Shown in pieces: positions 1-64,000 of a stretch of 64,000 bases of DNA. Numbering within the stretch: position 1 is the stretch's first letter; the number at the start of each line of letters is the position of its first letter. The translations under genes and the position numbers were made by a program. A model generated the notes under the pieces. It worked only from the letters and a program-made list of their open reading frames with translations. It was not told where the DNA came from and searched no databases. The stretch is from Flavobacterium jumunjinense (lineage in GTDB: Bacteria; Bacteroidota; Bacteroidia; Flavobacteriales; Flavobacteriaceae). The stretch lies in the NCBI RefSeq assembly GCF_021650975.2, contig NZ_CP091285.1:372001-436000 (forward strand). The letters run 5' to 3'.

Positions 1-95
1 AAGAAATTTTAAAAACAAGAAACTTAAAAAAAATAGCTGAAAAGAAAGAGCATCAGCAACATTTAGATTCTAAAAACAATAATTTTAAAAACTAA
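1..95 (+). CDS. 3' end of an unidentified gene (partial)
   Basis: One frame is open from the left edge to a TAA at 93-95. It encodes about 30 residues that are mostly Lys, Glu, Asn and Gln, such as KKIAEKKEHQQHLDSKN. This looks like the charged, probably helical tail of a longer protein that begins outside the window. The stretch is short and A-rich, so an open frame by chance is possible. No family can be named. Confidence 0.35.
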   Translation, partial: EILKTRNLKKIAEKKEHQQHLDSKNNNFKN

Positions 96-174
96 ATACA
101 TTAAGTGTTCTATAACTAACAGTCTTTTTTTTATGAAGACATTAATTTTGCTTTATAACAAAAACATTAGTATT

Positions 175-633
175 ATGAAGCATTTATTTTTATTCATACA
201 CTTTATTACAATTATTGGATTTTCTCAAACCACAGAGAGTAGAATTAAGAACTTCAATCTTGAAAAAGACTTAGGCATTCAAGGCTATGATCCCGTTGCC
301 TATTTTACAACAAACAAAGCCGTTAAAGGAAAACCCGAATTTCAACACAATCATAACGGCATAATTTATTATTTCTCATCAAATAACAACAAGGCACTTT
401 TCATAAAGTCTCCATCAAAATACGAACCTCAATATGGTGGTTGGTGTGCTTACGCAATTGGTAAAACTAGCGAAAAAGTAAAAATAAATCCAACTACTTT
501 CAAAATCATTAATAACAAGCTTTATCTTTTTTACAATGCTTATTTAACCAATACATTAAAACTTTGGAACAAGAATGAATCGATACTTAAAGCAAATGCA
601 GATATTAATTGGAATCACTTAATTAAAGAATAA
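175..633 (+). CDS. Exported YHS-domain protein
   Basis: A 152-residue protein with an N-terminal signal peptide (MKHLFLFIHFITIIGFSQ) followed by a YHS-type domain containing QGYDPVAYF, a region FSSNNNKALFIKSPSKYEPQ and the GGWCAYA segment typical of this family. YHS domains are small metal-associated modules, but the role of these flavobacterial exported forms is not established. The frame is also open from an ATG at 133. I chose 175 because the signal peptide begins there, whereas the upstream start would put 14 polar residues before it. A hairpin terminator follows at 687. Confidence 0.8.
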   Translation: MKHLFLFIHFITIIGFSQTTESRIKNFNLEKDLGIQGYDPVAYFTTNKAVKGKPEFQHNHNGIIYYFSSNNNKALFIKSPSKYEPQYGGWCAYAIGKTSEKVKINPTTFKIINNKLYLFYNAYLTNTLKLWNKNESILKANADINWNHLIKE

Positions 634-686
634 AGTGAAAAATTGTTTTAAAGATCAGTTATTCCCCTAAAAAAGACTTTTACTAT

Positions 687-716
687 AATCCTGAATCAAT
701 TCAGGATTTTTTTTTA
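687..716 (+). terminator. Rho-independent terminator after the YHS gene
   Basis: A perfect 10-bp stem (AATCCTGAAT / ATTCAGGATT) with a 2-nt apparent loop is followed by a run of nine T. It lies between the YHS gene and the peptidase gene, so the two are probably separate transcription units. Confidence 0.85.
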
Positions 717-739
717 TTTTTACAAAAAACAAATTCATT

Positions 740-1711
740 ATGCGATTTTTCTTAGCAATTGCTTCATTTACCATTTTCTCTTCTTGTATTGCTCAAAAAG
801 AAACAACAACATCTAAAAAAAGCACTTCAATTAAAGAGCTTACTTTTTCAACTCCAGAAAGTGTATCAAAAACATTATCTTACCTTGCTTCTGACGAATT
901 AGAAGGAAGAGACACAGGTAGTGAAGGAATAGAAAAAGCAAGTATTTTTTTAGAAAACATATTAAAAGAAAACAGTGTAAATCCCTACTTTAAAACCTAT
1001 AGAGACACACTTTCAAATTATAACAAAACTTCCTATAATATTGTTGGTTATATTGAAGGTTCTGATCCGAAATTAAAAAATGAATTTGTAATTATTGGAG
1101 CACATTACGATCATATTGGAAAAATAAGCGCTGTTAACGGAGATGATATTGGTAATGGTGCCAATGATAATGCATCTGGATCTACAGCTGTAACAGAAGT
1201 TGTGAAATATTTTGCCAAAGCCAAAAATAACAAAAGAAGTTTATTGTTTGTGTTTTTCTCTGCGGAAGAAAAAGGATTATTAGGTTCTAAACATTTAGCT
1301 CAAAAATTAAAAAAACAAAACATGGATTTATATTTCATGTTTAATTTCGAAATGATTGGTGTTCCAATGGTTAGGAAAGACATGTTACTCTATTTAACTG
1401 GCTTTGGAAAAACCAATATGGCACAAACCATGAATGAATATGCAGGCGAAAAACTAATTGGTTATATTCCAGCAGAAACACAATATCAATTATTTAGAGC
1501 TTCTGATAATTATCCGTTTTTTACTGAATTTGATGTTCCTGCACAAACTGTCTCTACTTTTGATTTTGAAAATTTTGAATTTTATCATCAACCAGATGAT
1601 GAATTTGAATTAATGGATCCTACTCACATGGCAAATGTGGTAAACAAAATGATTCCTGTATTAGAAAAAATGATTAACTCACCAACAAAAGAGATTCAAA
1701 TAAAAAAATAA
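740..1711 (+). CDS. M28-family zinc aminopeptidase, lipoprotein
   Basis: A 323-residue protein with a lipoprotein signal ending in the lipobox FSSC (Cys16), so it is probably tethered to an envelope membrane. The M28 peptidase core shows the zinc-ligand motifs GAHYDHIG (about residue 120), GANDNASGS (about 140) and SAEEKGLLGS (about 175), and a late His in EFYHQPDDE. M28 enzymes remove N-terminal residues from peptides; the exact substrate is not readable here. The stop codon overlaps the start of the next gene by one base (TAATG), which indicates translational coupling with the SDR gene. Confidence 0.88.
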   Translation: MRFFLAIASFTIFSSCIAQKETTTSKKSTSIKELTFSTPESVSKTLSYLASDELEGRDTGSEGIEKASIFLENILKENSVNPYFKTYRDTLSNYNKTSYNIVGYIEGSDPKLKNEFVIIGAHYDHIGKISAVNGDDIGNGANDNASGSTAVTEVVKYFAKAKNNKRSLLFVFFSAEEKGLLGSKHLAQKLKKQNMDLYFMFNFEMIGVPMVRKDMLLYLTGFGKTNMAQTMNEYAGEKLIGYIPAETQYQLFRASDNYPFFTEFDVPAQTVSTFDFENFEFYHQPDDEFELMDPTHMANVVNKMIPVLEKMINSPTKEIQIKK

Positions 1712-2388
1712 TGAAAAACATAATCATAACTGGAACTTCTCGTGGAATTGGTTACGAATTAGCATTGCAGTTTGCAAATGAAGGTCATAATGTATTAGCT
1801 ATTTCTAGAAAAACACCTAAAAGTTTAATTGAAAACCCAAATATTACTTGCTTAGCAATCAACATTTCAGATGAAAATCAACTAGAGCAAGTAAGTAATT
1901 TCGTTTCAACCACGTGGAAGAAGGTAGATATCTTAATTAATAATGCTGGTAGTCTTTTACACAAACCTTTCCAAGAAATTACATCTAAAGAATTTCAAGA
2001 TATTTACAAAGTGAATGTTTTTGCTGTAGCCGAATTGACAAAAATATGCATTCCTTACATGAGCAAAGGAAGCCATGTAATCACGATTAGTTCAATGGGT
2101 GGTATTCAAGGAAGCATGAAATTTGCTGGTTTAGCCGCGTACAGTTCGAGCAAAGGTGCAGTTATAACACTTTCAGAATTATTAGCCGAAGAATACAAAG
2201 AACAAGGTATTTCTTTTAATGTTCTAGCGCTTGGTGCTGTTAACACAGAAATGCTTCAAGAAGCTTTTCCTGGTTATGAAGCACCAATTTCCGCTACAGA
2301 AATGGCTGATTATATTTATAATTTCTCATTAACAGGAAATAAATTCTATAACGGAAAAGTTTTGCAAGTTTCTTCAACTACTCCATAA
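1711..2388 (+). CDS. Short-chain dehydrogenase/reductase (SDR)
   Basis: A 225-residue classical SDR. Visible motifs are the nucleotide-binding TGTSRGIG at residues 7-14, NNAG after the second half of the Rossmann fold, a catalytic Ser in ISSMGG and the active-site Tyr144/Lys148 in YSSSK. Such proteins are cytoplasmic NAD(P)-dependent oxidoreductases; the substrate cannot be inferred. It shares a TAATG junction with the upstream peptidase gene. It converges with the VanW gene, whose stop codon begins at the very next base, with no terminator between them. Confidence 0.88.
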   Translation: MKNIIITGTSRGIGYELALQFANEGHNVLAISRKTPKSLIENPNITCLAINISDENQLEQVSNFVSTTWKKVDILINNAGSLLHKPFQEITSKEFQDIYKVNVFAVAELTKICIPYMSKGSHVITISSMGGIQGSMKFAGLAAYSSSKGAVITLSELLAEEYKEQGISFNVLALGAVNTEMLQEAFPGYEAPISATEMADYIYNFSLTGNKFYNGKVLQVSSTTP

Positions 2389-3084
2389 TTATTGTATTGC
2401 ATAATTAGATTCGTATTTTTCAGAATTATCGATTATAGTTACCACTCTTATTCGTTTCTGAACTTGATTTTCATATCTAATAAAATTAAGTTCAGATTCG
2501 ATTATTTGTTTTTCACTCCCAACTGTACATATTATACTTTTATCATCTATTTTGAAAGAAAAACAAATTGGAAAAGATTTGTTGTTTTTTATTCTTAAAT
2601 CTTTGTATCCATAAACAACAGTAGCATCAGAGCCTAATGGAGTAAACCGATCTTCCTCTGAATAAATATCTACTGAATGATTATACCGCTCAATAATTTC
2701 AAAGTTTGATTTCAGTGCTGTAACGTAAATTAGAGTTGAAATTTGACAAAGACCACCTCCTACTTCTTCTGATATTGTCCCATTAACAATATTTCTCCCT
2801 TTTTTAAATTTATTCTTTTCTGTAGGATTTCCTATTATCTTCCAAAAAGAAAAAACTTGATTTGGATACACTACAACCTTTTCTATTCTTTCTTTTGCTA
2901 TCTTAAAATTATGCACCTTGTTTTCGAAATAATTACCTTTTTTTATTTCTTGAGTTGTTCCAACTTTAAAGGCAAAATTTATCTTTCCCTCTGATGGTTT
3001 AGCAAAGTTAATTTTATAATCTTTTAAAGAACGAATTCCTAATTTTAGCCTGACTTTCCATATTTTAGGAATCCACTTCTTCAT
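2389..3084 (-). CDS. VanW-family protein
   Basis: A 231-residue protein carrying a VanW domain. Characteristic segments are FSFWKIIGNP, the glycine-rich GGGLCQISTLIY, and ERYNHSVD followed by GSDATVVYG. VanW was first seen in vancomycin-resistance clusters, but its biochemical function is unknown, and chromosomal VanW genes like this are not evidence of resistance. No signal peptide is evident. It lies 2 nt downstream of a methyltransferase gene on the same strand and is probably co-transcribed with it. Confidence 0.85.
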   Translation of the reverse strand: MKKWIPKIWKVRLKLGIRSLKDYKINFAKPSEGKINFAFKVGTTQEIKKGNYFENKVHNFKIAKERIEKVVVYPNQVFSFWKIIGNPTEKNKFKKGRNIVNGTISEEVGGGLCQISTLIYVTALKSNFEIIERYNHSVDIYSEEDRFTPLGSDATVVYGYKDLRIKNNKSFPICFSFKIDDKSIICTVGSEKQIIESELNFIRYENQVQKRIRVVTIIDNSEKYESNYAIQ

Positions 3085-3086
3085 CT

Positions 3087-3761
3087 TTATTTTTTCTTTA
3101 GTTCAATTATTAGATAGGAGGCATATTCTTTTAAAAAAGAGTTACAAAGCAAATCATCTAATTTTAAAACAAATTTTCTAAATCGAATAGGAATCCTATG
3201 AATAGGTAAAAAAAGCACACCTCTAATAGTATTTATTACCGACTCTTCACCTATTACTTCTTTTATTTCATCTATTGAAAAATGATTTGCTCCATGCCAG
3301 TTATCTGCTTTATAATTGGTTAATAAGCGTCTTTTCTTAGAAGGAAAATCAAAAATTAAATTCCCTTTTGTTTTTAATTTCAACCTAGATTCTTTTAAAA
3401 AATCCAAAGTACTCGTTTTGTCTAAATGCATAATGACATGAAAAGAAAAAATCGTATCGAAAAAATCATCATCATAAGGAATTGATGAAATACTACCAAT
3501 TTTAAACTCTTTATCTGAAAACTTATTTTTTGCAATTTCTATCATCTTTTCACTAACATCAACTCCAAAATTTGCAAATTCTAAAAGCCTTCCAGTACCA
3601 CAACCTAAATCTAAAATGCTAAAATCATTACTCTTTGGCAGATGCGCTAATAAAAACGTACGCTCTTGTTCATCAATGAATTTTCCGTATGAATTTCCGA
3701 ACCTATTTTCATCATAAGTTGTGGCTAATTCATCATAATAGTTTTTTATTTCATTATTCAT
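3087..3761 (-). CDS. Class I SAM-dependent methyltransferase
   Basis: A 224-residue protein with the SAM-binding motif I ILDLGCGTGRLLEF (about residues 50-63), a following acidic strand end (FGVDVSEKMIEIAKNKF) and a motif III-like DTIFSFHVIMHL segment. These indicate a Rossmann-fold methyltransferase of the Methyltransf_11/25 type acting on an unknown small molecule. The start is at the ATG at 3761, about 50 nt from the divergent SprT-like gene, so the intergenic region holds two divergent promoters. Confidence 0.85.
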   Translation of the reverse strand: MNNEIKNYYDELATTYDENRFGNSYGKFIDEQERTFLLAHLPKSNDFSILDLGCGTGRLLEFANFGVDVSEKMIEIAKNKFSDKEFKIGSISSIPYDDDFFDTIFSFHVIMHLDKTSTLDFLKESRLKLKTKGNLIFDFPSKKRRLLTNYKADNWHGANHFSIDEIKEVIGEESVINTIRGVLFLPIHRIPIRFRKFVLKLDDLLCNSFLKEYASYLIIELKKK

Positions 3762-3795
3762 TACCTAAATATATAATAATTCTGTCAAAAATAGA

Positions 3796-3803
3796 TAAAT
3801 TTG
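3796..3803 (+). promoter_or_regulatory. TAnnTTTG -7 element of the SprT-like gene
   Basis: TAAATTTG matches the Bacteroidota -7 consensus TAnnTTTG. It overlaps an in-frame TTG at 3801, so that TTG is unlikely to be a start codon. The ATG at 3810 would then be only a few bases from the transcript 5' end, giving a very short or absent 5' UTR. No clear -33 TTG was found at the usual spacing. Confidence 0.5.
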
Positions 3804-3809
3804 CATCCG

Positions 3810-4412
3810 ATGAGTGATGTTTTAAATAAATACCTTCCTGAGCATGCTGTCTCTTCTTGTTTTGAGTTAATCAAAATAAATCGAGTACATCTAAAAATCG
3901 TCAATGAACGTTTAACACGTCATGGTGATTACAGAAAAAATGCTAACGGATTTCATCAAATAACAGTAAATGCAAGTTTAAACAAGTATCGCTTTCTTAT
4001 TACTTTAATTCATGAAATTGCCCATCTAGTCGCTTTTGAAAAATATGGCAGGTATATAAAACCACATGGTAACGAATGGAAATTAACCTTTCAGCACTTA
4101 ATGGTTCCTTTTATTCGCCCAGAAATTTTCCCAACACAGTTGCTTCCGCTATTAGCAAGACATTTCAAGAACCCTAAAGCAAGTAGTGACACAGACGCAA
4201 CCTTATCATTAGCATTAAAGCAATTTGACGAAAATGAATCCGATAAAAATTATATCTTTGAAATCCCATACGGAAGTCATTTTCGAATTCATAACGGACG
4301 TGTTTTTAGAAAAATAGCGCTTCGAGTGAAACGCTATGAATGTCTTGAGCTAAAAACAGGGAAAATGTTTTTATTCCAACCTAATGCTGAAGTCGAATTA
4401 ATACCTAGTTAA
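3810..4412 (+). CDS. SprT-like zinc metalloprotein
   Basis: A 200-residue SprT-like protein with the zinc motif HEIAH (His68/His72) followed by HGNEW, the usual third-ligand region of this family. Bacterial SprT proteins are poorly characterised, while the eukaryotic relative SPRTN is a DNA-protein crosslink protease. The ATG at 3810 is preferred over the in-frame TTG at 3801 because the latter sits inside the -7 promoter element. The next gene starts 6 nt after the stop, so they are probably co-transcribed. Confidence 0.82.
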   Translation: MSDVLNKYLPEHAVSSCFELIKINRVHLKIVNERLTRHGDYRKNANGFHQITVNASLNKYRFLITLIHEIAHLVAFEKYGRYIKPHGNEWKLTFQHLMVPFIRPEIFPTQLLPLLARHFKNPKASSDTDATLSLALKQFDENESDKNYIFEIPYGSHFRIHNGRVFRKIALRVKRYECLELKTGKMFLFQPNAEVELIPS

Positions 4413-4418
4413 TTTATA

Positions 4419-4826
4419 ATGTTACATCAATTTAAGAACAAACCTCATTTTTTTTTGATGGCTTTTATTATCCTATATTTACTATTAGGTATATATTGTA
4501 ATACAAGTAAAACCTTAGACATTAATATACACGATACTTATTATGTTATACAAAGCAAGCATTTGTATTTTTCAATCAGTATTTCACTTATTATTTTCTA
4601 TCTGTTTTACCTATTAATTCCATATTTCAAACTAAGATTATCTTCAGACTTAAAAAACATACACATCTATATCACTTTAATATCAAGTATTGGAATCACA
4701 TTTCCTTATCACTATTTCAATAATGAGAAAGATTTATTTTCTCCCACACTTGATCGATTATTTTTTATAACCTTTTTCGCAGCTTTACTTGTTTTGTCAC
4801 TATTTGTGTTTCTTCTAAATATTTAA
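4419..4826 (+). CDS. Small four-helix membrane protein, unknown
   Basis: A 135-residue protein with about four hydrophobic helices (residues ~13-26, ~48-70, ~82-98, ~115-134). The short polar segment DINIHDTYYVI after the first helix resembles a loop seen in heme-copper oxidase subunit I, but the protein is far too short to be one and lacks the histidine helices. No function is assigned. It follows the SprT-like gene by 6 nt. Confidence 0.6.
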   Translation: MLHQFKNKPHFFLMAFIILYLLLGIYCNTSKTLDINIHDTYYVIQSKHLYFSISISLIIFYLFYLLIPYFKLRLSSDLKNIHIYITLISSIGITFPYHYFNNEKDLFSPTLDRLFFITFFAALLVLSLFVFLLNI

Positions 4827-4831
4827 ATTTG
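4824..4831 (+). promoter_or_regulatory. TAnnTTTG -7 element before the mannose-1-phosphate guanylyltransferase gene
   Basis: TAAATTTG overlaps the stop codon of the preceding membrane-protein gene, about 57 nt before the ATG at 4888. It suggests that the guanylyltransferase gene has its own promoter. Confidence 0.45.
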
Positions 4832-4887
4832 TATCTTTAAAATATTAAAAGTAAAATATAACAAACCTGCAATCTAATTTTCAAAAT

Positions 4888-5943
4888 ATGAATACAAATT
4901 ATTACGCAATATTAATGGCTGGAGGAGTTGGTTCTCGTTTTTGGCCTGTAAGTACTACCGATTTCCCAAAGCAGTTTCATGACATGTTAGGCACTGGAGA
5001 CACATTAATACAAAAAACATTCAGTCGTTTATCGCAACTTATTCCTAAAGAAAACATTTTAATACTTACAAATGAGCGCTACAATGATTTGGTTCTAGAG
5101 CAACTTCCACAAGTAAAACAAGAGCAAATTATTTTAGAGCCTGCGATGCGAAATACGGCTCCTTGTATCTTATATGCCTCTTTGAAAATAAAAAAACAAA
5201 ACCCAAACGCAGTTGTTGTTGTTGCGCCAAGTGATCATTGGATAGAAGATGAATTGCAGTTTATTTCAAATATTCAACGTTCTTTCGACTACTGTGTTCT
5301 TCAAGAAACATTAATGACATTGGGAATATTACCCACATTTCCAAATACAGGTTATGGATATATTGAATTTGACAAATTAGATACACGTCCTATAAAAAAA
5401 GTAGCGCAATTTAGAGAAAAACCTGACTACCCTACAGCTAGGAAGTTCATTCAAAGCAGAAATTTTCTTTGGAATGCAGGAATTTTCATTTGGAGTATCA
5501 AAGCTATTACAGAAGCCTTTGAAGAGTTTCAACCAGAAATGTATGAACATTTCATGAATGGCTATGCTGTTTACAATACACCCGCTGAAAAAGCTTTTAT
5601 TTTAGAAAACTATCCAAAAGCAGATAACATATCTATCGATTATGCTATTTTAGAAAAGGCACAAAATGTTTATGTTCTTCCAGCAACTTTTGATTGGAAT
5701 GATTTAGGAACTTGGGGTTCTTTATATGATAAATTACCTAAAGACAAACAAGAAAATGCAATTATTAATGCAAAAGTACTTTTAGAAAACGCATCAAACA
5801 ACATCATTCGAACTGAAAACAAGAAAACAGTAGTTATTGACGGCTTAAACGATTATATAATAGTTGACAAAGACGATGTCTTATTGATTTACCCAAAAAA
5901 CAAAGAACAAGAAATTAAAGCTATTGTAAATAAGTTAAAATAA
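4888..5943 (+). CDS. manC: Mannose-1-phosphate guanylyltransferase
   Basis: A 351-residue nucleotidyltransferase that makes GDP-mannose from mannose-1-phosphate and GTP for glycan synthesis. The N-terminus has the family signature MAGGVGSRFWP and PKQF, followed by EPAMRNTAPC, VAPSDHW, the FREKPD segment and FLWNAGIF. The C-terminal phosphomannose-isomerase cupin found in bifunctional ManC/AlgA proteins is absent, so this is the short monofunctional form. The next gene begins 3 nt after the stop, giving a likely two-gene transcript. Confidence 0.92.
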   Translation: MNTNYYAILMAGGVGSRFWPVSTTDFPKQFHDMLGTGDTLIQKTFSRLSQLIPKENILILTNERYNDLVLEQLPQVKQEQIILEPAMRNTAPCILYASLKIKKQNPNAVVVVAPSDHWIEDELQFISNIQRSFDYCVLQETLMTLGILPTFPNTGYGYIEFDKLDTRPIKKVAQFREKPDYPTARKFIQSRNFLWNAGIFIWSIKAITEAFEEFQPEMYEHFMNGYAVYNTPAEKAFILENYPKADNISIDYAILEKAQNVYVLPATFDWNDLGTWGSLYDKLPKDKQENAIINAKVLLENASNNIIRTENKKTVVIDGLNDYIIVDKDDVLLIYPKNKEQEIKAIVNKLK

Positions 5944-5946
5944 ACA

Positions 5947-7341
5947 ATGGAAAACGATAATACATCCAAGACCTTTTCTGAAATTATCAAACAATTGAAA
6001 GAATTTGTTATTGCTGTTTTTGACATCTCTAGAGATTCAGACAAAACGGCAACGATTGAAGATATCAAGTCAGGGATATATATGAAAGGTACATCTGCTT
6101 GGGTACTAATTTTCTCTATTCTAATCGCTTCGGCAGGCTTAAACACTGGTTCTGCACCTGTTGTAATTGGAGCGATGCTAATTTCACCACTTATGGGACC
6201 AATTTTAGGTATTGGACTTTCTTTAGGAATCAACAACATTGACTTTCTTAAAAAAGCGCTGACTAATTTTGCCGTAATGGTGGTGCTAAGTTTACTTACT
6301 TCGTTTTTGTTTTTTAGTATTCCTATGTTCCAAAACGAAACAAACGAACTAATAAACAGAACAATTCCAGATGTTAGAGATGTAATTATTGCTTTTTCTG
6401 GTGGTCTAGCTTTAATTGTAGCTTTAAGCCAACGAAACAAATCTTTAAACACCATTGCTGGAGTTGCCATAGCCACTGCTTTAATGCCGCCTTTATGCAC
6501 TGCAGGCTATGGATTAGCTACTGGAAAATGGCATTTTTTTGGTGGTGCTATGTTTTTATTCTCAATAAACACTATTTTCATTGCCTCTGCAACATTTATA
6601 ATCGTTCGTTTTTTAAAATTCCCTTATGAAGCTTATGCAGATTCAAACAGAAGAAAAAGAATTTCTCAAGTAATTTCCTTTTTTGCTTTGGCAATTTTAG
6701 TTCCTAGTATTTATATGTTTTATGGTTTATACAAAAAATCAGATTTTACACAAAAAGTGACCTTACTAATCGAAAAGGTAAAAAAAGAACAAGGCATACT
6801 AATATTAGATGTTAATACTGACTACACTACTAAGAAAATAGAATTTGCAGTTATCGGAAAAAGCCTTTCAAAAGATGATATTTCTACATTTAAGCAAGAA
6901 ATGAAACAATTGGGGTATGAAGACTGTAATTTTAAAGTATTACAAAATGCTGGTAATATTGAAACTATCAATAAAATAAACGAAATAGAATCTTCTTTCC
7001 TATCCAATCAACAATTGCTTGTTAAAAAAGAAGCTATATTATTGGAGAAAGACAAAGAAATTTTCGAATTAAAAAACCTTTTAAGTGTAAAAAAAGAAAA
7101 AGTTTTCCCTTTTAATGATATTGCGAAAGAAATAAAATCACTACGTCCTGAAATTGAAGAAGTCACTTTTTCAGATGCAATTAAAACTAATTTTTCAAAA
7201 ACAGATACTATTCCAACTTTTCTAATAAAATGGAATAAAAAAGTAAAAACAAAAGAAAAAGAAGAAACATCTAAAACACTACAAAATTGGTTGCGAACAA
7301 AATTAAAGAGTGATAAAATAATCATTAAAGAGGATCATTAA
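5947..7341 (+). CDS. DUF389/TIGR00341-type membrane protein
   Basis: A 464-residue protein. The N-terminal half has several transmembrane helices with the glycine-rich segments SAGLNTGSAPVVIGAMLISP and ATALMPPLCTAGYGLATG, typical of the DUF389 family. The C-terminal ~200 residues are soluble and rich in Lys and Glu, including a predicted coiled coil around residues 335-385. The function of the family is unknown. The gene follows the manC gene by 3 nt and overlaps the convergent MlaF gene by 4 nt at its 3' end. Confidence 0.82.
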   Translation: MENDNTSKTFSEIIKQLKEFVIAVFDISRDSDKTATIEDIKSGIYMKGTSAWVLIFSILIASAGLNTGSAPVVIGAMLISPLMGPILGIGLSLGINNIDFLKKALTNFAVMVVLSLLTSFLFFSIPMFQNETNELINRTIPDVRDVIIAFSGGLALIVALSQRNKSLNTIAGVAIATALMPPLCTAGYGLATGKWHFFGGAMFLFSINTIFIASATFIIVRFLKFPYEAYADSNRRKRISQVISFFALAILVPSIYMFYGLYKKSDFTQKVTLLIEKVKKEQGILILDVNTDYTTKKIEFAVIGKSLSKDDISTFKQEMKQLGYEDCNFKVLQNAGNIETINKINEIESSFLSNQQLLVKKEAILLEKDKEIFELKNLLSVKKEKVFPFNDIAKEIKSLRPEIEEVTFSDAIKTNFSKTDTIPTFLIKWNKKVKTKEKEETSKTLQNWLRTKLKSDKIIIKEDH

Positions 7342-8108
7342 TTTGCATCCTCTTCCAAATACATTTTTCTTACTTTTTTGAATAATTCAGATGAGTACAC
7401 AAAATCGGTAACTGCTTCATTATCTGTTTTAAAAATCTCTCTATTTGTTCCTTCCCATTCTAACAATCCGTTTCTTAAAAAAACGATTTTCTGTCCAATT
7501 TCCATAACAGAATTCATATCATGAGTATTAATAACAGTTGTAATGTTATATTCTTCAGTAATCTCTTGAATTAAATTATCTATAACAATTGCGGTCTTAG
7601 GATCTAAACCAGAATTTGGTTCATCACAAAAAAGATATTTAGGATTATTTACAATCGCTCTTGCAATTGCGACACGTTTTTGCATTCCTCCAGAAATTTC
7701 AGAAGGTTTCTTTGTATGTGCGTTAATTAGGTTTACTCTATCAATAACAAAATCAACACGTTCTTTTATCTCAGCTGGTGTTTTATTTGTAAACATTCTT
7801 AAAGGAAAACCAATATTCTCAGCTACAGTCATGCTATCAAACAAAGCACTGCCTTGAAAAACCATACCAATTTCTGTACGAAGTTCTCTCTTCTCATCAT
7901 CAGTTAAGTTAGAATATACTCTACCATCAAACTCAATCGTGCCCGATTCTGGGGTATGTATTCCTAATAAAGATTTCAAAAAAACTGTTTTACCAGAACC
8001 ACTTTGCCCAATAATTAAATTAGTCATACCCGCTTCAAAACGAGTACTAATTCCTTTTAGTACTTTTTGATCTCCAAAAGTTTTCTCTATATTTTTTACT
8101 TCTATCAT
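7338..8108 (-). CDS. mlaF: MlaF-type ABC transporter ATPase
   Basis: A 256-residue ABC ATPase. Walker A is GQSGSGKTVF, the signature is SGGMQKRVAIARA, Walker B is YLFCDEPNSGLD and the H-loop is INTHDM. It matches the cytoplasmic ATPase of MCE/Mla lipid-transport systems, which move phospholipids between membranes. An upstream in-frame ATG exists, but the start MIEVKNIEKTFG at 8108 fits the family and forms a one-base TAATG overlap with the permease stop. The MCE-domain partner (MlaD) is not in the window. Confidence 0.9.
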   Translation of the reverse strand: MIEVKNIEKTFGDQKVLKGISTRFEAGMTNLIIGQSGSGKTVFLKSLLGIHTPESGTIEFDGRVYSNLTDDEKRELRTEIGMVFQGSALFDSMTVAENIGFPLRMFTNKTPAEIKERVDFVIDRVNLINAHTKKPSEISGGMQKRVAIARAIVNNPKYLFCDEPNSGLDPKTAIVIDNLIQEITEEYNITTVINTHDMNSVMEIGQKIVFLRNGLLEWEGTNREIFKTDNEAVTDFVYSSELFKKVRKMYLEEDAN

Positions 8109-8854
8109 TAGCTTAAAAGGAGTTGTGTTAGTATATAATTCGATAAAATAATAACCACAGATGTCCAAACAAAAGATACCGTACTAGCTTTTCCAACTTC
8201 CAAAGCTCCACCTTTCATATAAAACCCATGAAAAGAAGGTATTGTCGCTAAAATTATGGCAAACATTACGGTTTTAATAAATGCATAAGCTATATGGAAA
8301 GGAATAAATTCTGTTTGAAGTCCGGTAACAAACTGAGTACTCGTTGTAAAACCACCATAAACACCTGCAACGTATCCTCCAAAAACACCTAAAAACATAC
8401 TTAGTCCAATAACAAAAGGATATAATAAAAGTGCAATCATTTTTGGAAAAACCAAATAATTCAATGCATTCACTCCCATTACCTCTAAAGCATCAATCTG
8501 TTCTGTAACTCTCATAGTACCAATACTTGAAGTTATAAAAGAACCCATTTTACCTGCCATAATAATAGAAATAAAAGTAGGCGCAAATTCTAAAACAATA
8601 GATTGTCTTGTTGCAAAACCAATTAGATATTTAGGAATTAAAGGATTTGTTAAATTCAATGCTGTTTGAATGGAAACAACACCTCCAACGAAAAAGGAAA
8701 TAAAAGCAACAATCCCTAATGAATCTATAATTAAATCGTCTACTTCTTTTAGAATTAATTGTTTCATTACACTCCATCTTGTCGGTTTATTAAAAACCTC
8801 TTTGAGCATAATAAAATATTTTCCAATTTGTGATAAATAACGTATGAGCATCAT
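8108..8854 (-). CDS. mlaE: MlaE-type ABC transporter permease
   Basis: A 248-residue integral membrane protein of the MlaE/YrbE family with an amphipathic N-terminus and about five helices. Recognisable segments are GGVVSIQTALNL, EFAPTFISIIMAGKMGSF, IDALEVMGVNALNYLVFPK and GVFGGYVAGVYGG. It forms the membrane channel of the lipid transporter with MlaF, which is translationally coupled downstream. The start at 8854 (MMLIRYL) is preceded by an A/T-rich stretch; a second ATG one codon later is equally possible. Confidence 0.9.
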   Translation of the reverse strand: MMLIRYLSQIGKYFIMLKEVFNKPTRWSVMKQLILKEVDDLIIDSLGIVAFISFFVGGVVSIQTALNLTNPLIPKYLIGFATRQSIVLEFAPTFISIIMAGKMGSFITSSIGTMRVTEQIDALEVMGVNALNYLVFPKMIALLLYPFVIGLSMFLGVFGGYVAGVYGGFTTSTQFVTGLQTEFIPFHIAYAFIKTVMFAIILATIPSFHGFYMKGGALEVGKASTVSFVWTSVVIILSNYILTQLLLS

Positions 8855-8921
8855 AGTTTTAAAATATCTTCAAAAATAGTAATAAGTTGTGAGTTGTTAG
8901 TTATGAGCTTATACTTTTTTA

Positions 8922-9047
8922 TCAATTACTTCTTCTTTGCTTTTCTACATTTCCGAAATTTTTCTTTTTCTCTTTTATAGTATTGTTTCCAAAAATATAA
9001 CTGGCAGAAAGTCGAATATACCTATTATTTCTATTTACATATCCAGT
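8922..9047 (-). pseudogene. C-terminal remnant of a TonB-dependent/outer-membrane beta-barrel protein
   Basis: On the minus strand one frame reads 41 codons to a TGA, beginning TGYVNRNNRYIRLSASYIFG and ending in a Lys/Arg-rich tail. The aromatic-alternating last strand (YIRLSASYIFGNNT) followed by a basic tail is how flavobacterial outer-membrane beta-barrel receptors of the TonB family end. There is no start, signal peptide or upstream barrel in frame: a stop-bounded 33-codon frame precedes it. I read this as the decayed 3' end of a lost receptor gene. Confidence 0.6.
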
Positions 9048-9180
9048 TCTTTAGAGTAATTAAAAAAAGTAACCAATAGTAAAGAAGTAAATACACTTAA
9101 AATTCCAATTATATTGATAAGCTTAATCCCGTTCATTATTGCTTTTGATTGAATACTTACAAACTATAAGTTTAAAATTA

Positions 9181-9237
9181 CTAAAACAACTTTTCTTTCA
9201 CTTTCTTCCAGCGATAGTTGCTTTTTAATTCGTTAAT
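9181..9237 (-). pseudogene. Remnant copy of a glycosyltransferase 3' end
   Basis: The minus strand encodes INELKSNYRWKKVKEKLF followed by a stop. The intact glycosyltransferase at 11749-12597 ends with RNYRWKKMKEKLF and a stop. At DNA level 9180-9222 matches 11748-11790 with 6 differences in 43 bases, in the same orientation. This is a second, truncated copy of that gene's end, so the 2.5 kb between the copies is bounded by a direct repeat. Confidence 0.6.
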
Positions 9238-9298
9238 ACAAACAAAACGAGTTACTAAAAATAGTAACCCGTTTACAAATTAAATATTATTTATTCAA

Positions 9299-9523
9299 TT
9301 ACAATCCAGAGCAAGCAATTCCCTCAGTGTAGATGTGACGATCTGGACAAACTCCATCGCCAGATGGGACAACTCCTAATTGAGGATTATTAAAATACCC
9401 TGGCTCTGGTAAACAGCAATAATCTGCTATAACTTGAACTTTACCTCTTCCTCCGTAAATATTCTTTTTAGTTTGTGTCGTTAGTTCTTCTACATTGTTT
9501 AAACTTAAAATTGATTTTTTCAT
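9299..9523 (-). CDS. Double-glycine leader peptide (bacteriocin/RiPP-like precursor)
   Basis: A 74-residue peptide. The first 25 residues (MKKSILSLNNVEELTTQTKK then NIYGG) look like a Bacteroidota double-glycine leader, which is normally cut after GG by a peptidase-containing ABC transporter. The remaining 49 residues are Gly/Pro-rich with four Cys (YCCLPEPG, GVCPD, IACSGL), compatible with disulfides or modification. The frame is open further upstream, but the ATG at 9523 gives the canonical leader. No maturase or exporter gene is nearby. It is divergent from the related peptide at 9804 across a large inverted repeat. Confidence 0.65.
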   Translation of the reverse strand: MKKSILSLNNVEELTTQTKKNIYGGRGKVQVIADYCCLPEPGYFNNPQLGVVPSGDGVCPDRHIYTEGIACSGL

Positions 9524-9624
9524 AATATAAAAAATTAAATTGTTAAAAATTATTTCCCTTAGAAACTTGCAAGAATTCTTTAGCAAATATTAAGGTAATT
9601 AAGCAGTTTTACAATTGAACAAGT

Positions 9625-9666
9625 GTACTATTTATAAATACATATAGTATTATTTATAAATAGTAC
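9625..9666. promoter_or_regulatory. 16+16 nt perfect inverted repeat between peptide genes
   Basis: Left arm GTACTATTTATAAATA (9625-9640) and right arm TATTTATAAATAGTAC (9651-9666) are perfect reverse complements around a 10-nt spacer. The site lies between the two divergently transcribed peptide genes, 101 nt from one start and 137 nt from the other. It is too A/T-rich for a terminator and has no T-run, so a dimeric-regulator operator is the best reading. The adjacent AraC-type gene is a candidate regulator, but that is a guess. Confidence 0.6.
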
Positions 9667-9772
9667 AGCGTTAAAAAACAAACAAAACACTGAAAAACAA
9701 TGATTTAAACAGAAACAAAACCGAAATTTAGCTATCAACTAGCAAAATCATTTTTAGGATGCTATTTTGTTT

Positions 9773-9780
9773 TAAATTTG
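9773..9780 (+). promoter_or_regulatory. TAnnTTTG -7 element of the plus-strand peptide gene
   Basis: TAAATTTG fits the Bacteroidota -7 consensus and lies 23 nt before the chosen ATG at 9804. This supports 9804 over the in-frame TTG at 9759, which is upstream of the element. Confidence 0.5.
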
Positions 9781-9803
9781 AACATAATCTTAAAATTAAG
9801 AAA

Positions 9804-10046
9804 ATGAAAAAGTCTATTAAGCAATTAAAGCTTGAAAAATTAAGCAAAAACGAGTTAATGAATATAAATTCAATAAAGATTGAAGGTGCTAGTGGAAAAA
9901 ATGGCGGAAACCCTGATGGTTTAAACGGTCCATGTGGAACTGAACCAAGCCCTAAAGATCCAAACTATAAAGCAGCGCTCCTATTGTGGGAAAATTGCAT
10001 TGAAATGTATGAAAATCCAACTTCTGCAGGAACTTGTATTTTCTAA
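9804..10046 (+). CDS. Second small leader-type peptide
   Basis: An 80-residue peptide starting MKKSIKQLKLEKLSKNEL, like the leaders of Bacteroidota secreted peptides. A Gly-rich junction (IEGASGKNGG, about residues 26-35) may be the processing region. The C-terminal part has three Cys (GPCGTE, WENCIEMY, GTCIF). It shares the MKKSI opening and small size with the divergent peptide at 9299-9523, but the core sequences differ. The TAnnTTTG element at 9773 supports this start. It converges with the AraC-type gene with 1 nt between stops. Confidence 0.55.
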   Translation: MKKSIKQLKLEKLSKNELMNINSIKIEGASGKNGGNPDGLNGPCGTEPSPKDPNYKAALLLWENCIEMYENPTSAGTCIF

Positions 10047-10047
10047 A

Positions 10048-11730
10048 TTATTTTTCATTTAATTTGTTAATAAAGAGGATCGGGGTAACTCCCGTTTTCT
10101 CTTTAAATATTCTAGAAAAAGATGCCCCATTTTTATAGCCTAACATTTCTGCTAATGCCTGTGTAGTATAATTTCTAATTTTTTTATCTTCAATTAAAGT
10201 TTTAACAATAAAATCTACTCTTAAAGTATTAGTATAATCATTAAAACTCATTTTTTTATGATTATTTATAAAATTTGAAAGATACGTAGTATTAGTATTT
10301 ATTTTTTTAGCAGCATTATGAAGGTTAAAATTTTTATCTAGAAAATATTCCGCTTTTTCAATTTTATCTAATCCTTCAATTATTTTTAATTCAATATCAT
10401 CATTTATAACAACTGAATTAGAAACTGTAACACTTTCTAGTTCTTTTTTGTTATACTTTTCAATAATTTCAAGTAATTTTTTCTTTTGTTTCTTCTTTCT
10501 CAAAATAAAAAAATAAAAAACAATTATAAGACCAAATAGCATCAAACCAAGAACTAAAGCAATTAAAACTTTATCAGACCTAAGACTGGTGTTTTCACTT
10601 TTTATTAAACTCACTTCTTCTTTTAAATCTGCATTTTCAAGTGTCCTATATGCTTCTGCAAATTGCTTTTTTTCTTCGTCTGTTGTTTTTTCATACAATA
10701 ATAAAAAAGTATCATAATAGTAATTTACAGAATCTGCCTTATTTTCTTCAATATAGATTTTGGTTAAATATTTATGTGATAATAAATAATTAAAATCTAC
10801 CAAAGTATCCGAATGATGTTTAACAAACTCTAAAAAACCTTTTTTGGCAATTTTAAAATCTCCTTTCTGATAATTGTTGTAGTAATAATTAAACTTAGCA
10901 TTTAACAGTAATTGATTGAAATTTAAATCTTCATAAAGTTCAATTGCCTTAACTGAATATTCATTTGCTTTCTCAAACTCTTTTTTATGATTATATAATA
11001 GTGCTAAATAATAATTCGCTGGTGCTAAATATTGTTTTTCATCTGTTTTTAATATAATTTTATTAAACTCAGTAATTGCTGAATCACAATATTTTGTATT
11101 TACTTTCGAATCTTCATTAAGTTTTCTAAAGTAAATTGACCCTAATGTATTTGTTATGTATTTATCTATAAAATTATAATTATTAGAATCATGAATATCT
11201 TCCAATAGTATTCTTATTTCCTTAATTTCATTTATTGCTTCATCTAACAAATTAATTGCACCTAAGTTTATTGCAATATTTATTTTAATTTTTGCTAATT
11301 GAAAAGGCTCACCGTTTAGCAAAGCAAATTCTCTTGCTTTAATATATTTTTTTATTGACTCATCAAATTTACCATGATTTTTATCAATGTGACCTAAGAG
11401 TATATATATACTTGCTAAATCTTTATAGTATTCTTTTTTAACAATGACTCTATTTAAATGCTCTTGTATTTTTTTATCGTATACTACAACATCAAACTCT
11501 GCTCCTGTTAATGTTAAAATGTATTTCTTTGTTGTAAAAGCAAATGCTAAATCAATATCTTCTTTCGATTGAAATATTTTATTTACATATATTAATGCAC
11601 TATCAGGTTTATTCTGCAATTGAAAAAATTGTTCTTTATAAAACTCAATACTTTTATCTTTTGGTATTTGAGCATTAACACTTAACGTTAAAAATAATAG
11701 TATAACACTAAACAATTTTAATCTATTCAT
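10048..11730 (-). CDS. TPR-sensor AraC-family transcriptional regulator
   Basis: A 560-residue protein with a signal-like N-terminus (MNRLKLFSVILLFLTLSVNA), a long helical TPR-like region to about residue 370, a transmembrane helix (VLIALVLGLMLFGLIIVFYF), a short linker and a C-terminal AraC DNA-binding domain. The domain is recognisable from LAEMLGYKNGASFSRIFKEK and the TGVTP helix. This one-piece membrane sensor/regulator layout is common in Flavobacteriia. The ATG at 11730 is chosen over an in-frame TTG at 11745 because the signal sequence begins there. It lies 18 nt downstream of the glycosyltransferase stop. Confidence 0.85.
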   Translation of the reverse strand: MNRLKLFSVILLFLTLSVNAQIPKDKSIEFYKEQFFQLQNKPDSALIYVNKIFQSKEDIDLAFAFTTKKYILTLTGAEFDVVVYDKKIQEHLNRVIVKKEYYKDLASIYILLGHIDKNHGKFDESIKKYIKAREFALLNGEPFQLAKIKINIAINLGAINLLDEAINEIKEIRILLEDIHDSNNYNFIDKYITNTLGSIYFRKLNEDSKVNTKYCDSAITEFNKIILKTDEKQYLAPANYYLALLYNHKKEFEKANEYSVKAIELYEDLNFNQLLLNAKFNYYYNNYQKGDFKIAKKGFLEFVKHHSDTLVDFNYLLSHKYLTKIYIEENKADSVNYYYDTFLLLYEKTTDEEKKQFAEAYRTLENADLKEEVSLIKSENTSLRSDKVLIALVLGLMLFGLIIVFYFFILRKKKQKKKLLEIIEKYNKKELESVTVSNSVVINDDIELKIIEGLDKIEKAEYFLDKNFNLHNAAKKINTNTTYLSNFINNHKKMSFNDYTNTLRVDFIVKTLIEDKKIRNYTTQALAEMLGYKNGASFSRIFKEKTGVTPILFINKLNEK

Positions 11731-11748
11731 ACACTTAATCTTCAATAA

Positions 11749-12597
11749 TTAAAACAACTTTTCCTTCATTTTCTTCCAGCGGTAATTTCTGATAAATTTT
11801 GCTTGTTCTTTAGTAACCAATAATTCTTTTTTAGAAAATTTGGCTTTTAAAAAACCATGAATATAATCGACAAACAATAAAGGTCGCTTTTTCCTCATTG
11901 CTAATTTTAATGATGCGATAGAGGTGATTAAAACCCCATAGCCCAGACTATAAAAAGCTTCTCCCTGTTTGTAACGAGCCGTTTTATTATAATTAGCTCC
12001 AGTTGGTTTTAAATGTTTTACATGTAGTGTTTCATCTGTAACTACCTTCCAATTATAGAATTTACACAATAATTCATCTACTGTATCCCAACCCATCGCA
12101 GGTTTTAAGCCACCAATTTGTTTGAAAGTTTCTTTCCTATAGGCTTTAAAAGCACCACGAATATGATCTTTATCGGTTAAGTTTTCTAAAATCCAATCAC
12201 CATTTTTTTCTATGTAAGCAAAACCACCCACCATTCCAATCGTTTCATCGGATTGAAAATGTTTTATAATGGTTTGAAAGTAATTAGAAGGAAAAATTAA
12301 ATCGGCATCTACTTTTACAATAATATCATAATTATCATCAATGTGTTTTTCTCCTTCATGAAAAGCCTGAATTACCTTGCTCCCAGGCAAATGTATGGCT
12401 TCTGATTTTTTATTTACTAAAGAAATATAAGGATATTTTCCAATATAAGATTGCACAATTTCAGAAGTTGCATCTGTAGAATTATCATCTACTACAATAA
12501 TTTTTGTTGGCAGAACGGTTTGACTCACCAAAGAATCTAAAGTTAAACCAATAAATTGAGCTTCATTATGTGCTGGAATGATGATGTAATAGTTCAT
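11749..12597 (-). CDS. Family 2 glycosyltransferase
   Basis: A 282-residue GT-A fold enzyme. The start reads IIPAHNEAQFIGLTLDSL, followed by VVDDNSTDAT and the metal-binding region IVKVDADL. A GW-D segment (GGLKPAMGWDTVDE) marks the acceptor side. It probably adds a sugar to a surface polysaccharide or lipid. The C-terminus has no strong membrane helix. It is followed by a methyltransferase-encoding gene upstream on the same strand (18-nt gap), giving a glycan-modification pair. Its last 13 codons recur as a remnant at 9181. Confidence 0.88.
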   Translation of the reverse strand: MNYYIIIPAHNEAQFIGLTLDSLVSQTVLPTKIIVVDDNSTDATSEIVQSYIGKYPYISLVNKKSEAIHLPGSKVIQAFHEGEKHIDDNYDIIVKVDADLIFPSNYFQTIIKHFQSDETIGMVGGFAYIEKNGDWILENLTDKDHIRGAFKAYRKETFKQIGGLKPAMGWDTVDELLCKFYNWKVVTDETLHVKHLKPTGANYNKTARYKQGEAFYSLGYGVLITSIASLKLAMRKKRPLLFVDYIHGFLKAKFSKKELLVTKEQAKFIRNYRWKKMKEKLF

Positions 12598-12615
12598 GGA
12601 ATAGTCTTTTTTCTT

Positions 12616-13149
12616 TTATCTATTCTCTTTTTCTCTAACTGCATAAACCAAATAATACCTTGGCGTAAAAAAGCGCAACAAAGGTCTAAAACCTAATTTC
12701 TTTACAGGATGCGTAAATTGAATACTATCTACAATTCTGAATCCCGTTTTTTCCAATAACCAATCCAATTGCCAGTCTTCAAATTCATGATAATGCCTGT
12801 CCCATTTATCGGTTTTACTTCGATAAGCTGATGCAAACCACAATCGCATTGGAATAGAAATAAGCACTTTATCGCACTTAACATTTTCAAGTACTGTATA
12901 AGGATTTAATAAATGTTCAAAAATCTCAAAGGCAGTAAAAACAGTATAATCTTCCGCCTTCAATGCACTTTGATCGTTATCTATATCTTCTCCATTAGTA
13001 TTAATAACAGTATATTCGTTCTCTATCATAATTTTAGAAAACGGATTTGAAACTCCTAAATCAAAAATTGTTTCAGAAGTTGCAATATGCTTTTTAAGAA
13101 ATGCTAAGGTTAGCTTAAAACGTTTATTAGGAAAAGTTTTTTCGTACAT
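12616..13149 (-). CDS. SAM-dependent methyltransferase-like protein
   Basis: A 177-residue protein with a shortened Rossmann methyltransferase pattern: ETIFDLGVSNPFSKIM in place of motif I, then DYTVFTAFEIFEHLLNP, which resembles the conserved EHL segment of Methyltransf_23 proteins, and KVLISIPMRLWF. Motif I lacks the usual GxGxG, so SAM binding should be considered probable, not certain. It sits just upstream of the glycosyltransferase on the same strand, consistent with methylation of a glycan or glycolipid. Confidence 0.7.
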   Translation of the reverse strand: MYEKTFPNKRFKLTLAFLKKHIATSETIFDLGVSNPFSKIMIENEYTVINTNGEDIDNDQSALKAEDYTVFTAFEIFEHLLNPYTVLENVKCDKVLISIPMRLWFASAYRSKTDKWDRHYHEFEDWQLDWLLEKTGFRIVDSIQFTHPVKKLGFRPLLRFFTPRYYLVYAVREKENR

Positions 13150-13223
13150 GGAAATTTTAAAATTTTAAAACTGCTGTAAAAATAACTTTTATACTTTAAT
13201 CCTTATACTTTTAAACAAAAAAA

Positions 13224-14282
13224 TTACATTCTATATACTATTGCATTGATATTCATTCCTGCTCCAACAGATGCAAAAAGAATTACATCTCCTTTATTAA
13301 TAGATTGGTTTTCGATTTTCTCATTTAGCAACAAGTCATAAAGGGTTGGCACTGTTGCAACACTAGAGTTTCCTAATTCATGAATACTCATTGGCATTAT
13401 TCCTTCAGGTACAGATTGTTTATACAATTTATAGAAACGTTGAATAATGGCTTCATCCATTTTTTCATTGGCCTGATGAATTAATATTTTTTTCACTTGA
13501 TTAATAGCTATACCACTATTATCAAGGCACTCTTTCATTGCTTTAGGAACATTATTTAATGCAAACTCATAGATTTTTCTACCATACATTTTTATATAGC
13601 AAACATCAGAATTTAATTCTTTATTGTATGACTCTCCAAAAAACAAATATTTAGCCTCATCAAACGCAAATGTTGCCGATTCATGAGCCAAAATTCCTCC
13701 TTCTTCATTTGTAGCTTCAATAACTGTAGCTCCTGCCCCATCTGAATAAATCATCGAGTCTCTATCGTGTTTATCTACAACCCTTGATAACGTTTCTGAA
13801 CCAATAACTAAACATTTTTTAGCCATTCCTGCTTTAATAAAAGCTTGTGCTTGAATTACTCCCTCTATCCAGCCTGGACAACCAAACAAGACATCATAAG
13901 CAACGCATTTAGGATTTTGTATTTGTAGCAAATGTTTTACTCGTGTTGCTAAACTTGGAACAGTATCAGATTGAATTGAATTATGTTTAATATCACCATA
14001 ATTATGTGCGAAAATTATATAGTCTAATGTTTCAGGATCTATTTTTGAGTTTTCAATAGCTTTTTTTGCTGCTATAAAAGCCATGTCAGAATTCACCATT
14101 CCTTCCTCTGCGTACCTTCTCTCTTGAATTCCAGTAATTTCTACAAATTTATGAGCAATTACATCATTGGAAGAATTAAACACAGAACCATCTTCATTTA
14201 AAAATTTATGGTTTGAAAAATCTTGATTTGTAACCTTTAGATTCGGTATATAACTTCCAGAACCTGTTATTTTGATATTCAT
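13224..14282 (-). CDS. Beta-ketoacyl-ACP synthase III-like enzyme
   Basis: A 352-residue thiolase-fold enzyme with the FabH-type catalytic triad: Cys in DVLFGCPGWIEG, His in ILIHQANEKM and Asn in HELGNSSVATVPT. KAS III enzymes condense an acyl-CoA with malonyl-ACP to start fatty-acid or related acyl-chain synthesis. The start MNIKITGSGSYIPN is typical. Whether this is the main FabH or a second copy for a specialised acyl chain cannot be told from the window, so no gene symbol is assigned. Confidence 0.88.
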   Translation of the reverse strand: MNIKITGSGSYIPNLKVTNQDFSNHKFLNEDGSVFNSSNDVIAHKFVEITGIQERRYAEEGMVNSDMAFIAAKKAIENSKIDPETLDYIIFAHNYGDIKHNSIQSDTVPSLATRVKHLLQIQNPKCVAYDVLFGCPGWIEGVIQAQAFIKAGMAKKCLVIGSETLSRVVDKHDRDSMIYSDGAGATVIEATNEEGGILAHESATFAFDEAKYLFFGESYNKELNSDVCYIKMYGRKIYEFALNNVPKAMKECLDNSGIAINQVKKILIHQANEKMDEAIIQRFYKLYKQSVPEGIMPMSIHELGNSSVATVPTLYDLLLNEKIENQSINKGDVILFASVGAGMNINAIVYRM

Positions 14283-14414
14283 AATATTGTGTTTCTGTAA
14301 CGAATTTATTAATATTTTTCAGAAAATCGCTTAATCCGTTTGTAATATTTAAAGTTATTGCATTATAACCAAATTATTGCTAATAAAATACTTATTTCTT
14401 TATTTTAAAGCAAT

Positions 14415-14789
14415 TTATTGCGAAAACTTTATTTGTAATACTGTAGCCATATTTAAAGCTTGGGTTTTCATTTGTTCTACTTTCTCTCCTTTAAAATACT
14501 CATCTAAAGTGGTGTATAAATGTTTCAACCATGTATCAAAGTGTTCTTTTGTAAAAGCCGATTTTTCATGGATATCTTTATGTTTTTGAAACATATTATT
14601 ATGATATCCGCCTTTTAAAAATAATGCTTGCTCCCAAAAAGTAGCTAATATTTCAAAGTGTTCTTCTAAATGCTGATCAACCTTAGTTACTCTTATAAAG
14701 AAAAAACTAATAGTTTCATCAACTAATAGTTTGTCATAGAACTTTCGCATAATAAGTATTATATCTTCTCTCGTCTCTATGTCTCTCAT
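14415..14789 (-). CDS. Group III truncated hemoglobin
   Basis: A 124-residue globin matching group III truncated hemoglobins: RKFYDKLLVDETISFFF, ATFWEQALFLKGGYHNN, and MFQKHKDIHEKSAFTKEHF followed by a Trp-containing helix. The His in KDIHEK is the expected proximal heme ligand. These cytoplasmic proteins bind O2 or NO; the physiological role is uncertain. The gene stands alone with about 130 nt on either side. Confidence 0.9.
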   Translation of the reverse strand: MRDIETREDIILIMRKFYDKLLVDETISFFFIRVTKVDQHLEEHFEILATFWEQALFLKGGYHNNMFQKHKDIHEKSAFTKEHFDTWLKHLYTTLDEYFKGEKVEQMKTQALNMATVLQIKFSQ

Positions 14790-15025
14790 TTCTTAATGCT
14801 CATTTTTATTAAACAGATCTGGCAATAAACCTTGCCACGTACTATTCTATTTAGTGTCAAAGATAATTATTTAAAAATATTTCGAACTAATATTTTTTTT
14901 CAATCGAAGCAATTAGTTACAAAAAAACAGGTATTTCTACTTATTGTTGAGATTTACAATATTAATATCTTTATTACCTAAACAAAACATACTAATATAA
15001 AACAAGTAATTAAAAAAACAATATA

Positions 15026-15646
15026 ATGGAACAGATTAAACTAAACTTCATCAATAAATCTAACGACACAAACAACAGCAGTGTTGTCATTTTTCAAAAA
15101 AACGAGGCAATCAACTTTGATGAAATCGCAGTAGCTTGGAAAGTAATTAAAAACTGTGGTAGATTAGACAATCATCCATTTACATTTCCGTTACAATTTC
15201 AGGTATCTGCTAGTGATTCTTATGGAAACTACACTCCTCCATTAACAGCTTATGATGGTCAAGCTTTTGAAATGGTAAAAAGCACATCTGGAAATATTCT
15301 TGTGCTATCTACAACGCCAGCAGTTTCAATGTCGGAAGTAGAAATACAAAACAACTTACTAACAGGAACAATAAATGGAAACTGTTATAGAGATGGAAAA
15401 CTTTTAGCTACAAAAATGAGTATTGCATCTGGTCAAAAAGCAGTCTTTGAATTCCAACCTAAAATTTTTATTGGAGTCGCCCCTCAGGTTGAAGAAGGAG
15501 AAGTAATGAACTCTGCTATTATTTCACAAATTAATACAGAAATTAATTTGATTGGGATTTTCAGTGGAGACATTGTAATGACAGGTGGTGGTTCAGGACC
15601 AAATTCAACCCCTTTTAATTTCACGCTCGAAAACATTAACAAATAA
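15026..15646 (+). CDS. Orphan cytosolic protein related to 44753-45250
   Basis: A 206-residue protein without signal peptide or membrane helix. It starts MEQIKLNFINKSND and contains VAWKVIKNC, SASDSYGNYTPP, a run of polar beta-strand-like segments and a Gly-rich stretch MTGGGSGPNS near the end. The opening (LNFINKSN, then IFQKN and VAW) matches the protein at 44753 (INYINKSI, IFQFTKND, VAW), so the two are likely paralogs, one inside the 27-46 kb island and one outside. I do not recognise a functional family. Confidence 0.65.
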   Translation: MEQIKLNFINKSNDTNNSSVVIFQKNEAINFDEIAVAWKVIKNCGRLDNHPFTFPLQFQVSASDSYGNYTPPLTAYDGQAFEMVKSTSGNILVLSTTPAVSMSEVEIQNNLLTGTINGNCYRDGKLLATKMSIASGQKAVFEFQPKIFIGVAPQVEEGEVMNSAIISQINTEINLIGIFSGDIVMTGGGSGPNSTPFNFTLENINK

Positions 15647-15673
15647 GCATATTAAAGAAATAGAACACTAAAA

Positions 15674-15700
15674 AAAGGCTTCGATAAAATCGAAGCCTTT
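15674..15700. terminator. Bidirectional terminator
   Basis: A 12-bp perfect stem (AAAGGCTTCGAT / ATCGAAGCCTTT) with a 3-nt loop sits between the converging ends of the orphan gene at 15026 and the glycine decarboxylase gene. It has A-runs on one side and T-runs on the other, so it can act on both strands. Confidence 0.85.
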
Positions 15701-15730
15701 ACTATTATTAAGTCATAAAAGACCAATGTA

Positions 15731-18574
15731 TTACATATATGCCTCAATAGGCGCACAGCTACAAACTAAATTTCTATCTCCAAAGGTTTCATCTACACGA
15801 CGAACACTTGGCCAGAATTTATTATCAGCTATATATTCTAATGGATAAGCTGCTTTCTCTCTTGAGTAAGGTAAAACCCAAGTATCAGCTGTTAACATAT
15901 TCAATGTGTGAGGAGCATTTTTCAATACGTTATTTGAATCATCAGCAGTAGCTTCTTCAATCTCTTTACGAATTGAAATCATAGCATCACAGAATCTATC
16001 CAACTCCGATAAGTCCTCAGATTCTGTTGGTTCAACCATTAAAGTTCCAGCAACTGGAAAAGAAACCGTAGGTGCATGGAAACCATAATCCATTAAACGT
16101 TTTGCAATATCAGAAACCTCAATGCCTTTTTCTTTGAAACCTCTACAATCTAAAATCATTTCGTGAGCGGCTCTTCCTTTTTCTCCTGAATACAAGATTG
16201 GATAATGCTCTTCTAAACGTGCTTTCATGTAGTTTGCATTTAGAATAGCATATTTTGTAGCATTTGTAATGCCTTCTGCTCCTAACATACAAATATATCC
16301 GTAAGAAATTAAACAAACTAAAGCAGACCCATAAGGTGCTCCAGAAATTGCAGTAATTGCTTGTTCTCCACCAACATTTACTAATGGATTACTTGGTAAA
16401 AACGGAACTAATTTTTCATTCACGCAAATTGGTCCAACACCTGGCCCACCTCCTCCATGAGGAATAGCAAACGTTTTGTGTAAGTTTAAGTGACAAACAT
16501 CTGCACCAATAGTTGCAGGATTTGTTAATCCAACTTGTGCATTCATGTTTGCACCATCCATATATACTAAACCTCCATTATCATGAATAATTTGAGTAAT
16601 TTCTTTAATAGCACTTTCAAAAACACCATGAGTTGAAGGGTAAGTTACCATTAAACAAGACAATTCATCTTTATATTGCAATGCTTTTGCTCTCACATCT
16701 TCTACATCTATATTACCGTTTTCCATTGTTTTAGTAACGATAATTTTCATTCCAGCCATAGCAGCTGATGCAGGATTTGTTCCGTGAGCAGAAGCAGGAA
16801 TTAAACAAACTGTTCTTTGATTATCTCCTCGTGACTGATGATAAGCACGAATTGCCATTAAACCAGCATATTCACCTTGAGCTCCTGAATTTGGTTGTAA
16901 TGTAGTTCCTGCAAAACCAGTAATCACATTCAATTGATGTTCTAATTTTTTAAGCATTTTAGTATAGCCTTGCACTTGATCTAATGGAGCAAATGGATGG
17001 ATTGTATTCCAATATGGCATACTTAAAGGCAACATTTCAGCAGCTGCATTCAATTTCATTGTACAAGAACCTAAAGCAATCATCGAATGATTTAAAGACA
17101 AGTCTTTACGCTCTAATTTTTTAATATAACGCATCAAACTTGTTTCAGAATGGTATTTATTGAATACTTCGTGCGTTAAAAATTCCGATTTTCTGTTTAA
17201 GTGCATCGGATAATTGTTATCTAAAACATATTCAGAAACTTCAAAAGCTTCTTTTCCTACTGCTTCAGCGAAAATAGCAATTACTTCATTAACATCTTTA
17301 AATAAAATCGTTTCGTTTAAAGAAATTGAAATTGTTTCGTCATCTATATAGAAAAAATTCACTTCTTTGCTTTCAGCGATTGCTCTCACTTTTTTAGCAT
17401 CTGCTTTCACAACAATAGTATCGAAATATGCAGTATTTGTTTGATAAACACCCAACTTATTCAATGCGTTAGCCAAAGTTGAAGCCATTCCGTGTACTTT
17501 ATCTGCAATATATTGTAGTCCTTTTGGCCCGTGATACACAGCAAACATTCCAGCCATTACAGACAATAAAACCTGAGCTGTACAAATGTTTGAAGTTGCT
17601 TTTTCACGTTTAATATGTTGTTCACGTGTTTGCAATGCCATACGAAGTGCACGATTACCATCAGCATCTTGCGAAACTCCGATAATTCTTCCTGGCATAG
17701 AACGTTTAAATTCTTCTTTAGTGGCAAAGAACGCAGCATGAGGCCCACCATAACCCATTGGAATTCCAAAACGCTGTGTTGTTCCTACCACAACAGCTGC
17801 TCCCATTTCTCCTGGAGGCGTCAGTTTTACTAATGATAAAATATCTGCCGCAACTGCTACTTTTATTTCATTATCGTTTGCCTTTTTAATAAAATCTGCA
17901 TAATCATATACTTGTCCATACTTTCCTGGATATTGAAGTATTGCTCCAAAATATTCGTCAGAAAAATCAAACTCTTGGTGATTACCAATTACTAATTCAA
18001 CTCCAACTGGTGTAGAACGTGTTTGTAATACAGATAATGTTTGTGGTAAAATCTCTTCAGAAACGAAGAATTTACAAACATTATTTTTCTTTTGCTCTCT
18101 TGATCGAACATCAAACAATAGTGCCATTGCTTCAGCAGCAGCAGTACTTTCATCTAATAAAGAAGCATTAGCAATTTCCATTCCTGTTAATTCGATAACA
18201 GTTGTTTGGAAATTTAAAATAGCCTCTAAACGACCTTGTGCAATTTCTGCTTGATATGGTGTATAAGCAGTATACCAACCTGGATTTTCAAAAATATTTC
18301 TTTGAATTGCTGGTGGAACAATTGTTGGATGGTATCCTAAACCTATGTATGATTTAAAAACTTTATTTGTTCTACCCAATAAACGAATATGGTTTGCATA
18401 TTCATATTCGGTCATAATATGTTCTAATTCCAATGGTTTCTTTAAACGAATATCTGTTGGAATAGTTTCGAATATTAATTGATCTAATGTCTCGACTCCA
18501 ATGGTTTCTAACATTTTTGGTAAGTCGTTTTCTCTTGGTCCTAAGTGCCTTAAAGCGAATGCATCTGTTTTCAT
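15731..18574 (-). CDS. gcvP: Glycine dehydrogenase (decarboxylating), P-protein
   Basis: A 947-residue P-protein of the glycine cleavage system. It decarboxylates glycine and passes the aminomethyl group to lipoylated H-protein. The PLP lysine lies in NLHKTFAIPHGGGGPGVGP at about residue 700. The N-terminal half has ALRHLGPRENDL and YTPYQAEIAQGRLE, showing that both halves are fused as in the homodimeric form. The frame is open 16 codons further upstream, but MKTDAFALRHLG at 18574 is the family start. No gcvT or gcvH is nearby. A terminator at 15674 follows. Confidence 0.95.
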   Translation of the reverse strand: MKTDAFALRHLGPRENDLPKMLETIGVETLDQLIFETIPTDIRLKKPLELEHIMTEYEYANHIRLLGRTNKVFKSYIGLGYHPTIVPPAIQRNIFENPGWYTAYTPYQAEIAQGRLEAILNFQTTVIELTGMEIANASLLDESTAAAEAMALLFDVRSREQKKNNVCKFFVSEEILPQTLSVLQTRSTPVGVELVIGNHQEFDFSDEYFGAILQYPGKYGQVYDYADFIKKANDNEIKVAVAADILSLVKLTPPGEMGAAVVVGTTQRFGIPMGYGGPHAAFFATKEEFKRSMPGRIIGVSQDADGNRALRMALQTREQHIKREKATSNICTAQVLLSVMAGMFAVYHGPKGLQYIADKVHGMASTLANALNKLGVYQTNTAYFDTIVVKADAKKVRAIAESKEVNFFYIDDETISISLNETILFKDVNEVIAIFAEAVGKEAFEVSEYVLDNNYPMHLNRKSEFLTHEVFNKYHSETSLMRYIKKLERKDLSLNHSMIALGSCTMKLNAAAEMLPLSMPYWNTIHPFAPLDQVQGYTKMLKKLEHQLNVITGFAGTTLQPNSGAQGEYAGLMAIRAYHQSRGDNQRTVCLIPASAHGTNPASAAMAGMKIIVTKTMENGNIDVEDVRAKALQYKDELSCLMVTYPSTHGVFESAIKEITQIIHDNGGLVYMDGANMNAQVGLTNPATIGADVCHLNLHKTFAIPHGGGGPGVGPICVNEKLVPFLPSNPLVNVGGEQAITAISGAPYGSALVCLISYGYICMLGAEGITNATKYAILNANYMKARLEEHYPILYSGEKGRAAHEMILDCRGFKEKGIEVSDIAKRLMDYGFHAPTVSFPVAGTLMVEPTESEDLSELDRFCDAMISIRKEIEEATADDSNNVLKNAPHTLNMLTADTWVLPYSREKAAYPLEYIADNKFWPSVRRVDETFGDRNLVCSCAPIEAYM

Positions 18575-18712
18575 ATCCTTAATAAATATGTATAATTTGT
18601 GTGTGTTGTTATTGGGGAACAAAAGTAATTATTAATCTTGTAATAAATCGACTTTAAAAAGCTATTTTTTGTGATTTTATGAACTAAACGTCATTCTTAT
18701 TAACACATTGCT

Positions 18713-18720
18713 TATTTTTG
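18713..18720 (+). promoter_or_regulatory. TAnnTTTG -7 element, start-proximal
   Basis: TATTTTTG lies only 4 nt before the ATG at 18725. If used, transcription would begin at or next to the start codon, giving a leaderless mRNA. It lies in the 150-nt divergent region shared with gcvP. Confidence 0.4.
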
Positions 18721-18724
18721 TTTC

Positions 18725-19534
18725 ATGAGCATTTTAAAAAATATTCTTAGTTTTTATATCGAAAGCAGTCTTCATGTTGCTTTTGCCGTCTATGCTTTAG
18801 TGCGAATTACTTTTTTAAAGTTAAACATTCCTTATGACGAAGCAGTAACCTTATTTGGATTTTACGGAACTATAGTTGGCTACAACTTTATAAAATATGA
18901 TGAATTGGCTCGTATTAAAAAAGTAAAACTAACATTTCGTTTTAAAGCTATCATTGCTCTAAGCGCAATCTCTTTTTTAGCAACTTTTTATTATTTTTTA
19001 GAACTTCAAACCAAAACAAAATGTATTGGCTTTCTCGCTTTGATAATTACAATTCTTTACACTTTGCCATTTTTCCCAAACAAAGAGAACATGAGAAACT
19101 GGAGCGGTGTAAAAATATATCTTGTCGCTCTAGCATGGGTAGGTGTTACTGTTTGTTTACCTGTTATTAATGCCAATCACGATTGGAATAGTATCGTGTT
19201 TTTAAAATGCATTCAACGTTTTATATTAGTGTTTGTATTAATGCTCATTTTTGAGATTATTGATTTAAAAACAGACAATTGGCACTTAAAAACAATACCG
19301 CAACAAATTGGAGTTTCTAAAACAAAATATTTAACCTATTTACTCTTATTGTTATTTTTCTTTTTAGACCTCATGAAACCTAACATCTCTTTTAGGAGCA
19401 TGATAACAACTTTCTCTATCGCTTTGATTGTTGCACTTTTTACTTATTTCGCAACAATTAAAAAGAATAAATACTACACTAGTTTTTGGGTAGAAAGTAT
19501 CCCTATCTTTTGGTTAATACTTCTCTTAATTTAA
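18725..19534 (+). CDS. UbiA-like polytopic membrane protein
   Basis: A 269-residue protein with about eight hydrophobic helices. Two acidic segments resemble the prenyl-diphosphate-binding motifs of UbiA prenyltransferases: GYNFIKYDE in the first third and IFEIIDLKTDNWHLKTIPQQ in the second, where DLKTD and the following TIPQQIG match the second motif. The first motif is poor (no NDxxD), so it may be a divergent or inactive UbiA relative. It is flanked by a start-proximal promoter and stands as a single-gene unit. Confidence 0.55.
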   Translation: MSILKNILSFYIESSLHVAFAVYALVRITFLKLNIPYDEAVTLFGFYGTIVGYNFIKYDELARIKKVKLTFRFKAIIALSAISFLATFYYFLELQTKTKCIGFLALIITILYTLPFFPNKENMRNWSGVKIYLVALAWVGVTVCLPVINANHDWNSIVFLKCIQRFILVFVLMLIFEIIDLKTDNWHLKTIPQQIGVSKTKYLTYLLLLLFFFLDLMKPNISFRSMITTFSIALIVALFTYFATIKKNKYYTSFWVESIPIFWLILLLI

Positions 19535-19658
19535 TTCATTAACTGATTACAAATTAAATAGATCAAAAAAAACTATTCTTACAGCAACTATTTATAAAAA
19601 TGACTACAGCTATTTTTAACATCTTTTTATGTAGCACTTTCTTTGTTTTTTCAATTTG

Positions 19659-19675
19659 GCTACATAAATTGTAGC
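19659..19675. promoter_or_regulatory. Short palindrome before the HTH gene
   Basis: GCTACA-taaat-TGTAGC is a perfect 6+6 inverted repeat, 32 nt before the HTH gene ATG. Further half-sites occur just upstream (ATGTAGC at 19629, CTACAGC around 19604). This clustering of TGTAGC/GCTACA is consistent with autoregulation by the HTH protein, which is an inference. Confidence 0.4.
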
Positions 19676-19707
19676 AAAATTAGTTTTTAATCAAAATTGC
19701 TCCGTTA

Positions 19708-20238
19708 ATGAAAAAAGTAAAAGAAGAAAAAGCGATTAGAGAATTATTAGGCGCTACACAGGAAGAGATGGCTTTATTATTATTCGTTACGCGAAGTCGG
19801 TATTCTTTATTTGAATTAAAAAAAAGAAGCTTACCTAGGAAAGCTATGACAAGACTTTCTGAAATGCTTTCTTTTATTCAAAAAGCTAAAAGCGACGCTA
19901 AAAAAAACGACAAAACAAGCACAGAAGAAATTCAGAAAAAGAAAGAGCTTATTGAAAAGGAAATAAAAAACAATCTTTTTCAACAATACAAACTAGAGAA
20001 AAAATTATTCAGTCTCGAAAAGAAAAATCAAAAGGGTTTAGCCGCTATACACTTAGCGGACTATTTAGCTCAAAATGATGAATTTGGCAAAGAAATCGCT
20101 AATAATTTCCGAGAAAAAGCACATTATGATTTAAAAAAAAGCAGCTTTGAAATAAGAGAAAAGCATAAATTAAAACTACTTGCTTTAAAAGCGTATCATA
20201 AAGAATTAAACAAAGCAATGAGCGACTTAAAACTTTAA
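19708..20238 (+). CDS. HTH-domain protein with helical tail
   Basis: A 176-residue protein. Residues ~10-50 (LLGATQEEMALLLFVTRSRY then LFELKKRSLP) form an XRE-like helix-turn-helix. The rest is Lys/Glu-rich and predicted to be helical or coiled coil. It is probably a DNA-binding regulator. TGTAGC-type repeats precede it, and the hydrolase gene follows by 4 nt, so the pair is likely one transcript. Confidence 0.65.
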   Translation: MKKVKEEKAIRELLGATQEEMALLLFVTRSRYSLFELKKRSLPRKAMTRLSEMLSFIQKAKSDAKKNDKTSTEEIQKKKELIEKEIKNNLFQQYKLEKKLFSLEKKNQKGLAAIHLADYLAQNDEFGKEIANNFREKAHYDLKKSSFEIREKHKLKLLALKAYHKELNKAMSDLKL

Positions 20239-20242
20239 AAAA

Positions 20243-21181
20243 ATGAAACTATTTTTCAAAAAAACACTACGAATACTTATACTATTATTCATTATTTTAA
20301 ATGTAATTGCGTTTTTTCATGCCTATAAATTCACTCATTTCAGCCAGAGCATTACCGAAAGAACTAAAAGTCCTGAAAAACTATCTGCTTTTGAAAAAAT
20401 AAAAATTGTTCTCACTGGTGTTAATAATCCAAAACCTAAAGGCACAAAATTACCTACTCAAAAATTTGAAACTTTTACATTAAAAAGCAACAAAGAAATT
20501 GAATGTTGGAGTATTAAAAAAGAAAGTTCAAAAGGTACTATTATTTTATGTCATGGTTATAGTGGAGAAAAATCGATGATGCTAGACAAATCAGATATTT
20601 TTATAAAAAATGGGTATAGCACATTATTAATTGACTTTATGGGAAGCGGCAATTCTGAAGGAAACCAAACTACCATTGGTTATATGGAAGCGGAACAAGT
20701 AAAAACTGCTTATGATTATCTCAAAAATAAAGGAGAAAAAAATGTTTATTTATTTGGCACATCTATGGGAGCAGTTGCTATAATGAAATGCATAAACGAT
20801 TATAAAATTAGCCCAAAAGGAATTATCATTGAATGCCCTTTCGGTTCCATGTATCAAACAGTTTGTGCAAGATTTGACCGATTGAAGGCTCCTACTTTCC
20901 CTATGGCAGGAATACTTCTTTTTTGGGGAGGTGTACAAAATAGTTTTTGGGGATTCGATCACAACCCTACAGAGTATGCAAAAAACATAGCCTGTCCTAC
21001 TCTATTATTATATGGTGAAAACGACAAAAGCGTTAATAAAGACGAGATTGACGCTATCTTCAAAAACATTACAGGTAAAAAAAAATTGAATGTATACAAA
21101 AATACAGGACATGAAAATTATCTTATAAAAAACAAAACCGAATGGACAAAAAACACTACAGATTTCATTTTCGAAAACTAA
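20243..21181 (+). CDS. Membrane-anchored alpha/beta hydrolase
   Basis: A 312-residue protein with an N-terminal hydrophobic anchor (RILILLFIILNVIAFFHAY) and an alpha/beta-hydrolase fold. HGYSGEKSMM forms the oxyanion region, GTSMGAVA carries the nucleophile Ser, GENDKSV the acid and NTGHENY the His. This layout resembles exported or periplasm-facing esterase/peptidase-like hydrolases; the substrate is unknown. It is 4 nt downstream of the HTH gene. Confidence 0.82.
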   Translation: MKLFFKKTLRILILLFIILNVIAFFHAYKFTHFSQSITERTKSPEKLSAFEKIKIVLTGVNNPKPKGTKLPTQKFETFTLKSNKEIECWSIKKESSKGTIILCHGYSGEKSMMLDKSDIFIKNGYSTLLIDFMGSGNSEGNQTTIGYMEAEQVKTAYDYLKNKGEKNVYLFGTSMGAVAIMKCINDYKISPKGIIIECPFGSMYQTVCARFDRLKAPTFPMAGILLFWGGVQNSFWGFDHNPTEYAKNIACPTLLLYGENDKSVNKDEIDAIFKNITGKKKLNVYKNTGHENYLIKNKTEWTKNTTDFIFEN

Positions 21182-21205
21182 AAAACAGTTTTTTATTACA
21201 AAGTG

Positions 21206-21250
21206 CGTATTTATACGTACGAAAAACCTAAGAAACTACGTATAAATACG
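21206..21250. promoter_or_regulatory. 14+14 nt inverted repeat upstream of a lipoprotein gene
   Basis: Left arm CGTATTTATACGTA (21206-21219) and right arm TACGTATAAATACG (21237-21250) are perfect reverse complements around 17 nt. Each arm is itself close to palindromic (TACGTA ends), so the site could bind two dimers. The right arm ends 2 nt before the -33-like TTG at 21253, so binding there would overlap the promoter of the lipoprotein gene. Confidence 0.6.
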
Positions 21251-21252
21251 TA

Positions 21253-21283
21253 TTGTGCAATACAATCTATAATCATAACTTTG
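21253..21283 (+). promoter_or_regulatory. Bacteroidota-type promoter
   Basis: A TTG at 21253-21255 and TAACTTTG at 21276-21283 are separated by 20 nt, close to the TTTG-N19-TAnnTTTG consensus. The predicted start site lies about 35 nt before the ATG at 21325, which supports that start over the in-frame ATG at 21253. Confidence 0.6.
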
Positions 21284-21324
21284 CTGAAATTTCAAAAAAA
21301 ATACAAACTTTTAAATTCAACAAA

Positions 21325-21939
21325 ATGAAGTCTATTAAACTTACGGCTCTTCTAATTACACTTTTTGCATTCACAACCTCATGCAATCAAGAACCATTAC
21401 CCGATTTATTAATCGAAAACACACAAGGATATAACAAATTAACGGATTATATTTATTCTCACTATCCAAATTTAAAAGACAGTATTGAAGTATTAGATTT
21501 TAGCTATTCTGCCGGATTAGAATCTCCAGACAGAACAGACAAATACAGCGACATGAACATCAGTTTTGTACATGGTAAGGACAAGAATACAATTGTAAAT
21601 TACTCTATTAACAATACTGGTAAATTAAACAATGCAATTATAGACATTAGTGTTGGAGATATACTTAACAAAAAACTATCTAACAATTACGAAACATATG
21701 AACCTTATCTTTTTTCTGCAAAAAGCATCGATTTTAAAGTAATTAACGAAGTGATTTTAAAATCGATCACTCTTTTTAAAGCAGATACAAATGTAGAAAA
21801 GTACTTTTGCTCTGCAGTTAGTATAGAAAAAGAAGATGAAAACCTTGTTCTTTCAATTACAATTAATGAAGAAAAACAAGTTTCAGGTATTCACAAAACT
21901 TATGATTGGTCAATTGACGGTAAAAACCAAATAAAATAA
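21325..21939 (+). CDS. Lipoprotein of unknown function
   Basis: A 204-residue protein with a lipoprotein signal ending TTSC, so it is anchored in an envelope membrane. The mature part has mixed alpha/beta character (for example DYIYSHYPNLKDSIEVLDFS) and no motif I can name. The start at 21325 follows a well-placed promoter, whereas the in-frame ATG at 21253 would precede the signal peptide with 24 extra residues. It is a single-gene unit between a large inverted repeat and a strong terminator. Confidence 0.7.
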   Translation: MKSIKLTALLITLFAFTTSCNQEPLPDLLIENTQGYNKLTDYIYSHYPNLKDSIEVLDFSYSAGLESPDRTDKYSDMNISFVHGKDKNTIVNYSINNTGKLNNAIIDISVGDILNKKLSNNYETYEPYLFSAKSIDFKVINEVILKSITLFKADTNVEKYFCSAVSIEKEDENLVLSITINEEKQVSGIHKTYDWSIDGKNQIK

Positions 21940-21945
21940 TTTATT

Positions 21946-21991
21946 GCGAGGGTTTTGTTTTAGATGCTAAAACAAAACCCTCGCTTTTTTT
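21946..21991 (+). terminator. Strong terminator
   Basis: A 17-bp perfect stem (GCGAGGGTTTTGTTTTA and its complement at 21968-21984) with a 5-nt loop is followed by T6-7. It separates the lipoprotein gene from the gene at 22046. Confidence 0.9.
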
Positions 21992-22045
21992 AAAATGAAG
22001 TAGATACAATTTACAAAGACTTTACTACTATAAACCATAACAAAA

Positions 22046-22765
22046 ATGAAAGAAGAAAATTTTGAAGAGATTATTAAAAATGACGAATCACTTAACAAGC
22101 TACTAAATCAAAAAGATGTTAGTGTTTTTAGCAATTTTTCAAACAGTAATTTTAAAAATGAAGACTTCAAAAAACATATTAACGAAGCGTATAGAACAAG
22201 CTATAAAGAGGTCTTCGATAAAAGCTTTGGCACTTCCGAAGAAGGAAAAGTAACAACGCTATTCAGATCTGTAGAATTTTTAGCAACACCAGAATTCAAA
22301 GAAGAGATTTGCAACGATTTAGAGAAAATAATTACAGCAGCTTTAATTAATATAGACACCTATAAAAACACATTACAGTCTAAGCCTTCAGATGTGAATA
22401 TGCCTAATCATTATAAAAAATTCATTAATGCGCTAAATATTGTGAACATAGATATTCTGAACAGGTTTGATGATAATGAGAAAATCAAAACTATTAAAAA
22501 TCAAATTCTAACTTCTGTTTTTGACATTTGCGACATTCTAAGCCAGTTACCCGATAACACAGCTTACAAAATGAATACTTATAATCTAATTTTAGAAAAA
22601 GTTCAAAAAATTAAAGACCTTGGTAATCAAAAAGAGCGTTTTGAGATTCACAAACAAAAAGAAAAAACAAAAAATATAGGGATGCAGGTTAAACTATTTG
22701 CAGGATTGGCCCTTGTAATTTTATTTGCAATAATTAGAATATTAATTACATTTCTTCGTCACTAA
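22046..22765 (+). CDS. Tail-anchored protein of unknown function
   Basis: A 239-residue, mostly helical and charged protein with a single C-terminal hydrophobic helix (LFAGLALVILFAIIRILITF), suggesting a soluble cytoplasmic domain anchored by its tail. I recognise no family motif. It lies between a terminator and the Crp/Fnr gene (38-nt gap) and could be co-transcribed with the latter. Confidence 0.6.
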   Translation: MKEENFEEIIKNDESLNKLLNQKDVSVFSNFSNSNFKNEDFKKHINEAYRTSYKEVFDKSFGTSEEGKVTTLFRSVEFLATPEFKEEICNDLEKIITAALINIDTYKNTLQSKPSDVNMPNHYKKFINALNIVNIDILNRFDDNEKIKTIKNQILTSVFDICDILSQLPDNTAYKMNTYNLILEKVQKIKDLGNQKERFEIHKQKEKTKNIGMQVKLFAGLALVILFAIIRILITFLRH

Positions 22766-22803
22766 TATTTTTTTAAAAACACATTCATAAAAAACGAAAC
22801 ACA

Positions 22804-23388
22804 ATGGATAAAAATATTACAGATTTTATCTCTAAAACATTTCTGTCCTATTATCCTGTGAGTGAATACTCTTTATCACTTCTACATTCTATTGCAACAA
22901 TTAAAAAATTAAAAAAGAATGAAACCTTATTATCTTTCGGGCAAATATCTAAAGAGTCTCACATTCTATACAAGGGAATTGTTGTTTCTAATTTCTTATC
23001 GGATGAAGGAAATACCTACCACAAAAATATATTTCTAGAAGGTAATTTCCTTGGATCTACGGTTTCTGCATTAAAAAGTGAGCCTTCTAACTTTTCTTTA
23101 GAAATTATAGAAAATGCTACTATTATTAGTTTCGATTATTTAAAATACAGAACCCTAATAGAAGAGAATGAAGATTTAAAAAACTTCTATGTTGCTTATC
23201 TTGAAAAAAATTGGATTATAATTAAGGAACAAAGAGAGATTGATATTGTAATGAAAGATGCAAAAACAAGGTATTTAAATTTCATCAATCTTCATCCTGA
23301 AATAGAAAAAAGAGTTCCTCTTCATTATATCGCATCTCATTTAGGCATTACACCTACACAATTGAGTCGCATTAGAAAAAACACATAA
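22804..23388 (+). CDS. Crp/Fnr-family transcriptional regulator
   Basis: A 194-residue protein with an N-terminal cyclic-nucleotide-binding-like beta roll (LSFGQISKESHILYKG, EGNFLGSTVSAL) and a C-terminal winged helix ending IASHLGITPTQLSRIRKN. There is no Cys cluster for an Fe-S centre and no heme motif. Flavobacteria have many such regulators with unknown ligands. The next gene, a transporter-like protein, starts 50 nt later and may be a target. Confidence 0.85.
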   Translation: MDKNITDFISKTFLSYYPVSEYSLSLLHSIATIKKLKKNETLLSFGQISKESHILYKGIVVSNFLSDEGNTYHKNIFLEGNFLGSTVSALKSEPSNFSLEIIENATIISFDYLKYRTLIEENEDLKNFYVAYLEKNWIIIKEQREIDIVMKDAKTRYLNFINLHPEIEKRVPLHYIASHLGITPTQLSRIRKNT

Positions 23389-23438
23389 CCTCAACATATG
23401 TAAAGAAAATATAGTTTTCATCTTCGCATCTTTGTCAA

Positions 23439-23888
23439 ATGAAAATTATTTTTATTTATTGTGCAGCATTCATTGGAGGTGTGTTTTTAGCCATACAAGC
23501 TGGTTTTAATACGCAACTAGGTTCTATTTTAAAACAACCTCTTATAGCAGTAATCTCAACCTCGATTACTAGCGCTTTATTTGCAAGTATTGCTTTGTTT
23601 GCATTTAACAAAGACAACTTTCAAACGAATCATTTCATTCAAGTGCCAACCTATTTATGGTTTATTGGCGGACTTTGTAGCGCAATAGGTATTTCATTAT
23701 ATTTTTATACTATTCCAAAATTAGGCATTTCAAAAATGATCTCTTTTGGTCTATGTGGTCAACTTGCATTTTCTTTAATTGCAGGAAAATATGGTTGGTT
23801 AAACCTTCCTATTGAACCCATCACAACAAAACATATCTTAGGTATTTTATCTATGATAATTGGTATATTTTTAATCAATTCTAAATAA
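23439..23888 (+). CDS. YdcZ/DUF606-type DMT transporter
   Basis: A 149-residue protein with about five transmembrane helices and the DUF606 pattern: IGGVFLAIQAGFNTQLG at the start and GLCSAIGISLYFY in the middle. It belongs to the drug/metabolite transporter superfamily in its short form, which usually works as a dimer. The substrate is unknown. The acetyltransferase gene follows after 2 nt, so they are co-transcribed. Confidence 0.82.
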   Translation: MKIIFIYCAAFIGGVFLAIQAGFNTQLGSILKQPLIAVISTSITSALFASIALFAFNKDNFQTNHFIQVPTYLWFIGGLCSAIGISLYFYTIPKLGISKMISFGLCGQLAFSLIAGKYGWLNLPIEPITTKHILGILSMIIGIFLINSK

Positions 23889-23890
23889 AA

Positions 23891-24622
23891 ATGAACACCA
23901 TCGAATTAAACATTAACAATCTTACAGCGCTTTGGAAAAGTGCTTGCGTTCCTTTTAATAGTTATAGTACAAAAGACGAGATTGAATATTGCTCTATTCC
24001 TAATTCAAATTGGCCCAATAGAATTTGGACAAAGGAAAAAATAACGAAAGAAAACATAGTAAAGATTTCGGAAATAATTCAAAACTATAAATCAGAACTT
24101 GTCTTTTCTTTTTTTAATCAAAATAGCTCAAATGAAGAGGATTTAATTCTAGAAAATGGTTATTCTGAAAATTTTAGTCAATATGGGATGAGTTTAAAAC
24201 TAGATAACACATTCAACACGAATTACCTTCTAGAATTTAAAAAAGTTACAACACAAAAAGAATCTAAAAATTGGTGTATTGCGTTTAAAGAAGCATTTGG
24301 TTATATAATTAGTAGTGAAACTGTATTTAAAAATTGTGCAAAAATTGATTATTTCATTATTTTTCATCAAGACCAAATTGTTGGAACAATTCTTTATTAT
24401 ATAACAAACAACACAATAGGAATTCATAGTTTAGGAATTATTCCATCCATGAGAAAGAAAGGTTATGCTCAAGATATTATGTGCCACATTCTTAACAAAG
24501 CATTAAATTTAGGAATTCCCTTAGCAACACTTCAGGCATCAAAAATGGCTAAATCGATGTATGAAAAATTAGGTTTCACTACAGCATTTGTCCTTCAAAA
24601 TTTCAAATTAAATTCAAATTAA
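23891..24622 (+). CDS. GNAT-family N-acetyltransferase
   Basis: A 243-residue protein with an acetyl-CoA-binding GNAT core near the C-terminus: IGIHSLGIIPSMRKKGYAQD contains the motif A pattern (R-x-x-G-Y-A), and YEKLGFTTAF is the usual motif B ending. The N-terminal ~120 residues are a divergent half. The substrate is unknown. It is tightly coupled to the upstream transporter gene. Confidence 0.82.
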   Translation: MNTIELNINNLTALWKSACVPFNSYSTKDEIEYCSIPNSNWPNRIWTKEKITKENIVKISEIIQNYKSELVFSFFNQNSSNEEDLILENGYSENFSQYGMSLKLDNTFNTNYLLEFKKVTTQKESKNWCIAFKEAFGYIISSETVFKNCAKIDYFIIFHQDQIVGTILYYITNNTIGIHSLGIIPSMRKKGYAQDIMCHILNKALNLGIPLATLQASKMAKSMYEKLGFTTAFVLQNFKLNSN

Positions 24623-24661
24623 ATGTTTTGCACTTCACTATCTCTTCATTCAAAATTATTT

Positions 24662-24669
24662 TATATTTG
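24662..24669 (+). promoter_or_regulatory. TAnnTTTG -7 element
   Basis: TATATTTG lies 34 nt before the ATG of the DUF2314 gene at 24704. Confidence 0.5.
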
Positions 24670-24703
24670 TTAAACACAATTATAATGTAAACAAATTATT
24701 GCC

Positions 24704-25498
24704 ATGGGATTATTTTCTAAAATGTTCAAAAAGGACGAAAAAGAAGACGAAAAGAAAATTGTTTTCGCAAAACAAACGCCAACAATGGAAGATGCATATA
24801 AAAAAGCACAGGATACTTTCAATTATTTTTGGAGAGAAGTATATTGGGAATACAGAAGAATAATTCCAGCACATGATTTATCGATTGTAAAAATTCCTTT
24901 TCAACAAAAGTTTGAAGAATTTGACGAACCTATTGTTGAACATATGTGGATTAATGAGATTGAGTTTGATGGAGAAAACATTACAGGTATATTAATGAAC
25001 ACTCCAAATCAATTAACTAACATTACTAACGGTGATAGTGTTTCAATTAAACTAAGCGAGATTAGTGATTGGATGTTTTCCATTGGAGGAAAAACGCATG
25101 GTGGATTTACTATTCAACTTCTTCGTTCAGATATGAGTGAAAAAGAAAGAAAAAACCATGATGCTGCTTGGGGTTTAGATTTTGGAGATTATGATGCTAT
25201 TTTAGTGGCATATGAACAAGAAAAACATCCTGAAAATTTAATTGAACATCCTATGAGTAAAAATATGGTAGAAAAATTTCGCGAGTTTTTAAATAATAAT
25301 CCTGATGAAATAAATGCCAAGGACGATTTAGGCTATACAATGCTACACAGAGAAGCAATTGCAGGGAACAAAGCTATAATTGACGTTTTAAAAGAATTTA
25401 ATGTAGACTTTAATGCTCGAACAAATCAAGGCAAGACTGCATCCGATTTTGCACAAGATTTAAATTGGGAACACTTAATTCCAATATTTCAAAAATAA
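24704..25498 (+). CDS. DUF2314 protein with C-terminal ankyrin repeats
   Basis: A 264-residue soluble protein. Residues ~30-175 match the DUF2314 (YegJ-like) pattern, including FWREVYWEYRRIIPAHDLS, EHMWINEIEFDG and ISDWMFSIGGKTHGGFTIQ. The last ~70 residues form ankyrin-type repeats (DDLGYTMLHREAIAGNKA, TNQGKTASDFAQD). The combination is common in Bacteroidota. The role is unknown; ankyrin repeats suggest protein binding. It is a single-gene unit followed by two hairpins. Confidence 0.78.
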   Translation: MGLFSKMFKKDEKEDEKKIVFAKQTPTMEDAYKKAQDTFNYFWREVYWEYRRIIPAHDLSIVKIPFQQKFEEFDEPIVEHMWINEIEFDGENITGILMNTPNQLTNITNGDSVSIKLSEISDWMFSIGGKTHGGFTIQLLRSDMSEKERKNHDAAWGLDFGDYDAILVAYEQEKHPENLIEHPMSKNMVEKFREFLNNNPDEINAKDDLGYTMLHREAIAGNKAIIDVLKEFNVDFNARTNQGKTASDFAQDLNWEHLIPIFQK

Positions 25499-25507
25499 AA
25501 AACAACT

Positions 25508-25574
25508 ATTCCAACAGATATTATATTTTTCAATGTTTACACACATTATACTTACTTTTTTTATCTGTTGGAAT
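25508..25574 (+). terminator. Long-loop hairpin, probable terminator
   Basis: ATTCCAACAGATA (25508-25520) pairs perfectly with TATCTGTTGGAAT (25562-25574), separated by 41 nt, and is followed by CT7. The stem plus T-run fits a terminator, but the long loop is unusual and could carry its own sequence information. Confidence 0.6.
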
Positions 25575-25636
25575 CTTTTTTTAGAAAAAAAAACACTTAA
25601 GTTTTCTTTCTAAACTTACTTCTCAATTCTATTTTT

Positions 25637-25674
25637 TTACTTTGTTTAAAAAAACTACTTTTTAAACAAAGTAA
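25637..25674. repeat. 16-bp perfect hairpin
   Basis: TTACTTTGTTTAAAAA and TTTTTAAACAAAGTAA pair perfectly around AACTAC. No T-run follows directly. It lies in the 360-nt gap 25499-25858, which otherwise holds only the hairpin at 25508 and the promoter element at 25825. Confidence 0.6.
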
Positions 25675-25824
25675 CTTATTCGTTTTTTATGCTATTCATT
25701 TGCATATCATTCTCTTATAGTTATAGTATACAAAATATTAAAATTTTCATTTAAAATGCTATAAAACAACCCTCTATATCATAAAAAGTGAAATAACCAT
25801 AAAAAAACATATTTTTTTTATTCA

Positions 25825-25832
25825 TACTTTTG
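25825..25832 (+). promoter_or_regulatory. TAnnTTTG -7 element
   Basis: TACTTTTG lies 26 nt before the ATG at 25859. Confidence 0.45.
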
Positions 25833-25858
25833 TAATCCCTAAATTTAACAAATTACCT

Positions 25859-26710
25859 ATGAAAAAACAATTACTCACTCTTGTTGGGTTTGTGTTGTCA
25901 TTGCTTGCGCACGGACAAATGGCAGAAGAAGCCATTCAACTTAAAAAAATCAATTGCGTTGAAACCGATTTAAAGACTGGTGAAAAACTAACAAAAACGT
26001 ATTCTTTTGAAAATGGAAAGTTAACATCAATTCAAACTTCCGATGTTATTCAGTATTTCTACTACAATAAAGATGGAAAACTTGATCGAACACTTAAAGA
26101 AAACGAAAATAATTACTGGAAAGAATTAACAACCTATTTTTATGATGCTAATGACAATTTAGTCAAATATATTAACAAATATGACGAAGGAAATAAAAGT
26201 GTTACAAAAACAGTAACCTACAAACACCAAGGTGGGCGTATAAAAGCAATTACAAAAAGTAGTATTAGCTCAGCAAAATTTGTTCAAAGTATTGATTATT
26301 TTTTCAAAGACGGAAAAATTGTTAGTGAATCAGAACGTAACTTAAGTGAAAAAATCATTAACAATAAGCGTATTGATTATAATGAAAATGACATTGTAAC
26401 CTATAAAGGGTTATTTGGTGATAAAACGGTTGACAGTTATGATTATGATGATAAGAAGTCAGCAATGCTATTATTAATTAAAAATGTTTTTGGAGCAAAT
26501 TATCAAACTATCGTACATCTAATCTCATCACAAGAGAAAGAATTTCCATTAGAATCTATTTCTGAACACAATTTATTGAAGTTCTCATCGACTTCACCCT
26601 CAAAAACAGAATATTCGAAAAAATTCACCTATAACAACTTCGGCTATCCAGAAAGTCATACACAAGTCATAGACAAAACAAAAACGGTTGTTACTTATGA
26701 ATATGAATAA
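25859..26710 (+). CDS. Exported protein with YD-like repeats, unknown
   Basis: A 283-residue protein with a signal peptide (MKKQLLTLVGFVLSLLAHGQ). The mature part has repeated short beta units of the type YFYYNKDGKLDR, TYFYDANDNLVKYIN and YFFKDGKIVSESE, reminiscent of weak RHS/YD-like or MORN-like repeats in Bacteroidota surface proteins. There is no type IX sorting domain at the C-terminus (it ends VVTYEYE). Function unknown. A terminator follows. Confidence 0.65.
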   Translation: MKKQLLTLVGFVLSLLAHGQMAEEAIQLKKINCVETDLKTGEKLTKTYSFENGKLTSIQTSDVIQYFYYNKDGKLDRTLKENENNYWKELTTYFYDANDNLVKYINKYDEGNKSVTKTVTYKHQGGRIKAITKSSISSAKFVQSIDYFFKDGKIVSESERNLSEKIINNKRIDYNENDIVTYKGLFGDKTVDSYDYDDKKSAMLLLIKNVFGANYQTIVHLISSQEKEFPLESISEHNLLKFSSTSPSKTEYSKKFTYNNFGYPESHTQVIDKTKTVVTYEYE

Positions 26711-26750
26711 ATAACTTTTAATATAAGAATATTAAAAAGCTACAATTTAA

Positions 26751-26775
26751 AAACAGACTTTGGTCTGTTTTTTTT
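26751..26775 (+). terminator. Terminator
   Basis: AAACAGAC-tttg-GTCTGTTT followed by T5 or more lies downstream of the exported protein gene. Confidence 0.85.
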
Positions 26776-26924
26776 ATACAAAAAAATAAAGTACCTACGA
26801 TTCAATTCAATCATTTTTAAGAAAAAAGCTACCTAACTCATATCTTGTTCTTTAAAAAGCTAATTTCGTTCCATTATTTGCTCATCTTGTTCAAATTAGC
26901 TTATAAAATTAATTGTTTTCAAAC

Positions 26925-26932
26925 TATATTTG
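26925..26932 (+). promoter_or_regulatory. TAnnTTTG -7 element before the type IX cargo gene
   Basis: TATATTTG lies 125 nt before the ATG at 27058, implying a 5' UTR of about 120 nt. The UTR region contains one TTCACAACA element (26991-26999), like those upstream of island genes, but without a clear partner 21 bp away. The rest of the 347-nt gap 26711-27057 shows nothing beyond the terminator at 26751. Confidence 0.4.
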
Positions 26933-27057
26933 TATAAAATTACTGTATAACCAAGAAGATTAAAATTGTTTTGCATACAAAGTTTTGCTGTTCACAACAT
27001 TTAAAAAAAACACTTTTAATATATCTGTAATTTTAATGATTTTAAAACACTTAATTT

Positions 27058-27543
27058 ATGAAAAACAAAAAAACAAAGTACTATGTAGCTATGCTATTTA
27101 GTTTGGGAGTTTTCACAATGAATGCTCAAAATGCCACCGTTAGCGCTGGAAGTAACGCTTCTTCTACAGAAGGAAATGTTTCATTCTCAGTTGGCCAACC
27201 GTTCTACACAACAAACACAGGCTCAAATGGATCTGTAGCTCAAGGTGTACAACAGCCCTTTGAAATTCAAACGGTATTAGGAACCGAATTGTTTTCAATT
27301 CAATTAAAAATGTTGGCTTACCCAAACCCAACTACTGATGTTTTAAATTTATCTATTGATGAAAGTGAATTGTCAGGCATGTCTTATGCGCTTGTTGATT
27401 TTAATGGCAGAGTAATTAAAAGTAGTGTAATCTCAAACCAAAGTACTACTATTTCTATGGCAGAATATCAAAAAGCGATTTACATTCTTAATGTAACTCA
27501 AAACAATACCATTATTAAAACTTTTAAAATTATTAAAAAATAA
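27058..27543 (+). CDS. Small type IX secretion cargo (T9SS type A sorting domain)
   Basis: A 161-residue protein with an N-terminal signal peptide ending MNAQ and a C-terminal type A sorting domain: LKMLAYPNPTTDVLNLS, LVDFNGRVIKSS and YILNVTQNNTIIKTFKIIKK. The domain directs passage through the type IX secretion outer-membrane channel and removal by PorU, which is encoded at 61838 in this window. Only ~55 residues precede the sorting domain, so it is hardly more than a secretion module and may partner the next gene, 6 nt downstream. Confidence 0.85.
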   Translation: MKNKKTKYYVAMLFSLGVFTMNAQNATVSAGSNASSTEGNVSFSVGQPFYTTNTGSNGSVAQGVQQPFEIQTVLGTELFSIQLKMLAYPNPTTDVLNLSIDESELSGMSYALVDFNGRVIKSSVISNQSTTISMAEYQKAIYILNVTQNNTIIKTFKIIKK

Positions 27544-27549
27544 AAATAT

Positions 27550-28737
27550 ATGAAAAAAATAATTACTCTTATAACTGTATTATTAATTAATACAATTGCA
27601 TTTGCACAAGCTCCACAAAAAATGAGTTATCAAGCTGTTATTAGGGATGGTAGCGATGCATTGGTAGTTTCAACAACAATTGGAATGCAAATCAGTATTT
27701 TACAAGGATCTTCAACAGGTACAGCAGTTTATGTTGAAACACAAACACCATCAACAAACGCAAATGGATTAGTTAGTATTGAAATTGGTTCAGGATCAGT
27801 TGTTTCTGGAAATTTTTCTACTATTGATTGGTCTACTGGAAACTATTACATCAAATCGGAAACGGATTTAGCTGGCGGAACATCTTATACTATTTCTGGC
27901 ACAAGCCAGTTGTTAAGTGTGCCTTATGCAATGTATGCAGGCAATGCTGGAGGAGGTTTAGCAAACGGTTCGGCAATTGGAGTTTCTCCTTTTTGGAATG
28001 GAACATCTTGGGTAACGAATAACACTAATTTTTATAACAACGGTACGAATATAGGTCTTTATACTACAACTCCAACGGCCCAATTAGAATTAGCAGATAT
28101 TTACAATGCAGGAGGAAAAAACCTTCAAATTGGAGATGATGTTTATTTAAGTGATGTTGATGTACCTAATGTTTTAGGAATTTATGGCGTTCAAGATTCA
28201 GATCGTGCAGCTATAAAATTAGGGAGTACAGGTCCAGAAGTTTGGGGTTTAAATAATAATATTGGTATTGGTAATAATAATCCAACAGCAAAATTAGATA
28301 TTGCAGGTAATGTAAAAATTAGTGATGGAACTCAAGGTGCAGGAAAAGTTTTAACTTCAGATGCTAACGGATTAGCTACTTGGACTGATGCAGCACCTTA
28401 CTATCATCTTACGAATGTATATGGAACACCTTCAGCTCCTTTTACACTTGGAGGTAATGGAACAATGGTTACTTTTGCTATTTATAATAATTGCGCTCAA
28501 GGTTCAGCATATGGAGGAACTATGATGATTGACCCAACCGGACAAGTGACAATTATAAACTACGCAAATGTATTAGCAACAGCAACCATGTCTGCTACAG
28601 GTAATGTAATTTCTTTAGAATCTGGATGTGGAACAATAACTATAACATTAAATGTCTCAGGAACTTCTTGTACGATGACTACAGGAGGAGTAGCAGGTGC
28701 ATATACAGAAGTGAAATTAACTACGTTTAGAATATAA
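27550..28737 (+). CDS. Exported Gly/Ser/Thr-rich repeat protein, tail-fibre-like
   Basis: A 395-residue protein with a signal peptide ending AFAQ. The early part (QKMSYQAVIRDGSDALV) and the low-complexity body with LGIYGVQDSDRAAIKLG and NPTAKLDIAGNVKISDGTQG repeats match a family of flavobacterial exported proteins that resemble phage tail-fibre or trimeric adhesin segments. No sorting domain is seen at the C-terminus. It is co-transcribed with the T9SS cargo gene. Binding or surface structure is a guess. Confidence 0.65.
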   Translation: MKKIITLITVLLINTIAFAQAPQKMSYQAVIRDGSDALVVSTTIGMQISILQGSSTGTAVYVETQTPSTNANGLVSIEIGSGSVVSGNFSTIDWSTGNYYIKSETDLAGGTSYTISGTSQLLSVPYAMYAGNAGGGLANGSAIGVSPFWNGTSWVTNNTNFYNNGTNIGLYTTTPTAQLELADIYNAGGKNLQIGDDVYLSDVDVPNVLGIYGVQDSDRAAIKLGSTGPEVWGLNNNIGIGNNNPTAKLDIAGNVKISDGTQGAGKVLTSDANGLATWTDAAPYYHLTNVYGTPSAPFTLGGNGTMVTFAIYNNCAQGSAYGGTMMIDPTGQVTIINYANVLATATMSATGNVISLESGCGTITITLNVSGTSCTMTTGGVAGAYTEVKLTTFRI

Positions 28738-28747
28738 ATCAAATTTA

Positions 28748-28778
28748 AAAAGAGAAGCTTAAAGCTTCTCTTTTTTTT
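28748..28778 (+). terminator. Terminator
   Basis: A GAGAAGC / GCTTCTC stem with flanking A- and T-runs lies between the exported protein gene and the orphan gene at 28821. Confidence 0.85.
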
Positions 28779-28820
28779 AAACTAACATTTAAACTTAATT
28801 TTAACCTAAAAACAATTATT

Positions 28821-29336
28821 ATGAGCAAAACAAACCAAAAAGACAGTTCTTGCGAAAAAACGGTAAGACCTGCTGGAATAGAAATACAGAAAGTTATAGT
28901 AAGTAAATTGGATTTTCAAATAAAATTTCCTAGTCCAAGACATAACAAACCCCTACCTCCAACTGTTCAAGTTGCAATAAACAACACTAAAGAAATGGAA
29001 ATTAGCATTGTTGTATTTGTAAGCGAAAATACAAATGTAGATCCAAATAATTTATGTGTTATTCAAGATTTTAGCTATACTAACGATCAAATGCCTTATG
29101 CTAATTTTTACGTATGTTATGATGTAACTCCAGAGTCATGTTCGACTTTCAATGTTTTTCAATTGACATTCAATGCGATTAATTCTCCTAAAGGATACAC
29201 TCCAAATATAACTTTACCTAATGATATGCCAATGCCAAACATTTTAGATTTAAAAGAAATTGTTTCTTTTTTATGGGACGAAGACCCTGTTGGTTCTAGA
29301 GGAACAGTTACTACTGTTCAACAAGGAGTAGGTTAG
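28821..29336 (+). CDS. Orphan module protein A (FLWDxDP/SRGTVT C-terminus)
   Basis: A 171-residue protein without signal peptide. It shares its C-terminal motif with the protein at 34334: VSFLWDEDPVGSRGTVTTV here and ETFLWDIDPKTSRGTVTSV there. The upstream parts also look like the same beta-rich fold, though they are diverged. Both genes stand directly before a TPR histidine kinase and a LytTR regulator gene. I know no family with this motif. The genomic pairing suggests a signal, target or effector of the kinase. A terminator lies between this gene and the kinase. Confidence 0.65.
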   Translation: MSKTNQKDSSCEKTVRPAGIEIQKVIVSKLDFQIKFPSPRHNKPLPPTVQVAINNTKEMEISIVVFVSENTNVDPNNLCVIQDFSYTNDQMPYANFYVCYDVTPESCSTFNVFQLTFNAINSPKGYTPNITLPNDMPMPNILDLKEIVSFLWDEDPVGSRGTVTTVQQGVG

Positions 29337-29362
29337 TCAGTATTTTTTAACTTTAACATGAG

Positions 29363-29397
29363 AAAATCCATAATTAAAAAACTTATGGATTTTTTTT
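29363..29397 (+). terminator. Terminator between module protein A and kinase
   Basis: AAAATCCATAA pairs with TTATGGATTTT, followed by more T. The kinase gene has its own promoter immediately after. Confidence 0.75.
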
Positions 29398-29400
29398 AAA

Positions 29401-29408
29401 TATATTTG
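29401..29408 (+). promoter_or_regulatory. TAnnTTTG -7 element of kinase 1
   Basis: TATATTTG overlaps an in-frame TTG at 29406, which argues against that TTG as start codon. The ATG at 29436 is 27 nt downstream. Confidence 0.5.
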
Positions 29409-29435
29409 TACTTACTCCAAAAATCATATGAGACA

Positions 29436-31181
29436 ATGATTAAAGTAAGACTATTTATATTGACAATATTTTTTTTTTATACTTCATTTCTTTTTTCTCA
29501 AAAAGACATTGATAGTTTATTTTATTCTTCCATAAAAACAATAGTAAAAAAGTACCCAAAAGAGCATAATATTCAAAAAGCTTCTTTGTTTTTTTATCAA
29601 AAAAATTGGGATTCGACTCTAGTATATTCAATGAAACAGCTAGTGATTCCTAATCAAAAAATAAATTTAGAAAATTATTGCCATTTTCTAAGAGGATTTA
29701 GTTTTAAGCAGAAGAAGCTCTTTAAAGAAAGCAAAAAAGAATTTTATTTAATATCACCTGAATTTCACCTTTATCATATTGTTAGATTACTTTTAGGTGA
29801 AATTGCTTTAGAGAAAAAAGAGTTTAAAGAAGCTATTAATTATTTTAAAGAAATTGAATTTTTGAATGATAGTAAGCTTCTGTTTATAAAAAAACACACA
29901 GTTACACATAATTTAGGTTTATGTTATTTACACTTAGAAGAATTTGATAAAGCAGAATTCTATTTACTTGAAAGTGTAAGACTCCAAGAACAACAAAAAG
30001 ATTCTTTAATGCTTGTTGGTTCTTACGGAGATATTGCTACTTTATACTACGATCAATATAGAGACAATCTTGCTATTCCTTTTTTTGAAAAAGCATATCA
30101 GCTGTCTAAAAAAACAAAAGATTTTCAGTTAAAACAGAATACAGCTCTCAACATGGCTGTTGTGGAAGAAAATCGTAAAGATTTTCCGAAAGCATTAGCC
30201 TATAGGAAGGAATTTGAGCAATGGAAAGACTCTTTGAACGATCAGAATAAAGTTTGGGAAGTTGCACAATTAGAAAAACAATTCGCAGTTAAAGAGAAAC
30301 AAAAAGAAGTAAGTCTGCTACAAGCGGAAAACAAAATAAAAATAGCCGAAAGAAATGGATTGTTCTATTCTGCTTTAGTTTTACTTTTACTACTTGGAAC
30401 AGGTTTCTATTTCTACAGAGAAAAAATAAAAACCAATAAAATTATAGTAGCACAAAAAGAAACCTTAGACGAATTGAATGCTACAAAAGACAAGCTTTTC
30501 TCTATCGTTAGTCACGATTTACGTTCTTCTGTAAATGCAATGAAGACTAGTAATACTAAACTACGAGAAAATTTAACTACTAAAAATTTAGATGAAATTG
30601 ATGCACTTCTGCATCAAAACAATACCATTGCTAACAGTACCTATAATTTATTAGACAACTTATTGCACTGGGCATTATTACAAACGAAACAATCCTATTT
30701 TGAAATCATTTCTATGCGTTTGTTCTTTATTGTAGAACAAGTAGCTTTTAACTACCAACCTTTACTATTAGAAAAGAATATTCAGTTTGAGAACACTGTT
30801 TCTAAAAAAGATCTCATTTATGCTGATCAAGAATCGCTTAAAATTATTCTTCGAAATTTTTTAGACAATGCCATTAAATTTTCCAATGAAAATGGCACAA
30901 TAAAAATTTATTCTCAAAACATGGATGATAACTATTGTAATTTAATTATTGAAGATAACGGAAAAGGAATGACCGAAACCACTAGAACAAATCTTCTAAA
31001 AGAGACTACCCTATTAGCTAAAAAAGAAAATGAGAATACTATTGGAACAGGTTTAGGAATGCAATTATGCAAATCGATGATTCAAAAAAATAAGGGTAAA
31101 TTAGATATAGAAAGCGGATTAGGAAAAGGAACAAAAATCATCGTATCTTTGTCTAAAACCGTCCCAAATGAACAACATTAA
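29436..31181 (+). CDS. TPR-sensor histidine kinase 1
   Basis: A 581-residue kinase. It has a signal-type N-terminus ending LFSQ, a TPR-like sensor region to about residue 280 (FDKAEFYLLESVRLQEQ, YDQYRDNLAIPFFEKAYQ), a transmembrane helix (SALVLLLLLGTGFYFY), a HisKA domain with His360 in SIVSHDLRSSVN, and an HATPase domain with NFLDNAIKFSNENG, IEDNGKGM and GTGLGMQL. The TPR part probably faces the periplasm. It overlaps the LytTR regulator gene by 14 nt. It is clearly homologous along its length to the kinase at 34904. Confidence 0.9.
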   Translation: MIKVRLFILTIFFFYTSFLFSQKDIDSLFYSSIKTIVKKYPKEHNIQKASLFFYQKNWDSTLVYSMKQLVIPNQKINLENYCHFLRGFSFKQKKLFKESKKEFYLISPEFHLYHIVRLLLGEIALEKKEFKEAINYFKEIEFLNDSKLLFIKKHTVTHNLGLCYLHLEEFDKAEFYLLESVRLQEQQKDSLMLVGSYGDIATLYYDQYRDNLAIPFFEKAYQLSKKTKDFQLKQNTALNMAVVEENRKDFPKALAYRKEFEQWKDSLNDQNKVWEVAQLEKQFAVKEKQKEVSLLQAENKIKIAERNGLFYSALVLLLLLGTGFYFYREKIKTNKIIVAQKETLDELNATKDKLFSIVSHDLRSSVNAMKTSNTKLRENLTTKNLDEIDALLHQNNTIANSTYNLLDNLLHWALLQTKQSYFEIISMRLFFIVEQVAFNYQPLLLEKNIQFENTVSKKDLIYADQESLKIILRNFLDNAIKFSNENGTIKIYSQNMDDNYCNLIIEDNGKGMTETTRTNLLKETTLLAKKENENTIGTGLGMQLCKSMIQKNKGKLDIESGLGKGTKIIVSLSKTVPNEQH

Positions 31182-31914
31182 TGTACTAATTATTGAAGAC
31201 ACTCCTACGGAAAGTGATGCGCTAATAAAAGTTCTAAAAGCAAATGATTATAATGTAGTCGGTTTAGCAACGAATCATAAAGATGCTTTACACTTATTTT
31301 ACAACAATAAAATAGACATTGCAATCATTGATATTTTTTTAAATGGTTCTCCTGACGGTATTGCTTTTGCCGAAACAATAAACGTTGTACCAAATGCATC
31401 AAAACCTTTTGTTTTCCTTACAAGTTCTACTGATAGACAAATATTTGAACGTGCTAAATTGACAAAGCCGTTCAGTTATTTAATGAAACCTTTTAATGAA
31501 CTTGAACTTCTATACGCATTAGAATTAGCTGTAGAAAAATTCTATGCACAAAATGATGTTTTCCTTAGTGATGAAGAAGACACCGTAATCAGCGAAGAAT
31601 ACCTATTCATTAAAAAAGGAAAATCATTAAAAAAAGTACTTATTACTGAAATAGTTTATATTGAAGTAGAAGAGAAATACTGCAATATCGTTACTGAGAA
31701 AGAAAAGTTTGTTATTCTAATTTCTTTAACTAAGATTTTAGAGCTACTTGATCAAACAATTTTTTCAAGAACACACAGAAACTACATCGTAAATACTCAA
31801 AAAATAACAGAAATTATTCCTTCCGATAATCTAATATTATTAAATGGAGGCCACAAAGTTACATTGAGCGAGAAATACAAAGACATCATAAAAAAAGTAC
31901 GTACTTTAAAATAA
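31168..31914 (+). CDS. LytTR-family response regulator 1
   Basis: A 248-residue regulator with a receiver domain (acidic pocket IIEDTPTE, phospho-acceptor Asp55 in IAIIDIFLNG, Lys in LMKPFNELE) and a C-terminal LytTR DNA-binding domain (YIEVEEKYCNIVTEKEKF, TIFSRTHRNYIVN). LytTR proteins bind paired 9-nt direct repeats about 21 bp apart. Its gene overlaps that of kinase 1, the cognate partner. Equal in length to regulator 2 (36633), to which it is paralogous. Confidence 0.92.
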   Translation: MNNINVLIIEDTPTESDALIKVLKANDYNVVGLATNHKDALHLFYNNKIDIAIIDIFLNGSPDGIAFAETINVVPNASKPFVFLTSSTDRQIFERAKLTKPFSYLMKPFNELELLYALELAVEKFYAQNDVFLSDEEDTVISEEYLFIKKGKSLKKVLITEIVYIEVEEKYCNIVTEKEKFVILISLTKILELLDQTIFSRTHRNYIVNTQKITEIIPSDNLILLNGGHKVTLSEKYKDIIKKVRTLK

Positions 31915-31971
31915 GTCATTTTTCTTATATAACCATATATAACTCTCGTTCTTATATTTTAATGTCTTGTG

Positions 31972-32006
31972 CCTATTTTTTGAAACTAACCTATTTTTGA
32001 AGCTAC
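31972..32006 (+). repeat. Tandem direct repeat before the GH64-like gene
   Basis: CCTATTTTTTGAAACTAA is followed directly by CCTATTTTTGAAGCTAC: two 17-18 nt units, 45 nt before the ATG at 32051. A tandem site in this position may be an operator, but the unit differs from the TTCACAACA elements found before other island genes. Confidence 0.45.
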
Positions 32007-32050
32007 CTTTATTGAAGTAAATAATTAACTAATTTAAAAACTTTAAAAGT

Positions 32051-33373
32051 ATGGCAACATTAAAAATAATTTTCAAAAACAACAGTAACTTACCTGATAA
32101 ACTTGTGTCCATTGGATTTGTTTCAGGAAGTGCAACTGCTCCTTTCAGTATTAATTATCCAAGTCCGAATTTGTTAGAACCTTTAGAACTGGAAATAAAA
32201 CCTTTAAATCAAGAAGTTGGAAAAGGAAATTGGTATTCGTTTGATACATTAAAAAATGGAGTTTCCATCCAAAATTTTAGTGGCCGAATTTATATTTCCT
32301 ATGGCCAAACATGGTCAGTTTTGAATGCTGGCTACGAACCTGCACAAAACATTACCGATGTAAATTTTTTTCTTCGCTATGACAAAATGGAACTCACCTT
32401 TAATGGAAATGCAGCAGATGTAGCCGACTTAACAAGTATCGATTATTGGAGCATTCCTATGCAGTTAGAAACTTCTCTAAACGGAGCAACTGTTCAAACC
32501 GATAATGGAATTAAAACAGGGATAACTTCTTATGACATATATTCACAATTAAACGCACTAACAGCAACACCACAGTCTGGTTTAAGTGATGCACTTCCTG
32601 CACTTGTACCTGGCAAATTCACAAGACAACCCAATCAACCTGGTACAGGGTTTGCTCGCATCATCGGTCCTTCTTCTTATCCTCCAGTTGGAGGTGTTCC
32701 CGTGATTCCTTATTCTCTCTTTGACAAATACCTAAACGATTTAATCAAAAATTTTGGCCCAAATACTTCAATTGGAAAAACAATAACTGGATTAGGAAAA
32801 GGAACTATTGCAACCATTTCAGGTCAGTTTAATGGTGTTGGCCCAAATGTACCTGCTTCAGGACCACAAAGTGCGCAAGCTTATGATTTAACTGCTTCAA
32901 TAGATGTTTCTGGAGATATTACTTTAACAGGAACTGTAGGAAACGTTTCAACTACTATGGTTTACAAAAAAAGTGATCTTATCAACCCGAGCGGAATTTA
33001 TGGTGCTAATGCTGCTTTTTCTCTTAACGGTGGAGCATCACAAAATCCTGCAAACGATGTGTATGGTTGGATTACTGGTGATTTATTAGCAGGTTTTAAC
33101 ATTGGAGCTATTGGATCAGAAACTACAATTAACGGAACAAAAGTTGGAGCGATGACGAGTAGTGAATGGTTTACAATACCTAATACCTCTTTATTTAGTA
33201 ATTTACAAAGCAGTCCTTCAAATTACAATCAATATGCGGCAACATTACAAAAACTTTCAGATGCCTATAATTTTGCGTATTCAGATCGTTTTTCTCCTGT
33301 ATTAGTTTCATTAAACCCAGCAACTATTGATACATTACAAATTTCGTTGCTCAATGTATTGGAAGCTATGTAA
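32051..33373 (+). CDS. GH64/thaumatin-like protein without signal peptide
   Basis: A 440-residue protein. The N-terminal half (MATLKIIFKNNSN, SGRIYISYGQTW, NFFLRYDKMELTFNGNAADV then SIDYWSIPMQLE) and the C-terminal LQKLSDAYNFAYSDRF match the layout of GH64 beta-1,3-glucanase-like proteins with a thaumatin-type domain. I cannot verify the catalytic acids. Known GH64 enzymes are secreted, but this one starts directly with a beta strand and has no signal peptide, as do its neighbours. It lies 136 nt after LytTR regulator 1 and ends at a terminator. Confidence 0.65.
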   Translation: MATLKIIFKNNSNLPDKLVSIGFVSGSATAPFSINYPSPNLLEPLELEIKPLNQEVGKGNWYSFDTLKNGVSIQNFSGRIYISYGQTWSVLNAGYEPAQNITDVNFFLRYDKMELTFNGNAADVADLTSIDYWSIPMQLETSLNGATVQTDNGIKTGITSYDIYSQLNALTATPQSGLSDALPALVPGKFTRQPNQPGTGFARIIGPSSYPPVGGVPVIPYSLFDKYLNDLIKNFGPNTSIGKTITGLGKGTIATISGQFNGVGPNVPASGPQSAQAYDLTASIDVSGDITLTGTVGNVSTTMVYKKSDLINPSGIYGANAAFSLNGGASQNPANDVYGWITGDLLAGFNIGAIGSETTINGTKVGAMTSSEWFTIPNTSLFSNLQSSPSNYNQYAATLQKLSDAYNFAYSDRFSPVLVSLNPATIDTLQISLLNVLEAM

Positions 33374-33400
33374 TTACAACAAACAACCACACCTATCTCT

Positions 33401-33433
33401 ATGAGCTCAAATAATTATTGAGCTCATTTTGTT
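33401..33433 (+). terminator. Terminator after the GH64-like gene
   Basis: A 10-bp stem, ATGAGCTCAA / TTGAGCTCAT, has a 7-nt loop and is followed by TTTTGTTT. Confidence 0.8.
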
Positions 33434-33539
33434 TACTGAAATACGCTAACTAGTTTTTTTTTCAATTGTCCATAACCAAAACACACCATTGAGCGGTCTT
33501 GTTCTATAATTATCCTTACTCGTGGATAAAACTCCTATA

Positions 33540-33609
33540 CTCATTACATTCCTTCGATTTAACACATTATAAATTAATAACTTTATTACAGAAGTTAAAA
33601 ACTAGCTAG
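33540..33609 (+). promoter_or_regulatory. Degenerate copy of the island promoter (half-site plus CTAGCTAG)
   Basis: CTCATTACA (33540-33548) matches the repeat unit CTCACAACA at 7 of 9 positions. Exactly 53 nt later comes CTAGCTAG (33602-33609), a shortened version of the CTAGCGCTAG palindrome at 37565, 38709 and 40918. The sequence just before it (TTTATTACAGAAGTTAAAAA) also resembles that before the 40918 copy. The second 21-bp-phased half-site is not conserved here. Confidence 0.45.
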
Positions 33610-33625
33610 GTTTATTCTTTAAAAA

Positions 33626-33693
33626 AGTGGAGCTCAGTAATCACTATAAAAACGAGGCAAAATCTGAAAAGCCTTATGAATAGGAACAAATAA
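33626..33693 (+). ncRNA. Structured leader, copy 1
   Basis: This is one of four related leaders (also 37599, 39237, 49170). Hairpin 1: AGTGG, loop AGCTCAGTAA, TCACT. Hairpin 2: GAGGC, loop AAAATCTGAAAA, GCCTT. It ends in a micro-ORF (33676-33693) encoding MNRNK. Compared with copy 2, the third pair of stem 1 changes from A-U to G-C and the fourth from G-C to G-U. The ATG of the downstream gene at 33710 is 16 nt after the micro-ORF stop. Confidence 0.6.
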
Positions 33694-33709
33694 ATAAATT
33701 TAAGAAATT

Positions 33710-34165
33710 ATGGAAACAACTAAAGTATTTCAATTATCAGCATTAAGTCAAAACGATGCTGGTGCAGCAGACGGCAACACAATTCTTTGTGAAATTACAA
33801 AAATCACTAATGGAAGTTTAAGAACTGGTTCATTTCCTGTTAATAAAGAAGTCCCTTTGCCAACACCTCCTGGTCAAAATAGTTCAGGACCAACTCCAAC
33901 TTGGTTCTTACAACCAGACGGTGCTATTTCAGAGACTTCGTTTGAGTTACAAATCTCATGTCCGACAGATAAAAATTATCCAACTACTTCCATTACCGTA
34001 AAAGCTTCAGATGTAGAAAAATGGGCGGCTATTTCATACAACGACAGAGATAATCAAATTTATCAAAATGGAGAATATGGCATTTTTGGTTTTGCACAAG
34101 AAGGTCCAAATGGTTTAATCTATACTATCACGGCAGGCGTTTTGAATCCTCAATTACAAGGATAG
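33710..34165 (+). CDS. Orphan cytosolic protein behind leader copy 1
   Basis: A 151-residue protein without signal peptide. It is polar and beta-rich with Pro-rich segments (EVPLPTPPGQNSSGPTPTW). Segments such as TSFELQISCPTDKNYP, KWAAISYNDRDNQIYQNGEY and YTITAGVLNPQLQG do not match a family I know. It is one of four genes preceded by the conserved structured leader, which links it to the AidA/PixA-like genes at 37676 and 49251. A terminator follows. Confidence 0.6.
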   Translation: METTKVFQLSALSQNDAGAADGNTILCEITKITNGSLRTGSFPVNKEVPLPTPPGQNSSGPTPTWFLQPDGAISETSFELQISCPTDKNYPTTSITVKASDVEKWAAISYNDRDNQIYQNGEYGIFGFAQEGPNGLIYTITAGVLNPQLQG

Positions 34166-34206
34166 TCGCTTATTGTCATTAAAAAAAAGGTAATCAAAAA
34201 CCAATC

Positions 34207-34239
34207 AAAAAGTTGCAAGTTTTCTTGTAACTTTTTTGT
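34207..34239 (+). terminator. Terminator
   Basis: AAAAAGTTGCAAG pairs with CTTGTAACTTTTT (one G-U) around TTTT, followed by T-rich sequence. Confidence 0.8.
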
Positions 34240-34333
34240 TTTCTGCCGTAAAATAATTTGAATGGAAACAAAAAACATGAAAATAAACAGTAAATTTACT
34301 TAGAACAAATAATTCAAATTAAAAACAGCAAAC

Positions 34334-34867
34334 ATGATCCCAACAATCCCAACAAAAAAAGACATTATTAATCCTCCAGGAACCCAATTAAACACTGAAA
34401 TAATTGTAACTCCAACTGGCTATTTGGATTTAGGCGCTACATTTGAACAACCTTTACCAACTCTACCTCAAGCCATTAGAAACGAAAACAATTCAAGCAT
34501 TACTGTTTCTGTTATTGTCTTAGTTAATACGACACTAGAACTACTAACATTTAAAATAAACCAACTTTTTACAATAAGTAATAATGGAGAAAGACAACTT
34601 CAATTTTTTATTTACTGTGATGAAGAACAACTTATTTCAATTGGTGAAAATTTATCAACTAATAACACTTACAAATCTTTTAAAGTAAATTTTACGACTA
34701 ATAACACTACAGGGTTCCCTATTGGTCCTGAAAAAGTAGTTTATCCTGAAAGGTATATATCTAGCAAAATTGAAATTAAAGATATTAATTTGGTAGAGAC
34801 TTTCCTTTGGGATATTGACCCTAAAACTTCAAGAGGAACTGTGACTTCAGTTGGATCTGCTGTATAA
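34334..34867 (+). CDS. Orphan module protein B (paralog of 28821)
   Basis: A 177-residue protein without signal peptide. Its C-terminus ETFLWDIDPKTSRGTVTSV matches VSFLWDEDPVGSRGTVTTV of the protein at 28821, and both have a Pro-rich start followed by a beta-rich body. It occupies the same place, directly upstream of a TPR histidine kinase gene (36 nt before) and a LytTR gene. No family is recognised. The conserved acidic/SRGTVT tail may be the part that interacts with a shared partner. Confidence 0.65.
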   Translation: MIPTIPTKKDIINPPGTQLNTEIIVTPTGYLDLGATFEQPLPTLPQAIRNENNSSITVSVIVLVNTTLELLTFKINQLFTISNNGERQLQFFIYCDEEQLISIGENLSTNNTYKSFKVNFTTNNTTGFPIGPEKVVYPERYISSKIEIKDINLVETFLWDIDPKTSRGTVTSVGSAV

Positions 34868-34903
34868 GATCTAAATATTTTTAACACCTAAATTATTCAT
34901 TAA

Positions 34904-36640
34904 ATGAAGTACATAAAAAGATTTTATTTTATGATCTTTTTATTTTTCTCGTTGCTAGTTTTTTCACAAGAAATTTCTAACAATAAATTTATTCGTACAC
35001 TAATTTTAAAAGAAATTCAGTTAAAGAAAGAAATTGATTTTAAAAAAGCATGTTCTTTTTTTATTCAAAACAACTTAGATTCAACTTTAGTTTATACAGC
35101 AAAACAGTTAAGTAATAAAAACAACACACTTGAAATCAAAGACTTTTGTCATTATTTTAGAGCACGTTGTTTTATAGAAAAAAAGATTTATGATGTAGCT
35201 AAACTAGAGTTAAATAAAATATCTAACCAAGTAGAATTTCATTATCATATAGTTATACTTTTAGGAGAAATAGCATTAGAACAACAAGATTATAAGATAG
35301 CCATTGACTATTTTGAAACAGTAGAAAGAGAATTTATTGAGAAACATGACTTCAACAGGTACTATTTTTATCAAAATTTAGGTCTTTGCTATTTTCATAC
35401 AGAAAAATTCAATAAGGCAGAAGAGTATTTATTTAGAGCTTCTAATTTTTTATCAGAAGAAGCAGATACAATAAAAACAATAAGGTTAAATATTAATATT
35501 GCCAACCTCTATTATGAGCAATACAAAGACAATCAAGCCATTCCTTATTTTGAAAAAGCGTATGCCTTGTCAAAAAAAATAAAGAATTTTGAGATAAAAC
35601 AAAATGCAGCTTTAAACATGGCTGTTGTGGAAGAAAATAGAAAAGATTTGGTAAAAGCTATGATGTATCGAAAAGAGTATGACATTTGGAAAGATTCTTT
35701 AAATAATCAAAACAAAATTTGGGCAGTAGCCGAAATTGAAAAAAAATATGCAGTAAATCAGAAACAAAAAGAAATACAACTATTAGCCTCTGAAAACAAA
35801 ACAAAAGTTTCTCAACGAAATGGTTTTATTGTTGCTTCTGTTCTATTCCTATTGCTTTTTGGAACAGCTTTTTATTTTTACAATCAAAAGAGCAAAACAA
35901 ATAAAATTATTGAGGCTCAAAAAGATAACTTAGATGATTTAAACGCTACGAAAGACAAACTATTCTCCATTGTTAGTCACGATCTGCGTTCCTCTGTAAA
36001 CGCGTTGCAAGTTACTAATGATGAATTATTAAAAGACATTGCCAATCGTAATTTTGAAACATTAGATAAAACGGCTCATAAAAATGCAGCCATTGCTAAT
36101 AGTACTTTTAATTTATTGGAAAATCTTCTACATTGGGCAACCTTACAAACACAACAACTCTATTTCCATATAGAATCTGTCGATTTATTTTCTGTAATGC
36201 AACAAATAGAATACAATTACAAACCTTTATTTGAAAATAAAAATCTTGTTTTTGCTAATAAAATTCCTAAAGCTACTTTCGTATTAGCCGATTTAGATTC
36301 TTTAAAGATAATTATTCGAAACTTGCTAGATAATGCCATAAAATTTTCAAACGAAAACGATACTATTTCAGTCTATACTTTTGATAAAGAAGCTGTTTTT
36401 CATTATCTTGTCATTGAAGATACAGGAATAGGAATGGATGAAGAAACAAGAATAAATTTGCTCAAAGAAGGGAATTTACTCAACAAAAAGAAAAACCAAA
36501 AAGGTATTGGAACAGGACTTGGCCTACAGCTTTGCAAATCGATGATTCAAAAAAACAAAGGTCATTTAGCTATTGAAAGTTATGAAAACAAAGGCACTAA
36601 GATAATTATTGCACTTCCTAAACTCACATCTAATGGATAA
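34904..36640 (+). CDS. TPR-sensor histidine kinase 2
   Basis: A 578-residue paralog of kinase 1. It has a signal-type N-terminus (FYFMIFLFFSLLVFSQ), a TPR region (YEQYKDNQAIPYFEKAYALS), a transmembrane helix (GFIVASVLFLLLFGTAFYFY), HisKA with His359 in SIVSHDLRSSVN, and HATPase motifs NLLDNAIKFSNEND, IEDTGIGM and GTGLGLQL. The HATPase and HisKA parts are most similar to kinase 1, while the sensor half has diverged, as expected for kinases that split their input. It overlaps the regulator gene by 8 nt. Confidence 0.9.
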   Translation: MKYIKRFYFMIFLFFSLLVFSQEISNNKFIRTLILKEIQLKKEIDFKKACSFFIQNNLDSTLVYTAKQLSNKNNTLEIKDFCHYFRARCFIEKKIYDVAKLELNKISNQVEFHYHIVILLGEIALEQQDYKIAIDYFETVEREFIEKHDFNRYYFYQNLGLCYFHTEKFNKAEEYLFRASNFLSEEADTIKTIRLNINIANLYYEQYKDNQAIPYFEKAYALSKKIKNFEIKQNAALNMAVVEENRKDLVKAMMYRKEYDIWKDSLNNQNKIWAVAEIEKKYAVNQKQKEIQLLASENKTKVSQRNGFIVASVLFLLLFGTAFYFYNQKSKTNKIIEAQKDNLDDLNATKDKLFSIVSHDLRSSVNALQVTNDELLKDIANRNFETLDKTAHKNAAIANSTFNLLENLLHWATLQTQQLYFHIESVDLFSVMQQIEYNYKPLFENKNLVFANKIPKATFVLADLDSLKIIIRNLLDNAIKFSNENDTISVYTFDKEAVFHYLVIEDTGIGMDEETRINLLKEGNLLNKKKNQKGIGTGLGLQLCKSMIQKNKGHLAIESYENKGTKIIIALPKLTSNG

Positions 36641-37379
36641 AGTAAACATACTCATCATTGAAGATAACCTAGATGAAGCAAAAGCACTTCAAGAGCTTTT
36701 ACAAAGAAACAATTATAATGTGGTCGGAATTGCAAGCACCCATCAAGAAGCACTCACTTTATTTTACGAATTGCCAATTGACCTTGTTATAATTGATGTT
36801 TTTTTAGACGGTAATCCCGATGGAATTAGCTTTGCAGAAACCATTTCAATTATTCCCAATGCTTTAAAACCTTTTGTTTTCTTAACAAGTTCCAAAGACC
36901 GACAAATTTTTGAAAGAGCCAAACTAACCAAACCCTTTAGTTTCTTACTGAAACCTTTCAACGAATTAGAGGTATTATATGCCATAGAAATGGCTGTCGA
37001 AAAATTCTATGATCAACCCAACGTTTTTGTAAGCGAACACCAAGACACTGTAATAAGCGAATGTTATCTTTTTATAAAAAAGAAAAATGCACTCAACAAA
37101 GTAAAAACCGATAACATAATTTATATTGAAGTTGACGATCGTTATTGCTCTATTATTACTGAAAAAGAAAAATTTGTCATTCAAATTTCTCTCGGAAAAA
37201 TTAGCGAACTATTATGTAGTAAAACTTTTGTGCAAACACACCGAAAATATATTGTGAATACCAACGCAATCGAAAAAATTATTCTTGAAGATAATTTATT
37301 GATTCTAAAAGACAATCACCAAGTCACATTTAGTGGGAAATACAAAGAAATTATAAAAAGTTTTACTATTTTAAAATAA
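36633..37379 (+). CDS. LytTR-family response regulator 2
   Basis: A 248-residue paralog of regulator 1. The receiver has IIEDNLDE, Asp55 in LVIIDVFLDG and Lys in LLKPFNELE. The LytTR domain has YIEVDDRYCSIITEKEKF and KTFVQTHRKYIVNTNAIEKI. The frame is open from a TTG at 36609, but the ATG at 36633 matches the start of regulator 1. It overlaps kinase 2 by 8 nt. A decayed copy of its 3' end lies at 38353. Confidence 0.92.
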   Translation: MDKVNILIIEDNLDEAKALQELLQRNNYNVVGIASTHQEALTLFYELPIDLVIIDVFLDGNPDGISFAETISIIPNALKPFVFLTSSKDRQIFERAKLTKPFSFLLKPFNELEVLYAIEMAVEKFYDQPNVFVSEHQDTVISECYLFIKKKNALNKVKTDNIIYIEVDDRYCSIITEKEKFVIQISLGKISELLCSKTFVQTHRKYIVNTNAIEKIILEDNLLILKDNHQVTFSGKYKEIIKSFTILK

Positions 37380-37406
37380 GCCATAACCCAACATTTTCAA
37401 ACACTT

Positions 37407-37434
37407 AAATCTTCTCAAACGGGAAGATTTTTTT
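37407..37434 (+). terminator. Terminator after LytTR regulator 2
   Basis: AAATCTTC / GAAGATTT stem followed by T-run. A near-identical element recurs at 38482 after the LytTR remnant. Confidence 0.8.
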
Positions 37435-37481
37435 GTTTTATAACGGTTAGCAAATTTCATTCACACATCTATTCTCATTCT

Positions 37482-37511
37482 TCTACATCAGAAAATATAT
37501 CATTCACATCA
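37482..37511 (+). promoter_or_regulatory. LytTR-type paired direct repeat upstream of 37676
   Basis: TCTACATCA (37482-37490) and TTCACATCA (37503-37511) match at 7 of 9 positions and start exactly 21 bp apart, the spacing of LytTR dimer sites. The palindrome CTAGCGCTAG begins 53 nt after the second unit. Confidence 0.55.
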
Positions 37512-37583
37512 TCTTTTTCATTTGGCTCTTATTCAAAACCTAATTTTATCTCAGAAAACAAAACCTAGCGCTAGAAAAATTGT
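37507..37583 (+). repeat. Promoter-region repeat, copy 1, with CTAGCGCTAG
   Basis: About 77 nt here and 38651-38726 are identical apart from two substitutions and one missing base. Both contain CTAGCGCTAG (37565-37574 and 38709-38718). A more diverged copy precedes the cupin gene (palindrome at 40918). The palindrome lies about 29 nt before the first stem of the leader here, roughly where a -33 element would be. Confidence 0.7.
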
Positions 37584-37598
37584 TTTTTTAAGATTAAA

Positions 37599-37666
37599 AG
37601 TAGAGTTCAGCAACTACTATAAAAACGAGGCGTAATCTGAAAAGCCTTATGAGTAAGAACAAATAA
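37599..37666 (+). ncRNA. Structured leader, copy 2
   Basis: Hairpin 1: AGTAG, loop AGTTCAGCAA, CTACT. Hairpin 2: GAGGC, loop GTAATCTGAAAA, GCCTT. The micro-ORF at 37649-37666 encodes MSKNK and stops 9 nt before the ATG of the AidA/PixA-like gene. The stem begins 24 nt after the CTAGCGCTAG palindrome, consistent with transcription starting at about 37595-37600. Confidence 0.6.
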
Positions 37667-37675
37667 ACAAAAATT

Positions 37676-38251
37676 ATGGCAACAAATAGTGTAGAAACAA
37701 CCTGGACAATTAACACATTAATAAACACAAATTATTTAGATAGCTTATCTGGAACAGGAACTTGGGAAAATCCAATTGGAGGAAATCAATATTTTAGTGA
37801 CAATATAATTTTTGTCGCTACAAATGATAAGAACAATAATGTTTATTATGCAAATGACACGAACTTCAAATTAACAGTTAGTAAAAATGACAAAATAAAT
37901 TGGGTTGTAAATTCTATGAACCCAATTAACAATAAGAACTTAGGAGTGGTTATGTATGGTTTTGACAAAGGCGCAAATTGGACTGGTAGCTTAACAAGTC
38001 CATCATCCGAAAGTATAGAATCCGTTTCGGTTAATTTAACTAACGGATTCATGAGCCAAAGTAAACCTACTGGTACCTTCATAGAAGCTAAGGCAAGTGA
38101 AATTGCTGTACCTCATACTTCTGTTAAAATTGAACCTGTAAAAGTTACAATTAATTATCACATTATGATTCTTCTTTTAGATCTATCTTCTCCAAGTAAA
38201 CCATCAATTAAAAAGTATATCAAAATTGACCCAAAATTTATTATTTCATAA
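37676..38251 (+). CDS. AidA/PixA-like inclusion-body protein (divergent)
   Basis: A 191-residue protein without signal peptide. The pattern TWTINTLINTNYLDSLSG, NDKINWVVNSMNP, a central region and a late INYHIMILLLDLS segment resembles the AidA/PixA family, whose members include cytoplasmic inclusion-body proteins and quorum-sensing-controlled proteins of unknown function. Compared with the clear members at 49251 and 49886 the match is weaker. It is preceded by a LytTR-type repeat, the CTAGCGCTAG element and leader copy 2. A terminator follows. Confidence 0.55.
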   Translation: MATNSVETTWTINTLINTNYLDSLSGTGTWENPIGGNQYFSDNIIFVATNDKNNNVYYANDTNFKLTVSKNDKINWVVNSMNPINNKNLGVVMYGFDKGANWTGSLTSPSSESIESVSVNLTNGFMSQSKPTGTFIEAKASEIAVPHTSVKIEPVKVTINYHIMILLLDLSSPSKPSIKKYIKIDPKFIIS

Positions 38252-38297
38252 AACTGTCAATTTTTATATTCGAAAAATGATTTAAAATTTTATTGTG

Positions 38298-38325
38298 AAA
38301 GGCTGTCAAAAAAGACAGCCTTTTT
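38298..38325 (+). terminator. Terminator
   Basis: AAAGGCTGTC-aaaaaa-GACAGCCTTT followed by TT. Confidence 0.85.
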
Positions 38326-38352
38326 ATCTTTAAATGAAAACAAATACACATT

Positions 38353-38484
38353 CAACAAAAACACATTGTAAATACAAATATTATAGAATAATTTACTTCC
38401 AAAAGTAAATTATTATTGAAGGTTATTCATAAAGTTCCATTTCGGAAAAATAAACAATTACAACATATTTTTAAAATACTTAAA
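38353..38484 (+). pseudogene. Decayed 3' end of a third LytTR regulator gene
   Basis: One frame reads QQKHIVNTNIIE, a stop, then FTSKSKLLLKVIHKVPFRKN and further to HIFKILK. Regulator 2 reads HRKYIVNTNAIEKI, then EDNLLILKDNHQVTF and onward to SFTILK in the same order and spacing. The downstream terminator (38482) is also a copy of that after regulator 2 (37407). This is the remnant of a third LytTR gene, interrupted by an in-frame stop at 38389. An apparent open frame beginning at TTG 38416 is only part of this remnant. Confidence 0.7.
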
Positions 38485-38508
38485 TCTTCTCAAACGGGAA
38501 GGTTTTTT
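38482..38508 (+). terminator. Copy of the LytTR-gene terminator
   Basis: AAATCTTC / GAAGGTTT with the same loop (TCAAACGG) as the terminator at 37407, differing by one base in the stem. Confidence 0.65.
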
Positions 38509-38604
38509 CATTTAGGACTCATTTTGTTTCTTGTTTTTAAGAGCACAACAACAGCTCTTTCAATACTGCTTAAATTCAATTTCATTGAAATACAACCAAT
38601 TTTA

Positions 38605-38655
38605 TTTACAACAAATAACTTTTCATTCACAACAGAAAACCTTCCGTTTACATCA
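38605..38655 (+). promoter_or_regulatory. Triple 21-bp-phased direct repeat upstream of 38756
   Basis: TTTACAACA (38605), TTCACAACA (38626) and TTTACATCA (38647) begin at exact 21-bp intervals. This is the phasing of LytTR binding sites, with three units instead of two. CTAGCGCTAG begins 53 nt after the last unit (38709-38718). It is the clearest operator in the island. Confidence 0.65.
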
Positions 38656-38726
38656 TCTTTTACATTTGGCTCTTATTCAAAACCTAATTTTATCTCAGAA
38701 AACAAAATCTAGCGCTAGAAAATTGT
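38651..38726 (+). repeat. Promoter-region repeat, copy 2, with CTAGCGCTAG
   Basis: Second copy of the repeat at 37507-37583, with two substitutions and one missing base. Here no structured leader follows; the gene starts 37 nt after the palindrome. Confidence 0.7.
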
Positions 38727-38755
38727 TCTTAAACATTCATTAAAAAATAAACATT

Positions 38756-39223
38756 ATGAAAAAAGTAATTGTAAAATTGGAATTCGAAGGTAAAGATTTT
38801 GGATATATGAGAATCGATAAAAAAGGAACATTTTATGGAGGAGGAAGTGAATCTGAAGCAGTAGAATTTGAGTTAGAAAAATACAGCAAATTGAAAGAGG
38901 CTAATTATTTTAAAGTTTCGGGAACTAAAGGGTATCTTGATTTCAAAGCAACATCCTCAATCTTGTTTTCTGACACACCTTGGCTTTCAGTAGATAGTTC
39001 ATCTATATGTGCATGGAAGATTATCGACAATGAATTACATGCTATTTTAGGAGGAAAAGACACAACAAAAGCTGTAAGCAGAAGCGCTCATGATTCATCT
39101 ACTAGTGCTCTATATGCAAATTCCCCTATAGACAACAACCATTGTACAGTAACACTTGTTGATGCTACAAAAAAATCTTCTAACAATGAAAAAGAAGAAC
39201 TAAAACACGCATTAACCGTTTAA
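38756..39223 (+). CDS. Orphan cytosolic protein
   Basis: A 155-residue protein without signal peptide, beta-rich in the first 120 residues (VKLEFEGKDFGYMRIDKKG, FYGGGSESEAVEFELEKY, CAWKIIDNELHAILGG) with a charged tail. The pattern loosely suggests a beta-trefoil or similar small beta domain, but I cannot assign it. It is preceded by the triple direct repeat and CTAGCGCTAG. The next gene's structured leader begins 13 nt after its stop, so the two may share a transcript. Confidence 0.6.
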   Translation: MKKVIVKLEFEGKDFGYMRIDKKGTFYGGGSESEAVEFELEKYSKLKEANYFKVSGTKGYLDFKATSSILFSDTPWLSVDSSSICAWKIIDNELHAILGGKDTTKAVSRSAHDSSTSALYANSPIDNNHCTVTLVDATKKSSNNEKEELKHALTV

Positions 39224-39236
39224 TTTTTTTAGTAGA

Positions 39237-39304
39237 AGTAGAGTTCAGCAACTACTATAAAAACGAGGTGAAATCTGAAAAGCCTTATGAGTAGGAACAA
39301 ATAA
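39237..39304 (+). ncRNA. Structured leader, copy 3 (intercistronic)
   Basis: Hairpin 1: AGTAG, loop AGTTCAGCAA, CTACT. Hairpin 2: GAGGT, loop GAAATCTGAAAA, GCCTT, where the closing pair becomes U-G. The micro-ORF at 39287-39304 encodes MSRNK. Unlike copies 1 and 2 it lies only 13 nt after an upstream stop codon, with no CTAGCGCTAG element between, so here it would function inside an operon. Confidence 0.6.
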
Positions 39305-39320
39305 ATAAATTTTAGAAATA

Positions 39321-39740
39321 ATGACTAAAAAAGAAATATCCATAAAAACTTTTAACAATACAGCCTTCTGCTGGGAAGCTTTCCCAAATGCAGAAAATCA
39401 AGAAATAAAATTAAACATTTATGATAGCCTAAACCAAGATCAAAGATGGACAATTAAAAGTTCAAAAATAACTATCAATACTAGAAATCAAGGGGCTAAA
39501 GTAGCAGAATGTTATCCGAAATCTAATCGCTTAGAAACCTCTAATAACCATCCTGATAGCATTGACCAAATCTTTGAATTCAAAAACATTCCAGAAGAAG
39601 GACCTAATGTATACTTTATAAGTTGTAACACTAAAAACAAAGGAACCCTTTTTGTGTATGGAAACTCCGAAAACCACAAAGGAATTGGACTACGAGAATT
39701 TAACCCAACGGATACAGAGTTATACTGGATTATAGAATAA
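39321..39740 (+). CDS. Orphan cytosolic protein behind leader copy 3
   Basis: A 139-residue protein without signal peptide. Segments such as NTAFCWEAFPNAENQEIKLN, QDQRWTIKSSK, KVAECYPKSNR and GIGLREFNPTDTELYWII give a Trp-containing repeating beta pattern that could be a small beta-trefoil lectin-like domain. This is a weak resemblance only. It is linked to other island genes through the leader. Confidence 0.55.
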   Translation: MTKKEISIKTFNNTAFCWEAFPNAENQEIKLNIYDSLNQDQRWTIKSSKITINTRNQGAKVAECYPKSNRLETSNNHPDSIDQIFEFKNIPEEGPNVYFISCNTKNKGTLFVYGNSENHKGIGLREFNPTDTELYWIIE

Positions 39741-39802
39741 TTACAAGGAATTTAAAGTAACAATATTTTTTATTTCCGAGAGTTTTTCAAATATTTAGAA
39801 TA

Positions 39803-39836
39803 AGAGGCTGTTCTTGCTTTTTAGGACAGCCTTTCT
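39803..39836 (+). terminator. Terminator
   Basis: AGGCTGT pairs with ACAGCCT around a 14-nt loop, followed by TTCTT. It resembles the terminator at 38298. Confidence 0.6.
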
Positions 39837-39871
39837 TATAAAATAAAATGTACTTAATACAAGTTTTCCCA

Positions 39872-39901
39872 TTCACAACATAAAAACGTTCATTCACAAC
39901 A
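39872..39901 (+). promoter_or_regulatory. LytTR-type paired direct repeat upstream of 40047
   Basis: TTCACAACA occurs at 39872-39880 and again at 39893-39901, two identical 9-mers 21 bp apart. The stretch 39741-40046 otherwise holds a terminator and no gene. The CTAGCGCTAG element expected at 39955 is replaced by a poor match. Confidence 0.6.
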
Positions 39902-40046
39902 TTTTTTTCATCTTCCTTTCTGGCAATTTATATTTTTATGAAAGAAGCCAAGTATTAGGTATAATTTAAAACCAAAAATGAGTAGATTTTTTGCTATAAA
40001 CCTATTTCGCCTGTAAAGAAAAAAACACCTCAAATATTTTAATGTT

Positions 40047-40310
40047 ATGCCAGAAAAAAATCAAGATAAAGACAAAACGTTATCACCCAATAGTGGTAAT
40101 ACTAAATATACAATTAATATTTCTATCGAAGATCCAGAGAAACATATTGAAATCCTAAAGATAAACAATACTATTCCTGGTCAAAAAAACATTGCATGGC
40201 TAGCTCAAAATCCAAACAACAATAATATTGTATATAGTGAAAACTATCCAGTATATATGCCTAATAAAAATCCAATTAGTCCAAATGTTACAATTAAAAA
40301 AGAAGATTAA
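40047..40310 (+). CDS. Small orphan protein
   Basis: An 87-residue polar protein with no signal peptide, rich in Asn, Pro and Lys (SPNSGNTKYTINISIED, AWLAQNPNNNNIVYSENYP). No family is recognised. Its main interest is the perfect LytTR-type repeat pair upstream. It may be a small binding or assembly partner in the island, but there is no evidence beyond position. Confidence 0.5.
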   Translation: MPEKNQDKDKTLSPNSGNTKYTINISIEDPEKHIEILKINNTIPGQKNIAWLAQNPNNNNIVYSENYPVYMPNKNPISPNVTIKKED

Positions 40311-40483
40311 TCAATAACAATCACTCTATTAAGACAACAAAAAAATTTGATTTTCAATAAGTTATTCCACAGTACTATTGAAAATTTTCCTATAGACGCA
40401 AACAAATACACAATTCAAATTTACATTCTGTTCACAACAATTGACCCCAAAAAAAACAGCAACATTAAATAAAAATAGAAATT

Positions 40484-40807
40484 ATGACAGCATCAAAACT
40501 ACAAGAAATAATAGCTACAGTACGACCTAATCCAAATAATTGGAGTTTTTATGAAAATCAAATTCGAGATGGAGCCAAAAAGATATTTAATGAAACGGTA
40601 TCAATAAAAGAACCGGATTTATACCCATTTGCATATGCCACTCAAATAATTGACAGAGGATTGGGTTTTAGTTTCATGTGCAACAAATTCACAAATGGAA
40701 GGTTTCGTTTGTACGAATGTTTATTAGTCTTTGTATATCAAACTTTTGAAGGAGAAAATATATTGGTAAAAATTCAAAAAGTGGAATACAATTATGACAG
40801 TGAGTAA
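40484..40807 (+). CDS. Small orphan protein
   Basis: A 107-residue protein without signal peptide: KLQEIIATVRPNPNNWSFYE, QIIDRGLGFSFMCNKF and LYECLLVFVYQTFEGENI. No family is recognised. A single TTCACAACA (40431-40439) lies 45 nt upstream of the ATG but without a partner at 21 bp. Confidence 0.5.
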   Translation: MTASKLQEIIATVRPNPNNWSFYENQIRDGAKKIFNETVSIKEPDLYPFAYATQIIDRGLGFSFMCNKFTNGRFRLYECLLVFVYQTFEGENILVKIQKVEYNYDSE

Positions 40808-40834
40808 TTTTTTTAAAAATGAGCAGGTATTTCA

Positions 40835-40864
40835 CTCACAACATAAAAACGCTCATTCACAACA
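40835..40864 (+). promoter_or_regulatory. LytTR-type paired direct repeat upstream of the cupin gene
   Basis: CTCACAACA (40835-40843) and TTCACAACA (40856-40864) begin 21 bp apart. CTAGCGCTAG (40918-40927) follows 53 nt after the second unit, the same distance as at 37565 and 38709, although the intervening sequence is much more diverged. Confidence 0.65.
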
Positions 40865-40960
40865 TTTTTTTTATTTGCTGTTGTGTTGTAAGCTAATTTT
40901 ATAACAGAAAATAAAAACTAGCGCTAGATTTTTTTCAAAACTTGAAAAAAGTAGATTTTG

Positions 40961-41003
40961 TTACTTGCTAAACCAAACAAACTTGCAATAAAAAAGCAAG
41001 TAA
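40961..41003 (+). other. Hairpin in the cupin 5' UTR
   Basis: TTACTTGC (40961-40968) and GCAAGTAA (40996-41003) can pair, and an inner CTTGC could compete for the same right arm. This long 5' region (40928-41079) has no copy of the structured leader. Confidence 0.35.
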
Positions 41004-41079
41004 GAATTTTTGAAAATAAATATTTTATACTCACAAATTCAACAAACTAATTAAATAATAACCTAAAATTAAATCAATT

Positions 41080-41550
41080 ATGGCAAGTCAAAATCAACTT
41101 ACGTTCGTGAACAAAGCTCCTGAAGGAGTAAATGAAGCTTATCAGAGCAATAATATGCCTGTAACTCCTCACTTTGAAAAAAATCAATTTCTTACTCCAC
41201 ACTGGCATCCAAATGCAAATGAAATTACTACATGTACAAAGGGTTCTGGACAAGTAGTTCTTATCTCTCCCAATCCATCGTCACCTCATCAACAAGGAAC
41301 GGCTATAAAAAATGTTTACGATATGACCGTGAACCAAAGTGTTTTCATCCCAAAAGGTTATTTTCATTATTTCATAAATACTGGAACAGAAAATTTTGAT
41401 CTTGAATTAACTTTCAGTAACCCAAATTTCGATATTCTTACTTTAGATAACGTTGTAAACCTACTTCCAGAATACATTAGAAAACCTTCTTTAAACGGGA
41501 ATCCAACTATTGAAATTCTTACAGTTGAAAATAAAACTGAAACAGTTTAG
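41080..41550 (+). CDS. Cupin-domain protein
   Basis: A 156-residue single-cupin protein. Motif 1 is HWHPNANEITTCTKGSGQV and motif 2 is FIPKGYFHYFINTGTEN. The HxH plus Glu and the later His provide a likely metal site, as in germin or oxalate-decarboxylase-like cupins. There is no signal peptide. The activity is unknown. It is controlled by a LytTR-type repeat and CTAGCGCTAG and ends at a terminator, so it is its own unit. Confidence 0.8.
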   Translation: MASQNQLTFVNKAPEGVNEAYQSNNMPVTPHFEKNQFLTPHWHPNANEITTCTKGSGQVVLISPNPSSPHQQGTAIKNVYDMTVNQSVFIPKGYFHYFINTGTENFDLELTFSNPNFDILTLDNVVNLLPEYIRKPSLNGNPTIEILTVENKTETV

Positions 41551-41562
41551 TATCTAAAAAAA

Positions 41563-41610
41563 AGAGCCTTCCATAATTTTTTCGCAATCACAAATGGCAA
41601 GGCTCTCTTC
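41563..41610 (+). terminator. Terminator
   Basis: AGAGCCTT pairs with AAGGCTCT; an inner CCAT / ATGG extends the stem. It lies between the cupin gene and the gene at 41639. Confidence 0.65.
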
Positions 41611-41638
41611 TTTCAGTTAAATAATAAAAGTAAAAATC

Positions 41639-41968
41639 ATGTCAAAAAAAGCAAATGAAGAAACGGATCCCGATGAGACTTCTACATATCAAGTAGTACT
41701 CTCTTCTCATGGTCGCCATATGTTTTTCGGAACTCAAAATAGAAGCTACCTTGTGGTAGCTACTAATTTAGACGACAAAGAAGTTGCTGTTCTTGAAATA
41801 GCCAAAAGTGGAGTAAGAGAAGTAGGTGGCACAATGCGTATTTTTCCAAATGAAACCAATTCAATGCTTATTAAAAATAGTGGCAGTAGCATTTTTGTTT
41901 TAAATAGATCAGAATCAGCAATTCAATTTTTTCCAAAAATTGGAGTATCAATATTTCTTGCAGAATAA
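41639..41968 (+). CDS. Small orphan protein
   Basis: A 109-residue protein without signal peptide, apparently all-beta after a short acidic start: TYQVVLSSHGRHMFFGTQNR, VVATNLDDKEVAVLEIAKSG, TNSMLIKNSGSSIFVLN. No family is recognised. The next gene starts 22 nt downstream, and the run 41639-46308 has small gaps, so it probably leads a five-gene operon with the barrel protein, FAD oxidase, orphan and Ntn hydrolase. Confidence 0.55.
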   Translation: MSKKANEETDPDETSTYQVVLSSHGRHMFFGTQNRSYLVVATNLDDKEVAVLEIAKSGVREVGGTMRIFPNETNSMLIKNSGSSIFVLNRSESAIQFFPKIGVSIFLAE

Positions 41969-41990
41969 TAACATTTTAAAATATGTAAAC

Positions 41991-43001
41991 ATGAATGAAC
42001 AAAAAGTAACTCCGCCAATATTTCCAAATTCTTTAATTATTGAACCAACCCAATCCAACCCTGAACCAAATATCAAAGGATTAGGCCCTTTGCAATATTT
42101 AATTGGAACTTGGACAAATCAAAATTTAGGGTCGTCTGAAAGAGGTGGAAAATTAATGCCTTACTCTTATAACTTATTGGCTCTTCCATCAATTGAAGCA
42201 AAGGAAAAATACATCCTAAAAAACTTCACCTATTATGAGGAAATTACCTTCTCTCCAATAAATGGAAATGTGCAGAATAGAGGAGGTAATTATAGTCAAT
42301 ATTCAAATGTAATTTTCTATGAACAACGCGTCTATTTTGCAGAAGGACCATATAAAGACAAACTAGTACATGCAGAAAATGGTTCGTGGCTTTTCTTAAA
42401 AATAGATGAGCAACCCTTAAATGCATATGGTGCTACTCCTGTAATTCCACCTCCAAACCCGCTCCCAGTGCAAAACAAATTAGCTACTATTGCGAAACAA
42501 ATTTCTGTACCACATGGTAATTCAATTTTAGCTATTGGAAATATTAAAAACTATAATAATCTTCAAGAAAACTCATATATAAACGAAGGACCATTAGAAA
42601 TTGAAGATTACCAAGGTAGTCTTCCTCAAGACGCAGATTCAATAACTCCTTACAGAATAAAAACAAGTACTCAAGGAGGAAACCCTCATCCGCTATTTAA
42701 CACAAACCCAAACAGACCATTGCAGCAATCTACTGTTGATTATCCCTGTACAAAATATATTGAATGGAGTGTTGACACCGAAAACAAAGCAGCACTAGGT
42801 TCTGTAACAAACATTCCTTTTGAACAAAAAAAAGCTGATGTTTCAAACTACAAAGCACAATACTGGTTGCAATCTTTTAATTCTGAAAATGCATATACAC
42901 AATTAGCCTATTCACAAACCATTATATTAGATATTCCAATAAATGGTAAAATAGTCAAATTTCCACATATCACGTGTAATGTACTAACCAAGAAAGAGTA
43001 A
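41991..43001 (+). CDS. Heme-binding-like (lipocalin/nitrobindin-type) beta-barrel protein
   Basis: A 336-residue protein. GPLQYLIGTWTNQNLG near the start, SYNLLALP, YEEITFSPINGNVQNRGG and KQISVPHGNSILAIG follow the order seen in large lipocalin-like proteins annotated as heme-binding. A late KYIEWSVDTENKAALGSVT vaguely recalls the tails of the proteins at 28821 and 34334. There is no signal peptide. The ATG at 41991 is chosen because the in-frame TTG at 41940 lies inside the preceding gene. Ligand and function are unproven. Confidence 0.5.
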   Translation: MNEQKVTPPIFPNSLIIEPTQSNPEPNIKGLGPLQYLIGTWTNQNLGSSERGGKLMPYSYNLLALPSIEAKEKYILKNFTYYEEITFSPINGNVQNRGGNYSQYSNVIFYEQRVYFAEGPYKDKLVHAENGSWLFLKIDEQPLNAYGATPVIPPPNPLPVQNKLATIAKQISVPHGNSILAIGNIKNYNNLQENSYINEGPLEIEDYQGSLPQDADSITPYRIKTSTQGGNPHPLFNTNPNRPLQQSTVDYPCTKYIEWSVDTENKAALGSVTNIPFEQKKADVSNYKAQYWLQSFNSENAYTQLAYSQTIILDIPINGKIVKFPHITCNVLTKKE

Positions 43002-43077
43002 AGATCAATATCTATTGAACTTAAACTACTTAGATAGTAAAGCAAATCATTTAATAAAACTAACAAATACATCAAAT

Positions 43078-44742
43078 ATGGCTTCAAATACTTTAAGAAA
43101 CCCTCGTGAACTTCACAATCTTAAAAATTTTATAGATCAAATAACAACAACGCTCCCTTCTTCCATAAAAATTTCAACTTCTATAGGAGACTCAGAAACT
43201 TTTTATAATCATTATGAAAACAGTCTGATATTTAACACCCGAATTCAGACTAATCCATTCGTTATTGTCTATTGCGAAAATGAATTAGATGTTATAACAA
43301 CCTACAATGCCGCAACCAAAAATGAACTTCCGATTCGAGTTAGAGCTGGTGGTCATGATCATGAAGGAGAATGCAGCGGAACAAATACTATTGTAATAGA
43401 CGTTTCAAAAATTAACCATATCAAGGTAGACCCAAAAACTAAAATTGCATCTATTGGTCCTGGGAATAAATTTATAAGATTAACTACTGAGTTAGCCAAA
43501 GAAGATGTAATGATACCTCATGGCACTTGTGCAACGGTTGGTATTGCTGGTTTCACCATGGGTGGCGGTTGGGGTCCTTGGACAAGAGAAAACGGAATGT
43601 GTTGTGAGTCACTTGTAGGTGTAGATATCCTCTTAGGTAATGGAGAAATTGTAAAACTCGATGTTGACAAAAATGGAAAAGTCCCAGAATTACTTTGGGC
43701 GCTAAGAGGAGGTGGCGGTATGAGTTACGGCATTGTTACTGAACTTCGCATTCAAACATTCCCTTTGCCTCCTGCTTTATATCGTTTTGAATTAGAATGG
43801 AACTGTTATGAAGATATTAGTATGTTATGTTTAAAAGAAACAATACCTACTATAAAAGTACTAAAAAATTGGGAAAGACTTATTCAAAGTGACGACACTC
43901 CTTCCTTAGTAGGAACTAATTTTAAAATAAACGGATTACCTTGGGAAAAGAATAAACCAATCGATGTAAATACCATTGCTCACAATTGCATTCTCTACGG
44001 GTATTGGAAAGGTGATAAAGCAAGCCTTGACGCATTTATCAAAAAAGAATTTACAGGTGATTTAGCCCCTTGTTGGAAAAACATAGAAGCCCCAACTGGA
44101 GCAGATTATCCAAAAGACACTTATGGTTTAAATTTAATGAATTCATGGGATAGAGAATCATTGCCTAGAATTCAAACTAAAATGGGATTCAAAAATGTAA
44201 ATGGCATTCCTTTTAAACCAGATGAAGACAAACCTGCACCTCATAAAATAACGTCTCGCTTAGTCAATAAAGAAGGACTTGGCTATGAAGGTAAAAATGG
44301 GTACGAACAATTATTAAAAAGTCTAACATCAGACCTCATTTTAAAAGGTAACAGAACACTTGGGCTATTTACATATGTTACACTAGGTGCAATTGCGGGT
44401 GATTTTTATAAAAAACATCCGAATGGTAATGGTAGTGCTTTTCCCTACAAAGACAAACTATATACAATACAGTACCAATGCTGGTGGAACGCAGAAGGAA
44501 AAGAAATTGAAAAAGAGCAAGATAGTTTTGTATATGACAGAACGAATAGAGCTTTAGACTGGATAGAAAAAAGTAGAGAAATAGAAATCCAGAATACCTC
44601 TGGAGCCTTTATTAGTTTCAAGGATAACTCTATCCCTACAGAAACCTATTTTTCTTATAACTATGATAAGTTGAAAGAAATTAAAATCAATTATTCAAAA
44701 GATGAGTACAATCATTTTAGAACTCGTAAAACAATCATTTAA
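43078..44742 (+). CDS. Berberine-bridge-type FAD-dependent oxidoreductase
   Basis: A 554-residue FAD-linked oxidase. His93 in RAGGHDHEGECSG and Cys151 in PHGTCATVGIAGFTMGGG are in the positions that bind FAD covalently through two bonds in this family. ELLWALRGGGGMSYGIVTE and a BBE-type C-terminus (NYDKLKEIKINYSKDEYNHF) complete the match. Such enzymes oxidise sugars, alcohols or natural-product intermediates with O2. No signal peptide is seen from the ATG at 43078; an in-frame TTG at 43015 is less likely. Predicted substrate unknown. Confidence 0.88.
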   Translation: MASNTLRNPRELHNLKNFIDQITTTLPSSIKISTSIGDSETFYNHYENSLIFNTRIQTNPFVIVYCENELDVITTYNAATKNELPIRVRAGGHDHEGECSGTNTIVIDVSKINHIKVDPKTKIASIGPGNKFIRLTTELAKEDVMIPHGTCATVGIAGFTMGGGWGPWTRENGMCCESLVGVDILLGNGEIVKLDVDKNGKVPELLWALRGGGGMSYGIVTELRIQTFPLPPALYRFELEWNCYEDISMLCLKETIPTIKVLKNWERLIQSDDTPSLVGTNFKINGLPWEKNKPIDVNTIAHNCILYGYWKGDKASLDAFIKKEFTGDLAPCWKNIEAPTGADYPKDTYGLNLMNSWDRESLPRIQTKMGFKNVNGIPFKPDEDKPAPHKITSRLVNKEGLGYEGKNGYEQLLKSLTSDLILKGNRTLGLFTYVTLGAIAGDFYKKHPNGNGSAFPYKDKLYTIQYQCWWNAEGKEIEKEQDSFVYDRTNRALDWIEKSREIEIQNTSGAFISFKDNSIPTETYFSYNYDKLKEIKINYSKDEYNHFRTRKTII

Positions 44743-44752
44743 AAAATAAATC

Positions 44753-45250
44753 ATGAAAAAAGACATCAAAATCAATTACATAAATAAATCTATTAACAAC
44801 GATTTACCAAACATTTTTCAATTTACTAAAAATGATATACCATGTTTTGATCATTTAAAGGAAGGTGTTGCTTGGAGACCAGCAATAAATGGTAATGATC
44901 CCTTTGGAATGATAGAAACAAAGACGATTGAAGTATTAAAAACGGATAATCAAGAGGCAACTTTAACTTCAACATACAATCCAAATGTACAAGAAGAAGA
45001 ATTAGTATTTAAATATAAACTTAAGGGACAAAATGCTCAAGAATGGGAATTAACATATGGTGAAGTAGCTATTATTTTTGCACGAAGAGAAGTTTCTGTC
45101 AACAAAAAATCAAAATATAAAAATCTAGGAATCTTCTCAATTGGAAAATATACAGATTGGTTATATAGCCATAACTTATGGGAGCAACCTGAAGAATTAG
45201 AAAATAGAATTTATAGCTTATTAGAATTTAATTTAACTGGAAAAAAATAA
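44753..45250 (+). CDS. Orphan cytosolic protein related to 15026-15646
   Basis: A 165-residue protein without signal peptide. The start DIKINYINKSINNDLPNIFQ and GVAWRPAING correspond to LNFINKSND and VAWKVIKNC of the 206-residue protein at 15026. The C-terminal half (LTYGEVAIIFARREVSVNKK) differs. Function unknown. It lies 10 nt after the FAD oxidase gene and 5 nt before the Ntn hydrolase gene, so the three are co-transcribed. Confidence 0.6.
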   Translation: MKKDIKINYINKSINNDLPNIFQFTKNDIPCFDHLKEGVAWRPAINGNDPFGMIETKTIEVLKTDNQEATLTSTYNPNVQEEELVFKYKLKGQNAQEWELTYGEVAIIFARREVSVNKKSKYKNLGIFSIGKYTDWLYSHNLWEQPEELENRIYSLLEFNLTGKK

Positions 45251-45255
45251 TTGAT

Positions 45256-46308
45256 ATGTGTACAAGAATATTTAATAATTTCAATAAAGAAAATTTAACC
45301 ACAGCTCGCAATATGGATTGGGCTACCGAATTACCGACAAGTCTATTTGTTTTTAGAAATGAAAAAAATACTCCAATGGTAAAAACAGGGACAAGTCCAC
45401 AAAACGAAAATTCGCTAATATGGACAGCAAAATACAATAGTGTAGTAACCATGGTGGGCGATGAACGAAAATACGGAGCGTCCGATGGATTAAACTCTGC
45501 TGGACTTATGGCTAATTTGCTATATGATAGTAATGCTAGTTATGAGCGTAAAGATGGAAGCTCTTGTAAAAATCTAGATGTATTTTGTTGGCTACAATTT
45601 GTATTAGATACTTGTTGTTCTGTACAAGAAGTTGTTGAAAAATTCAGCAAAGAGGCAACACCTCAAATACAAATCATAGGTGGTATTGTACCTGGAAGTA
45701 CAAAGCCTGCTTCTTTACATTTATCTATTTCTGACAAATTTGGTGACTCAGCAATTATTGAGGTAAATAAAGGAAAATACGTCATTTATAACAATCCAGA
45801 ATTTAGGGTAATGACCAATGAGCCTTCTTATGCAAAACAGATTGAGCTTAATCAATATTGGAGATGGCAATGGAGCAATAAAAACAATTTCCCAAGTAAC
45901 ACTTTACCAGGTGGAACATTCCCATCTGACCGTTTTGCAAGAGCTTCTTATTATCTAAATCATTTATACACTTCAGTCAGCACAGATGATTCGTTAGCAC
46001 AATCAAAATCGGTTGTAATGAATGCTTCTGTTCCAGTAAACTTTAAATCTGGTGATTCAAATCATCCAAACATAGCACAAACGCTTTGGACAACTATTTC
46101 TAGTCATAATGATTTAAAATACTTTTTTTGTAATTCTAGAACACTTGGAAACATATGGGTAGATTTAAATATAATAGATTTATTCCCTGCTCCTGTTTCA
46201 CGACTTATTTTGGTTGAAGAAATAGATTCTAATTTCATAAATAAATCGCTTTACGGCTTCAAAAATAATGATTTCGAAGCTACTAAAGATCCATTTAAAG
46301 CTAATTAA
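45256..46308 (+). CDS. Choloylglycine-hydrolase-family Ntn amidase
   Basis: A 350-residue linear amide C-N hydrolase. It begins MCTRIFNNFN, so Cys2 becomes the N-terminal nucleophile after Met removal. TARNMDWA provides the conserved Arg/Asp region, and a late TLGNIWVDLN segment fits the family. Relatives hydrolyse penicillin V, bile-salt conjugates or, in some Gram-negatives, acyl-homoserine lactones. Many homologs are exported, but this one has no signal peptide. It ends the operon at a strong terminator. Confidence 0.85.
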   Translation: MCTRIFNNFNKENLTTARNMDWATELPTSLFVFRNEKNTPMVKTGTSPQNENSLIWTAKYNSVVTMVGDERKYGASDGLNSAGLMANLLYDSNASYERKDGSSCKNLDVFCWLQFVLDTCCSVQEVVEKFSKEATPQIQIIGGIVPGSTKPASLHLSISDKFGDSAIIEVNKGKYVIYNNPEFRVMTNEPSYAKQIELNQYWRWQWSNKNNFPSNTLPGGTFPSDRFARASYYLNHLYTSVSTDDSLAQSKSVVMNASVPVNFKSGDSNHPNIAQTLWTTISSHNDLKYFFCNSRTLGNIWVDLNIIDLFPAPVSRLILVEEIDSNFINKSLYGFKNNDFEATKDPFKAN

Positions 46309-46348
46309 AAAAGTAAGGCTGACAAAATAATTGTCAGCCTTACTTTTT
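46308..46348. terminator. Bidirectional terminator
   Basis: AAAGTAAGGCTGACA pairs with TGTCAGCCTTACTTT around AAATAAT, with A- and T-runs outside. It directly abuts the stop codon of the convergent msrB gene. Confidence 0.9.
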
Positions 46349-46793
46349 ATATTTCTATCTTCTTTAATGAAACCGCATTCATACAATAACGCAAACCACT
46401 TGGCTCTGGTCCATCTGGAAAAACATGTCCTAAATGTCCTTCACAAGTGTTACACACTGCTTCTACCCTAATCATTCCAAAAGATACATCTTTAATATAT
46501 CCTATAGAATTTTCTTTTATGGGTTGTGTAAAAGAAGGCCAACCTGTTCCGCTTTCAAATTTTTCATTAGCATCAAAAAGTAATGTATCACAACAAACAC
46601 AGCCATAAATCCCTGGTTCAAATAAAGAACAAAGCTCCGAACTATTTGGCCTTTCTGTTCCTTTTAATCTTGTGATTCTATATTGTTCTTCGGATAACTG
46701 AGCCTTCCAATCGGCTTCTGTTTTTACCACTTTTCTATCTGCTTCTGGGTTTCCTCTAGTTGCAAAACCTATAATAGTATTCCAATTTAGCAT
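46347..46793 (-). CDS. msrB: Peptide-methionine (R)-S-oxide reductase
   Basis: A 148-residue MsrB. Zinc ligands are in YGCVCCDTLLF and AVCNTCEGHLGHVF, and the catalytic Cys lies in GLRYCMNAVSL. SGTGWPSF is the substrate-binding motif. It reduces the R form of methionine sulfoxide in proteins. No signal peptide is visible, so it is cytosolic. It lies downstream of selO and msrA on the same strand, which is a meaningful redox-repair group. Confidence 0.95.
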   Translation of the reverse strand: MLNWNTIIGFATRGNPEADRKVVKTEADWKAQLSEEQYRITRLKGTERPNSSELCSLFEPGIYGCVCCDTLLFDANEKFESGTGWPSFTQPIKENSIGYIKDVSFGMIRVEAVCNTCEGHLGHVFPDGPEPSGLRYCMNAVSLKKIEI

Positions 46794-46831
46794 AAGTTAT
46801 ATTTTTTATTATTTAAAATTTAAACGACTAT

Positions 46832-48406
46832 TTAAGAACTACATGATAATGCAGAACATCCTACTTTGTGCCTTGCCCAATCTGGTCGTTTTGCATACCA
46901 TTTTTGATATTCTGGTTGTTCATCATAAGGCTTCAAAAGCATTTCATACATTTCATTTAGTAATTTATAATCTCCTTTATCAGCTTCGTCAATAGCCAAT
47001 TGAGCCATATAATTTCTCAAAACATATTTTGGATTAACACGATTCATTGCATTTTTTCTATCTTCATCTGTCACTCCTTGGTGTTTTATAATTGAAAGAT
47101 ATTGTGTAAACCAATACAACCATGTATCCTTTGTAATATCTTTCACTTCTTCAACATTATAGAATGCATCTTTCAATTTTTCTAAAGCAGTTTCAATTGT
47201 ATCATCTTGTTTAACTTGACTCAGATCTCTAAAAAAAATAGTCATGTCTGTTTCTGTTAATTGAAGATTCTCTGTTAACAAATAAATACTTTCTTTCGTT
47301 TTTTCATTTTCAGAGAAGAAACCTAATTTGTCATGCATCATTTTTAAATATTCAACTTCATATTGAATAGGAAAGTCGTTCAAAATTTTCTCTAAAGGTT
47401 CTGCTTCTTCAATTAAAGGAAATAAAGCATTCGCCAATTGCAACAAATTCCATTGTGCAATTTTAGATTGATTACCAAAACGATACCTCTTGTGCTCATT
47501 ATCTGTAGTGTTTGGTGTCCAATTCGGGTTATAATCTTCCAGCCAACCATATGGCCCATAATCGATTGTCAATCCATGAATAGACATATTATCGGTATTC
47601 ATTACACCATGAACAAAACCAACTCTTTGCCAATGCACAATCATTTTAAGCGTTTTATTGGCTACCGTTTCAAAGAAAGCTAAATATTTTTCTTTTCCTT
47701 CTAATGAAATTTCAGGATAATAATATTTAATAGTATAATCTACCAGTGATTTCAAATTTTTATCATCTTCTCTTGCTGCGAAAATTTCAAAATTACCAAA
47801 ACGGATAAAAGAAGGTGCAACTCGTGTTACAATTGCTCCTTTTTCGTAGGCCGCATTCCCATTATATAGTACATCACGTAAAACTTCATCTCCGCTTAAA
47901 GCTAGTGCTAAAGAACGAGTAGTTGGCACTCCCAAATGGAACATGGCTTCACTACAAAGGTGTTCACGAATAGAAGAACGTAAAACTGCAAAACCATCTC
48001 CCTTTCGAGAATAAGGTGTTTTACCCGCTCCTTTTAATTGAAGCATTAAACTAACATTATTATTTTCTATTTCAAATAAATTAATAGCTCTTCCGTCTCC
48101 TAATTGCCCTGCCCAATGTCCAAATTGATGCCCAGCATAACACATTGCATACGGCTTCGTTTCTTTAAAAACCGATTTCCCGGAAAATACATTTAAAAAT
48201 TCATCAGAATTTAAATCCTTTTCTGTTAGCCCTACACTTTGCGCAACGTCTTTTGACACATGTATGATGCTTGGATTTGATGGTTTTTTGGGTTCTACAT
48301 AAGAAAAACAAGCACCAACAACTTGCCTAGGTTCATCGTTTTCAATTACATCTGCTGACAGTTCTTTTGTAAACTTATTTTTAATATTCAATATCATTTT
48401 TTCCAC
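46832..48406 (-). CDS. selO: SelO-family protein adenylyltransferase (AMPylase)
   Basis: A 524-residue pseudokinase-fold enzyme. Family segments include HQFGHWAGQLGDGRAINLFE, KGAGKTPYSRKGDG, RSSIREHLCSEAMFHLGVPT and VHGVMNTDNMS. SelO attaches AMP from ATP to proteins during oxidative stress. The C-terminus GCSALSCSS has Cys at the antepenultimate position where the human protein has selenocysteine, so the redox-active tail is kept. It lies between msrB and msrA with 38 and 30 nt gaps. Confidence 0.93.
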   Translation of the reverse strand: MEKMILNIKNKFTKELSADVIENDEPRQVVGACFSYVEPKKPSNPSIIHVSKDVAQSVGLTEKDLNSDEFLNVFSGKSVFKETKPYAMCYAGHQFGHWAGQLGDGRAINLFEIENNNVSLMLQLKGAGKTPYSRKGDGFAVLRSSIREHLCSEAMFHLGVPTTRSLALALSGDEVLRDVLYNGNAAYEKGAIVTRVAPSFIRFGNFEIFAAREDDKNLKSLVDYTIKYYYPEISLEGKEKYLAFFETVANKTLKMIVHWQRVGFVHGVMNTDNMSIHGLTIDYGPYGWLEDYNPNWTPNTTDNEHKRYRFGNQSKIAQWNLLQLANALFPLIEEAEPLEKILNDFPIQYEVEYLKMMHDKLGFFSENEKTKESIYLLTENLQLTETDMTIFFRDLSQVKQDDTIETALEKLKDAFYNVEEVKDITKDTWLYWFTQYLSIIKHQGVTDEDRKNAMNRVNPKYVLRNYMAQLAIDEADKGDYKLLNEMYEMLLKPYDEQPEYQKWYAKRPDWARHKVGCSALSCSS

Positions 48407-48436
48407 TTTTTAAAACATTCACATTAAAAACAAATA

Positions 48437-48967
48437 CTACTTCAATTTATCTGCGTAGTAATTTCTTAGCTTCGCTATTTTTGGATCAATTACCGCTCTA
48501 CAGTATCCAGCTTCTTGATTATCATTATAATAATTTTGATGATTCTCTTCTGCTACATAAAATACATCAAAAGATTTAAGTTGTGTAACAATCGGATTAG
48601 CATATACTTCCTGAACTTTTTGAAACACCTTCTCCGCGATTGCTTTTTGTTCCTCACTATGATATAAGACAATAGAACGGTATTGCGTTCCATGATCTGC
48701 TCCCTGAGCATTTAAAGTTGTAGGATCATGACTTGTCATAAAAATGGTTAGTAAGTCTTCATAAGAAATAACATCCGAATCGAATGTAACCTGTACCACT
48801 TCTGCATGACCAGTTCTTCCTGAACAAACTTCTCTATATGCCGGATTTTTAATATGCCCATCAGTATATCCCGATACAATTTGTTCTATCCCTTTTAACC
48901 TTTGTATAACTGCTTCTATACACCAAAAACATCCACCTCCAAAAGTTGCTAATTGAGAATTTTTCAT
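48437..48967 (-). CDS. msrA: Peptide-methionine (S)-S-oxide reductase
   Basis: A 176-residue MsrA. The catalytic Cys lies in FGGGCFWCIEA, and GYTDGHIKNPAYREVCSGRT, HDPTTLNAQGADHGTQYRS and ENHQNYY are the usual signatures. It reduces the S form of methionine sulfoxide, complementing MsrB. It is probably the first gene of the msrA-selO-msrB transcript. Confidence 0.95.
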   Translation of the reverse strand: MKNSQLATFGGGCFWCIEAVIQRLKGIEQIVSGYTDGHIKNPAYREVCSGRTGHAEVVQVTFDSDVISYEDLLTIFMTSHDPTTLNAQGADHGTQYRSIVLYHSEEQKAIAEKVFQKVQEVYANPIVTQLKSFDVFYVAEENHQNYYNDNQEAGYCRAVIDPKIAKLRNYYADKLK

Positions 48968-49100
48968 TCTTACTGTTTTTTTAAAATTATTATAGCGTTA
49001 CAAAGATACAATACATATAAATTATACAATTGTTAATACTTCCTCATTGTTTGTTAATTATTCCTTCCCAAACACAAAAACAGTTAATCTTATGAAAAAC

Positions 49101-49114
49101 AGGTATTTATACCT
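49101..49114. promoter_or_regulatory. AGGTATTTATACCT palindrome
   Basis: AGGTAT-TT-ATACCT lies 136 nt upstream of the AidA/PixA gene start. Its core GTATTTATAC is shared with the inverted repeat at 21206-21250. The gap 48968-49250 also contains leader copy 4. Confidence 0.45.
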
Positions 49115-49169
49115 ATAAAAAGAAAATCATTTCATCTTAATTTTATACTGTAATATTACAAACAAATAA

Positions 49170-49244
49170 AGTGAAGTTCAGCAATCACATTAAAAAACGA
49201 GGCGGAACCTGAAAGGCCTTATGAGTAGGGAAACAAACAAATAA
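49170..49244 (+). ncRNA. Structured leader, copy 4
   Basis: Hairpin 1: GTGA, loop AGTTCAGCAA, TCAC. Hairpin 2: GAGGC, loop GGAACCTGAAAG, GCCTT. Compared with copy 2, the two inner pairs of stem 1 change from A-U to G-C and from G-C to A-U, both compensatory. The micro-ORF (49221-49244) encodes MSRETNK and has a 6-nt insertion that keeps the frame and stop. The AidA/PixA gene starts 6 nt later. Confidence 0.62.
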
Positions 49245-49250
49245 AAAGTC

Positions 49251-49799
49251 ATGAGTCAAAGTTTAACAGCCTCTTCGGCACAAATTGATGTACTTGTAGT
49301 CATAGACACAGAATATATCAAAAATAATTTTCCAAGGAACACAGATCCTAACAATGCTCAAGGAATAAATCATAATAGTCAATATATGATTTGTTACAGC
49401 CCTAGAGGAATTGTTTCTGGTCAAGGAACTGCAGATTTAAGTTTTAAAGCTAATGTTGGAGATAATGTTTCATTTAGAAGCACATCAATTCAGCAAAATT
49501 CTGATGATGCCGTAATTCTTTACGGAATTAAATACTGGAAAGGAGATAAAGTATTTAATACATTTACTACAAATATTGTTACAAGAAATAGAGCCGTTCA
49601 ACCTGATCCAGATCAATTAAATGGTATTCCTCCAATTTTAACGTCTCAAAACTTTACAAGTTACGATTCTAAAATTGCTAGAGGTGGAACTGAAAACTTC
49701 TATGTGTACATTGCAGTTTATACACTTGCATCTGATGGTCAAACACAAGAATTATATGGTTATTATTATTGGGATCCTCAAGTTGTAGTTCCTTCTTAA
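49251..49799 (+). CDS. AidA/PixA-family inclusion-body protein
   Basis: A 182-residue protein without signal peptide. IDVLVVIDTEYIKNNFP, INHNSQYMICYSPRG, GQGTADLSFKANVGDNVSFR and LYGYYYWDPQVVVP are the full AidA/PixA family pattern. PixA of Xenorhabdus forms cytoplasmic inclusion bodies; AidA of Ralstonia is controlled by quorum sensing. The molecular function is unknown. It carries leader copy 4 and is separated from the main island by the Msr/SelO genes. A terminator and a second family member follow. Confidence 0.85.
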   Translation: MSQSLTASSAQIDVLVVIDTEYIKNNFPRNTDPNNAQGINHNSQYMICYSPRGIVSGQGTADLSFKANVGDNVSFRSTSIQQNSDDAVILYGIKYWKGDKVFNTFTTNIVTRNRAVQPDPDQLNGIPPILTSQNFTSYDSKIARGGTENFYVYIAVYTLASDGQTQELYGYYYWDPQVVVPS

Positions 49800-49834
49800 T
49801 TTTTATCAACTTTATTTTATAAAGATCTAATTGA

Positions 49835-49870
49835 AAGCACGAACTTGGTTTTCCTTGTTCGTGTTTTTTT
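49835..49870 (+). terminator. Terminator between the two AidA/PixA genes
   Basis: CACGAAC (49838-49844) pairs with GTTCGTG (49857-49863), followed by T7. Its position suggests partial termination and differential expression of the second gene. Confidence 0.75.
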
Positions 49871-49885
49871 AAAATCAAAAATATA

Positions 49886-50440
49886 ATGACACCTTCTATT
49901 TCAATTATTCAAAAAACAACTTTTAAAATTTTGATTGTGATTGATACAATTGAAATCAAACAGAAGTATCCAAACCCTAATAATAATCTCGATGAACCAA
50001 TTAAAATAGGCCAGGGAAATTGGTATACTATTTACCCTTATAGAGATAATATTGAACAAACAAATTCTCTACATTTTGTTTCACTTAAAGTTCAAAAAAA
50101 AGATAAAATTGTTATTTCAGGAATTTCTATTGATGGAGGTTCATCTGACGCGATTATTTTGAATGAAATTCAGAATTACAATTCAAGGAATGAGACTTTT
50201 AGTCCATTTGAATCTATTTGCGTATCTAAAAAAATGATTCTTAACAATCCAAATAGTGATGAAGAACTATCTATTATTAGTAGTGATCAAAATTTTATAT
50301 GGTTTGAATCTGTAATTTCTAATTTTGGAAAAAGCAAGATTGATATCATTTTCTCTATATATAATTTAGATGACGATGGTAATCAGCAAAGTTTATATGG
50401 TTGCTTTTGTTTTCCTTTGCATTTCAAAATTTATGAGTAA
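49886..50440 (+). CDS. Second AidA/PixA-family protein
   Basis: A 184-residue paralog of the protein at 49251. It has KILIVIDTIEIKQKYPNP, IGQGNWYTIYPYRD, VQKKDKIVISGISIDGGSSD, FSIYNLDDDGNQQSLYGCFC. It lacks the AidA-typical NHNSQYMIC segment, so it is more diverged. Fifteen nt separate it from the terminator of the first gene, and no leader copy precedes it. It converges with the SRPBCC gene, with 3 nt between. Confidence 0.75.
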   Translation: MTPSISIIQKTTFKILIVIDTIEIKQKYPNPNNNLDEPIKIGQGNWYTIYPYRDNIEQTNSLHFVSLKVQKKDKIVISGISIDGGSSDAIILNEIQNYNSRNETFSPFESICVSKKMILNNPNSDEELSIISSDQNFIWFESVISNFGKSKIDIIFSIYNLDDDGNQQSLYGCFCFPLHFKIYE

Positions 50441-50443
50441 ACT

Positions 50444-50902
50444 TTACATAGAATTCATTTCTGATTTTTTTTTCAAAACTTTATTTCGAAACAAGAGAAA
50501 ATGTAACAAATGCTTTTTCAAAAATAAATAATCAAATAATTTCCCAAAGATTCCAAATGGTGTTTCATACTGCAAAATATCTTGCATTATGGTAATACCA
50601 TTTTTTACTTCGAATAAATGTTGATGTTTAAAGCTATTAAATTTCCCCTTCAATTGCTCGTCTATAAAATAAGTGTAAAAATCCATTTCTGAAATAATAC
50701 TTTGATGTTGTAAATAAAAACCAAAGTGTTTTCCTTTCCAAGTCACAGTTTCTCCTTTTTCAATTAATCCAGAAGTTTTTCCAGCTATCGCTTTTTCATG
50801 AGTTTGACTCGCTGATTCTTGGTGCAAATCGATATCACGACTATTATTAAATACGACTTCAATAGGAGCATTAATTTCTGTTGTGAGATATATGGTTGTC
50901 AT
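50444..50902 (-). CDS. SRPBCC-fold protein
   Basis: A 152-residue START/SRPBCC-like protein: TTIYLTTEINAPIEVVFNNS, RDIDLHQESASQTHEKAIAG, GETVTWKGKHFGFYLQH and DILQYETPFGIFGKLFD. Such proteins bind hydrophobic ligands, and similar ones are annotated as cell-division-inhibitor-like without proof. The ATG at 50902 is chosen because the upstream in-frame ATG lies inside the inverted repeat at 50928. It belongs to the minus-strand cluster 50444-55692. Confidence 0.75.
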   Translation of the reverse strand: MTTIYLTTEINAPIEVVFNNSRDIDLHQESASQTHEKAIAGKTSGLIEKGETVTWKGKHFGFYLQHQSIISEMDFYTYFIDEQLKGKFNSFKHQHLFEVKNGITIMQDILQYETPFGIFGKLFDYLFLKKHLLHFLLFRNKVLKKKSEMNSM

Positions 50903-50927
50903 TTTAAATCTATTGATGTATTTACTA

Positions 50928-50970
50928 ATCTTTGACAAAATTTTACTAATTAAAAAACTTTGTCAAAGAT
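50928..50970. promoter_or_regulatory. 12+12 nt inverted repeat before the SRPBCC gene
   Basis: ATCTTTGACAAA (50928-50939) and TTTGTCAAAGAT (50959-50970) are perfect reverse complements around 19 nt. The arms supply TTTG elements on the minus strand, so the site overlaps where a promoter for the SRPBCC gene would lie. It suggests independent control of this last gene in the cluster. Confidence 0.55.
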
Positions 50971-50984
50971 ATTTGTTTCAATAA

Positions 50985-51371
50985 CTATCCATTAATTACT
51001 AAAGGTTGTACTTTCTGATTTTCATTTGCTTTACGTTTTCCTCTAAAGAATAAATATAAATTTAAAAACAGCATGATTCCTAAGTAGATTGAAAAACCAC
51101 CAATTTTATAACTTAAATTTTCAATTAATGATTGATACGAGTTGTCATTAATACTCATTTCTAATATTCGTAAAGCAAAACCAAGGTTTAAGAGGTAAAA
51201 ACCTGTTTCGAATAGTTTATTTGTCGCTAAAGCAATTTCTTCTCGACCTTTAAAAATGTCGAGCATGTAAATTTTGCTATTATTAAAAAGTGTTTTTGAA
51301 ACATAATAGGTTAAGAACAAAGCAACTGGTAAATAAATAGCGTAACCGATTAAAATTTTTGAAGTTTCCAT
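50985..51371 (-). CDS. Small membrane protein, paralog of 51382
   Basis: A 128-residue protein with four predicted helices. FNNSKIYMLDIFKGREEIAL and GFYLLNLGFALRILE align with FNNGNIYVSQLIPDHEELCQ and GYYLLNIGYCAMTIV in the neighbouring gene, so the pair arose by duplication. Function unknown. It is 10 nt downstream of that gene and is followed by the inverted repeat at 50928. Confidence 0.65.
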   Translation of the reverse strand: METSKILIGYAIYLPVALFLTYYVSKTLFNNSKIYMLDIFKGREEIALATNKLFETGFYLLNLGFALRILEMSINDNSYQSLIENLSYKIGGFSIYLGIMLFLNLYLFFRGKRKANENQKVQPLVING

Positions 51372-51381
51372 AATTCTGATT

Positions 51382-51726
51382 TTAAATTAATTTTTTAATG
51401 TATTTAGTAAGTAAAAAAATATTGATGTAATGCATCACTGCAATTGTTATTATGATAATTGCAGATTTTGAAGCGATAATTTCAATTAAATGATTTGTAG
51501 TTATTATTCTTTGCCAAGAAACAATAGTCATGGCACAATAGCCAATATTGAGTAAATAATAACCAATTAGTAACATCTGATTAATTCTCTGACAAAGTTC
51601 TTCATGATCAGGAATTAGCTGTGAAACATAAATATTTCCATTATTAAAACATATTTTACCCACTTTTATGATGATGAAAAAAGTAATGATAAAATAAATG
51701 AGGTAGCCAATGATATTCAAGTTCAT
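51382..51726 (-). CDS. Small membrane protein
   Basis: A 114-residue protein with four predicted helices, paralogous to the product at 50985. It overlaps the epimerase gene upstream by 4 nt, showing translational coupling. Function unknown. Confidence 0.65.
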   Translation of the reverse strand: MNLNIIGYLIYFIITFFIIIKVGKICFNNGNIYVSQLIPDHEELCQRINQMLLIGYYLLNIGYCAMTIVSWQRIITTNHLIEIIASKSAIIIITIAVMHYINIFLLTKYIKKLI

Positions 51727-52631
51727 GATACTAAATCATTAAAGGTTTTCTCAATTGTATCGTACTTAAACCTAAATCCTTTTTGAAGTAATCGATCTGG
51801 AATTACGTTTCTGCTTTTCAAAACTAATTCAGGTTCTGTTCCAATCATTTTTGCTCCTAATCTCAAAAGAAACAAAGGTGTTGGTAAACCAATTGGCATT
51901 CCAATAGCTTTTCGCAATTGCTTCATGAATTGCTCATTCTTTATTGGTTTTAGTGAAACAACATTAATCACTCCAGTCAATTTTTCTTGTAGAATAAACT
52001 CAATAGCTCTTACCATGTCTAGTTCATGAATCCAACTCACGAATTGACTCCCTTTCCCTTGTTTTCCTCCTAGTCCAAACTGAGCCAATCGTTTTAAAGG
52101 AATAAATGCACCACCTTTTTTGCCTAAAACAATTGAGGTTCGCAAAGCCGTTTTTAAAGTATTCTTAGTTGGCACTTCAAAAAAAGTTTGCTCCCAAGTT
52201 TTGGCTACATTCATAGAGAAGTCGTCTCCTATTTCTCCATTTTCTTCCGTCATTTGTTTGTCTTCAGAATGTCTGTAAATAGTAGCTGTTGATGAGTTTA
52301 ACCAATGCTTTGGTGGATTTGCACAACTTAAAACCGCAATATTTAAAACAGCAGTACTATCAACTCTTGATGCTAGAATTTCTTTTTTATTTTCATCTGT
52401 GTAACGACAATCTACTGATTTCCCAGCAAGGTTTATTAATACATCTGCATTTTCTAATTCGTTTTCCCAACCTGTTAGTGTTTTGGCATCCCAATGCACA
52501 TATTTTACTTTGTCTTTTATTTGATCAGTACCTCTTGTTAAAACTACAATTTCAGTATATTCTTTTTTAAAATAATTGACTAGAACTTGACCTAAAAAAC
52601 CAGTTCCCGCAGCTATGATTATTTTTTTCAT
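51723..52631 (-). CDS. TIGR01777-family NAD(P)-dependent epimerase-like protein
   Basis: A 302-residue Rossmann-fold protein. It starts KKIIIAAGTGFLGQVLVNYF and has NADVLINLAGKSVDCRY and FVSWIHELDMVRAIEFILQ, with a conserved C-terminal domain (GFRFKYDTIEKTFNDL). TIGR01777 proteins are sometimes annotated as cell-division inhibitors, but their substrate is unknown. It is often found beside SRPBCC and DCC1-like genes, as here. Confidence 0.85.
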   Translation of the reverse strand: MKKIIIAAGTGFLGQVLVNYFKKEYTEIVVLTRGTDQIKDKVKYVHWDAKTLTGWENELENADVLINLAGKSVDCRYTDENKKEILASRVDSTAVLNIAVLSCANPPKHWLNSSTATIYRHSEDKQMTEENGEIGDDFSMNVAKTWEQTFFEVPTKNTLKTALRTSIVLGKKGGAFIPLKRLAQFGLGGKQGKGSQFVSWIHELDMVRAIEFILQEKLTGVINVVSLKPIKNEQFMKQLRKAIGMPIGLPTPLFLLRLGAKMIGTEPELVLKSRNVIPDRLLQKGFRFKYDTIEKTFNDLVS

Positions 52632-52634
52632 TTG

Positions 52635-53456
52635 TTATAAATTTAGGATGAATAGTAATGCAATAATTCGATATAAAATCCATGTTAGTGTTAAAAACTT
52701 AGGCAACTGTAAAAGGCTTACTCTTCTATAATGTTCCAATATCATTAAGTTTACAGTTAGTCCAAACCAACTTAAAATAACATATTCATTTATTAATGTA
52801 AATTGGTTTAACAATAGAATTGGTAATAACATTAAACTTCCCATTACAGAAACAGTAACTAGATTCCCAATATAGTTGAATTGCTTTTGTTTGCTTAATT
52901 TTAGAATAAATAGAAATTGAAAGCCAATTTGTCCGACTGCTAAAAGTAATTCTCTAGTAAAATTCCCTTTTGGCAAAAGAGAAATCATTTCTGCGTATTG
53001 AAACAAAACAATGGCTGTGAAAAGAGTAGCAAAAACGATGTATAACAATCTATATTTCACGTTAAAACTAGGAACACATTGAATAGTAGTATCACTTGTA
53101 ATTTTGCTTGGAGCAATTACTTTTCTATTATAAGAAATAAACTTGTATAGTTTTTTTAAGCAATAATTTATTGGTTTCCAGTTTCCAACTTTTTCCATCC
53201 AAGGAAATGAATTCCCTATTACTTTTAGTAAACTATCAATACCATATAAAGTAGTTTTGTTTTTTGTGTCCACCAAAGCAATTTCGTCTTTAGCTCTATC
53301 TAAATCAATGTAGTTTTGCTCTTCATTTGTTAAAGTAACAAAAGGTTTTCTTCCATTTTTATCTAACATATTCGCTTTAATAAATACAGCAGTATATAGG
53401 TTGCACATTGGACAATCTTCATCATAAAGAAGCATATGGTTTGTTAATGTTTTCAT
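52635..53456 (-). CDS. DCC1-like (DUF393) membrane protein
   Basis: A 273-residue protein. The N-terminal domain has the DxDCPxC motif (YDEDCPMCNLYTAVFIK) of DUF393/DCC1-like thiol proteins, and the C-terminal half has four or more membrane helices. The CxxC suggests thiol-disulfide chemistry, but the function is unproven. It overlaps the upstream gene by 35 nt and precedes the epimerase gene by 3 nt. Confidence 0.78.
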   Translation of the reverse strand: MKTLTNHMLLYDEDCPMCNLYTAVFIKANMLDKNGRKPFVTLTNEEQNYIDLDRAKDEIALVDTKNKTTLYGIDSLLKVIGNSFPWMEKVGNWKPINYCLKKLYKFISYNRKVIAPSKITSDTTIQCVPSFNVKYRLLYIVFATLFTAIVLFQYAEMISLLPKGNFTRELLLAVGQIGFQFLFILKLSKQKQFNYIGNLVTVSVMGSLMLLPILLLNQFTLINEYVILSWFGLTVNLMILEHYRRVSLLQLPKFLTLTWILYRIIALLFILNL

Positions 53457-53796
53457 ATTCTTTGATGAGTTTGGTTAAAATAATAAAGAAATAAGTAGCA
53501 ACTATTAATGGAGTTACAAGTATTATTACGCATGAAGTTTCAAAATCAATTACTGCAAATCTATATTTAAATGTTAAAAACAAAATCAGTGTTTCAATAA
53601 TTACAAGAATCCAATAAATTGTCAAATATTTTTTTGCTTTATTAGATTGAGTATATAAATGAGCCGTTAAAAAAAAAGCCGAAACTATCTGAACAAAACC
53701 TAAGACAATTAATCCAACTGGACCACCATAGAAAGTTAGCATCAAAGCTAAAGTTGCATAGAATACTCCCTTATTAATTTTTAATATTGTTTTCAT
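53422..53796 (-). CDS. Small membrane protein
   Basis: A 124-residue protein with about four membrane helices, beginning MKTILKINKGVFYATLALML. It is related in style to the other small cluster proteins but not clearly paralogous. It overlaps the genes on both sides (4 and 35 nt). Function unknown. Confidence 0.65.
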   Translation of the reverse strand: MKTILKINKGVFYATLALMLTFYGGPVGLIVLGFVQIVSAFFLTAHLYTQSNKAKKYLTIYWILVIIETLILFLTFKYRFAVIDFETSCVIILVTPLIVATYFFIILTKLIKEYENINKPYASL

Positions 53797-54794
53797 GATA
53801 TTGTTCTTTTATTTTCTACACTTATTTCAGAACCTCTTGCAAGAATAACAGAACTTGGTTTAATGTTCTTTAAATGTGCAAAATCACTTCCATAGACCTT
53901 TTCAAAATCTACATCAATTTTTGTATCAATAACTGGATATTGTTCCCATCTTGGATGTTTTACCTCATATTCAAATGTTGTTGAATTATTAAGCTTTGTA
54001 TAACCAAAATAATGTTCGCAAATGAAATCGGCTTCTGTATTTTCTTCAATAGGCAATAATACATTTTTAGCTGTTATTTCCATCGAATTCCATTTATTAT
54101 CAATATTCCATTGGTAAACATAATCAGTTGTTTCTTTAGATGATGTGATACTATGCTTCATAGGAAGTGTTTGATAATGTTCTTTGTAAATGGTATTGGC
54201 AACCAAAGTCAAAGCGTGTTTTGGAACAATCTCTTTAATAAAAACAACACCACGTTTCCATTCATTATTTTTTTCTAACATCTCAAAGCGTTTTACATAG
54301 AATCGAAGGTTTACTTCTTCAAAATTAATATGAAAAGGAATTTTTAGTCCTAATAATTTTGTGTCCAGGAATAAGAAACCAACAAGACTCACATAACATT
54401 TTCCTTCATACAAATCGATTTCAGTTCCTTTTGGAAGGTATTTCTCTAAAATTTTTGGATCAACTTCATAATTGATTAATGCTAAATTTTTCCAGTTTGC
54501 AGTTAAGAAGCTATTTGATTTTCTATTGTAAAAGTGAATAATGTATGTTAGAAAGAAAATTAAAAATATCGGAATTAAAAAAGTCCAGTTAAAATCTCCA
54601 TTCCAGATACAAAAAAACAGTCCAGTTATAATGAAATAAACATAAATCAATTTATTTTTTGGATAAAGAAATAGAAAAAGAGTAGCCGCAACAACTTGAA
54701 GAAAACCAGTAATTGGCAATCCATAAGCACCGAATAATAAAAAAAGAAAGGCTGTCATGTTGATATATTTGATATACTTTAAAGGTGTTTTCAT
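53793..54794 (-). CDS. DUF2071 (YqjF-like) protein with membrane N-terminus
   Basis: A 333-residue protein. Residues ~1-90 hold about four membrane helices; the rest is a DUF2071 domain with NYEVDPKILEKYLPKGTEID, CYVSLVGFLFLD and FHINFEEVNLRFYV. Soluble DUF2071 proteins such as Bacillus YqjF are stress-related with unknown activity. Fusion to a membrane part is a variant layout. It is coupled to the downstream gene by a 4-nt overlap. Confidence 0.78.
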   Translation of the reverse strand: MKTPLKYIKYINMTAFLFLLFGAYGLPITGFLQVVAATLFLFLYPKNKLIYVYFIITGLFFCIWNGDFNWTFLIPIFLIFFLTYIIHFYNRKSNSFLTANWKNLALINYEVDPKILEKYLPKGTEIDLYEGKCYVSLVGFLFLDTKLLGLKIPFHINFEEVNLRFYVKRFEMLEKNNEWKRGVVFIKEIVPKHALTLVANTIYKEHYQTLPMKHSITSSKETTDYVYQWNIDNKWNSMEITAKNVLLPIEENTEADFICEHYFGYTKLNNSTTFEYEVKHPRWEQYPVIDTKIDVDFEKVYGSDFAHLKNIKPSSVILARGSEISVENKRTIS

Positions 54795-54797
54795 GAT

Positions 54798-55130
54798 TTA
54801 ATTTTTAGTATTGTAAACTATTACAGAAAGATAGATGGCTAAAACAATCGGAATTGGAAACAATATATAAGTAAGAATAGCGAAATAACCCAAACCTGCA
54901 TTGATTATCCACATCGTGAAAAACAAACCAACACTTCCAGCATAAATTCGTAATTGTTTATTTTCAGGATTGTTAAACAACATGCTTAGACCAATAATGA
55001 CTTGAATTAAACCTGTTAACATTAATGATGCGACTGCCATTGCAATCGCCTCCACATTAAAAATGCTTAAGCATAAAAACATAATTGGTAATCCTATCGC
55101 AAATGTGTTCCAATATTGTATCGTTTTCAT
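54798..55130 (-). CDS. Small membrane protein, first of the operon
   Basis: A 110-residue protein with about four membrane helices (MKTIQYWNTFAIGLPIMFLC, LTGLIQVIIGLSMLF). It begins the tightly packed run 55130-50985 on the minus strand. An inverted repeat at 55147-55172 lies just upstream, 16 nt from the ATG, and shares a half-site with one before the GbsR-like gene. Function unknown. Confidence 0.65.
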   Translation of the reverse strand: MKTIQYWNTFAIGLPIMFLCLSIFNVEAIAMAVASLMLTGLIQVIIGLSMLFNNPENKQLRIYAGSVGLFFTMWIINAGLGYFAILTYILFPIPIVLAIYLSVIVYNTKN

Positions 55131-55146
55131 AATTCTTTTTATTTTT

Positions 55147-55172
55147 AAACTTTCAGAAAAAAATGAAAGTTT
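55147..55172. promoter_or_regulatory. Inverted repeat before the membrane-protein operon
   Basis: AAACTTTCA (55147-55155) and TGAAAGTTT (55164-55172) are perfect complements around 8 nt. The TTTCA-N8-TGAAAGTTT part recurs at 55743-55764 upstream of the GbsR-like regulator gene, with the same spacing. Confidence 0.6.
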
Positions 55173-55185
55173 TGATTAAAATTTT

Positions 55186-55692
55186 TTATTTTTTCATAAA
55201 CTTAACTAACAATTGAGTAAGCCAATTATCTTTGTATTCGGTCATTTTATCCAAAATAGTATCGGCTTTTAAAACAAAATCATATAATTTAGTTGTTTGC
55301 TCAACGAAATGTTTTTCTTCATCTGTTTTGTTAGCATCTATAGACGAAACTTCCTTTAATACTTTTAAAGCGGGTTTTATTTCTCTCTTACTTCTTTCTC
55401 TTGAAATTTTTACTGCTAATTCATCTAAGTCTTTTTCAGCAGTAAAAAACTCTCTTCTTTCGCCAGGTTTATATTCTTTGTAAGCAATTCCCCAATCCAT
55501 CAAAGCACGAATATTCATACTTGCATTTCCTCTAGAAATTTGCAATTCTTCCATAATGTCTTCCATAGAAACAGGTTCATTACTAACCATTAATAAAGCA
55601 TGGATTTGTGCCATCGTTTTATTAATACCCCATTGAGAACCAAGAGCTCCCCAAGTTTGAACGAATTTATTTTTTGCTTCTTTGAATTGCAT
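55186..55692 (-). CDS. GbsR/MarR-type transcriptional regulator
   Basis: A 168-residue winged-helix regulator. FVQTWGALGSQWGINKTMAQ and VSMEDIMEELQISRGNASMN are the GbsR-type pattern, followed by GIAYKEYKPGERREFFTAE. GbsR family members are mostly repressors. The frame is open upstream from 55845, but the ATG at 55692 fits the family. It precedes the operon at 55130 by 55 nt, with matching inverted repeats before both, so it probably controls both itself and the operon. Confidence 0.82.
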   Translation of the reverse strand: MQFKEAKNKFVQTWGALGSQWGINKTMAQIHALLMVSNEPVSMEDIMEELQISRGNASMNIRALMDWGIAYKEYKPGERREFFTAEKDLDELAVKISRERSKREIKPALKVLKEVSSIDANKTDEEKHFVEQTTKLYDFVLKADTILDKMTEYKDNWLTQLLVKFMKK

Positions 55693-55742
55693 TTTTGATA
55701 TATCTAATTTTACAGTACAAATATATACATAAGTTTCCGAAG

Positions 55743-55764
55743 TTTCAAAAAAAAATGAAAGTTT
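55743..55764. promoter_or_regulatory. Matching operator-like site before the regulator gene
   Basis: TTTCA-N8-TGAAAGTTT has the same spacing and right half as the site at 55147. The left arm differs by one base from a perfect complement (AGTTTCA instead of ACTTTCA). It lies 51 nt from the regulator ATG on one side and 58 nt before the divergent gene at 55823 on the other. Confidence 0.55.
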
Positions 55765-55822
55765 ATTTTTTGGCACGTAAATTGAATATAGCTTTAGAAA
55801 TAACAAATTAAAGAAAACACTT

Positions 55823-56320
55823 ATGAGATCAATACAACTAAACAAAGTTAAACAAGTCCTACAAGAGAGGACAAAATTAGTATTTAGTGCTTTTATTTTA
55901 ATCTTTACACTACAAAGTAATGCACAAAGAGTATCGGTAAATATAAATGTTAATTCACATCCTAATCATGGCCATGGGCATTACGAAGACAGCCATCATC
56001 ATGAGAATGTAGTTGACTATTACTACTATCCTGAAATTGAAGTTTATTTTGACGTTCAATCTTCTATGTATATTTACTATGCTTCTAATGGTTGGATTAA
56101 ATCTAGATATTTACCAAGACACTGCAGTAATTATAATATTCAAAGAGGTTATAGAGTTGTATTGGACTATCATGGAAACCGACCTTATAATGATTTTCAT
56201 CATCATAAAAAAAGATATAAATGTAAACCTTATTACCAATCATGTTGTGAAAAAAGGCACAAACATAAATATCATAAAAAACATAGAAGAAACCATGACT
56301 ATGATGAAGATGATGATTAA
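55823..56320 (+). CDS. Exported His-rich protein
   Basis: A 165-residue protein. A hydrophobic stretch around residues 18-33 (KLVFSAFILIFTLQSNA) is a plausible signal peptide after a long n-region. The mature part is rich in His, Tyr and Lys, with HGHGHYEDSHHH near the start and a basic/His C-terminal third (HKHKYHKKHRRNHDYDEDDD), suggesting metal binding or an acidic/basic surface role. It is divergent from the GbsR-like gene and may share its operator. Function unknown. Confidence 0.62.
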   Translation: MRSIQLNKVKQVLQERTKLVFSAFILIFTLQSNAQRVSVNINVNSHPNHGHGHYEDSHHHENVVDYYYYPEIEVYFDVQSSMYIYYASNGWIKSRYLPRHCSNYNIQRGYRVVLDYHGNRPYNDFHHHKKRYKCKPYYQSCCEKRHKHKYHKKHRRNHDYDEDDD

Positions 56321-56354
56321 AAAGAAATAGAAGAATTTTTATTGTTAGACAACT

Positions 56355-56391
56355 AAAAGCGAATTATCATTTAATTGATAGTTCGCTTTTT
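56355..56391 (+). terminator. Terminator
   Basis: AAAAGCGAATTATCA pairs with TGATAGTTCGCTTTT (one mismatch) around TTTAAT. The rest of the 403-nt gap 56321-56723 holds no gene I can support; one 24-codon open frame at 56571 looks incidental. Confidence 0.75.
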
Positions 56392-56723
56392 ACATTTATA
56401 AATTATATCTGTTATATCATAAAAAGAACGATTAAGATTTCATCAATAAATTTTCATTCCAAAAAATATTTATTTTATTATGAATTTATCATTGTTCAAT
56501 ACTAATTGATGCTATTTAATTTGAATAGAAAAAGGATGTCCAAATTCTTTCAAATTAAAATCACAAAAAAATGTGTTTCATCAATAATGATTTTACAATA
56601 CGTGAATTAAGAATAGGTCAAGAAACTGTAAGTAGCTTGTAGATATAGATGTATTGGAAGTATTTTTGAACTGTTTTAAATCTGCAGATTAAACAACATT
56701 TATACAAACATAAAATCAAACAA

Positions 56724-57203
56724 ATGAAAAAAACAACTCTTTTATTTACATTATTAGGTTTAACACTTATTACAAGTTGTAGTACTGATGAGATAAATTT
56801 ATCAACTAATGAAAAACAGTCTCAGAAATCAGAAAAATGTGGTTTTGCCAACACTATAACACCAACAACAAAAATTTTAATTACAGATATATCAAGAGGG
56901 TTTTATGAAACAATTGAAATTCAAGGAAATCAAATAATGAAAAACAGTAGTGGAATTGTCCCTCCATCAAACTACACAATTACTTATTCAAATTTCAGCT
57001 TTTTAAATTATGAATTTTCTAGTTTAAATTTGTCTCAAATACCAACTTATCCAGCTCCTTCGAAAGATCACTTATTTGATGGAGCACAAATAGAGACATT
57101 AGAGATAATTCATAACGGAAGCTATTACTCTTCTCAGTCGTATGATAGAGGTAATCCACCAGTTGAAATAAAGGACTTTGTTAATTTTATTAAAAGTTTA
57201 TAA
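56724..57203 (+). CDS. Lipoprotein of unknown function
   Basis: A 159-residue protein with a lipoprotein signal MKKTTLLFTLLGLTLITSCS (Cys19 becomes lipidated). The mature part is polar and mostly beta-like (TPTTKILITDISRGFYET, YYSSQSYDRGNPPVEIKDF). No family is recognised. It is a single-gene unit that converges with aceF over a terminator. Confidence 0.65.
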   Translation: MKKTTLLFTLLGLTLITSCSTDEINLSTNEKQSQKSEKCGFANTITPTTKILITDISRGFYETIEIQGNQIMKNSSGIVPPSNYTITYSNFSFLNYEFSSLNLSQIPTYPAPSKDHLFDGAQIETLEIIHNGSYYSSQSYDRGNPPVEIKDFVNFIKSL

Positions 57204-57228
57204 TTAAAACAGAAGTTTACAAAACCAA

Positions 57229-57258
57229 AAAATCCCGACATATCGGGATTTTTTTTAT
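57229..57258. terminator. Bidirectional terminator
   Basis: AATCCCGA-cata-TCGGGATT with A-run before and T-run after lies between the lipoprotein gene and the E2 gene. Confidence 0.85.
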
Positions 57259-57278
57259 CTATATGTATTTTTAGAAAA

Positions 57279-58895
57279 CTAAGCTAACATTGTAACTGGG
57301 TTTTCCATAAATGACTTAAAAGTTTGTAAGAACTGAGCTCCAGTTGCACCGTCAACAGTTCTATGGTCGCAAGCTAAAGTTACAATCATCGTGTTCCCAA
57401 CAACAATCTGTCCGTTTTTCACAACTGGCTTTTCAACAATTGCACCAACAGATAAAATTGCCGAATTTGGTTGATTGATAATTGATGTAAACGTTTGAAT
57501 TCCAAACATACCTAAATTAGAAATAGTAAAAGTACTTCCTTCCATTTCTGCTGGTTGAATTTTCTTTGCTTTAGATCTTCCTGCCATATCTCTAACACTA
57601 GCTCCAATTTGAGTTAAACTCATTTGGTCTGTAAATTTTAAAACTGGCACAACTAATCCGTCCTCAACTGCTACAGCAACTCCAATATTTACATGATGAT
57701 TCAAAATCATTACTTCATCTTTCCATTGAGAATTTACTTGTGGATGCTTTTTTAAGGCCATCGCACTTGCTTTAACTACCATATCATTGAAAGATACCTT
57801 TGTATCAGGTAAATTATTAATAGTAGCTCTTGAAGCAATAGCATTATCCATATCTAACTCAATTGTTAAATAATAGTGAGGTGCAGTAAATTTAGATTCA
57901 GCCAAACGTTTCGCAATTACTTTACGCATTTGTGAATTCTTAATTTCTTCTTGATAAACTTCTCCAGCCGGAACAAATGGTTTAACAGCAGCAACACTAG
58001 AAGTAGCCTGTGCAACTGGTGTTTGAGTTTGAACTGCAGCAACAACAGGCGTAAAGTTTTCTACATCTGATTTTACAATTCTTCCATTTTCACCAGAACC
58101 TTTAACATTATCAAGATTTATACCTTTCTCTTGAGCAATTTTTTTTGCCAAAGGAGAAGCTAATATTCTTCCATTTGAATTAGAAGTTACTTGAGCAACA
58201 TTATCCGTAGTTGTTTGAACTGCAACAGGAGCACTAGACTCTTTTTTAGTTTCCTCAGCTTTATTTGAACTTCCTGATTTATAACTTGCAACAATTCCAG
58301 AAACATCTGTACCTTCTGGCCCTAATATAGCTAAAATTGTATCTACTGGAGCTGTACCACCTTCTTCAACACCAATATATAATAATGTACCCGCATTAAA
58401 AGATTCAAATTCCATCGTAGCCTTATCAGTTTCAATTTCTGCAAGAATATCTCCTTCAGAAATTTTATCACCAACTTTTTTCAACCATGTTGCTACAGTT
58501 CCCTCTGTCATAGTATCACTTAAACGAGGCATTGTAACCACAATAACACCTTCAGGAAGTTCTGAATTTGTTTCCGATTTCTCTTCTTCTTTTTGTGTTT
58601 CAGCTGTTTCAGTTTTTACTTCTGCAACCGATTTTATAAGTCCTGAAATATCTTCTCCCTCTTCACCAATAATTGCAAGAAGTGAATCGACAACTGCAGT
58701 ATCTCCTTCATTAACACCGATATGTAATAACGTTCCAGCATCAAAAGATTCGAATTCCATTGTTGCTTTATCTGTTTCTATTTCAGCTAAAATATCTCCT
58801 TCATTAATTTTATCGCCAACTTTTTTAAGCCATGAAGCGACAGTTCCTTCTGTCATTGTATCGCTCAAACGAGGCATTTTAATTACTATTGCCAT
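57279..58895 (-). CDS. aceF: Pyruvate dehydrogenase E2 (dihydrolipoamide acetyltransferase)
   Basis: A 538-residue E2. Two lipoyl domains carry EIETDKATMEFESFDAGTLL (about residues 40-59) and a near copy ending FNAGTLL (about 160-180). An E3/E1-binding domain follows (ASPLAKKIAQEKGINL, about 245-285). The acyltransferase core ends in DHRTVDGATGAQFLQTF with the catalytic His and Asp. It transfers acetyl groups to CoA in the pyruvate dehydrogenase complex. The E1-alpha gene is 4 nt upstream; E1-beta and E3 are elsewhere. Confidence 0.95.
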   Translation of the reverse strand: MAIVIKMPRLSDTMTEGTVASWLKKVGDKINEGDILAEIETDKATMEFESFDAGTLLHIGVNEGDTAVVDSLLAIIGEEGEDISGLIKSVAEVKTETAETQKEEEKSETNSELPEGVIVVTMPRLSDTMTEGTVATWLKKVGDKISEGDILAEIETDKATMEFESFNAGTLLYIGVEEGGTAPVDTILAILGPEGTDVSGIVASYKSGSSNKAEETKKESSAPVAVQTTTDNVAQVTSNSNGRILASPLAKKIAQEKGINLDNVKGSGENGRIVKSDVENFTPVVAAVQTQTPVAQATSSVAAVKPFVPAGEVYQEEIKNSQMRKVIAKRLAESKFTAPHYYLTIELDMDNAIASRATINNLPDTKVSFNDMVVKASAMALKKHPQVNSQWKDEVMILNHHVNIGVAVAVEDGLVVPVLKFTDQMSLTQIGASVRDMAGRSKAKKIQPAEMEGSTFTISNLGMFGIQTFTSIINQPNSAILSVGAIVEKPVVKNGQIVVGNTMIVTLACDHRTVDGATGAQFLQTFKSFMENPVTMLA

Positions 58896-58899
58896 TGTA

Positions 58900-59898
58900 T
58901 TATAATTTATGAGGTATAAATGGGTAATTTTCTTGATCGTATACTACATCATACATTACACTTAAATCTGGATAAGGAGAATCTTCTGCAAATTTCTCAC
59001 ATTCCTTCACTAAATCTTTTACTCTTTTATCAATTGCTTGAATTTCTTCATCAGAAGCGTAACCATTTTCTTTAATAACATCCAAAACTTGAGTAATTGG
59101 ATCTATTTTTTTATATTCTTCTACTTCATCTTTAGTTCTATAATGTTGAGCATCTGACATAGAGTGACCTCTATATCTATACGTCTTCATTTCTAAGAAA
59201 GTTGGTCCGTCTCCTCTACGTGCTCTTTCAATAGCTTCGTGCATAGCTTCTGCAACTTTTATAGGATTCATTCCATCTACAGGTCCACAAGGCATTTCAT
59301 AGCCTAAACCTAATTTCCAAATATCAGTATGATTTGCTGTTCTTTCAACAGAAGTTCCCATGGCATAACCGTTGTTTTCTACAATAAAAACTACAGGTAA
59401 CTTCCACAACATTGCCATATTGAAAGTTTCATGCAAAGAACCTTGTCGTGCTGCACCATCTCCAAAATAAGTCATTGTAACACCACCTGTTTCAAAATAT
59501 TTATCTCCAAATGCTAAACCAGCTCCTAAAGGAATTTGACCACCAACAATTCCGTGACCTCCATAAAAACCATGCTCTTTAGAGAAAATATGCATTGACC
59601 CACCTAATCCTTGAGAAGTTCCAGTTGCTTTTCCTAAAAGCTCTGCCATAACTCTCCTTGGATCTACACCCATACCGATAGGTTGTACGTGATTCCTATA
59701 TGCTGTGATCATTTTATCTTTAGACAAATCCATTGCGTGCAAAGCACCAGCAAGTACTGCTTCCTGACCATTATATAAATGCAGAAATCCTCTTACTTTT
59801 TGTTGAATGTAAAGTGCAGCAAGTTTATCTTCAAACTTTCTCCATAACTGCATGTCTTCATACCACTTAAGGTAAACTTCTTTTGTTATTGGCTTCAT
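58900..59898 (-). CDS. pdhA: Pyruvate dehydrogenase E1 alpha subunit
   Basis: A 332-residue TPP-dependent E1-alpha. The TPP motif GDGAARQGSLHETFNMAMLW and the following VENNGYAMGTS, plus YRYRGHSMSDAQHYRT with the phosphorylation-loop region, are diagnostic. With an E1-beta encoded elsewhere it decarboxylates pyruvate. It forms a two-gene unit with aceF. Confidence 0.95.
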   Translation of the reverse strand: MKPITKEVYLKWYEDMQLWRKFEDKLAALYIQQKVRGFLHLYNGQEAVLAGALHAMDLSKDKMITAYRNHVQPIGMGVDPRRVMAELLGKATGTSQGLGGSMHIFSKEHGFYGGHGIVGGQIPLGAGLAFGDKYFETGGVTMTYFGDGAARQGSLHETFNMAMLWKLPVVFIVENNGYAMGTSVERTANHTDIWKLGLGYEMPCGPVDGMNPIKVAEAMHEAIERARRGDGPTFLEMKTYRYRGHSMSDAQHYRTKDEVEEYKKIDPITQVLDVIKENGYASDEEIQAIDKRVKDLVKECEKFAEDSPYPDLSVMYDVVYDQENYPFIPHKL

Positions 59899-60054
59899 TT
59901 GGTTTATTTTGTTAAATTGAATTTTTTACAAAAGGTTTGTTCGCCTTGTAAAATTTACAAAAAGCAAAAATACTACATACGACCTTATTGAAAAAATTAA
60001 TTCTCATCAATTTTATATTTTTTCACAGAATACACTAAAAAAAACACAAAATCA

Positions 60055-60537
60055 TCATAAATACTTTTTATCAAACAATAATGGCAATAGATTTTTTAAC
60101 GAATTTGACTTATACACCTCTCCAATACTTCCCATAAAAAATATTTCGATATCTAAATCTTGTTTAATTTCATACTCAGCTATAGACTGCCTGCAAGCTC
60201 CACATGGAGGAATTGGGTTTTCTAATTCTTTATCAGCAGGAGAGGCGGAAATGAACAGTTTAAGAATCTTAGCCTCTGGGTAATTTGACCCAGCATAAAA
60301 AATCGCTACTCTTTCTGCACATAAGCCAGAAGGATAAGCAGCATTCTCTTGATTCGACCCGAGAACAACTTGTCCATTGTCTAACAAAATAGCAACACCA
60401 ACATTAAATTTCGAATAAGGAGCATAGGCATTTTTTCGAGCTTCAATAGCTTTCAACATTAAATCTTTATCATCGCCATTAAGCTCGTTTAATGAATCAT
60501 AAACAGAAAAACTTGTTGTAATAGTAATTTGCTTCAT
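60055..60537 (-). CDS. cdd: Cytidine deaminase
   Basis: A 160-residue cytidine deaminase of the small tetrameric type. The zinc site is formed by GLCAERVAIF and PPCGACRQSIAEY. YAPYSKFNVGVAIL is the substrate-binding region. It converts cytidine to uridine in pyrimidine salvage. The ATG at 60537 (MKQITITT) is chosen over an upstream in-frame start at 60564. It lies between porV and pdhA, an arrangement often seen in Flavobacteriia. Confidence 0.93.
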   Translation of the reverse strand: MKQITITTSFSVYDSLNELNGDDKDLMLKAIEARKNAYAPYSKFNVGVAILLDNGQVVLGSNQENAAYPSGLCAERVAIFYAGSNYPEAKILKLFISASPADKELENPIPPCGACRQSIAEYEIKQDLDIEIFFMGSIGEVYKSNSLKNLLPLLFDKKYL

Positions 60538-60601
60538 AAATAAGGAAAAAAAATCCAAATTCAATTAAGAATTTGGATGTTAAAAATTTTATATTTTTTA
60601 A

Positions 60602-61798
60602 TTATAGTTCATCGTATTTGTCACCAAAATTAAATGTAAGTGAAAAACGCAATGTATTTTCTAAAGGGTTTCTAACTTTCGAAGCAGAGAACAAATAAGA
60701 AACATCAATTTTGACAACATTATATTTAAAACCAGCTCCTAATGTAAAATATTTTCTAGCTCCTTTAACTTCACTTTCATGGAAGTATCCAGTTCTCAAA
60801 GAGAATGAGTCTTGGTACCAATATTCCGCACCTAAAGCATAAGTAAACTCTTGCATCTCTTCAGAAAAGCCATCTGGTGCATCTCCAAAAGATTTAAAGA
60901 TTCCGCTAGCCCAGCCTGTTTTTCTATAATCTACAATGGCATTGCTATTTGCTGTATCTGCTTCAGCTTGTGTATAAGGAGTTCCGTCATCATTTAAATC
61001 CCCAACATTAATCTTTGCAGGTGGAGTTGGCACTAGCAACTTAGTAAACTCAGCTGTAACACCAATTGTATTATATTCATCCAAAATAAAATCAAAACCA
61101 GCTCCTATACGTAAATTAGATGGTAAAAAATTTGAATTCTCTTCTAATTTATCATTATCATAATTGATTTTCGGTCCTAAGTTTTGAAGATTCATACCAG
61201 CTCTCCATCTACCATTAAAATCATCAAAAGCTAATTCTTCTGATTGATAATAAGCTGCTACATCAACTGCAAATGTAGAAGCTGCAGATGCGTCATTATT
61301 ATCTGTTGCAATTTTAAGATTTGAACGAATGTATCGACCACCAACTGCCATAGAAAAGCGCTCGCTTAATTTCAAAGCATACGATCCGTCGAACGCTAAT
61401 TCATTAGGACTAACCGTATTTTGAAGCTCTCCAACTGCATTTGTTAATTGAATATCTCCTAAACCAAAATAGCGTAAAGATGTAGCAAAAGCACTTCTTT
61501 CATTAATTCTATTAAAATAAGTAATCTGACCTAAAGATATATCATTTGCAATGCTAGTTAAATAGGGAGTATAACTAAGCGAGAAACCTTGTTTCTCTAA
61601 TGAAAACGCGTATTTTGCTGGGTTGTGTTGCTGGGAATATGCATCTGCTGCTGTTGCCACACCCATATCACCCATACCAGCAGATCTGGCATCGGCAGCA
61701 ATTAGTAAAAATGGAACACCTGTTGTTATAACTCTATCTTGAGCTCCAATATATTGACTTGTTAAAGTTATCAATAGTAAAATTGCGATTTTTCTCAT
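60602..61798 (-). CDS. porV: Type IX secretion system outer-membrane protein PorV
   Basis: A 398-residue protein with a signal peptide (MRKIAILLLITLTSQYIGAQ) and an FadL-type barrel: VPFLLIAADARSAGMGDMGV and FSLSYTPYLTSI near the start, LRFSLTFNFGDKYDEL at the end. PorV delivers cargo from the translocon to the PorU attachment complex. It follows porU by 39 nt. Together with the T9SS cargo at 27058 this shows an active type IX system. Confidence 0.92.
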   Translation of the reverse strand: MRKIAILLLITLTSQYIGAQDRVITTGVPFLLIAADARSAGMGDMGVATAADAYSQQHNPAKYAFSLEKQGFSLSYTPYLTSIANDISLGQITYFNRINERSAFATSLRYFGLGDIQLTNAVGELQNTVSPNELAFDGSYALKLSERFSMAVGGRYIRSNLKIATDNNDASAASTFAVDVAAYYQSEELAFDDFNGRWRAGMNLQNLGPKINYDNDKLEENSNFLPSNLRIGAGFDFILDEYNTIGVTAEFTKLLVPTPPAKINVGDLNDDGTPYTQAEADTANSNAIVDYRKTGWASGIFKSFGDAPDGFSEEMQEFTYALGAEYWYQDSFSLRTGYFHESEVKGARKYFTLGAGFKYNVVKIDVSYLFSASKVRNPLENTLRFSLTFNFGDKYDEL

Positions 61799-61837
61799 TC
61801 CTGAAATTAAATTAATTTAGACAAATATAATATTTTA

Positions 61838-64000
61838 TTATAGTATTACAAGTTTCTCATACTTTTCTGCACTATCTCCATTTGTTGCAGAACGCACTGT
61901 TAACTTATAAATATAAACTCCTTTTCCTATTTTATCACCAAAATCATCTTTACCATCCCATTTGATTTCTCTACATAAAAAACCATCTGTTATTACTTGT
62001 TGATTAATAGTTTTAACCAACTTTCCTGTTATAGTAAGAATTTGAACTTGAACATCTAATGGTTCAAAAGGTCTATTATGTGAAAACCAAAATTCTGTAT
62101 AACTTACAAAAGGATTCGGATAATTCAACACTCTTTCTATCACTAGATTTTCATTTCCACAAACAGCATTGAACTGAATCTCTTTTGTTATTAAATTGTT
62201 ATATACATCCCACGCCTTAAAAAGAATAGTATGTATTCCCGGTGATAAATCTCTAAACTGATACCTTACTTTACCTTTTGTAAAATCGTCATTTTCAGTT
62301 TCATAATAATCATTCAATATATACGGATTCTCTTCATCTCCATCTAAAATCGCTACAATATCATGACCAATACCACTTGCTGTATTTATTCCATGTTCAT
62401 CTTCCAAAAAAGCAAGCAATATAGGCGAACAATTTGTAACACCACCAGAAACGAAACCTTTATCATTCATATACAAATTCGCTACAGGTGGAGTTTCATC
62501 CATAGGAGCACTAACATTTATGCCTCCTACCAAAATAGCTCTATTATAACCCGTTTGATCCTCCAAAAAAGGAACGTTACGCTTTGCATAAAAACTTATT
62601 TTACCATTTCCAACTGGTATTCTTATATCTTGAGGCACAACAAAACTTAATTCAAAGTTACCATTATTAATTGAAGCATTACCTCTAAAAATGGTTTCAC
62701 CTAATGTCTGAAAATTCATAATTATCAATCCAGAAGCATTTGTTGTTCCATCATTACCCAATGTAGAACGATTTATATCCTTATCAAAAATCTGAACCGC
62801 TAAATCACCATTATATCCAGAAATAATATTATCACTTTCATCCACCAACATTCCTTTAATTTTCATCTGACTTAACGCTTGAAATGTACCTGTAAAAGCA
62901 GCAATAGGTGTATCATTTACTTCTGTCAATATAATTTTAGGTTTTGGAATTGCTAATTTCAAAGCGGGATCACCAATATAAAAGACTACTCTTCTATTTC
63001 CTGATGTACCTGGTCTTAATTTCGCCATCCTTAATGCTTCAGCAATAGTAACATAATCACTACCTCCAAAAGCATATAAACTCTCATTTAAAAAATTATT
63101 CATTGCAAGCCCAGTACTCACGAATATCAACCTTGTTGTAGCAATCAAACTTATTGCTCCTCCTTGTGCATTCCAATATAAATATTCTCCACCTGAAAAA
63201 CGGTTTGGATCATCAAAACGCGTAAAGTCGCAAGTTATTGTGATAAATAAAGGATATCTATATCTATTATATAAAGTTTGTGCATCTAATTTCTCAAACA
63301 ATCTTTCTTTTGCCAACGATTCTTCATTACCATGACCTAAATAATTTACCACTAACGAACCCAACTGTAAAGCATCCAAGAACGCTTCTTTAGCTTCTGG
63401 ATAACGCTCTCCACCAGCAGCCACTTCCTGTATATAAGCATCTGTATGTATCTTCTTAACATTAACAAATGGTTTTGCCGCTACTAAATCGTCTGCTAAC
63501 TCATTTAATTCTACTTGCAATTCAGAATCACTTGCTGAATCAGCATCATCCGAATAAATTGTATAACTATTTCTCCATCTACCATAAGACTGTTCATCAT
63601 GATATTCAATTACCTTGTTAACCATTTGCTGCGCCTGACTAGTCGAAGAAACTAACATTCTCCCAACAGCAATATCAAGACCGTCAACTCCATTCAACAT
63701 AGGACCTTCATTATCATCCATTAAAACATAAAAATCATCAGACATAAAAGTGGAAGACAAAGACATATTCAAAGAATTACCAGAAATAGAAGGCAAGTCA
63801 CTGTTTGGATTAAATCCATGAAAAACAGGAACAACATTATTATTGTTTGTTAGTCTATTTTTGTAATCATAAGAAGCATCTCCAAACATATTCAAATACT
63901 TCACTCTTTTAGTAGGATCGGAAGCATTCCAATAAACATACTTAACAAAATTACGTATTGCAGCTACATCTTGTTTTCCAGAACTAAATTCATTATAAAT
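61838..64000 (-). CDS. porU: Type IX secretion sortase PorU (5' end outside the window)
   Basis: The frame continues through the right edge; about 720 residues of the C-terminal part are visible. The C25 (gingipain-like) catalytic His lies in VNYLGHGNEESLA and Cys in LFITITCDFTRFDDP. A type IX CTD-like end (LNYPNPFVSYTEFWFS, GKGVYIYKLTVR) is present. PorU removes sorting domains from cargo and attaches them to the cell surface. Residues before GTG 63904, such as YNEFSSGKQDVAAIRNFVKY, belong to the same gene, so that codon is internal and not a start. Confidence 0.93.
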   Translation of the reverse strand: MYNEFSSGKQDVAAIRNFVKYVYWNASDPTKRVKYLNMFGDASYDYKNRLTNNNNVVPVFHGFNPNSDLPSISGNSLNMSLSSTFMSDDFYVLMDDNEGPMLNGVDGLDIAVGRMLVSSTSQAQQMVNKVIEYHDEQSYGRWRNSYTIYSDDADSASDSELQVELNELADDLVAAKPFVNVKKIHTDAYIQEVAAGGERYPEAKEAFLDALQLGSLVVNYLGHGNEESLAKERLFEKLDAQTLYNRYRYPLFITITCDFTRFDDPNRFSGGEYLYWNAQGGAISLIATTRLIFVSTGLAMNNFLNESLYAFGGSDYVTIAEALRMAKLRPGTSGNRRVVFYIGDPALKLAIPKPKIILTEVNDTPIAAFTGTFQALSQMKIKGMLVDESDNIISGYNGDLAVQIFDKDINRSTLGNDGTTNASGLIIMNFQTLGETIFRGNASINNGNFELSFVVPQDIRIPVGNGKISFYAKRNVPFLEDQTGYNRAILVGGINVSAPMDETPPVANLYMNDKGFVSGGVTNCSPILLAFLEDEHGINTASGIGHDIVAILDGDEENPYILNDYYETENDDFTKGKVRYQFRDLSPGIHTILFKAWDVYNNLITKEIQFNAVCGNENLVIERVLNYPNPFVSYTEFWFSHNRPFEPLDVQVQILTITGKLVKTINQQVITDGFLCREIKWDGKDDFGDKIGKGVYIYKLTVRSATNGDSAEKYEKLVIL

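Follow-up and report, generated by a model that had tools for sequence, protein, structure and literature searches.

The four repeated leaders found in a 64,000-nucleotide stretch of the Flavobacterium jumunjinense genome (hereafter the window) are members of a catalogued bacterial family, the DUF805 RNA (RF03081), and not of a new class. Comparison with their relatives further indicates that each leader of ~68 nt probably forms two H-type pseudoknot modules in tandem. This anatomy is what our analysis adds to RF03081, whose model line has 7 pairs in two hairpins and lacks a pseudoknot, a feature that a covariance model cannot show. In an Rfam search of the window all four leaders matched RF03081 at 65-75 bits against a gathering score of 51.1 (E-values 4.4e-12 to 1.1e-9). 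Each covers the full model (1-68) and shares its stems and loops: both consensus stems and the conserved loops are present in the alignments, with zero non-standard pairs in the four copies. The original prediction had located the leaders to within a few bases and had described compensated changes in stem 1, and both observations hold (GTAG/CTAC in two copies, GTGG/TCAC in one and GTGA/TCAC in one). Its view that the class was unrecognised is overturned, as the search against Rfam that it had itself proposed returned a known family.

RF03081 is typed as Cis-reg and belongs to clan CL00115 together with what we take to be its clan partner, the DUF805b RNA; the best-scoring model for the window copies is RF03081, lower-scoring overlapping clan matches being omitted from the scan. 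It is the sole Rfam family above cut-off in the window, where no known riboswitch model was matched. Two Phe_leader matches (37349-37436 and 38451-38511) were set aside, as they reach 28 bits against a cut-off of 55 and coincide with terminator-like hairpins. The genome carries six copies of the DUF805 RNA, four in the window and two elsewhere. A covariance model built from 73 RNAs recovers the window copies at 72.1-79.5 bits (E <= 4e-14), by construction since they are among the 73, and its best further match in the window has an E-value of 0.28. No relative of the copy-1 leader was found by blastn in a plasmid collection. The family reportedly derives from one earlier published study. Our literature search by family name and by RF03081, in which the family-name results were judged by title, found no paper on the DUF805 RNA, and the part of a Flavobacterium psychrophilum transcriptome paper available to us (PMC9723704) does not name it.

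All four copies lie on the forward strand, with 11-19 nt between the end of the RNA and the ATG of the gene that follows on the same strand. Copy 1 (33622..33690, 65.1 bits) is the leader of an ORF at 33710-34165 (ATG at 33710; 151 aa, no Pfam or NCBIfam match). By segment parse its stem 1 pairs 33627-33630 with 33641-33644, the stem-1 pairs having been tested on relatives, and its stem 2 pairs 33656-33658 with 33671-33673. The first pseudoknot pairing (PK1) would join 33634-33635, in the stem-1 loop, to 33654-33655, and the second (PK2) 33664-33665 to 33683-33684, both showing covariation in relatives. Copy 2 (37595..37664, 75.4 bits) precedes an ORF at 37676-38251 (191 aa, likewise with no Pfam or NCBIfam match), and its core (37600..37657) parses into stem 1 (37600-37603/37614-37617), PK1 (37607-37608/37627-37628), stem 2 (37629-37631/37644-37646) and PK2 (37637-37638/37656-37657). 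PK2 reads CU/AG here, with a U-A pair as against U-G in the other three window copies. Copy 3 (39233..39301, 72.8 bits), which begins nine bases past the end of an ORF at 38756-39223, leads an ORF at 39321-39740 (139 aa), for which Pfam gave only a sub-threshold ricin-type lectin match (E 0.027). Its core (39238..39295) comprises stem 1 (39238-39241/39252-39255), PK1 (39245-39246/39265-39266), stem 2 (39267-39269/39282-39284, with one G-U pair) and PK2 (39275-39276/39294-39295). Copy 4 (49166..49235, 67.1 bits) stands before an ORF at 49251-49799 encoding a PixA family protein (PF12306, E 8.7e-47), and its core (49171..49229) contains stem 1 (49171-49174/49185-49188), PK1 (49178-49179/49199-49200), stem 2 (49201-49203/49216-49218) and PK2 (49209-49210/49228-49229).

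As parsed, module 1 would run from the first strand of stem 1 through 3 nt, YC, 5 nt, the other strand of the stem and 8-9 nt to GR, and module 2 from the first strand of stem 2 through 4-5 nt, CY, 5 nt, the other strand and 9 nt to RG. Loop 1 thereby pairs with the linker preceding stem 2 (PK1), and loop 2 with a GUAGG segment 3' of stem 2 (PK2), in about 200 relatives among the matches listed. The pairs were examined in an alignment of 73 RNAs built from matches extracted as loci, one source list being confined to the matches listed; excluded were 12 matches (L024-L035) that scored under the Rfam cut-off, the near-duplicates L064 and L081, and four matches (L013, L065, L070, L078) whose loci were short. 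Across this alignment 96.1% of the cells at the 12 named pairs are paired, and two-sided changes occur at 11 of the 12, pairs of both PK1 and PK2 among them; 11 columns are invariant. None of 500 shuffled controls reached any of five pairing measures, and sliding the pairs lowered the paired fraction to 14-54%. A strict parse also fits 119 of 129 distinct sequences, among the matches listed, that had not been used to notice the pairs, and in these 119 the first PK2 pair is C-G in 73, U-A in 21, U-G in 19, A-U in two and C-A in four. In 201 sequences among the matches listed (one of 202 was dropped for length), the nine top-scoring of 2,145 column pairs are all proposed pairs. The spacings of this set are equally regular: the PK2 strand lies 5 nt from stem 2 in 201/201, the second linker measures 9 nt in 199/201, and loop 1 has its 5-nt segment in 197/201. 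In an independent set of 128 sequences, again among the matches listed, the main PK2 and PK1 pairs rank 2 and 5 respectively. These independent sequences were collected by a DNA pattern (at least 120 stretches, of which 80 were shown) in which stem 2 and some of the linker bases are prescribed; stem 2 therefore cannot be tested with them, and their choice of 3' bases in PK1 is limited. We read the leader as a probable twin pseudoknot because both pairings show two-sided changes and the main pairs recur in independent sequences. The two shared hairpins first proposed are thus retained as stems, in a picture that was probably incomplete, as each loop seems to take part in a pseudoknot.

The statistical support for individual pairs depends on how they are judged. 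Against a rough tree-based null, with the 201 sequences among the matches listed, only the stem-1 pair 6:23 is significant when all pairs are considered, the main pairs of PK1 and PK2 having E-values of 0.43 and 0.59; the corresponding values in the independent 128, also among the matches listed, are 4.7 and 1.6. When the 12 pairs named beforehand are tested as a set, the main pseudoknot pairs pass in the independent sequences (PK1 0.026, PK2 0.009) and the second pairs fail (PK1 2.7, PK2 0.088), both among the matches listed. A third PK2 pair, which reads from the sequence as a possible C-G in copy 4 and U-A in the other three copies, is not supported across the relatives (paired in 49/119 against 44 expected, and in 89/201, among the matches listed). 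The structural case is built on comparison and not on energy. None of the single copies folds clearly more stably than shuffled sequence (z -0.34, -1.25, 0.09 and 0.60), and in the minimum-energy fold the consensus stem 1 appears only in copies 1 and 4, being shifted in copy 2 and missing in copy 3. The nested minimum-energy fold stretches stem 2 across the 3' bases of PK1 in all four. Relatives L029 and L148 are variant forms that carry an insert ahead of stem 2, the former having no Rfam match over cut-off.

The element keeps a fixed place before diverse genes. The PK2 3' strand lies 17-29 nt upstream of the ORF ATG in 175/201 sequences among the matches listed, a distance met by 67 of 985 shifted control positions, and the median is 22 nt in the 192 listed matches for which an ORF ATG follows no more than 80 nt away. 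The spacers between leader and start are A- and T-rich, and a pattern scan of the four window copies detected no terminator-like site there. BLASTP among ten window proteins at E <= 1 found no similarity among the products of 33710, 37676, 39321 and 49251, confirming that these genes are unrelated; the two PixA-type ORFs, 49251 and 49886, are similar to one another. Beyond the window, and among the matches listed, one set of 83 downstream proteins matches 31 Pfam families and another of 120 matches 54, with overlap between some models. The former set was drawn from 87 proteins, four being left out for a distant start (L025, L027, L031, L035), and includes eight encoded behind RNA matches that score under the cut-off; the latter comprises 120 of 132, the remaining 12 being mostly short or starting far from the RNA. 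No DUF805 protein was found downstream among five of the genome's own genes scanned with Pfam, and the gene behind the sixth genome copy has no NCBIfam match. The named relatives, among the matches listed, are mainly from Bacteroidota, together with three from Pseudomonas and two from Ignavibacteria. That the leader is conserved independently of the protein behind it is borne out in the window and in relatives alike. The proposed cis control of genes of the local island agrees with the leader position, but a restriction to the island does not stand, since two of the six copies lie elsewhere and dozens of Pfam families follow the leader in relatives.

From this position we infer that the leader acts at the level of translation initiation, and we consider it reasonably likely that the twin-pseudoknot leader tunes initiation of the next gene via a shared trans factor. 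Module 2 would end ~22 nt before the AUG, placing it by comparison near the upstream edge of the starting-ribosome footprint, and the folded element would govern how well the 30S subunit loads at the A-rich sequence leading up to the AUG. A putative trans factor, more likely a protein than a small ligand, would shift this loading for many unrelated genes together. Bacteroidota start translation without Shine-Dalgarno pairing, and the probable anatomy and fixed AUG distance would offer a specific handle on leader control in such bacteria. In the available part of a study of F. johnsoniae, mRNA structure tunes initiation, and pairing is generally lower in the region from -20 to +20 (PMC6847099). 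The presence of the leader before dozens of protein families suggests a shared signal. Only tentatively do we extend this to a general translational switch of Bacteroidota, in which one trans factor or signal would co-regulate unrelated genes through the twin pseudoknot and which moved with its gene into Pseudomonas, where three copies among the matches listed retain the leader with GGAG in the spacer.

The compact pseudoknots near the start codon, the invariant columns and the unrelated downstream genes, which fit a signal molecule, would also suit a small-molecule riboswitch, whose twin pseudoknot formed an aptamer for a common signal (a second messenger, for instance) and whose ligand opened or closed the start region. 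No pathway theme is apparent that links the genes to one metabolite, however, and the element stops upstream of the start region instead of covering it, making this reading unlikely. We give similarly little credence to a leader that works constitutively, without any signal, either to stabilise the mRNA or to raise the translation of abundant proteins: the fixed place before the AUG, the diversity of the genes and the A- and T-rich spacers agree with it, but loop bases and lengths are conserved more strictly than a generic stabiliser should need, and the genome has only six copies.

Readings at other levels fare worse. Transcription attenuation or antitermination would accord with a leader preceding genes, but the short distance to the AUG leaves little room for it and the four window copies show no terminator-like site before the AUG, so that it seems very improbable. 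A DNA-level element, such as an operator or part of a promoter, might explain the upstream palindromes common to part of the window's loci and the slight over-representation of motifs resembling a -7 box at 11-20 nt ahead of the RNA start; counted over positions -40 to -1, such boxes number 90 against a shuffled mean of 73 (sd 8). Sigma-70-type sites in 33500-50000 occur at chance (83 found against 79.5 in shuffles), and the compensated pairs of both stems and both pseudoknots, together with a fixed distance to the start codon where no fixed-distance promoter was found, leave this reading scarcely credible. Least probable of all is a leader peptide starting at an AUG in the last linker. Such an AUG stands at columns 55-57 in 93/201 sequences, and all six genome copies have one whose frame closes ahead of the main AUG, but the same columns read ACG in 78/201 and AAG in 26/201. 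In-frame stops before the main AUG are no commoner with the AUG (41/90) than without it (44/99) or than stops in frame +1 (42/90), those in frame +2 (87/90) being as the conserved TAG would cause. We rejected this candidate, as no conserved short frame was seen in the 201 sequences, all of these counts being among the matches listed.

The preQ1-I, preQ1-II and SAM-II riboswitches are likewise small H-type pseudoknots near the start codon, whereas the DUF805 RNA would have two tandem modules and precedes unrelated genes. The leaders of T4 gene 32 and the ribosomal protein operators are protein-bound pseudoknots, which resemble it in placing a pseudoknot before an A-rich start region. Unlike these, the DUF805 RNA occurs on many unrelated genes, so that its control would be exerted in trans and not by the gene's own product.

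All four two-hairpin leaders reported in the window are present, as judged by sequence reading, ORF listing and an Rfam scan, and their stem-1 changes are indeed compensated, copies 1 to 4 reading GTGG/TCAC, GTAG/CTAC, GTAG/CTAC and GTGA/TCAC respectively. However, what the original prediction took for an unrecognized class is already catalogued: the leaders are real members of RF03081 (DUF805 RNA, a cis-regulatory family of clan CL00115 with a gathering score of 51.1 bits), with copy 1 at 33622-33690 (65.1 bits), copy 2 at 37595-37664 (75.4 bits), copy 3 at 39233-39301 (72.8 bits) and copy 4 at 49166-49235 (67.1 bits). Within the window, RF03081 was alone among Rfam families in reaching its cut-off. 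A 73-RNA model that includes the window copies recovers the same four at E <= 4e-14, with the next window match at E 0.28; the 4.68-Mb genome contains six copies and a candidate seventh at E 0.086. The claim that the downstream genes are mutually unrelated also holds, as BLASTP among the four proteins found no similarity at E <= 1. For copies 1 and 2 the downstream proteins (ORFs 33710-34165 and 37676-38251) have no match in Pfam or NCBIfam, that behind copy 3 (39321-39740) has a sub-threshold ricin-type lectin as its sole Pfam match, and that behind copy 4 (49251-49799) is PixA-type and is followed by another PixA-type gene. One genome copy outside the window precedes a PF05526 gene. Across relatives the downstream proteins span 31 Pfam families (83 proteins) and 54 (120 proteins), some models overlapping, and the most frequent families are SCO4226-like (17/203 proteins) and DUF805 (14/203).

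In the 73-RNA alignment (A2) loop 1 covaries with the linker before stem 2 (PK1), and the end of loop 2 with a GUAGG segment behind stem 2 (PK2). The first-listed PK1 pair is C-G in 47, U-A in 14, U-G in 6, A-U in 1 and unpaired in 2, and the second is C-G in 66, U-G in 3, U-A in 2, G-U in 1 and unpaired in 1; for PK2 the corresponding counts are C-G 48, U-A 11, U-G 10 and unpaired 4, and C-G 65, U-G 4, U-A 3 and unpaired 0. The full proposed structure is 96.1% paired in these RNAs, against 87.5% in shuffles and 14-54% in slid versions. As an independent test we used sequences from other genomes that had played no part in noticing the pairs, 119 of 129 distinct sequences being parsed; here the first PK2 pair is C-G in 73, U-A in 21, U-G in 19, A-U in 2 and C-A in 4, that is, paired in 115/119 against 98.9 expected from column make-up. 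When 2,145 column pairs were scored over the combined 201 sequences, the top nine held the five pairs of stem 1, a single pair of stem 2 and three pseudoknot pairs (PK1 main and the two of PK2), and among 128 independent sequences the main PK2 and PK1 pairs ranked second and fifth. Standard pairing over the combined set amounts to 186/191 (main) and 196/201 (second) for PK1, and 192/201 and 196/201 for PK2. Within the window PK1 is UC/GA in copies 1-4, and PK2 is CU/AG in copy 2 and CU/GG in the other three. A possible third PK2 pair, read from the sequence as C-G in copy 4 and U-A in the others, is unsupported in relatives (paired in 49/119 against 44 expected, and in 89/201).

By our own tree-based null, which is crude and heavy-tailed, the sole pair significant against all pairs was stem-1 6:23, the main PK1 and PK2 pairs giving E 0.43 and 0.59 over 201 sequences and E 4.7 and 1.6 over the 128 independent ones; within a pre-named set of 12 pairs in the latter the values were 0.026 (PK1 main), 0.009 (PK2 main), 0.088 (PK2 second) and 2.7 (PK1 second). 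In the 128-sequence set, stem 2 is fixed by the underlying DNA pattern. Folding energy was clearly better than that of shuffles in none of the four window copies; their nested minimum-energy folds all lengthen stem 2 to five pairs, covering the PK1 3' bases, and the consensus stem 1 appears in those of copies 1 and 4 only. Stem-to-pseudoknot-strand spacings are near-constant over the 201 sequences: loop 1 has 3 nt in 188 and 5 nt in 197; loop 2 has 4 nt in 141 or 5 nt in 54, followed by 5 nt in all 201; the first linker has 9 nt in 94 or 8 nt in 73, and the second 9 nt in 199. Both modules follow a common plan of stem, short loop, CC-like strand, five mostly-A residues, stem, about nine nucleotides and GG-like strand. 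We regard both pseudoknots as likely, though short of proven. Two variants (L029 1501-1596 and L148 903-996) carry an insertion of about 25-30 nt, perhaps an extra hairpin, that separates the first linker from stem 2.

RF03081 matches at E <= 0.001 occur in 76/121 sampled genus, 30/199 family and 69/395 phylum genomes (59, 18 and 55 above the cut-off), and copies may cluster, as in one relative with three inside 1.9 kb (G278:C3). Among 80 matches listed when named genomes were scanned with a DNA pattern, three are from Pseudomonas, two from Ignavibacteria and the others from Bacteroidota by title, the former five being confirmed by RF03081 above its cut-off. The Pseudomonas copies (L110 5989-6057, L133 6597-6665 and L137 6420-6488) each precede a small gene that by eye resembles those behind the leader at loci L091 and L196, which, with GGAG in the spacers, suggests joint transfer of leader and gene. 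A viral-collection contig (L226 181-508) has the RNA pattern directly before a gene similar to the Pseudomonas one; this sequence may be host DNA adjoining a prophage.

The palindrome CTAGCGCTAG occurs upstream of three genes (37563-37575, 38707-38719 and 40916-40928), within blocks that look alike by eye; these are the only genomic sites listed for this 13-base pattern at <=1 mismatch. A related CTAGCTAG lies by copy 1 (33602-33609). The palindrome may serve as an island operator distinct from the RNA. The third palindrome is followed by a cupin-domain (PF00190) gene at 41080-41550, before which neither the Rfam scan nor the 73-RNA model found a DUF805 RNA. A TPR-containing histidine kinase and LytTR response regulator are encoded between copies 1 and 2 (34904-37379), and this pair could control the island. 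Terminator-like hairpins separate island genes on the + strand at 34207-34236, 37407-37430, 38297-38324 and 38482-38505; none was found between ORF 38756-39223 and copy 3, which may therefore share a transcript.

In copies 1-4 the PK2 3' strand precedes the ATG by 27, 20, 27 and 23 nt, and it lies 17-29 nt ahead of an ORF start in 175/201 RNAs against 67/985 shifted control positions. In the four window copies, no terminator-like site separates the leader from the ATG. Copy 3 begins nine bases past the preceding ORF, and 25/135 leaders of the named-genome set start <=60 nt from where an open frame (>80 codons) on the same strand ends, overlapping it in two cases. Such sites close behind ORFs, with short spacers, favor control of the next start codon over control of transcription. 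In F. johnsoniae, according to PMC6847099, mRNA structure tunes initiation and pairing is generally lower in the region from -20 to +20; the leader's end falls near the border of the region so described. GGAG is present in the spacer of the three Pseudomonas copies, taking the second ATG as start in L133 and L137, and its presence beside a retained leader is what would be expected, with starts assigned by reading, if the leader cooperates with a ribosome site. Based on leader position, spacers, F. johnsoniae initiation and the Pseudomonas GGAG, we favor a model in which the leader would control 30S loading through a predicted trans factor common to many genes. These results may add to what is described for the catalogued class a probable twin-pseudoknot fold, a strictly kept position ahead of the start codon, and an occurrence in Pseudomonas and Ignavibacteria.
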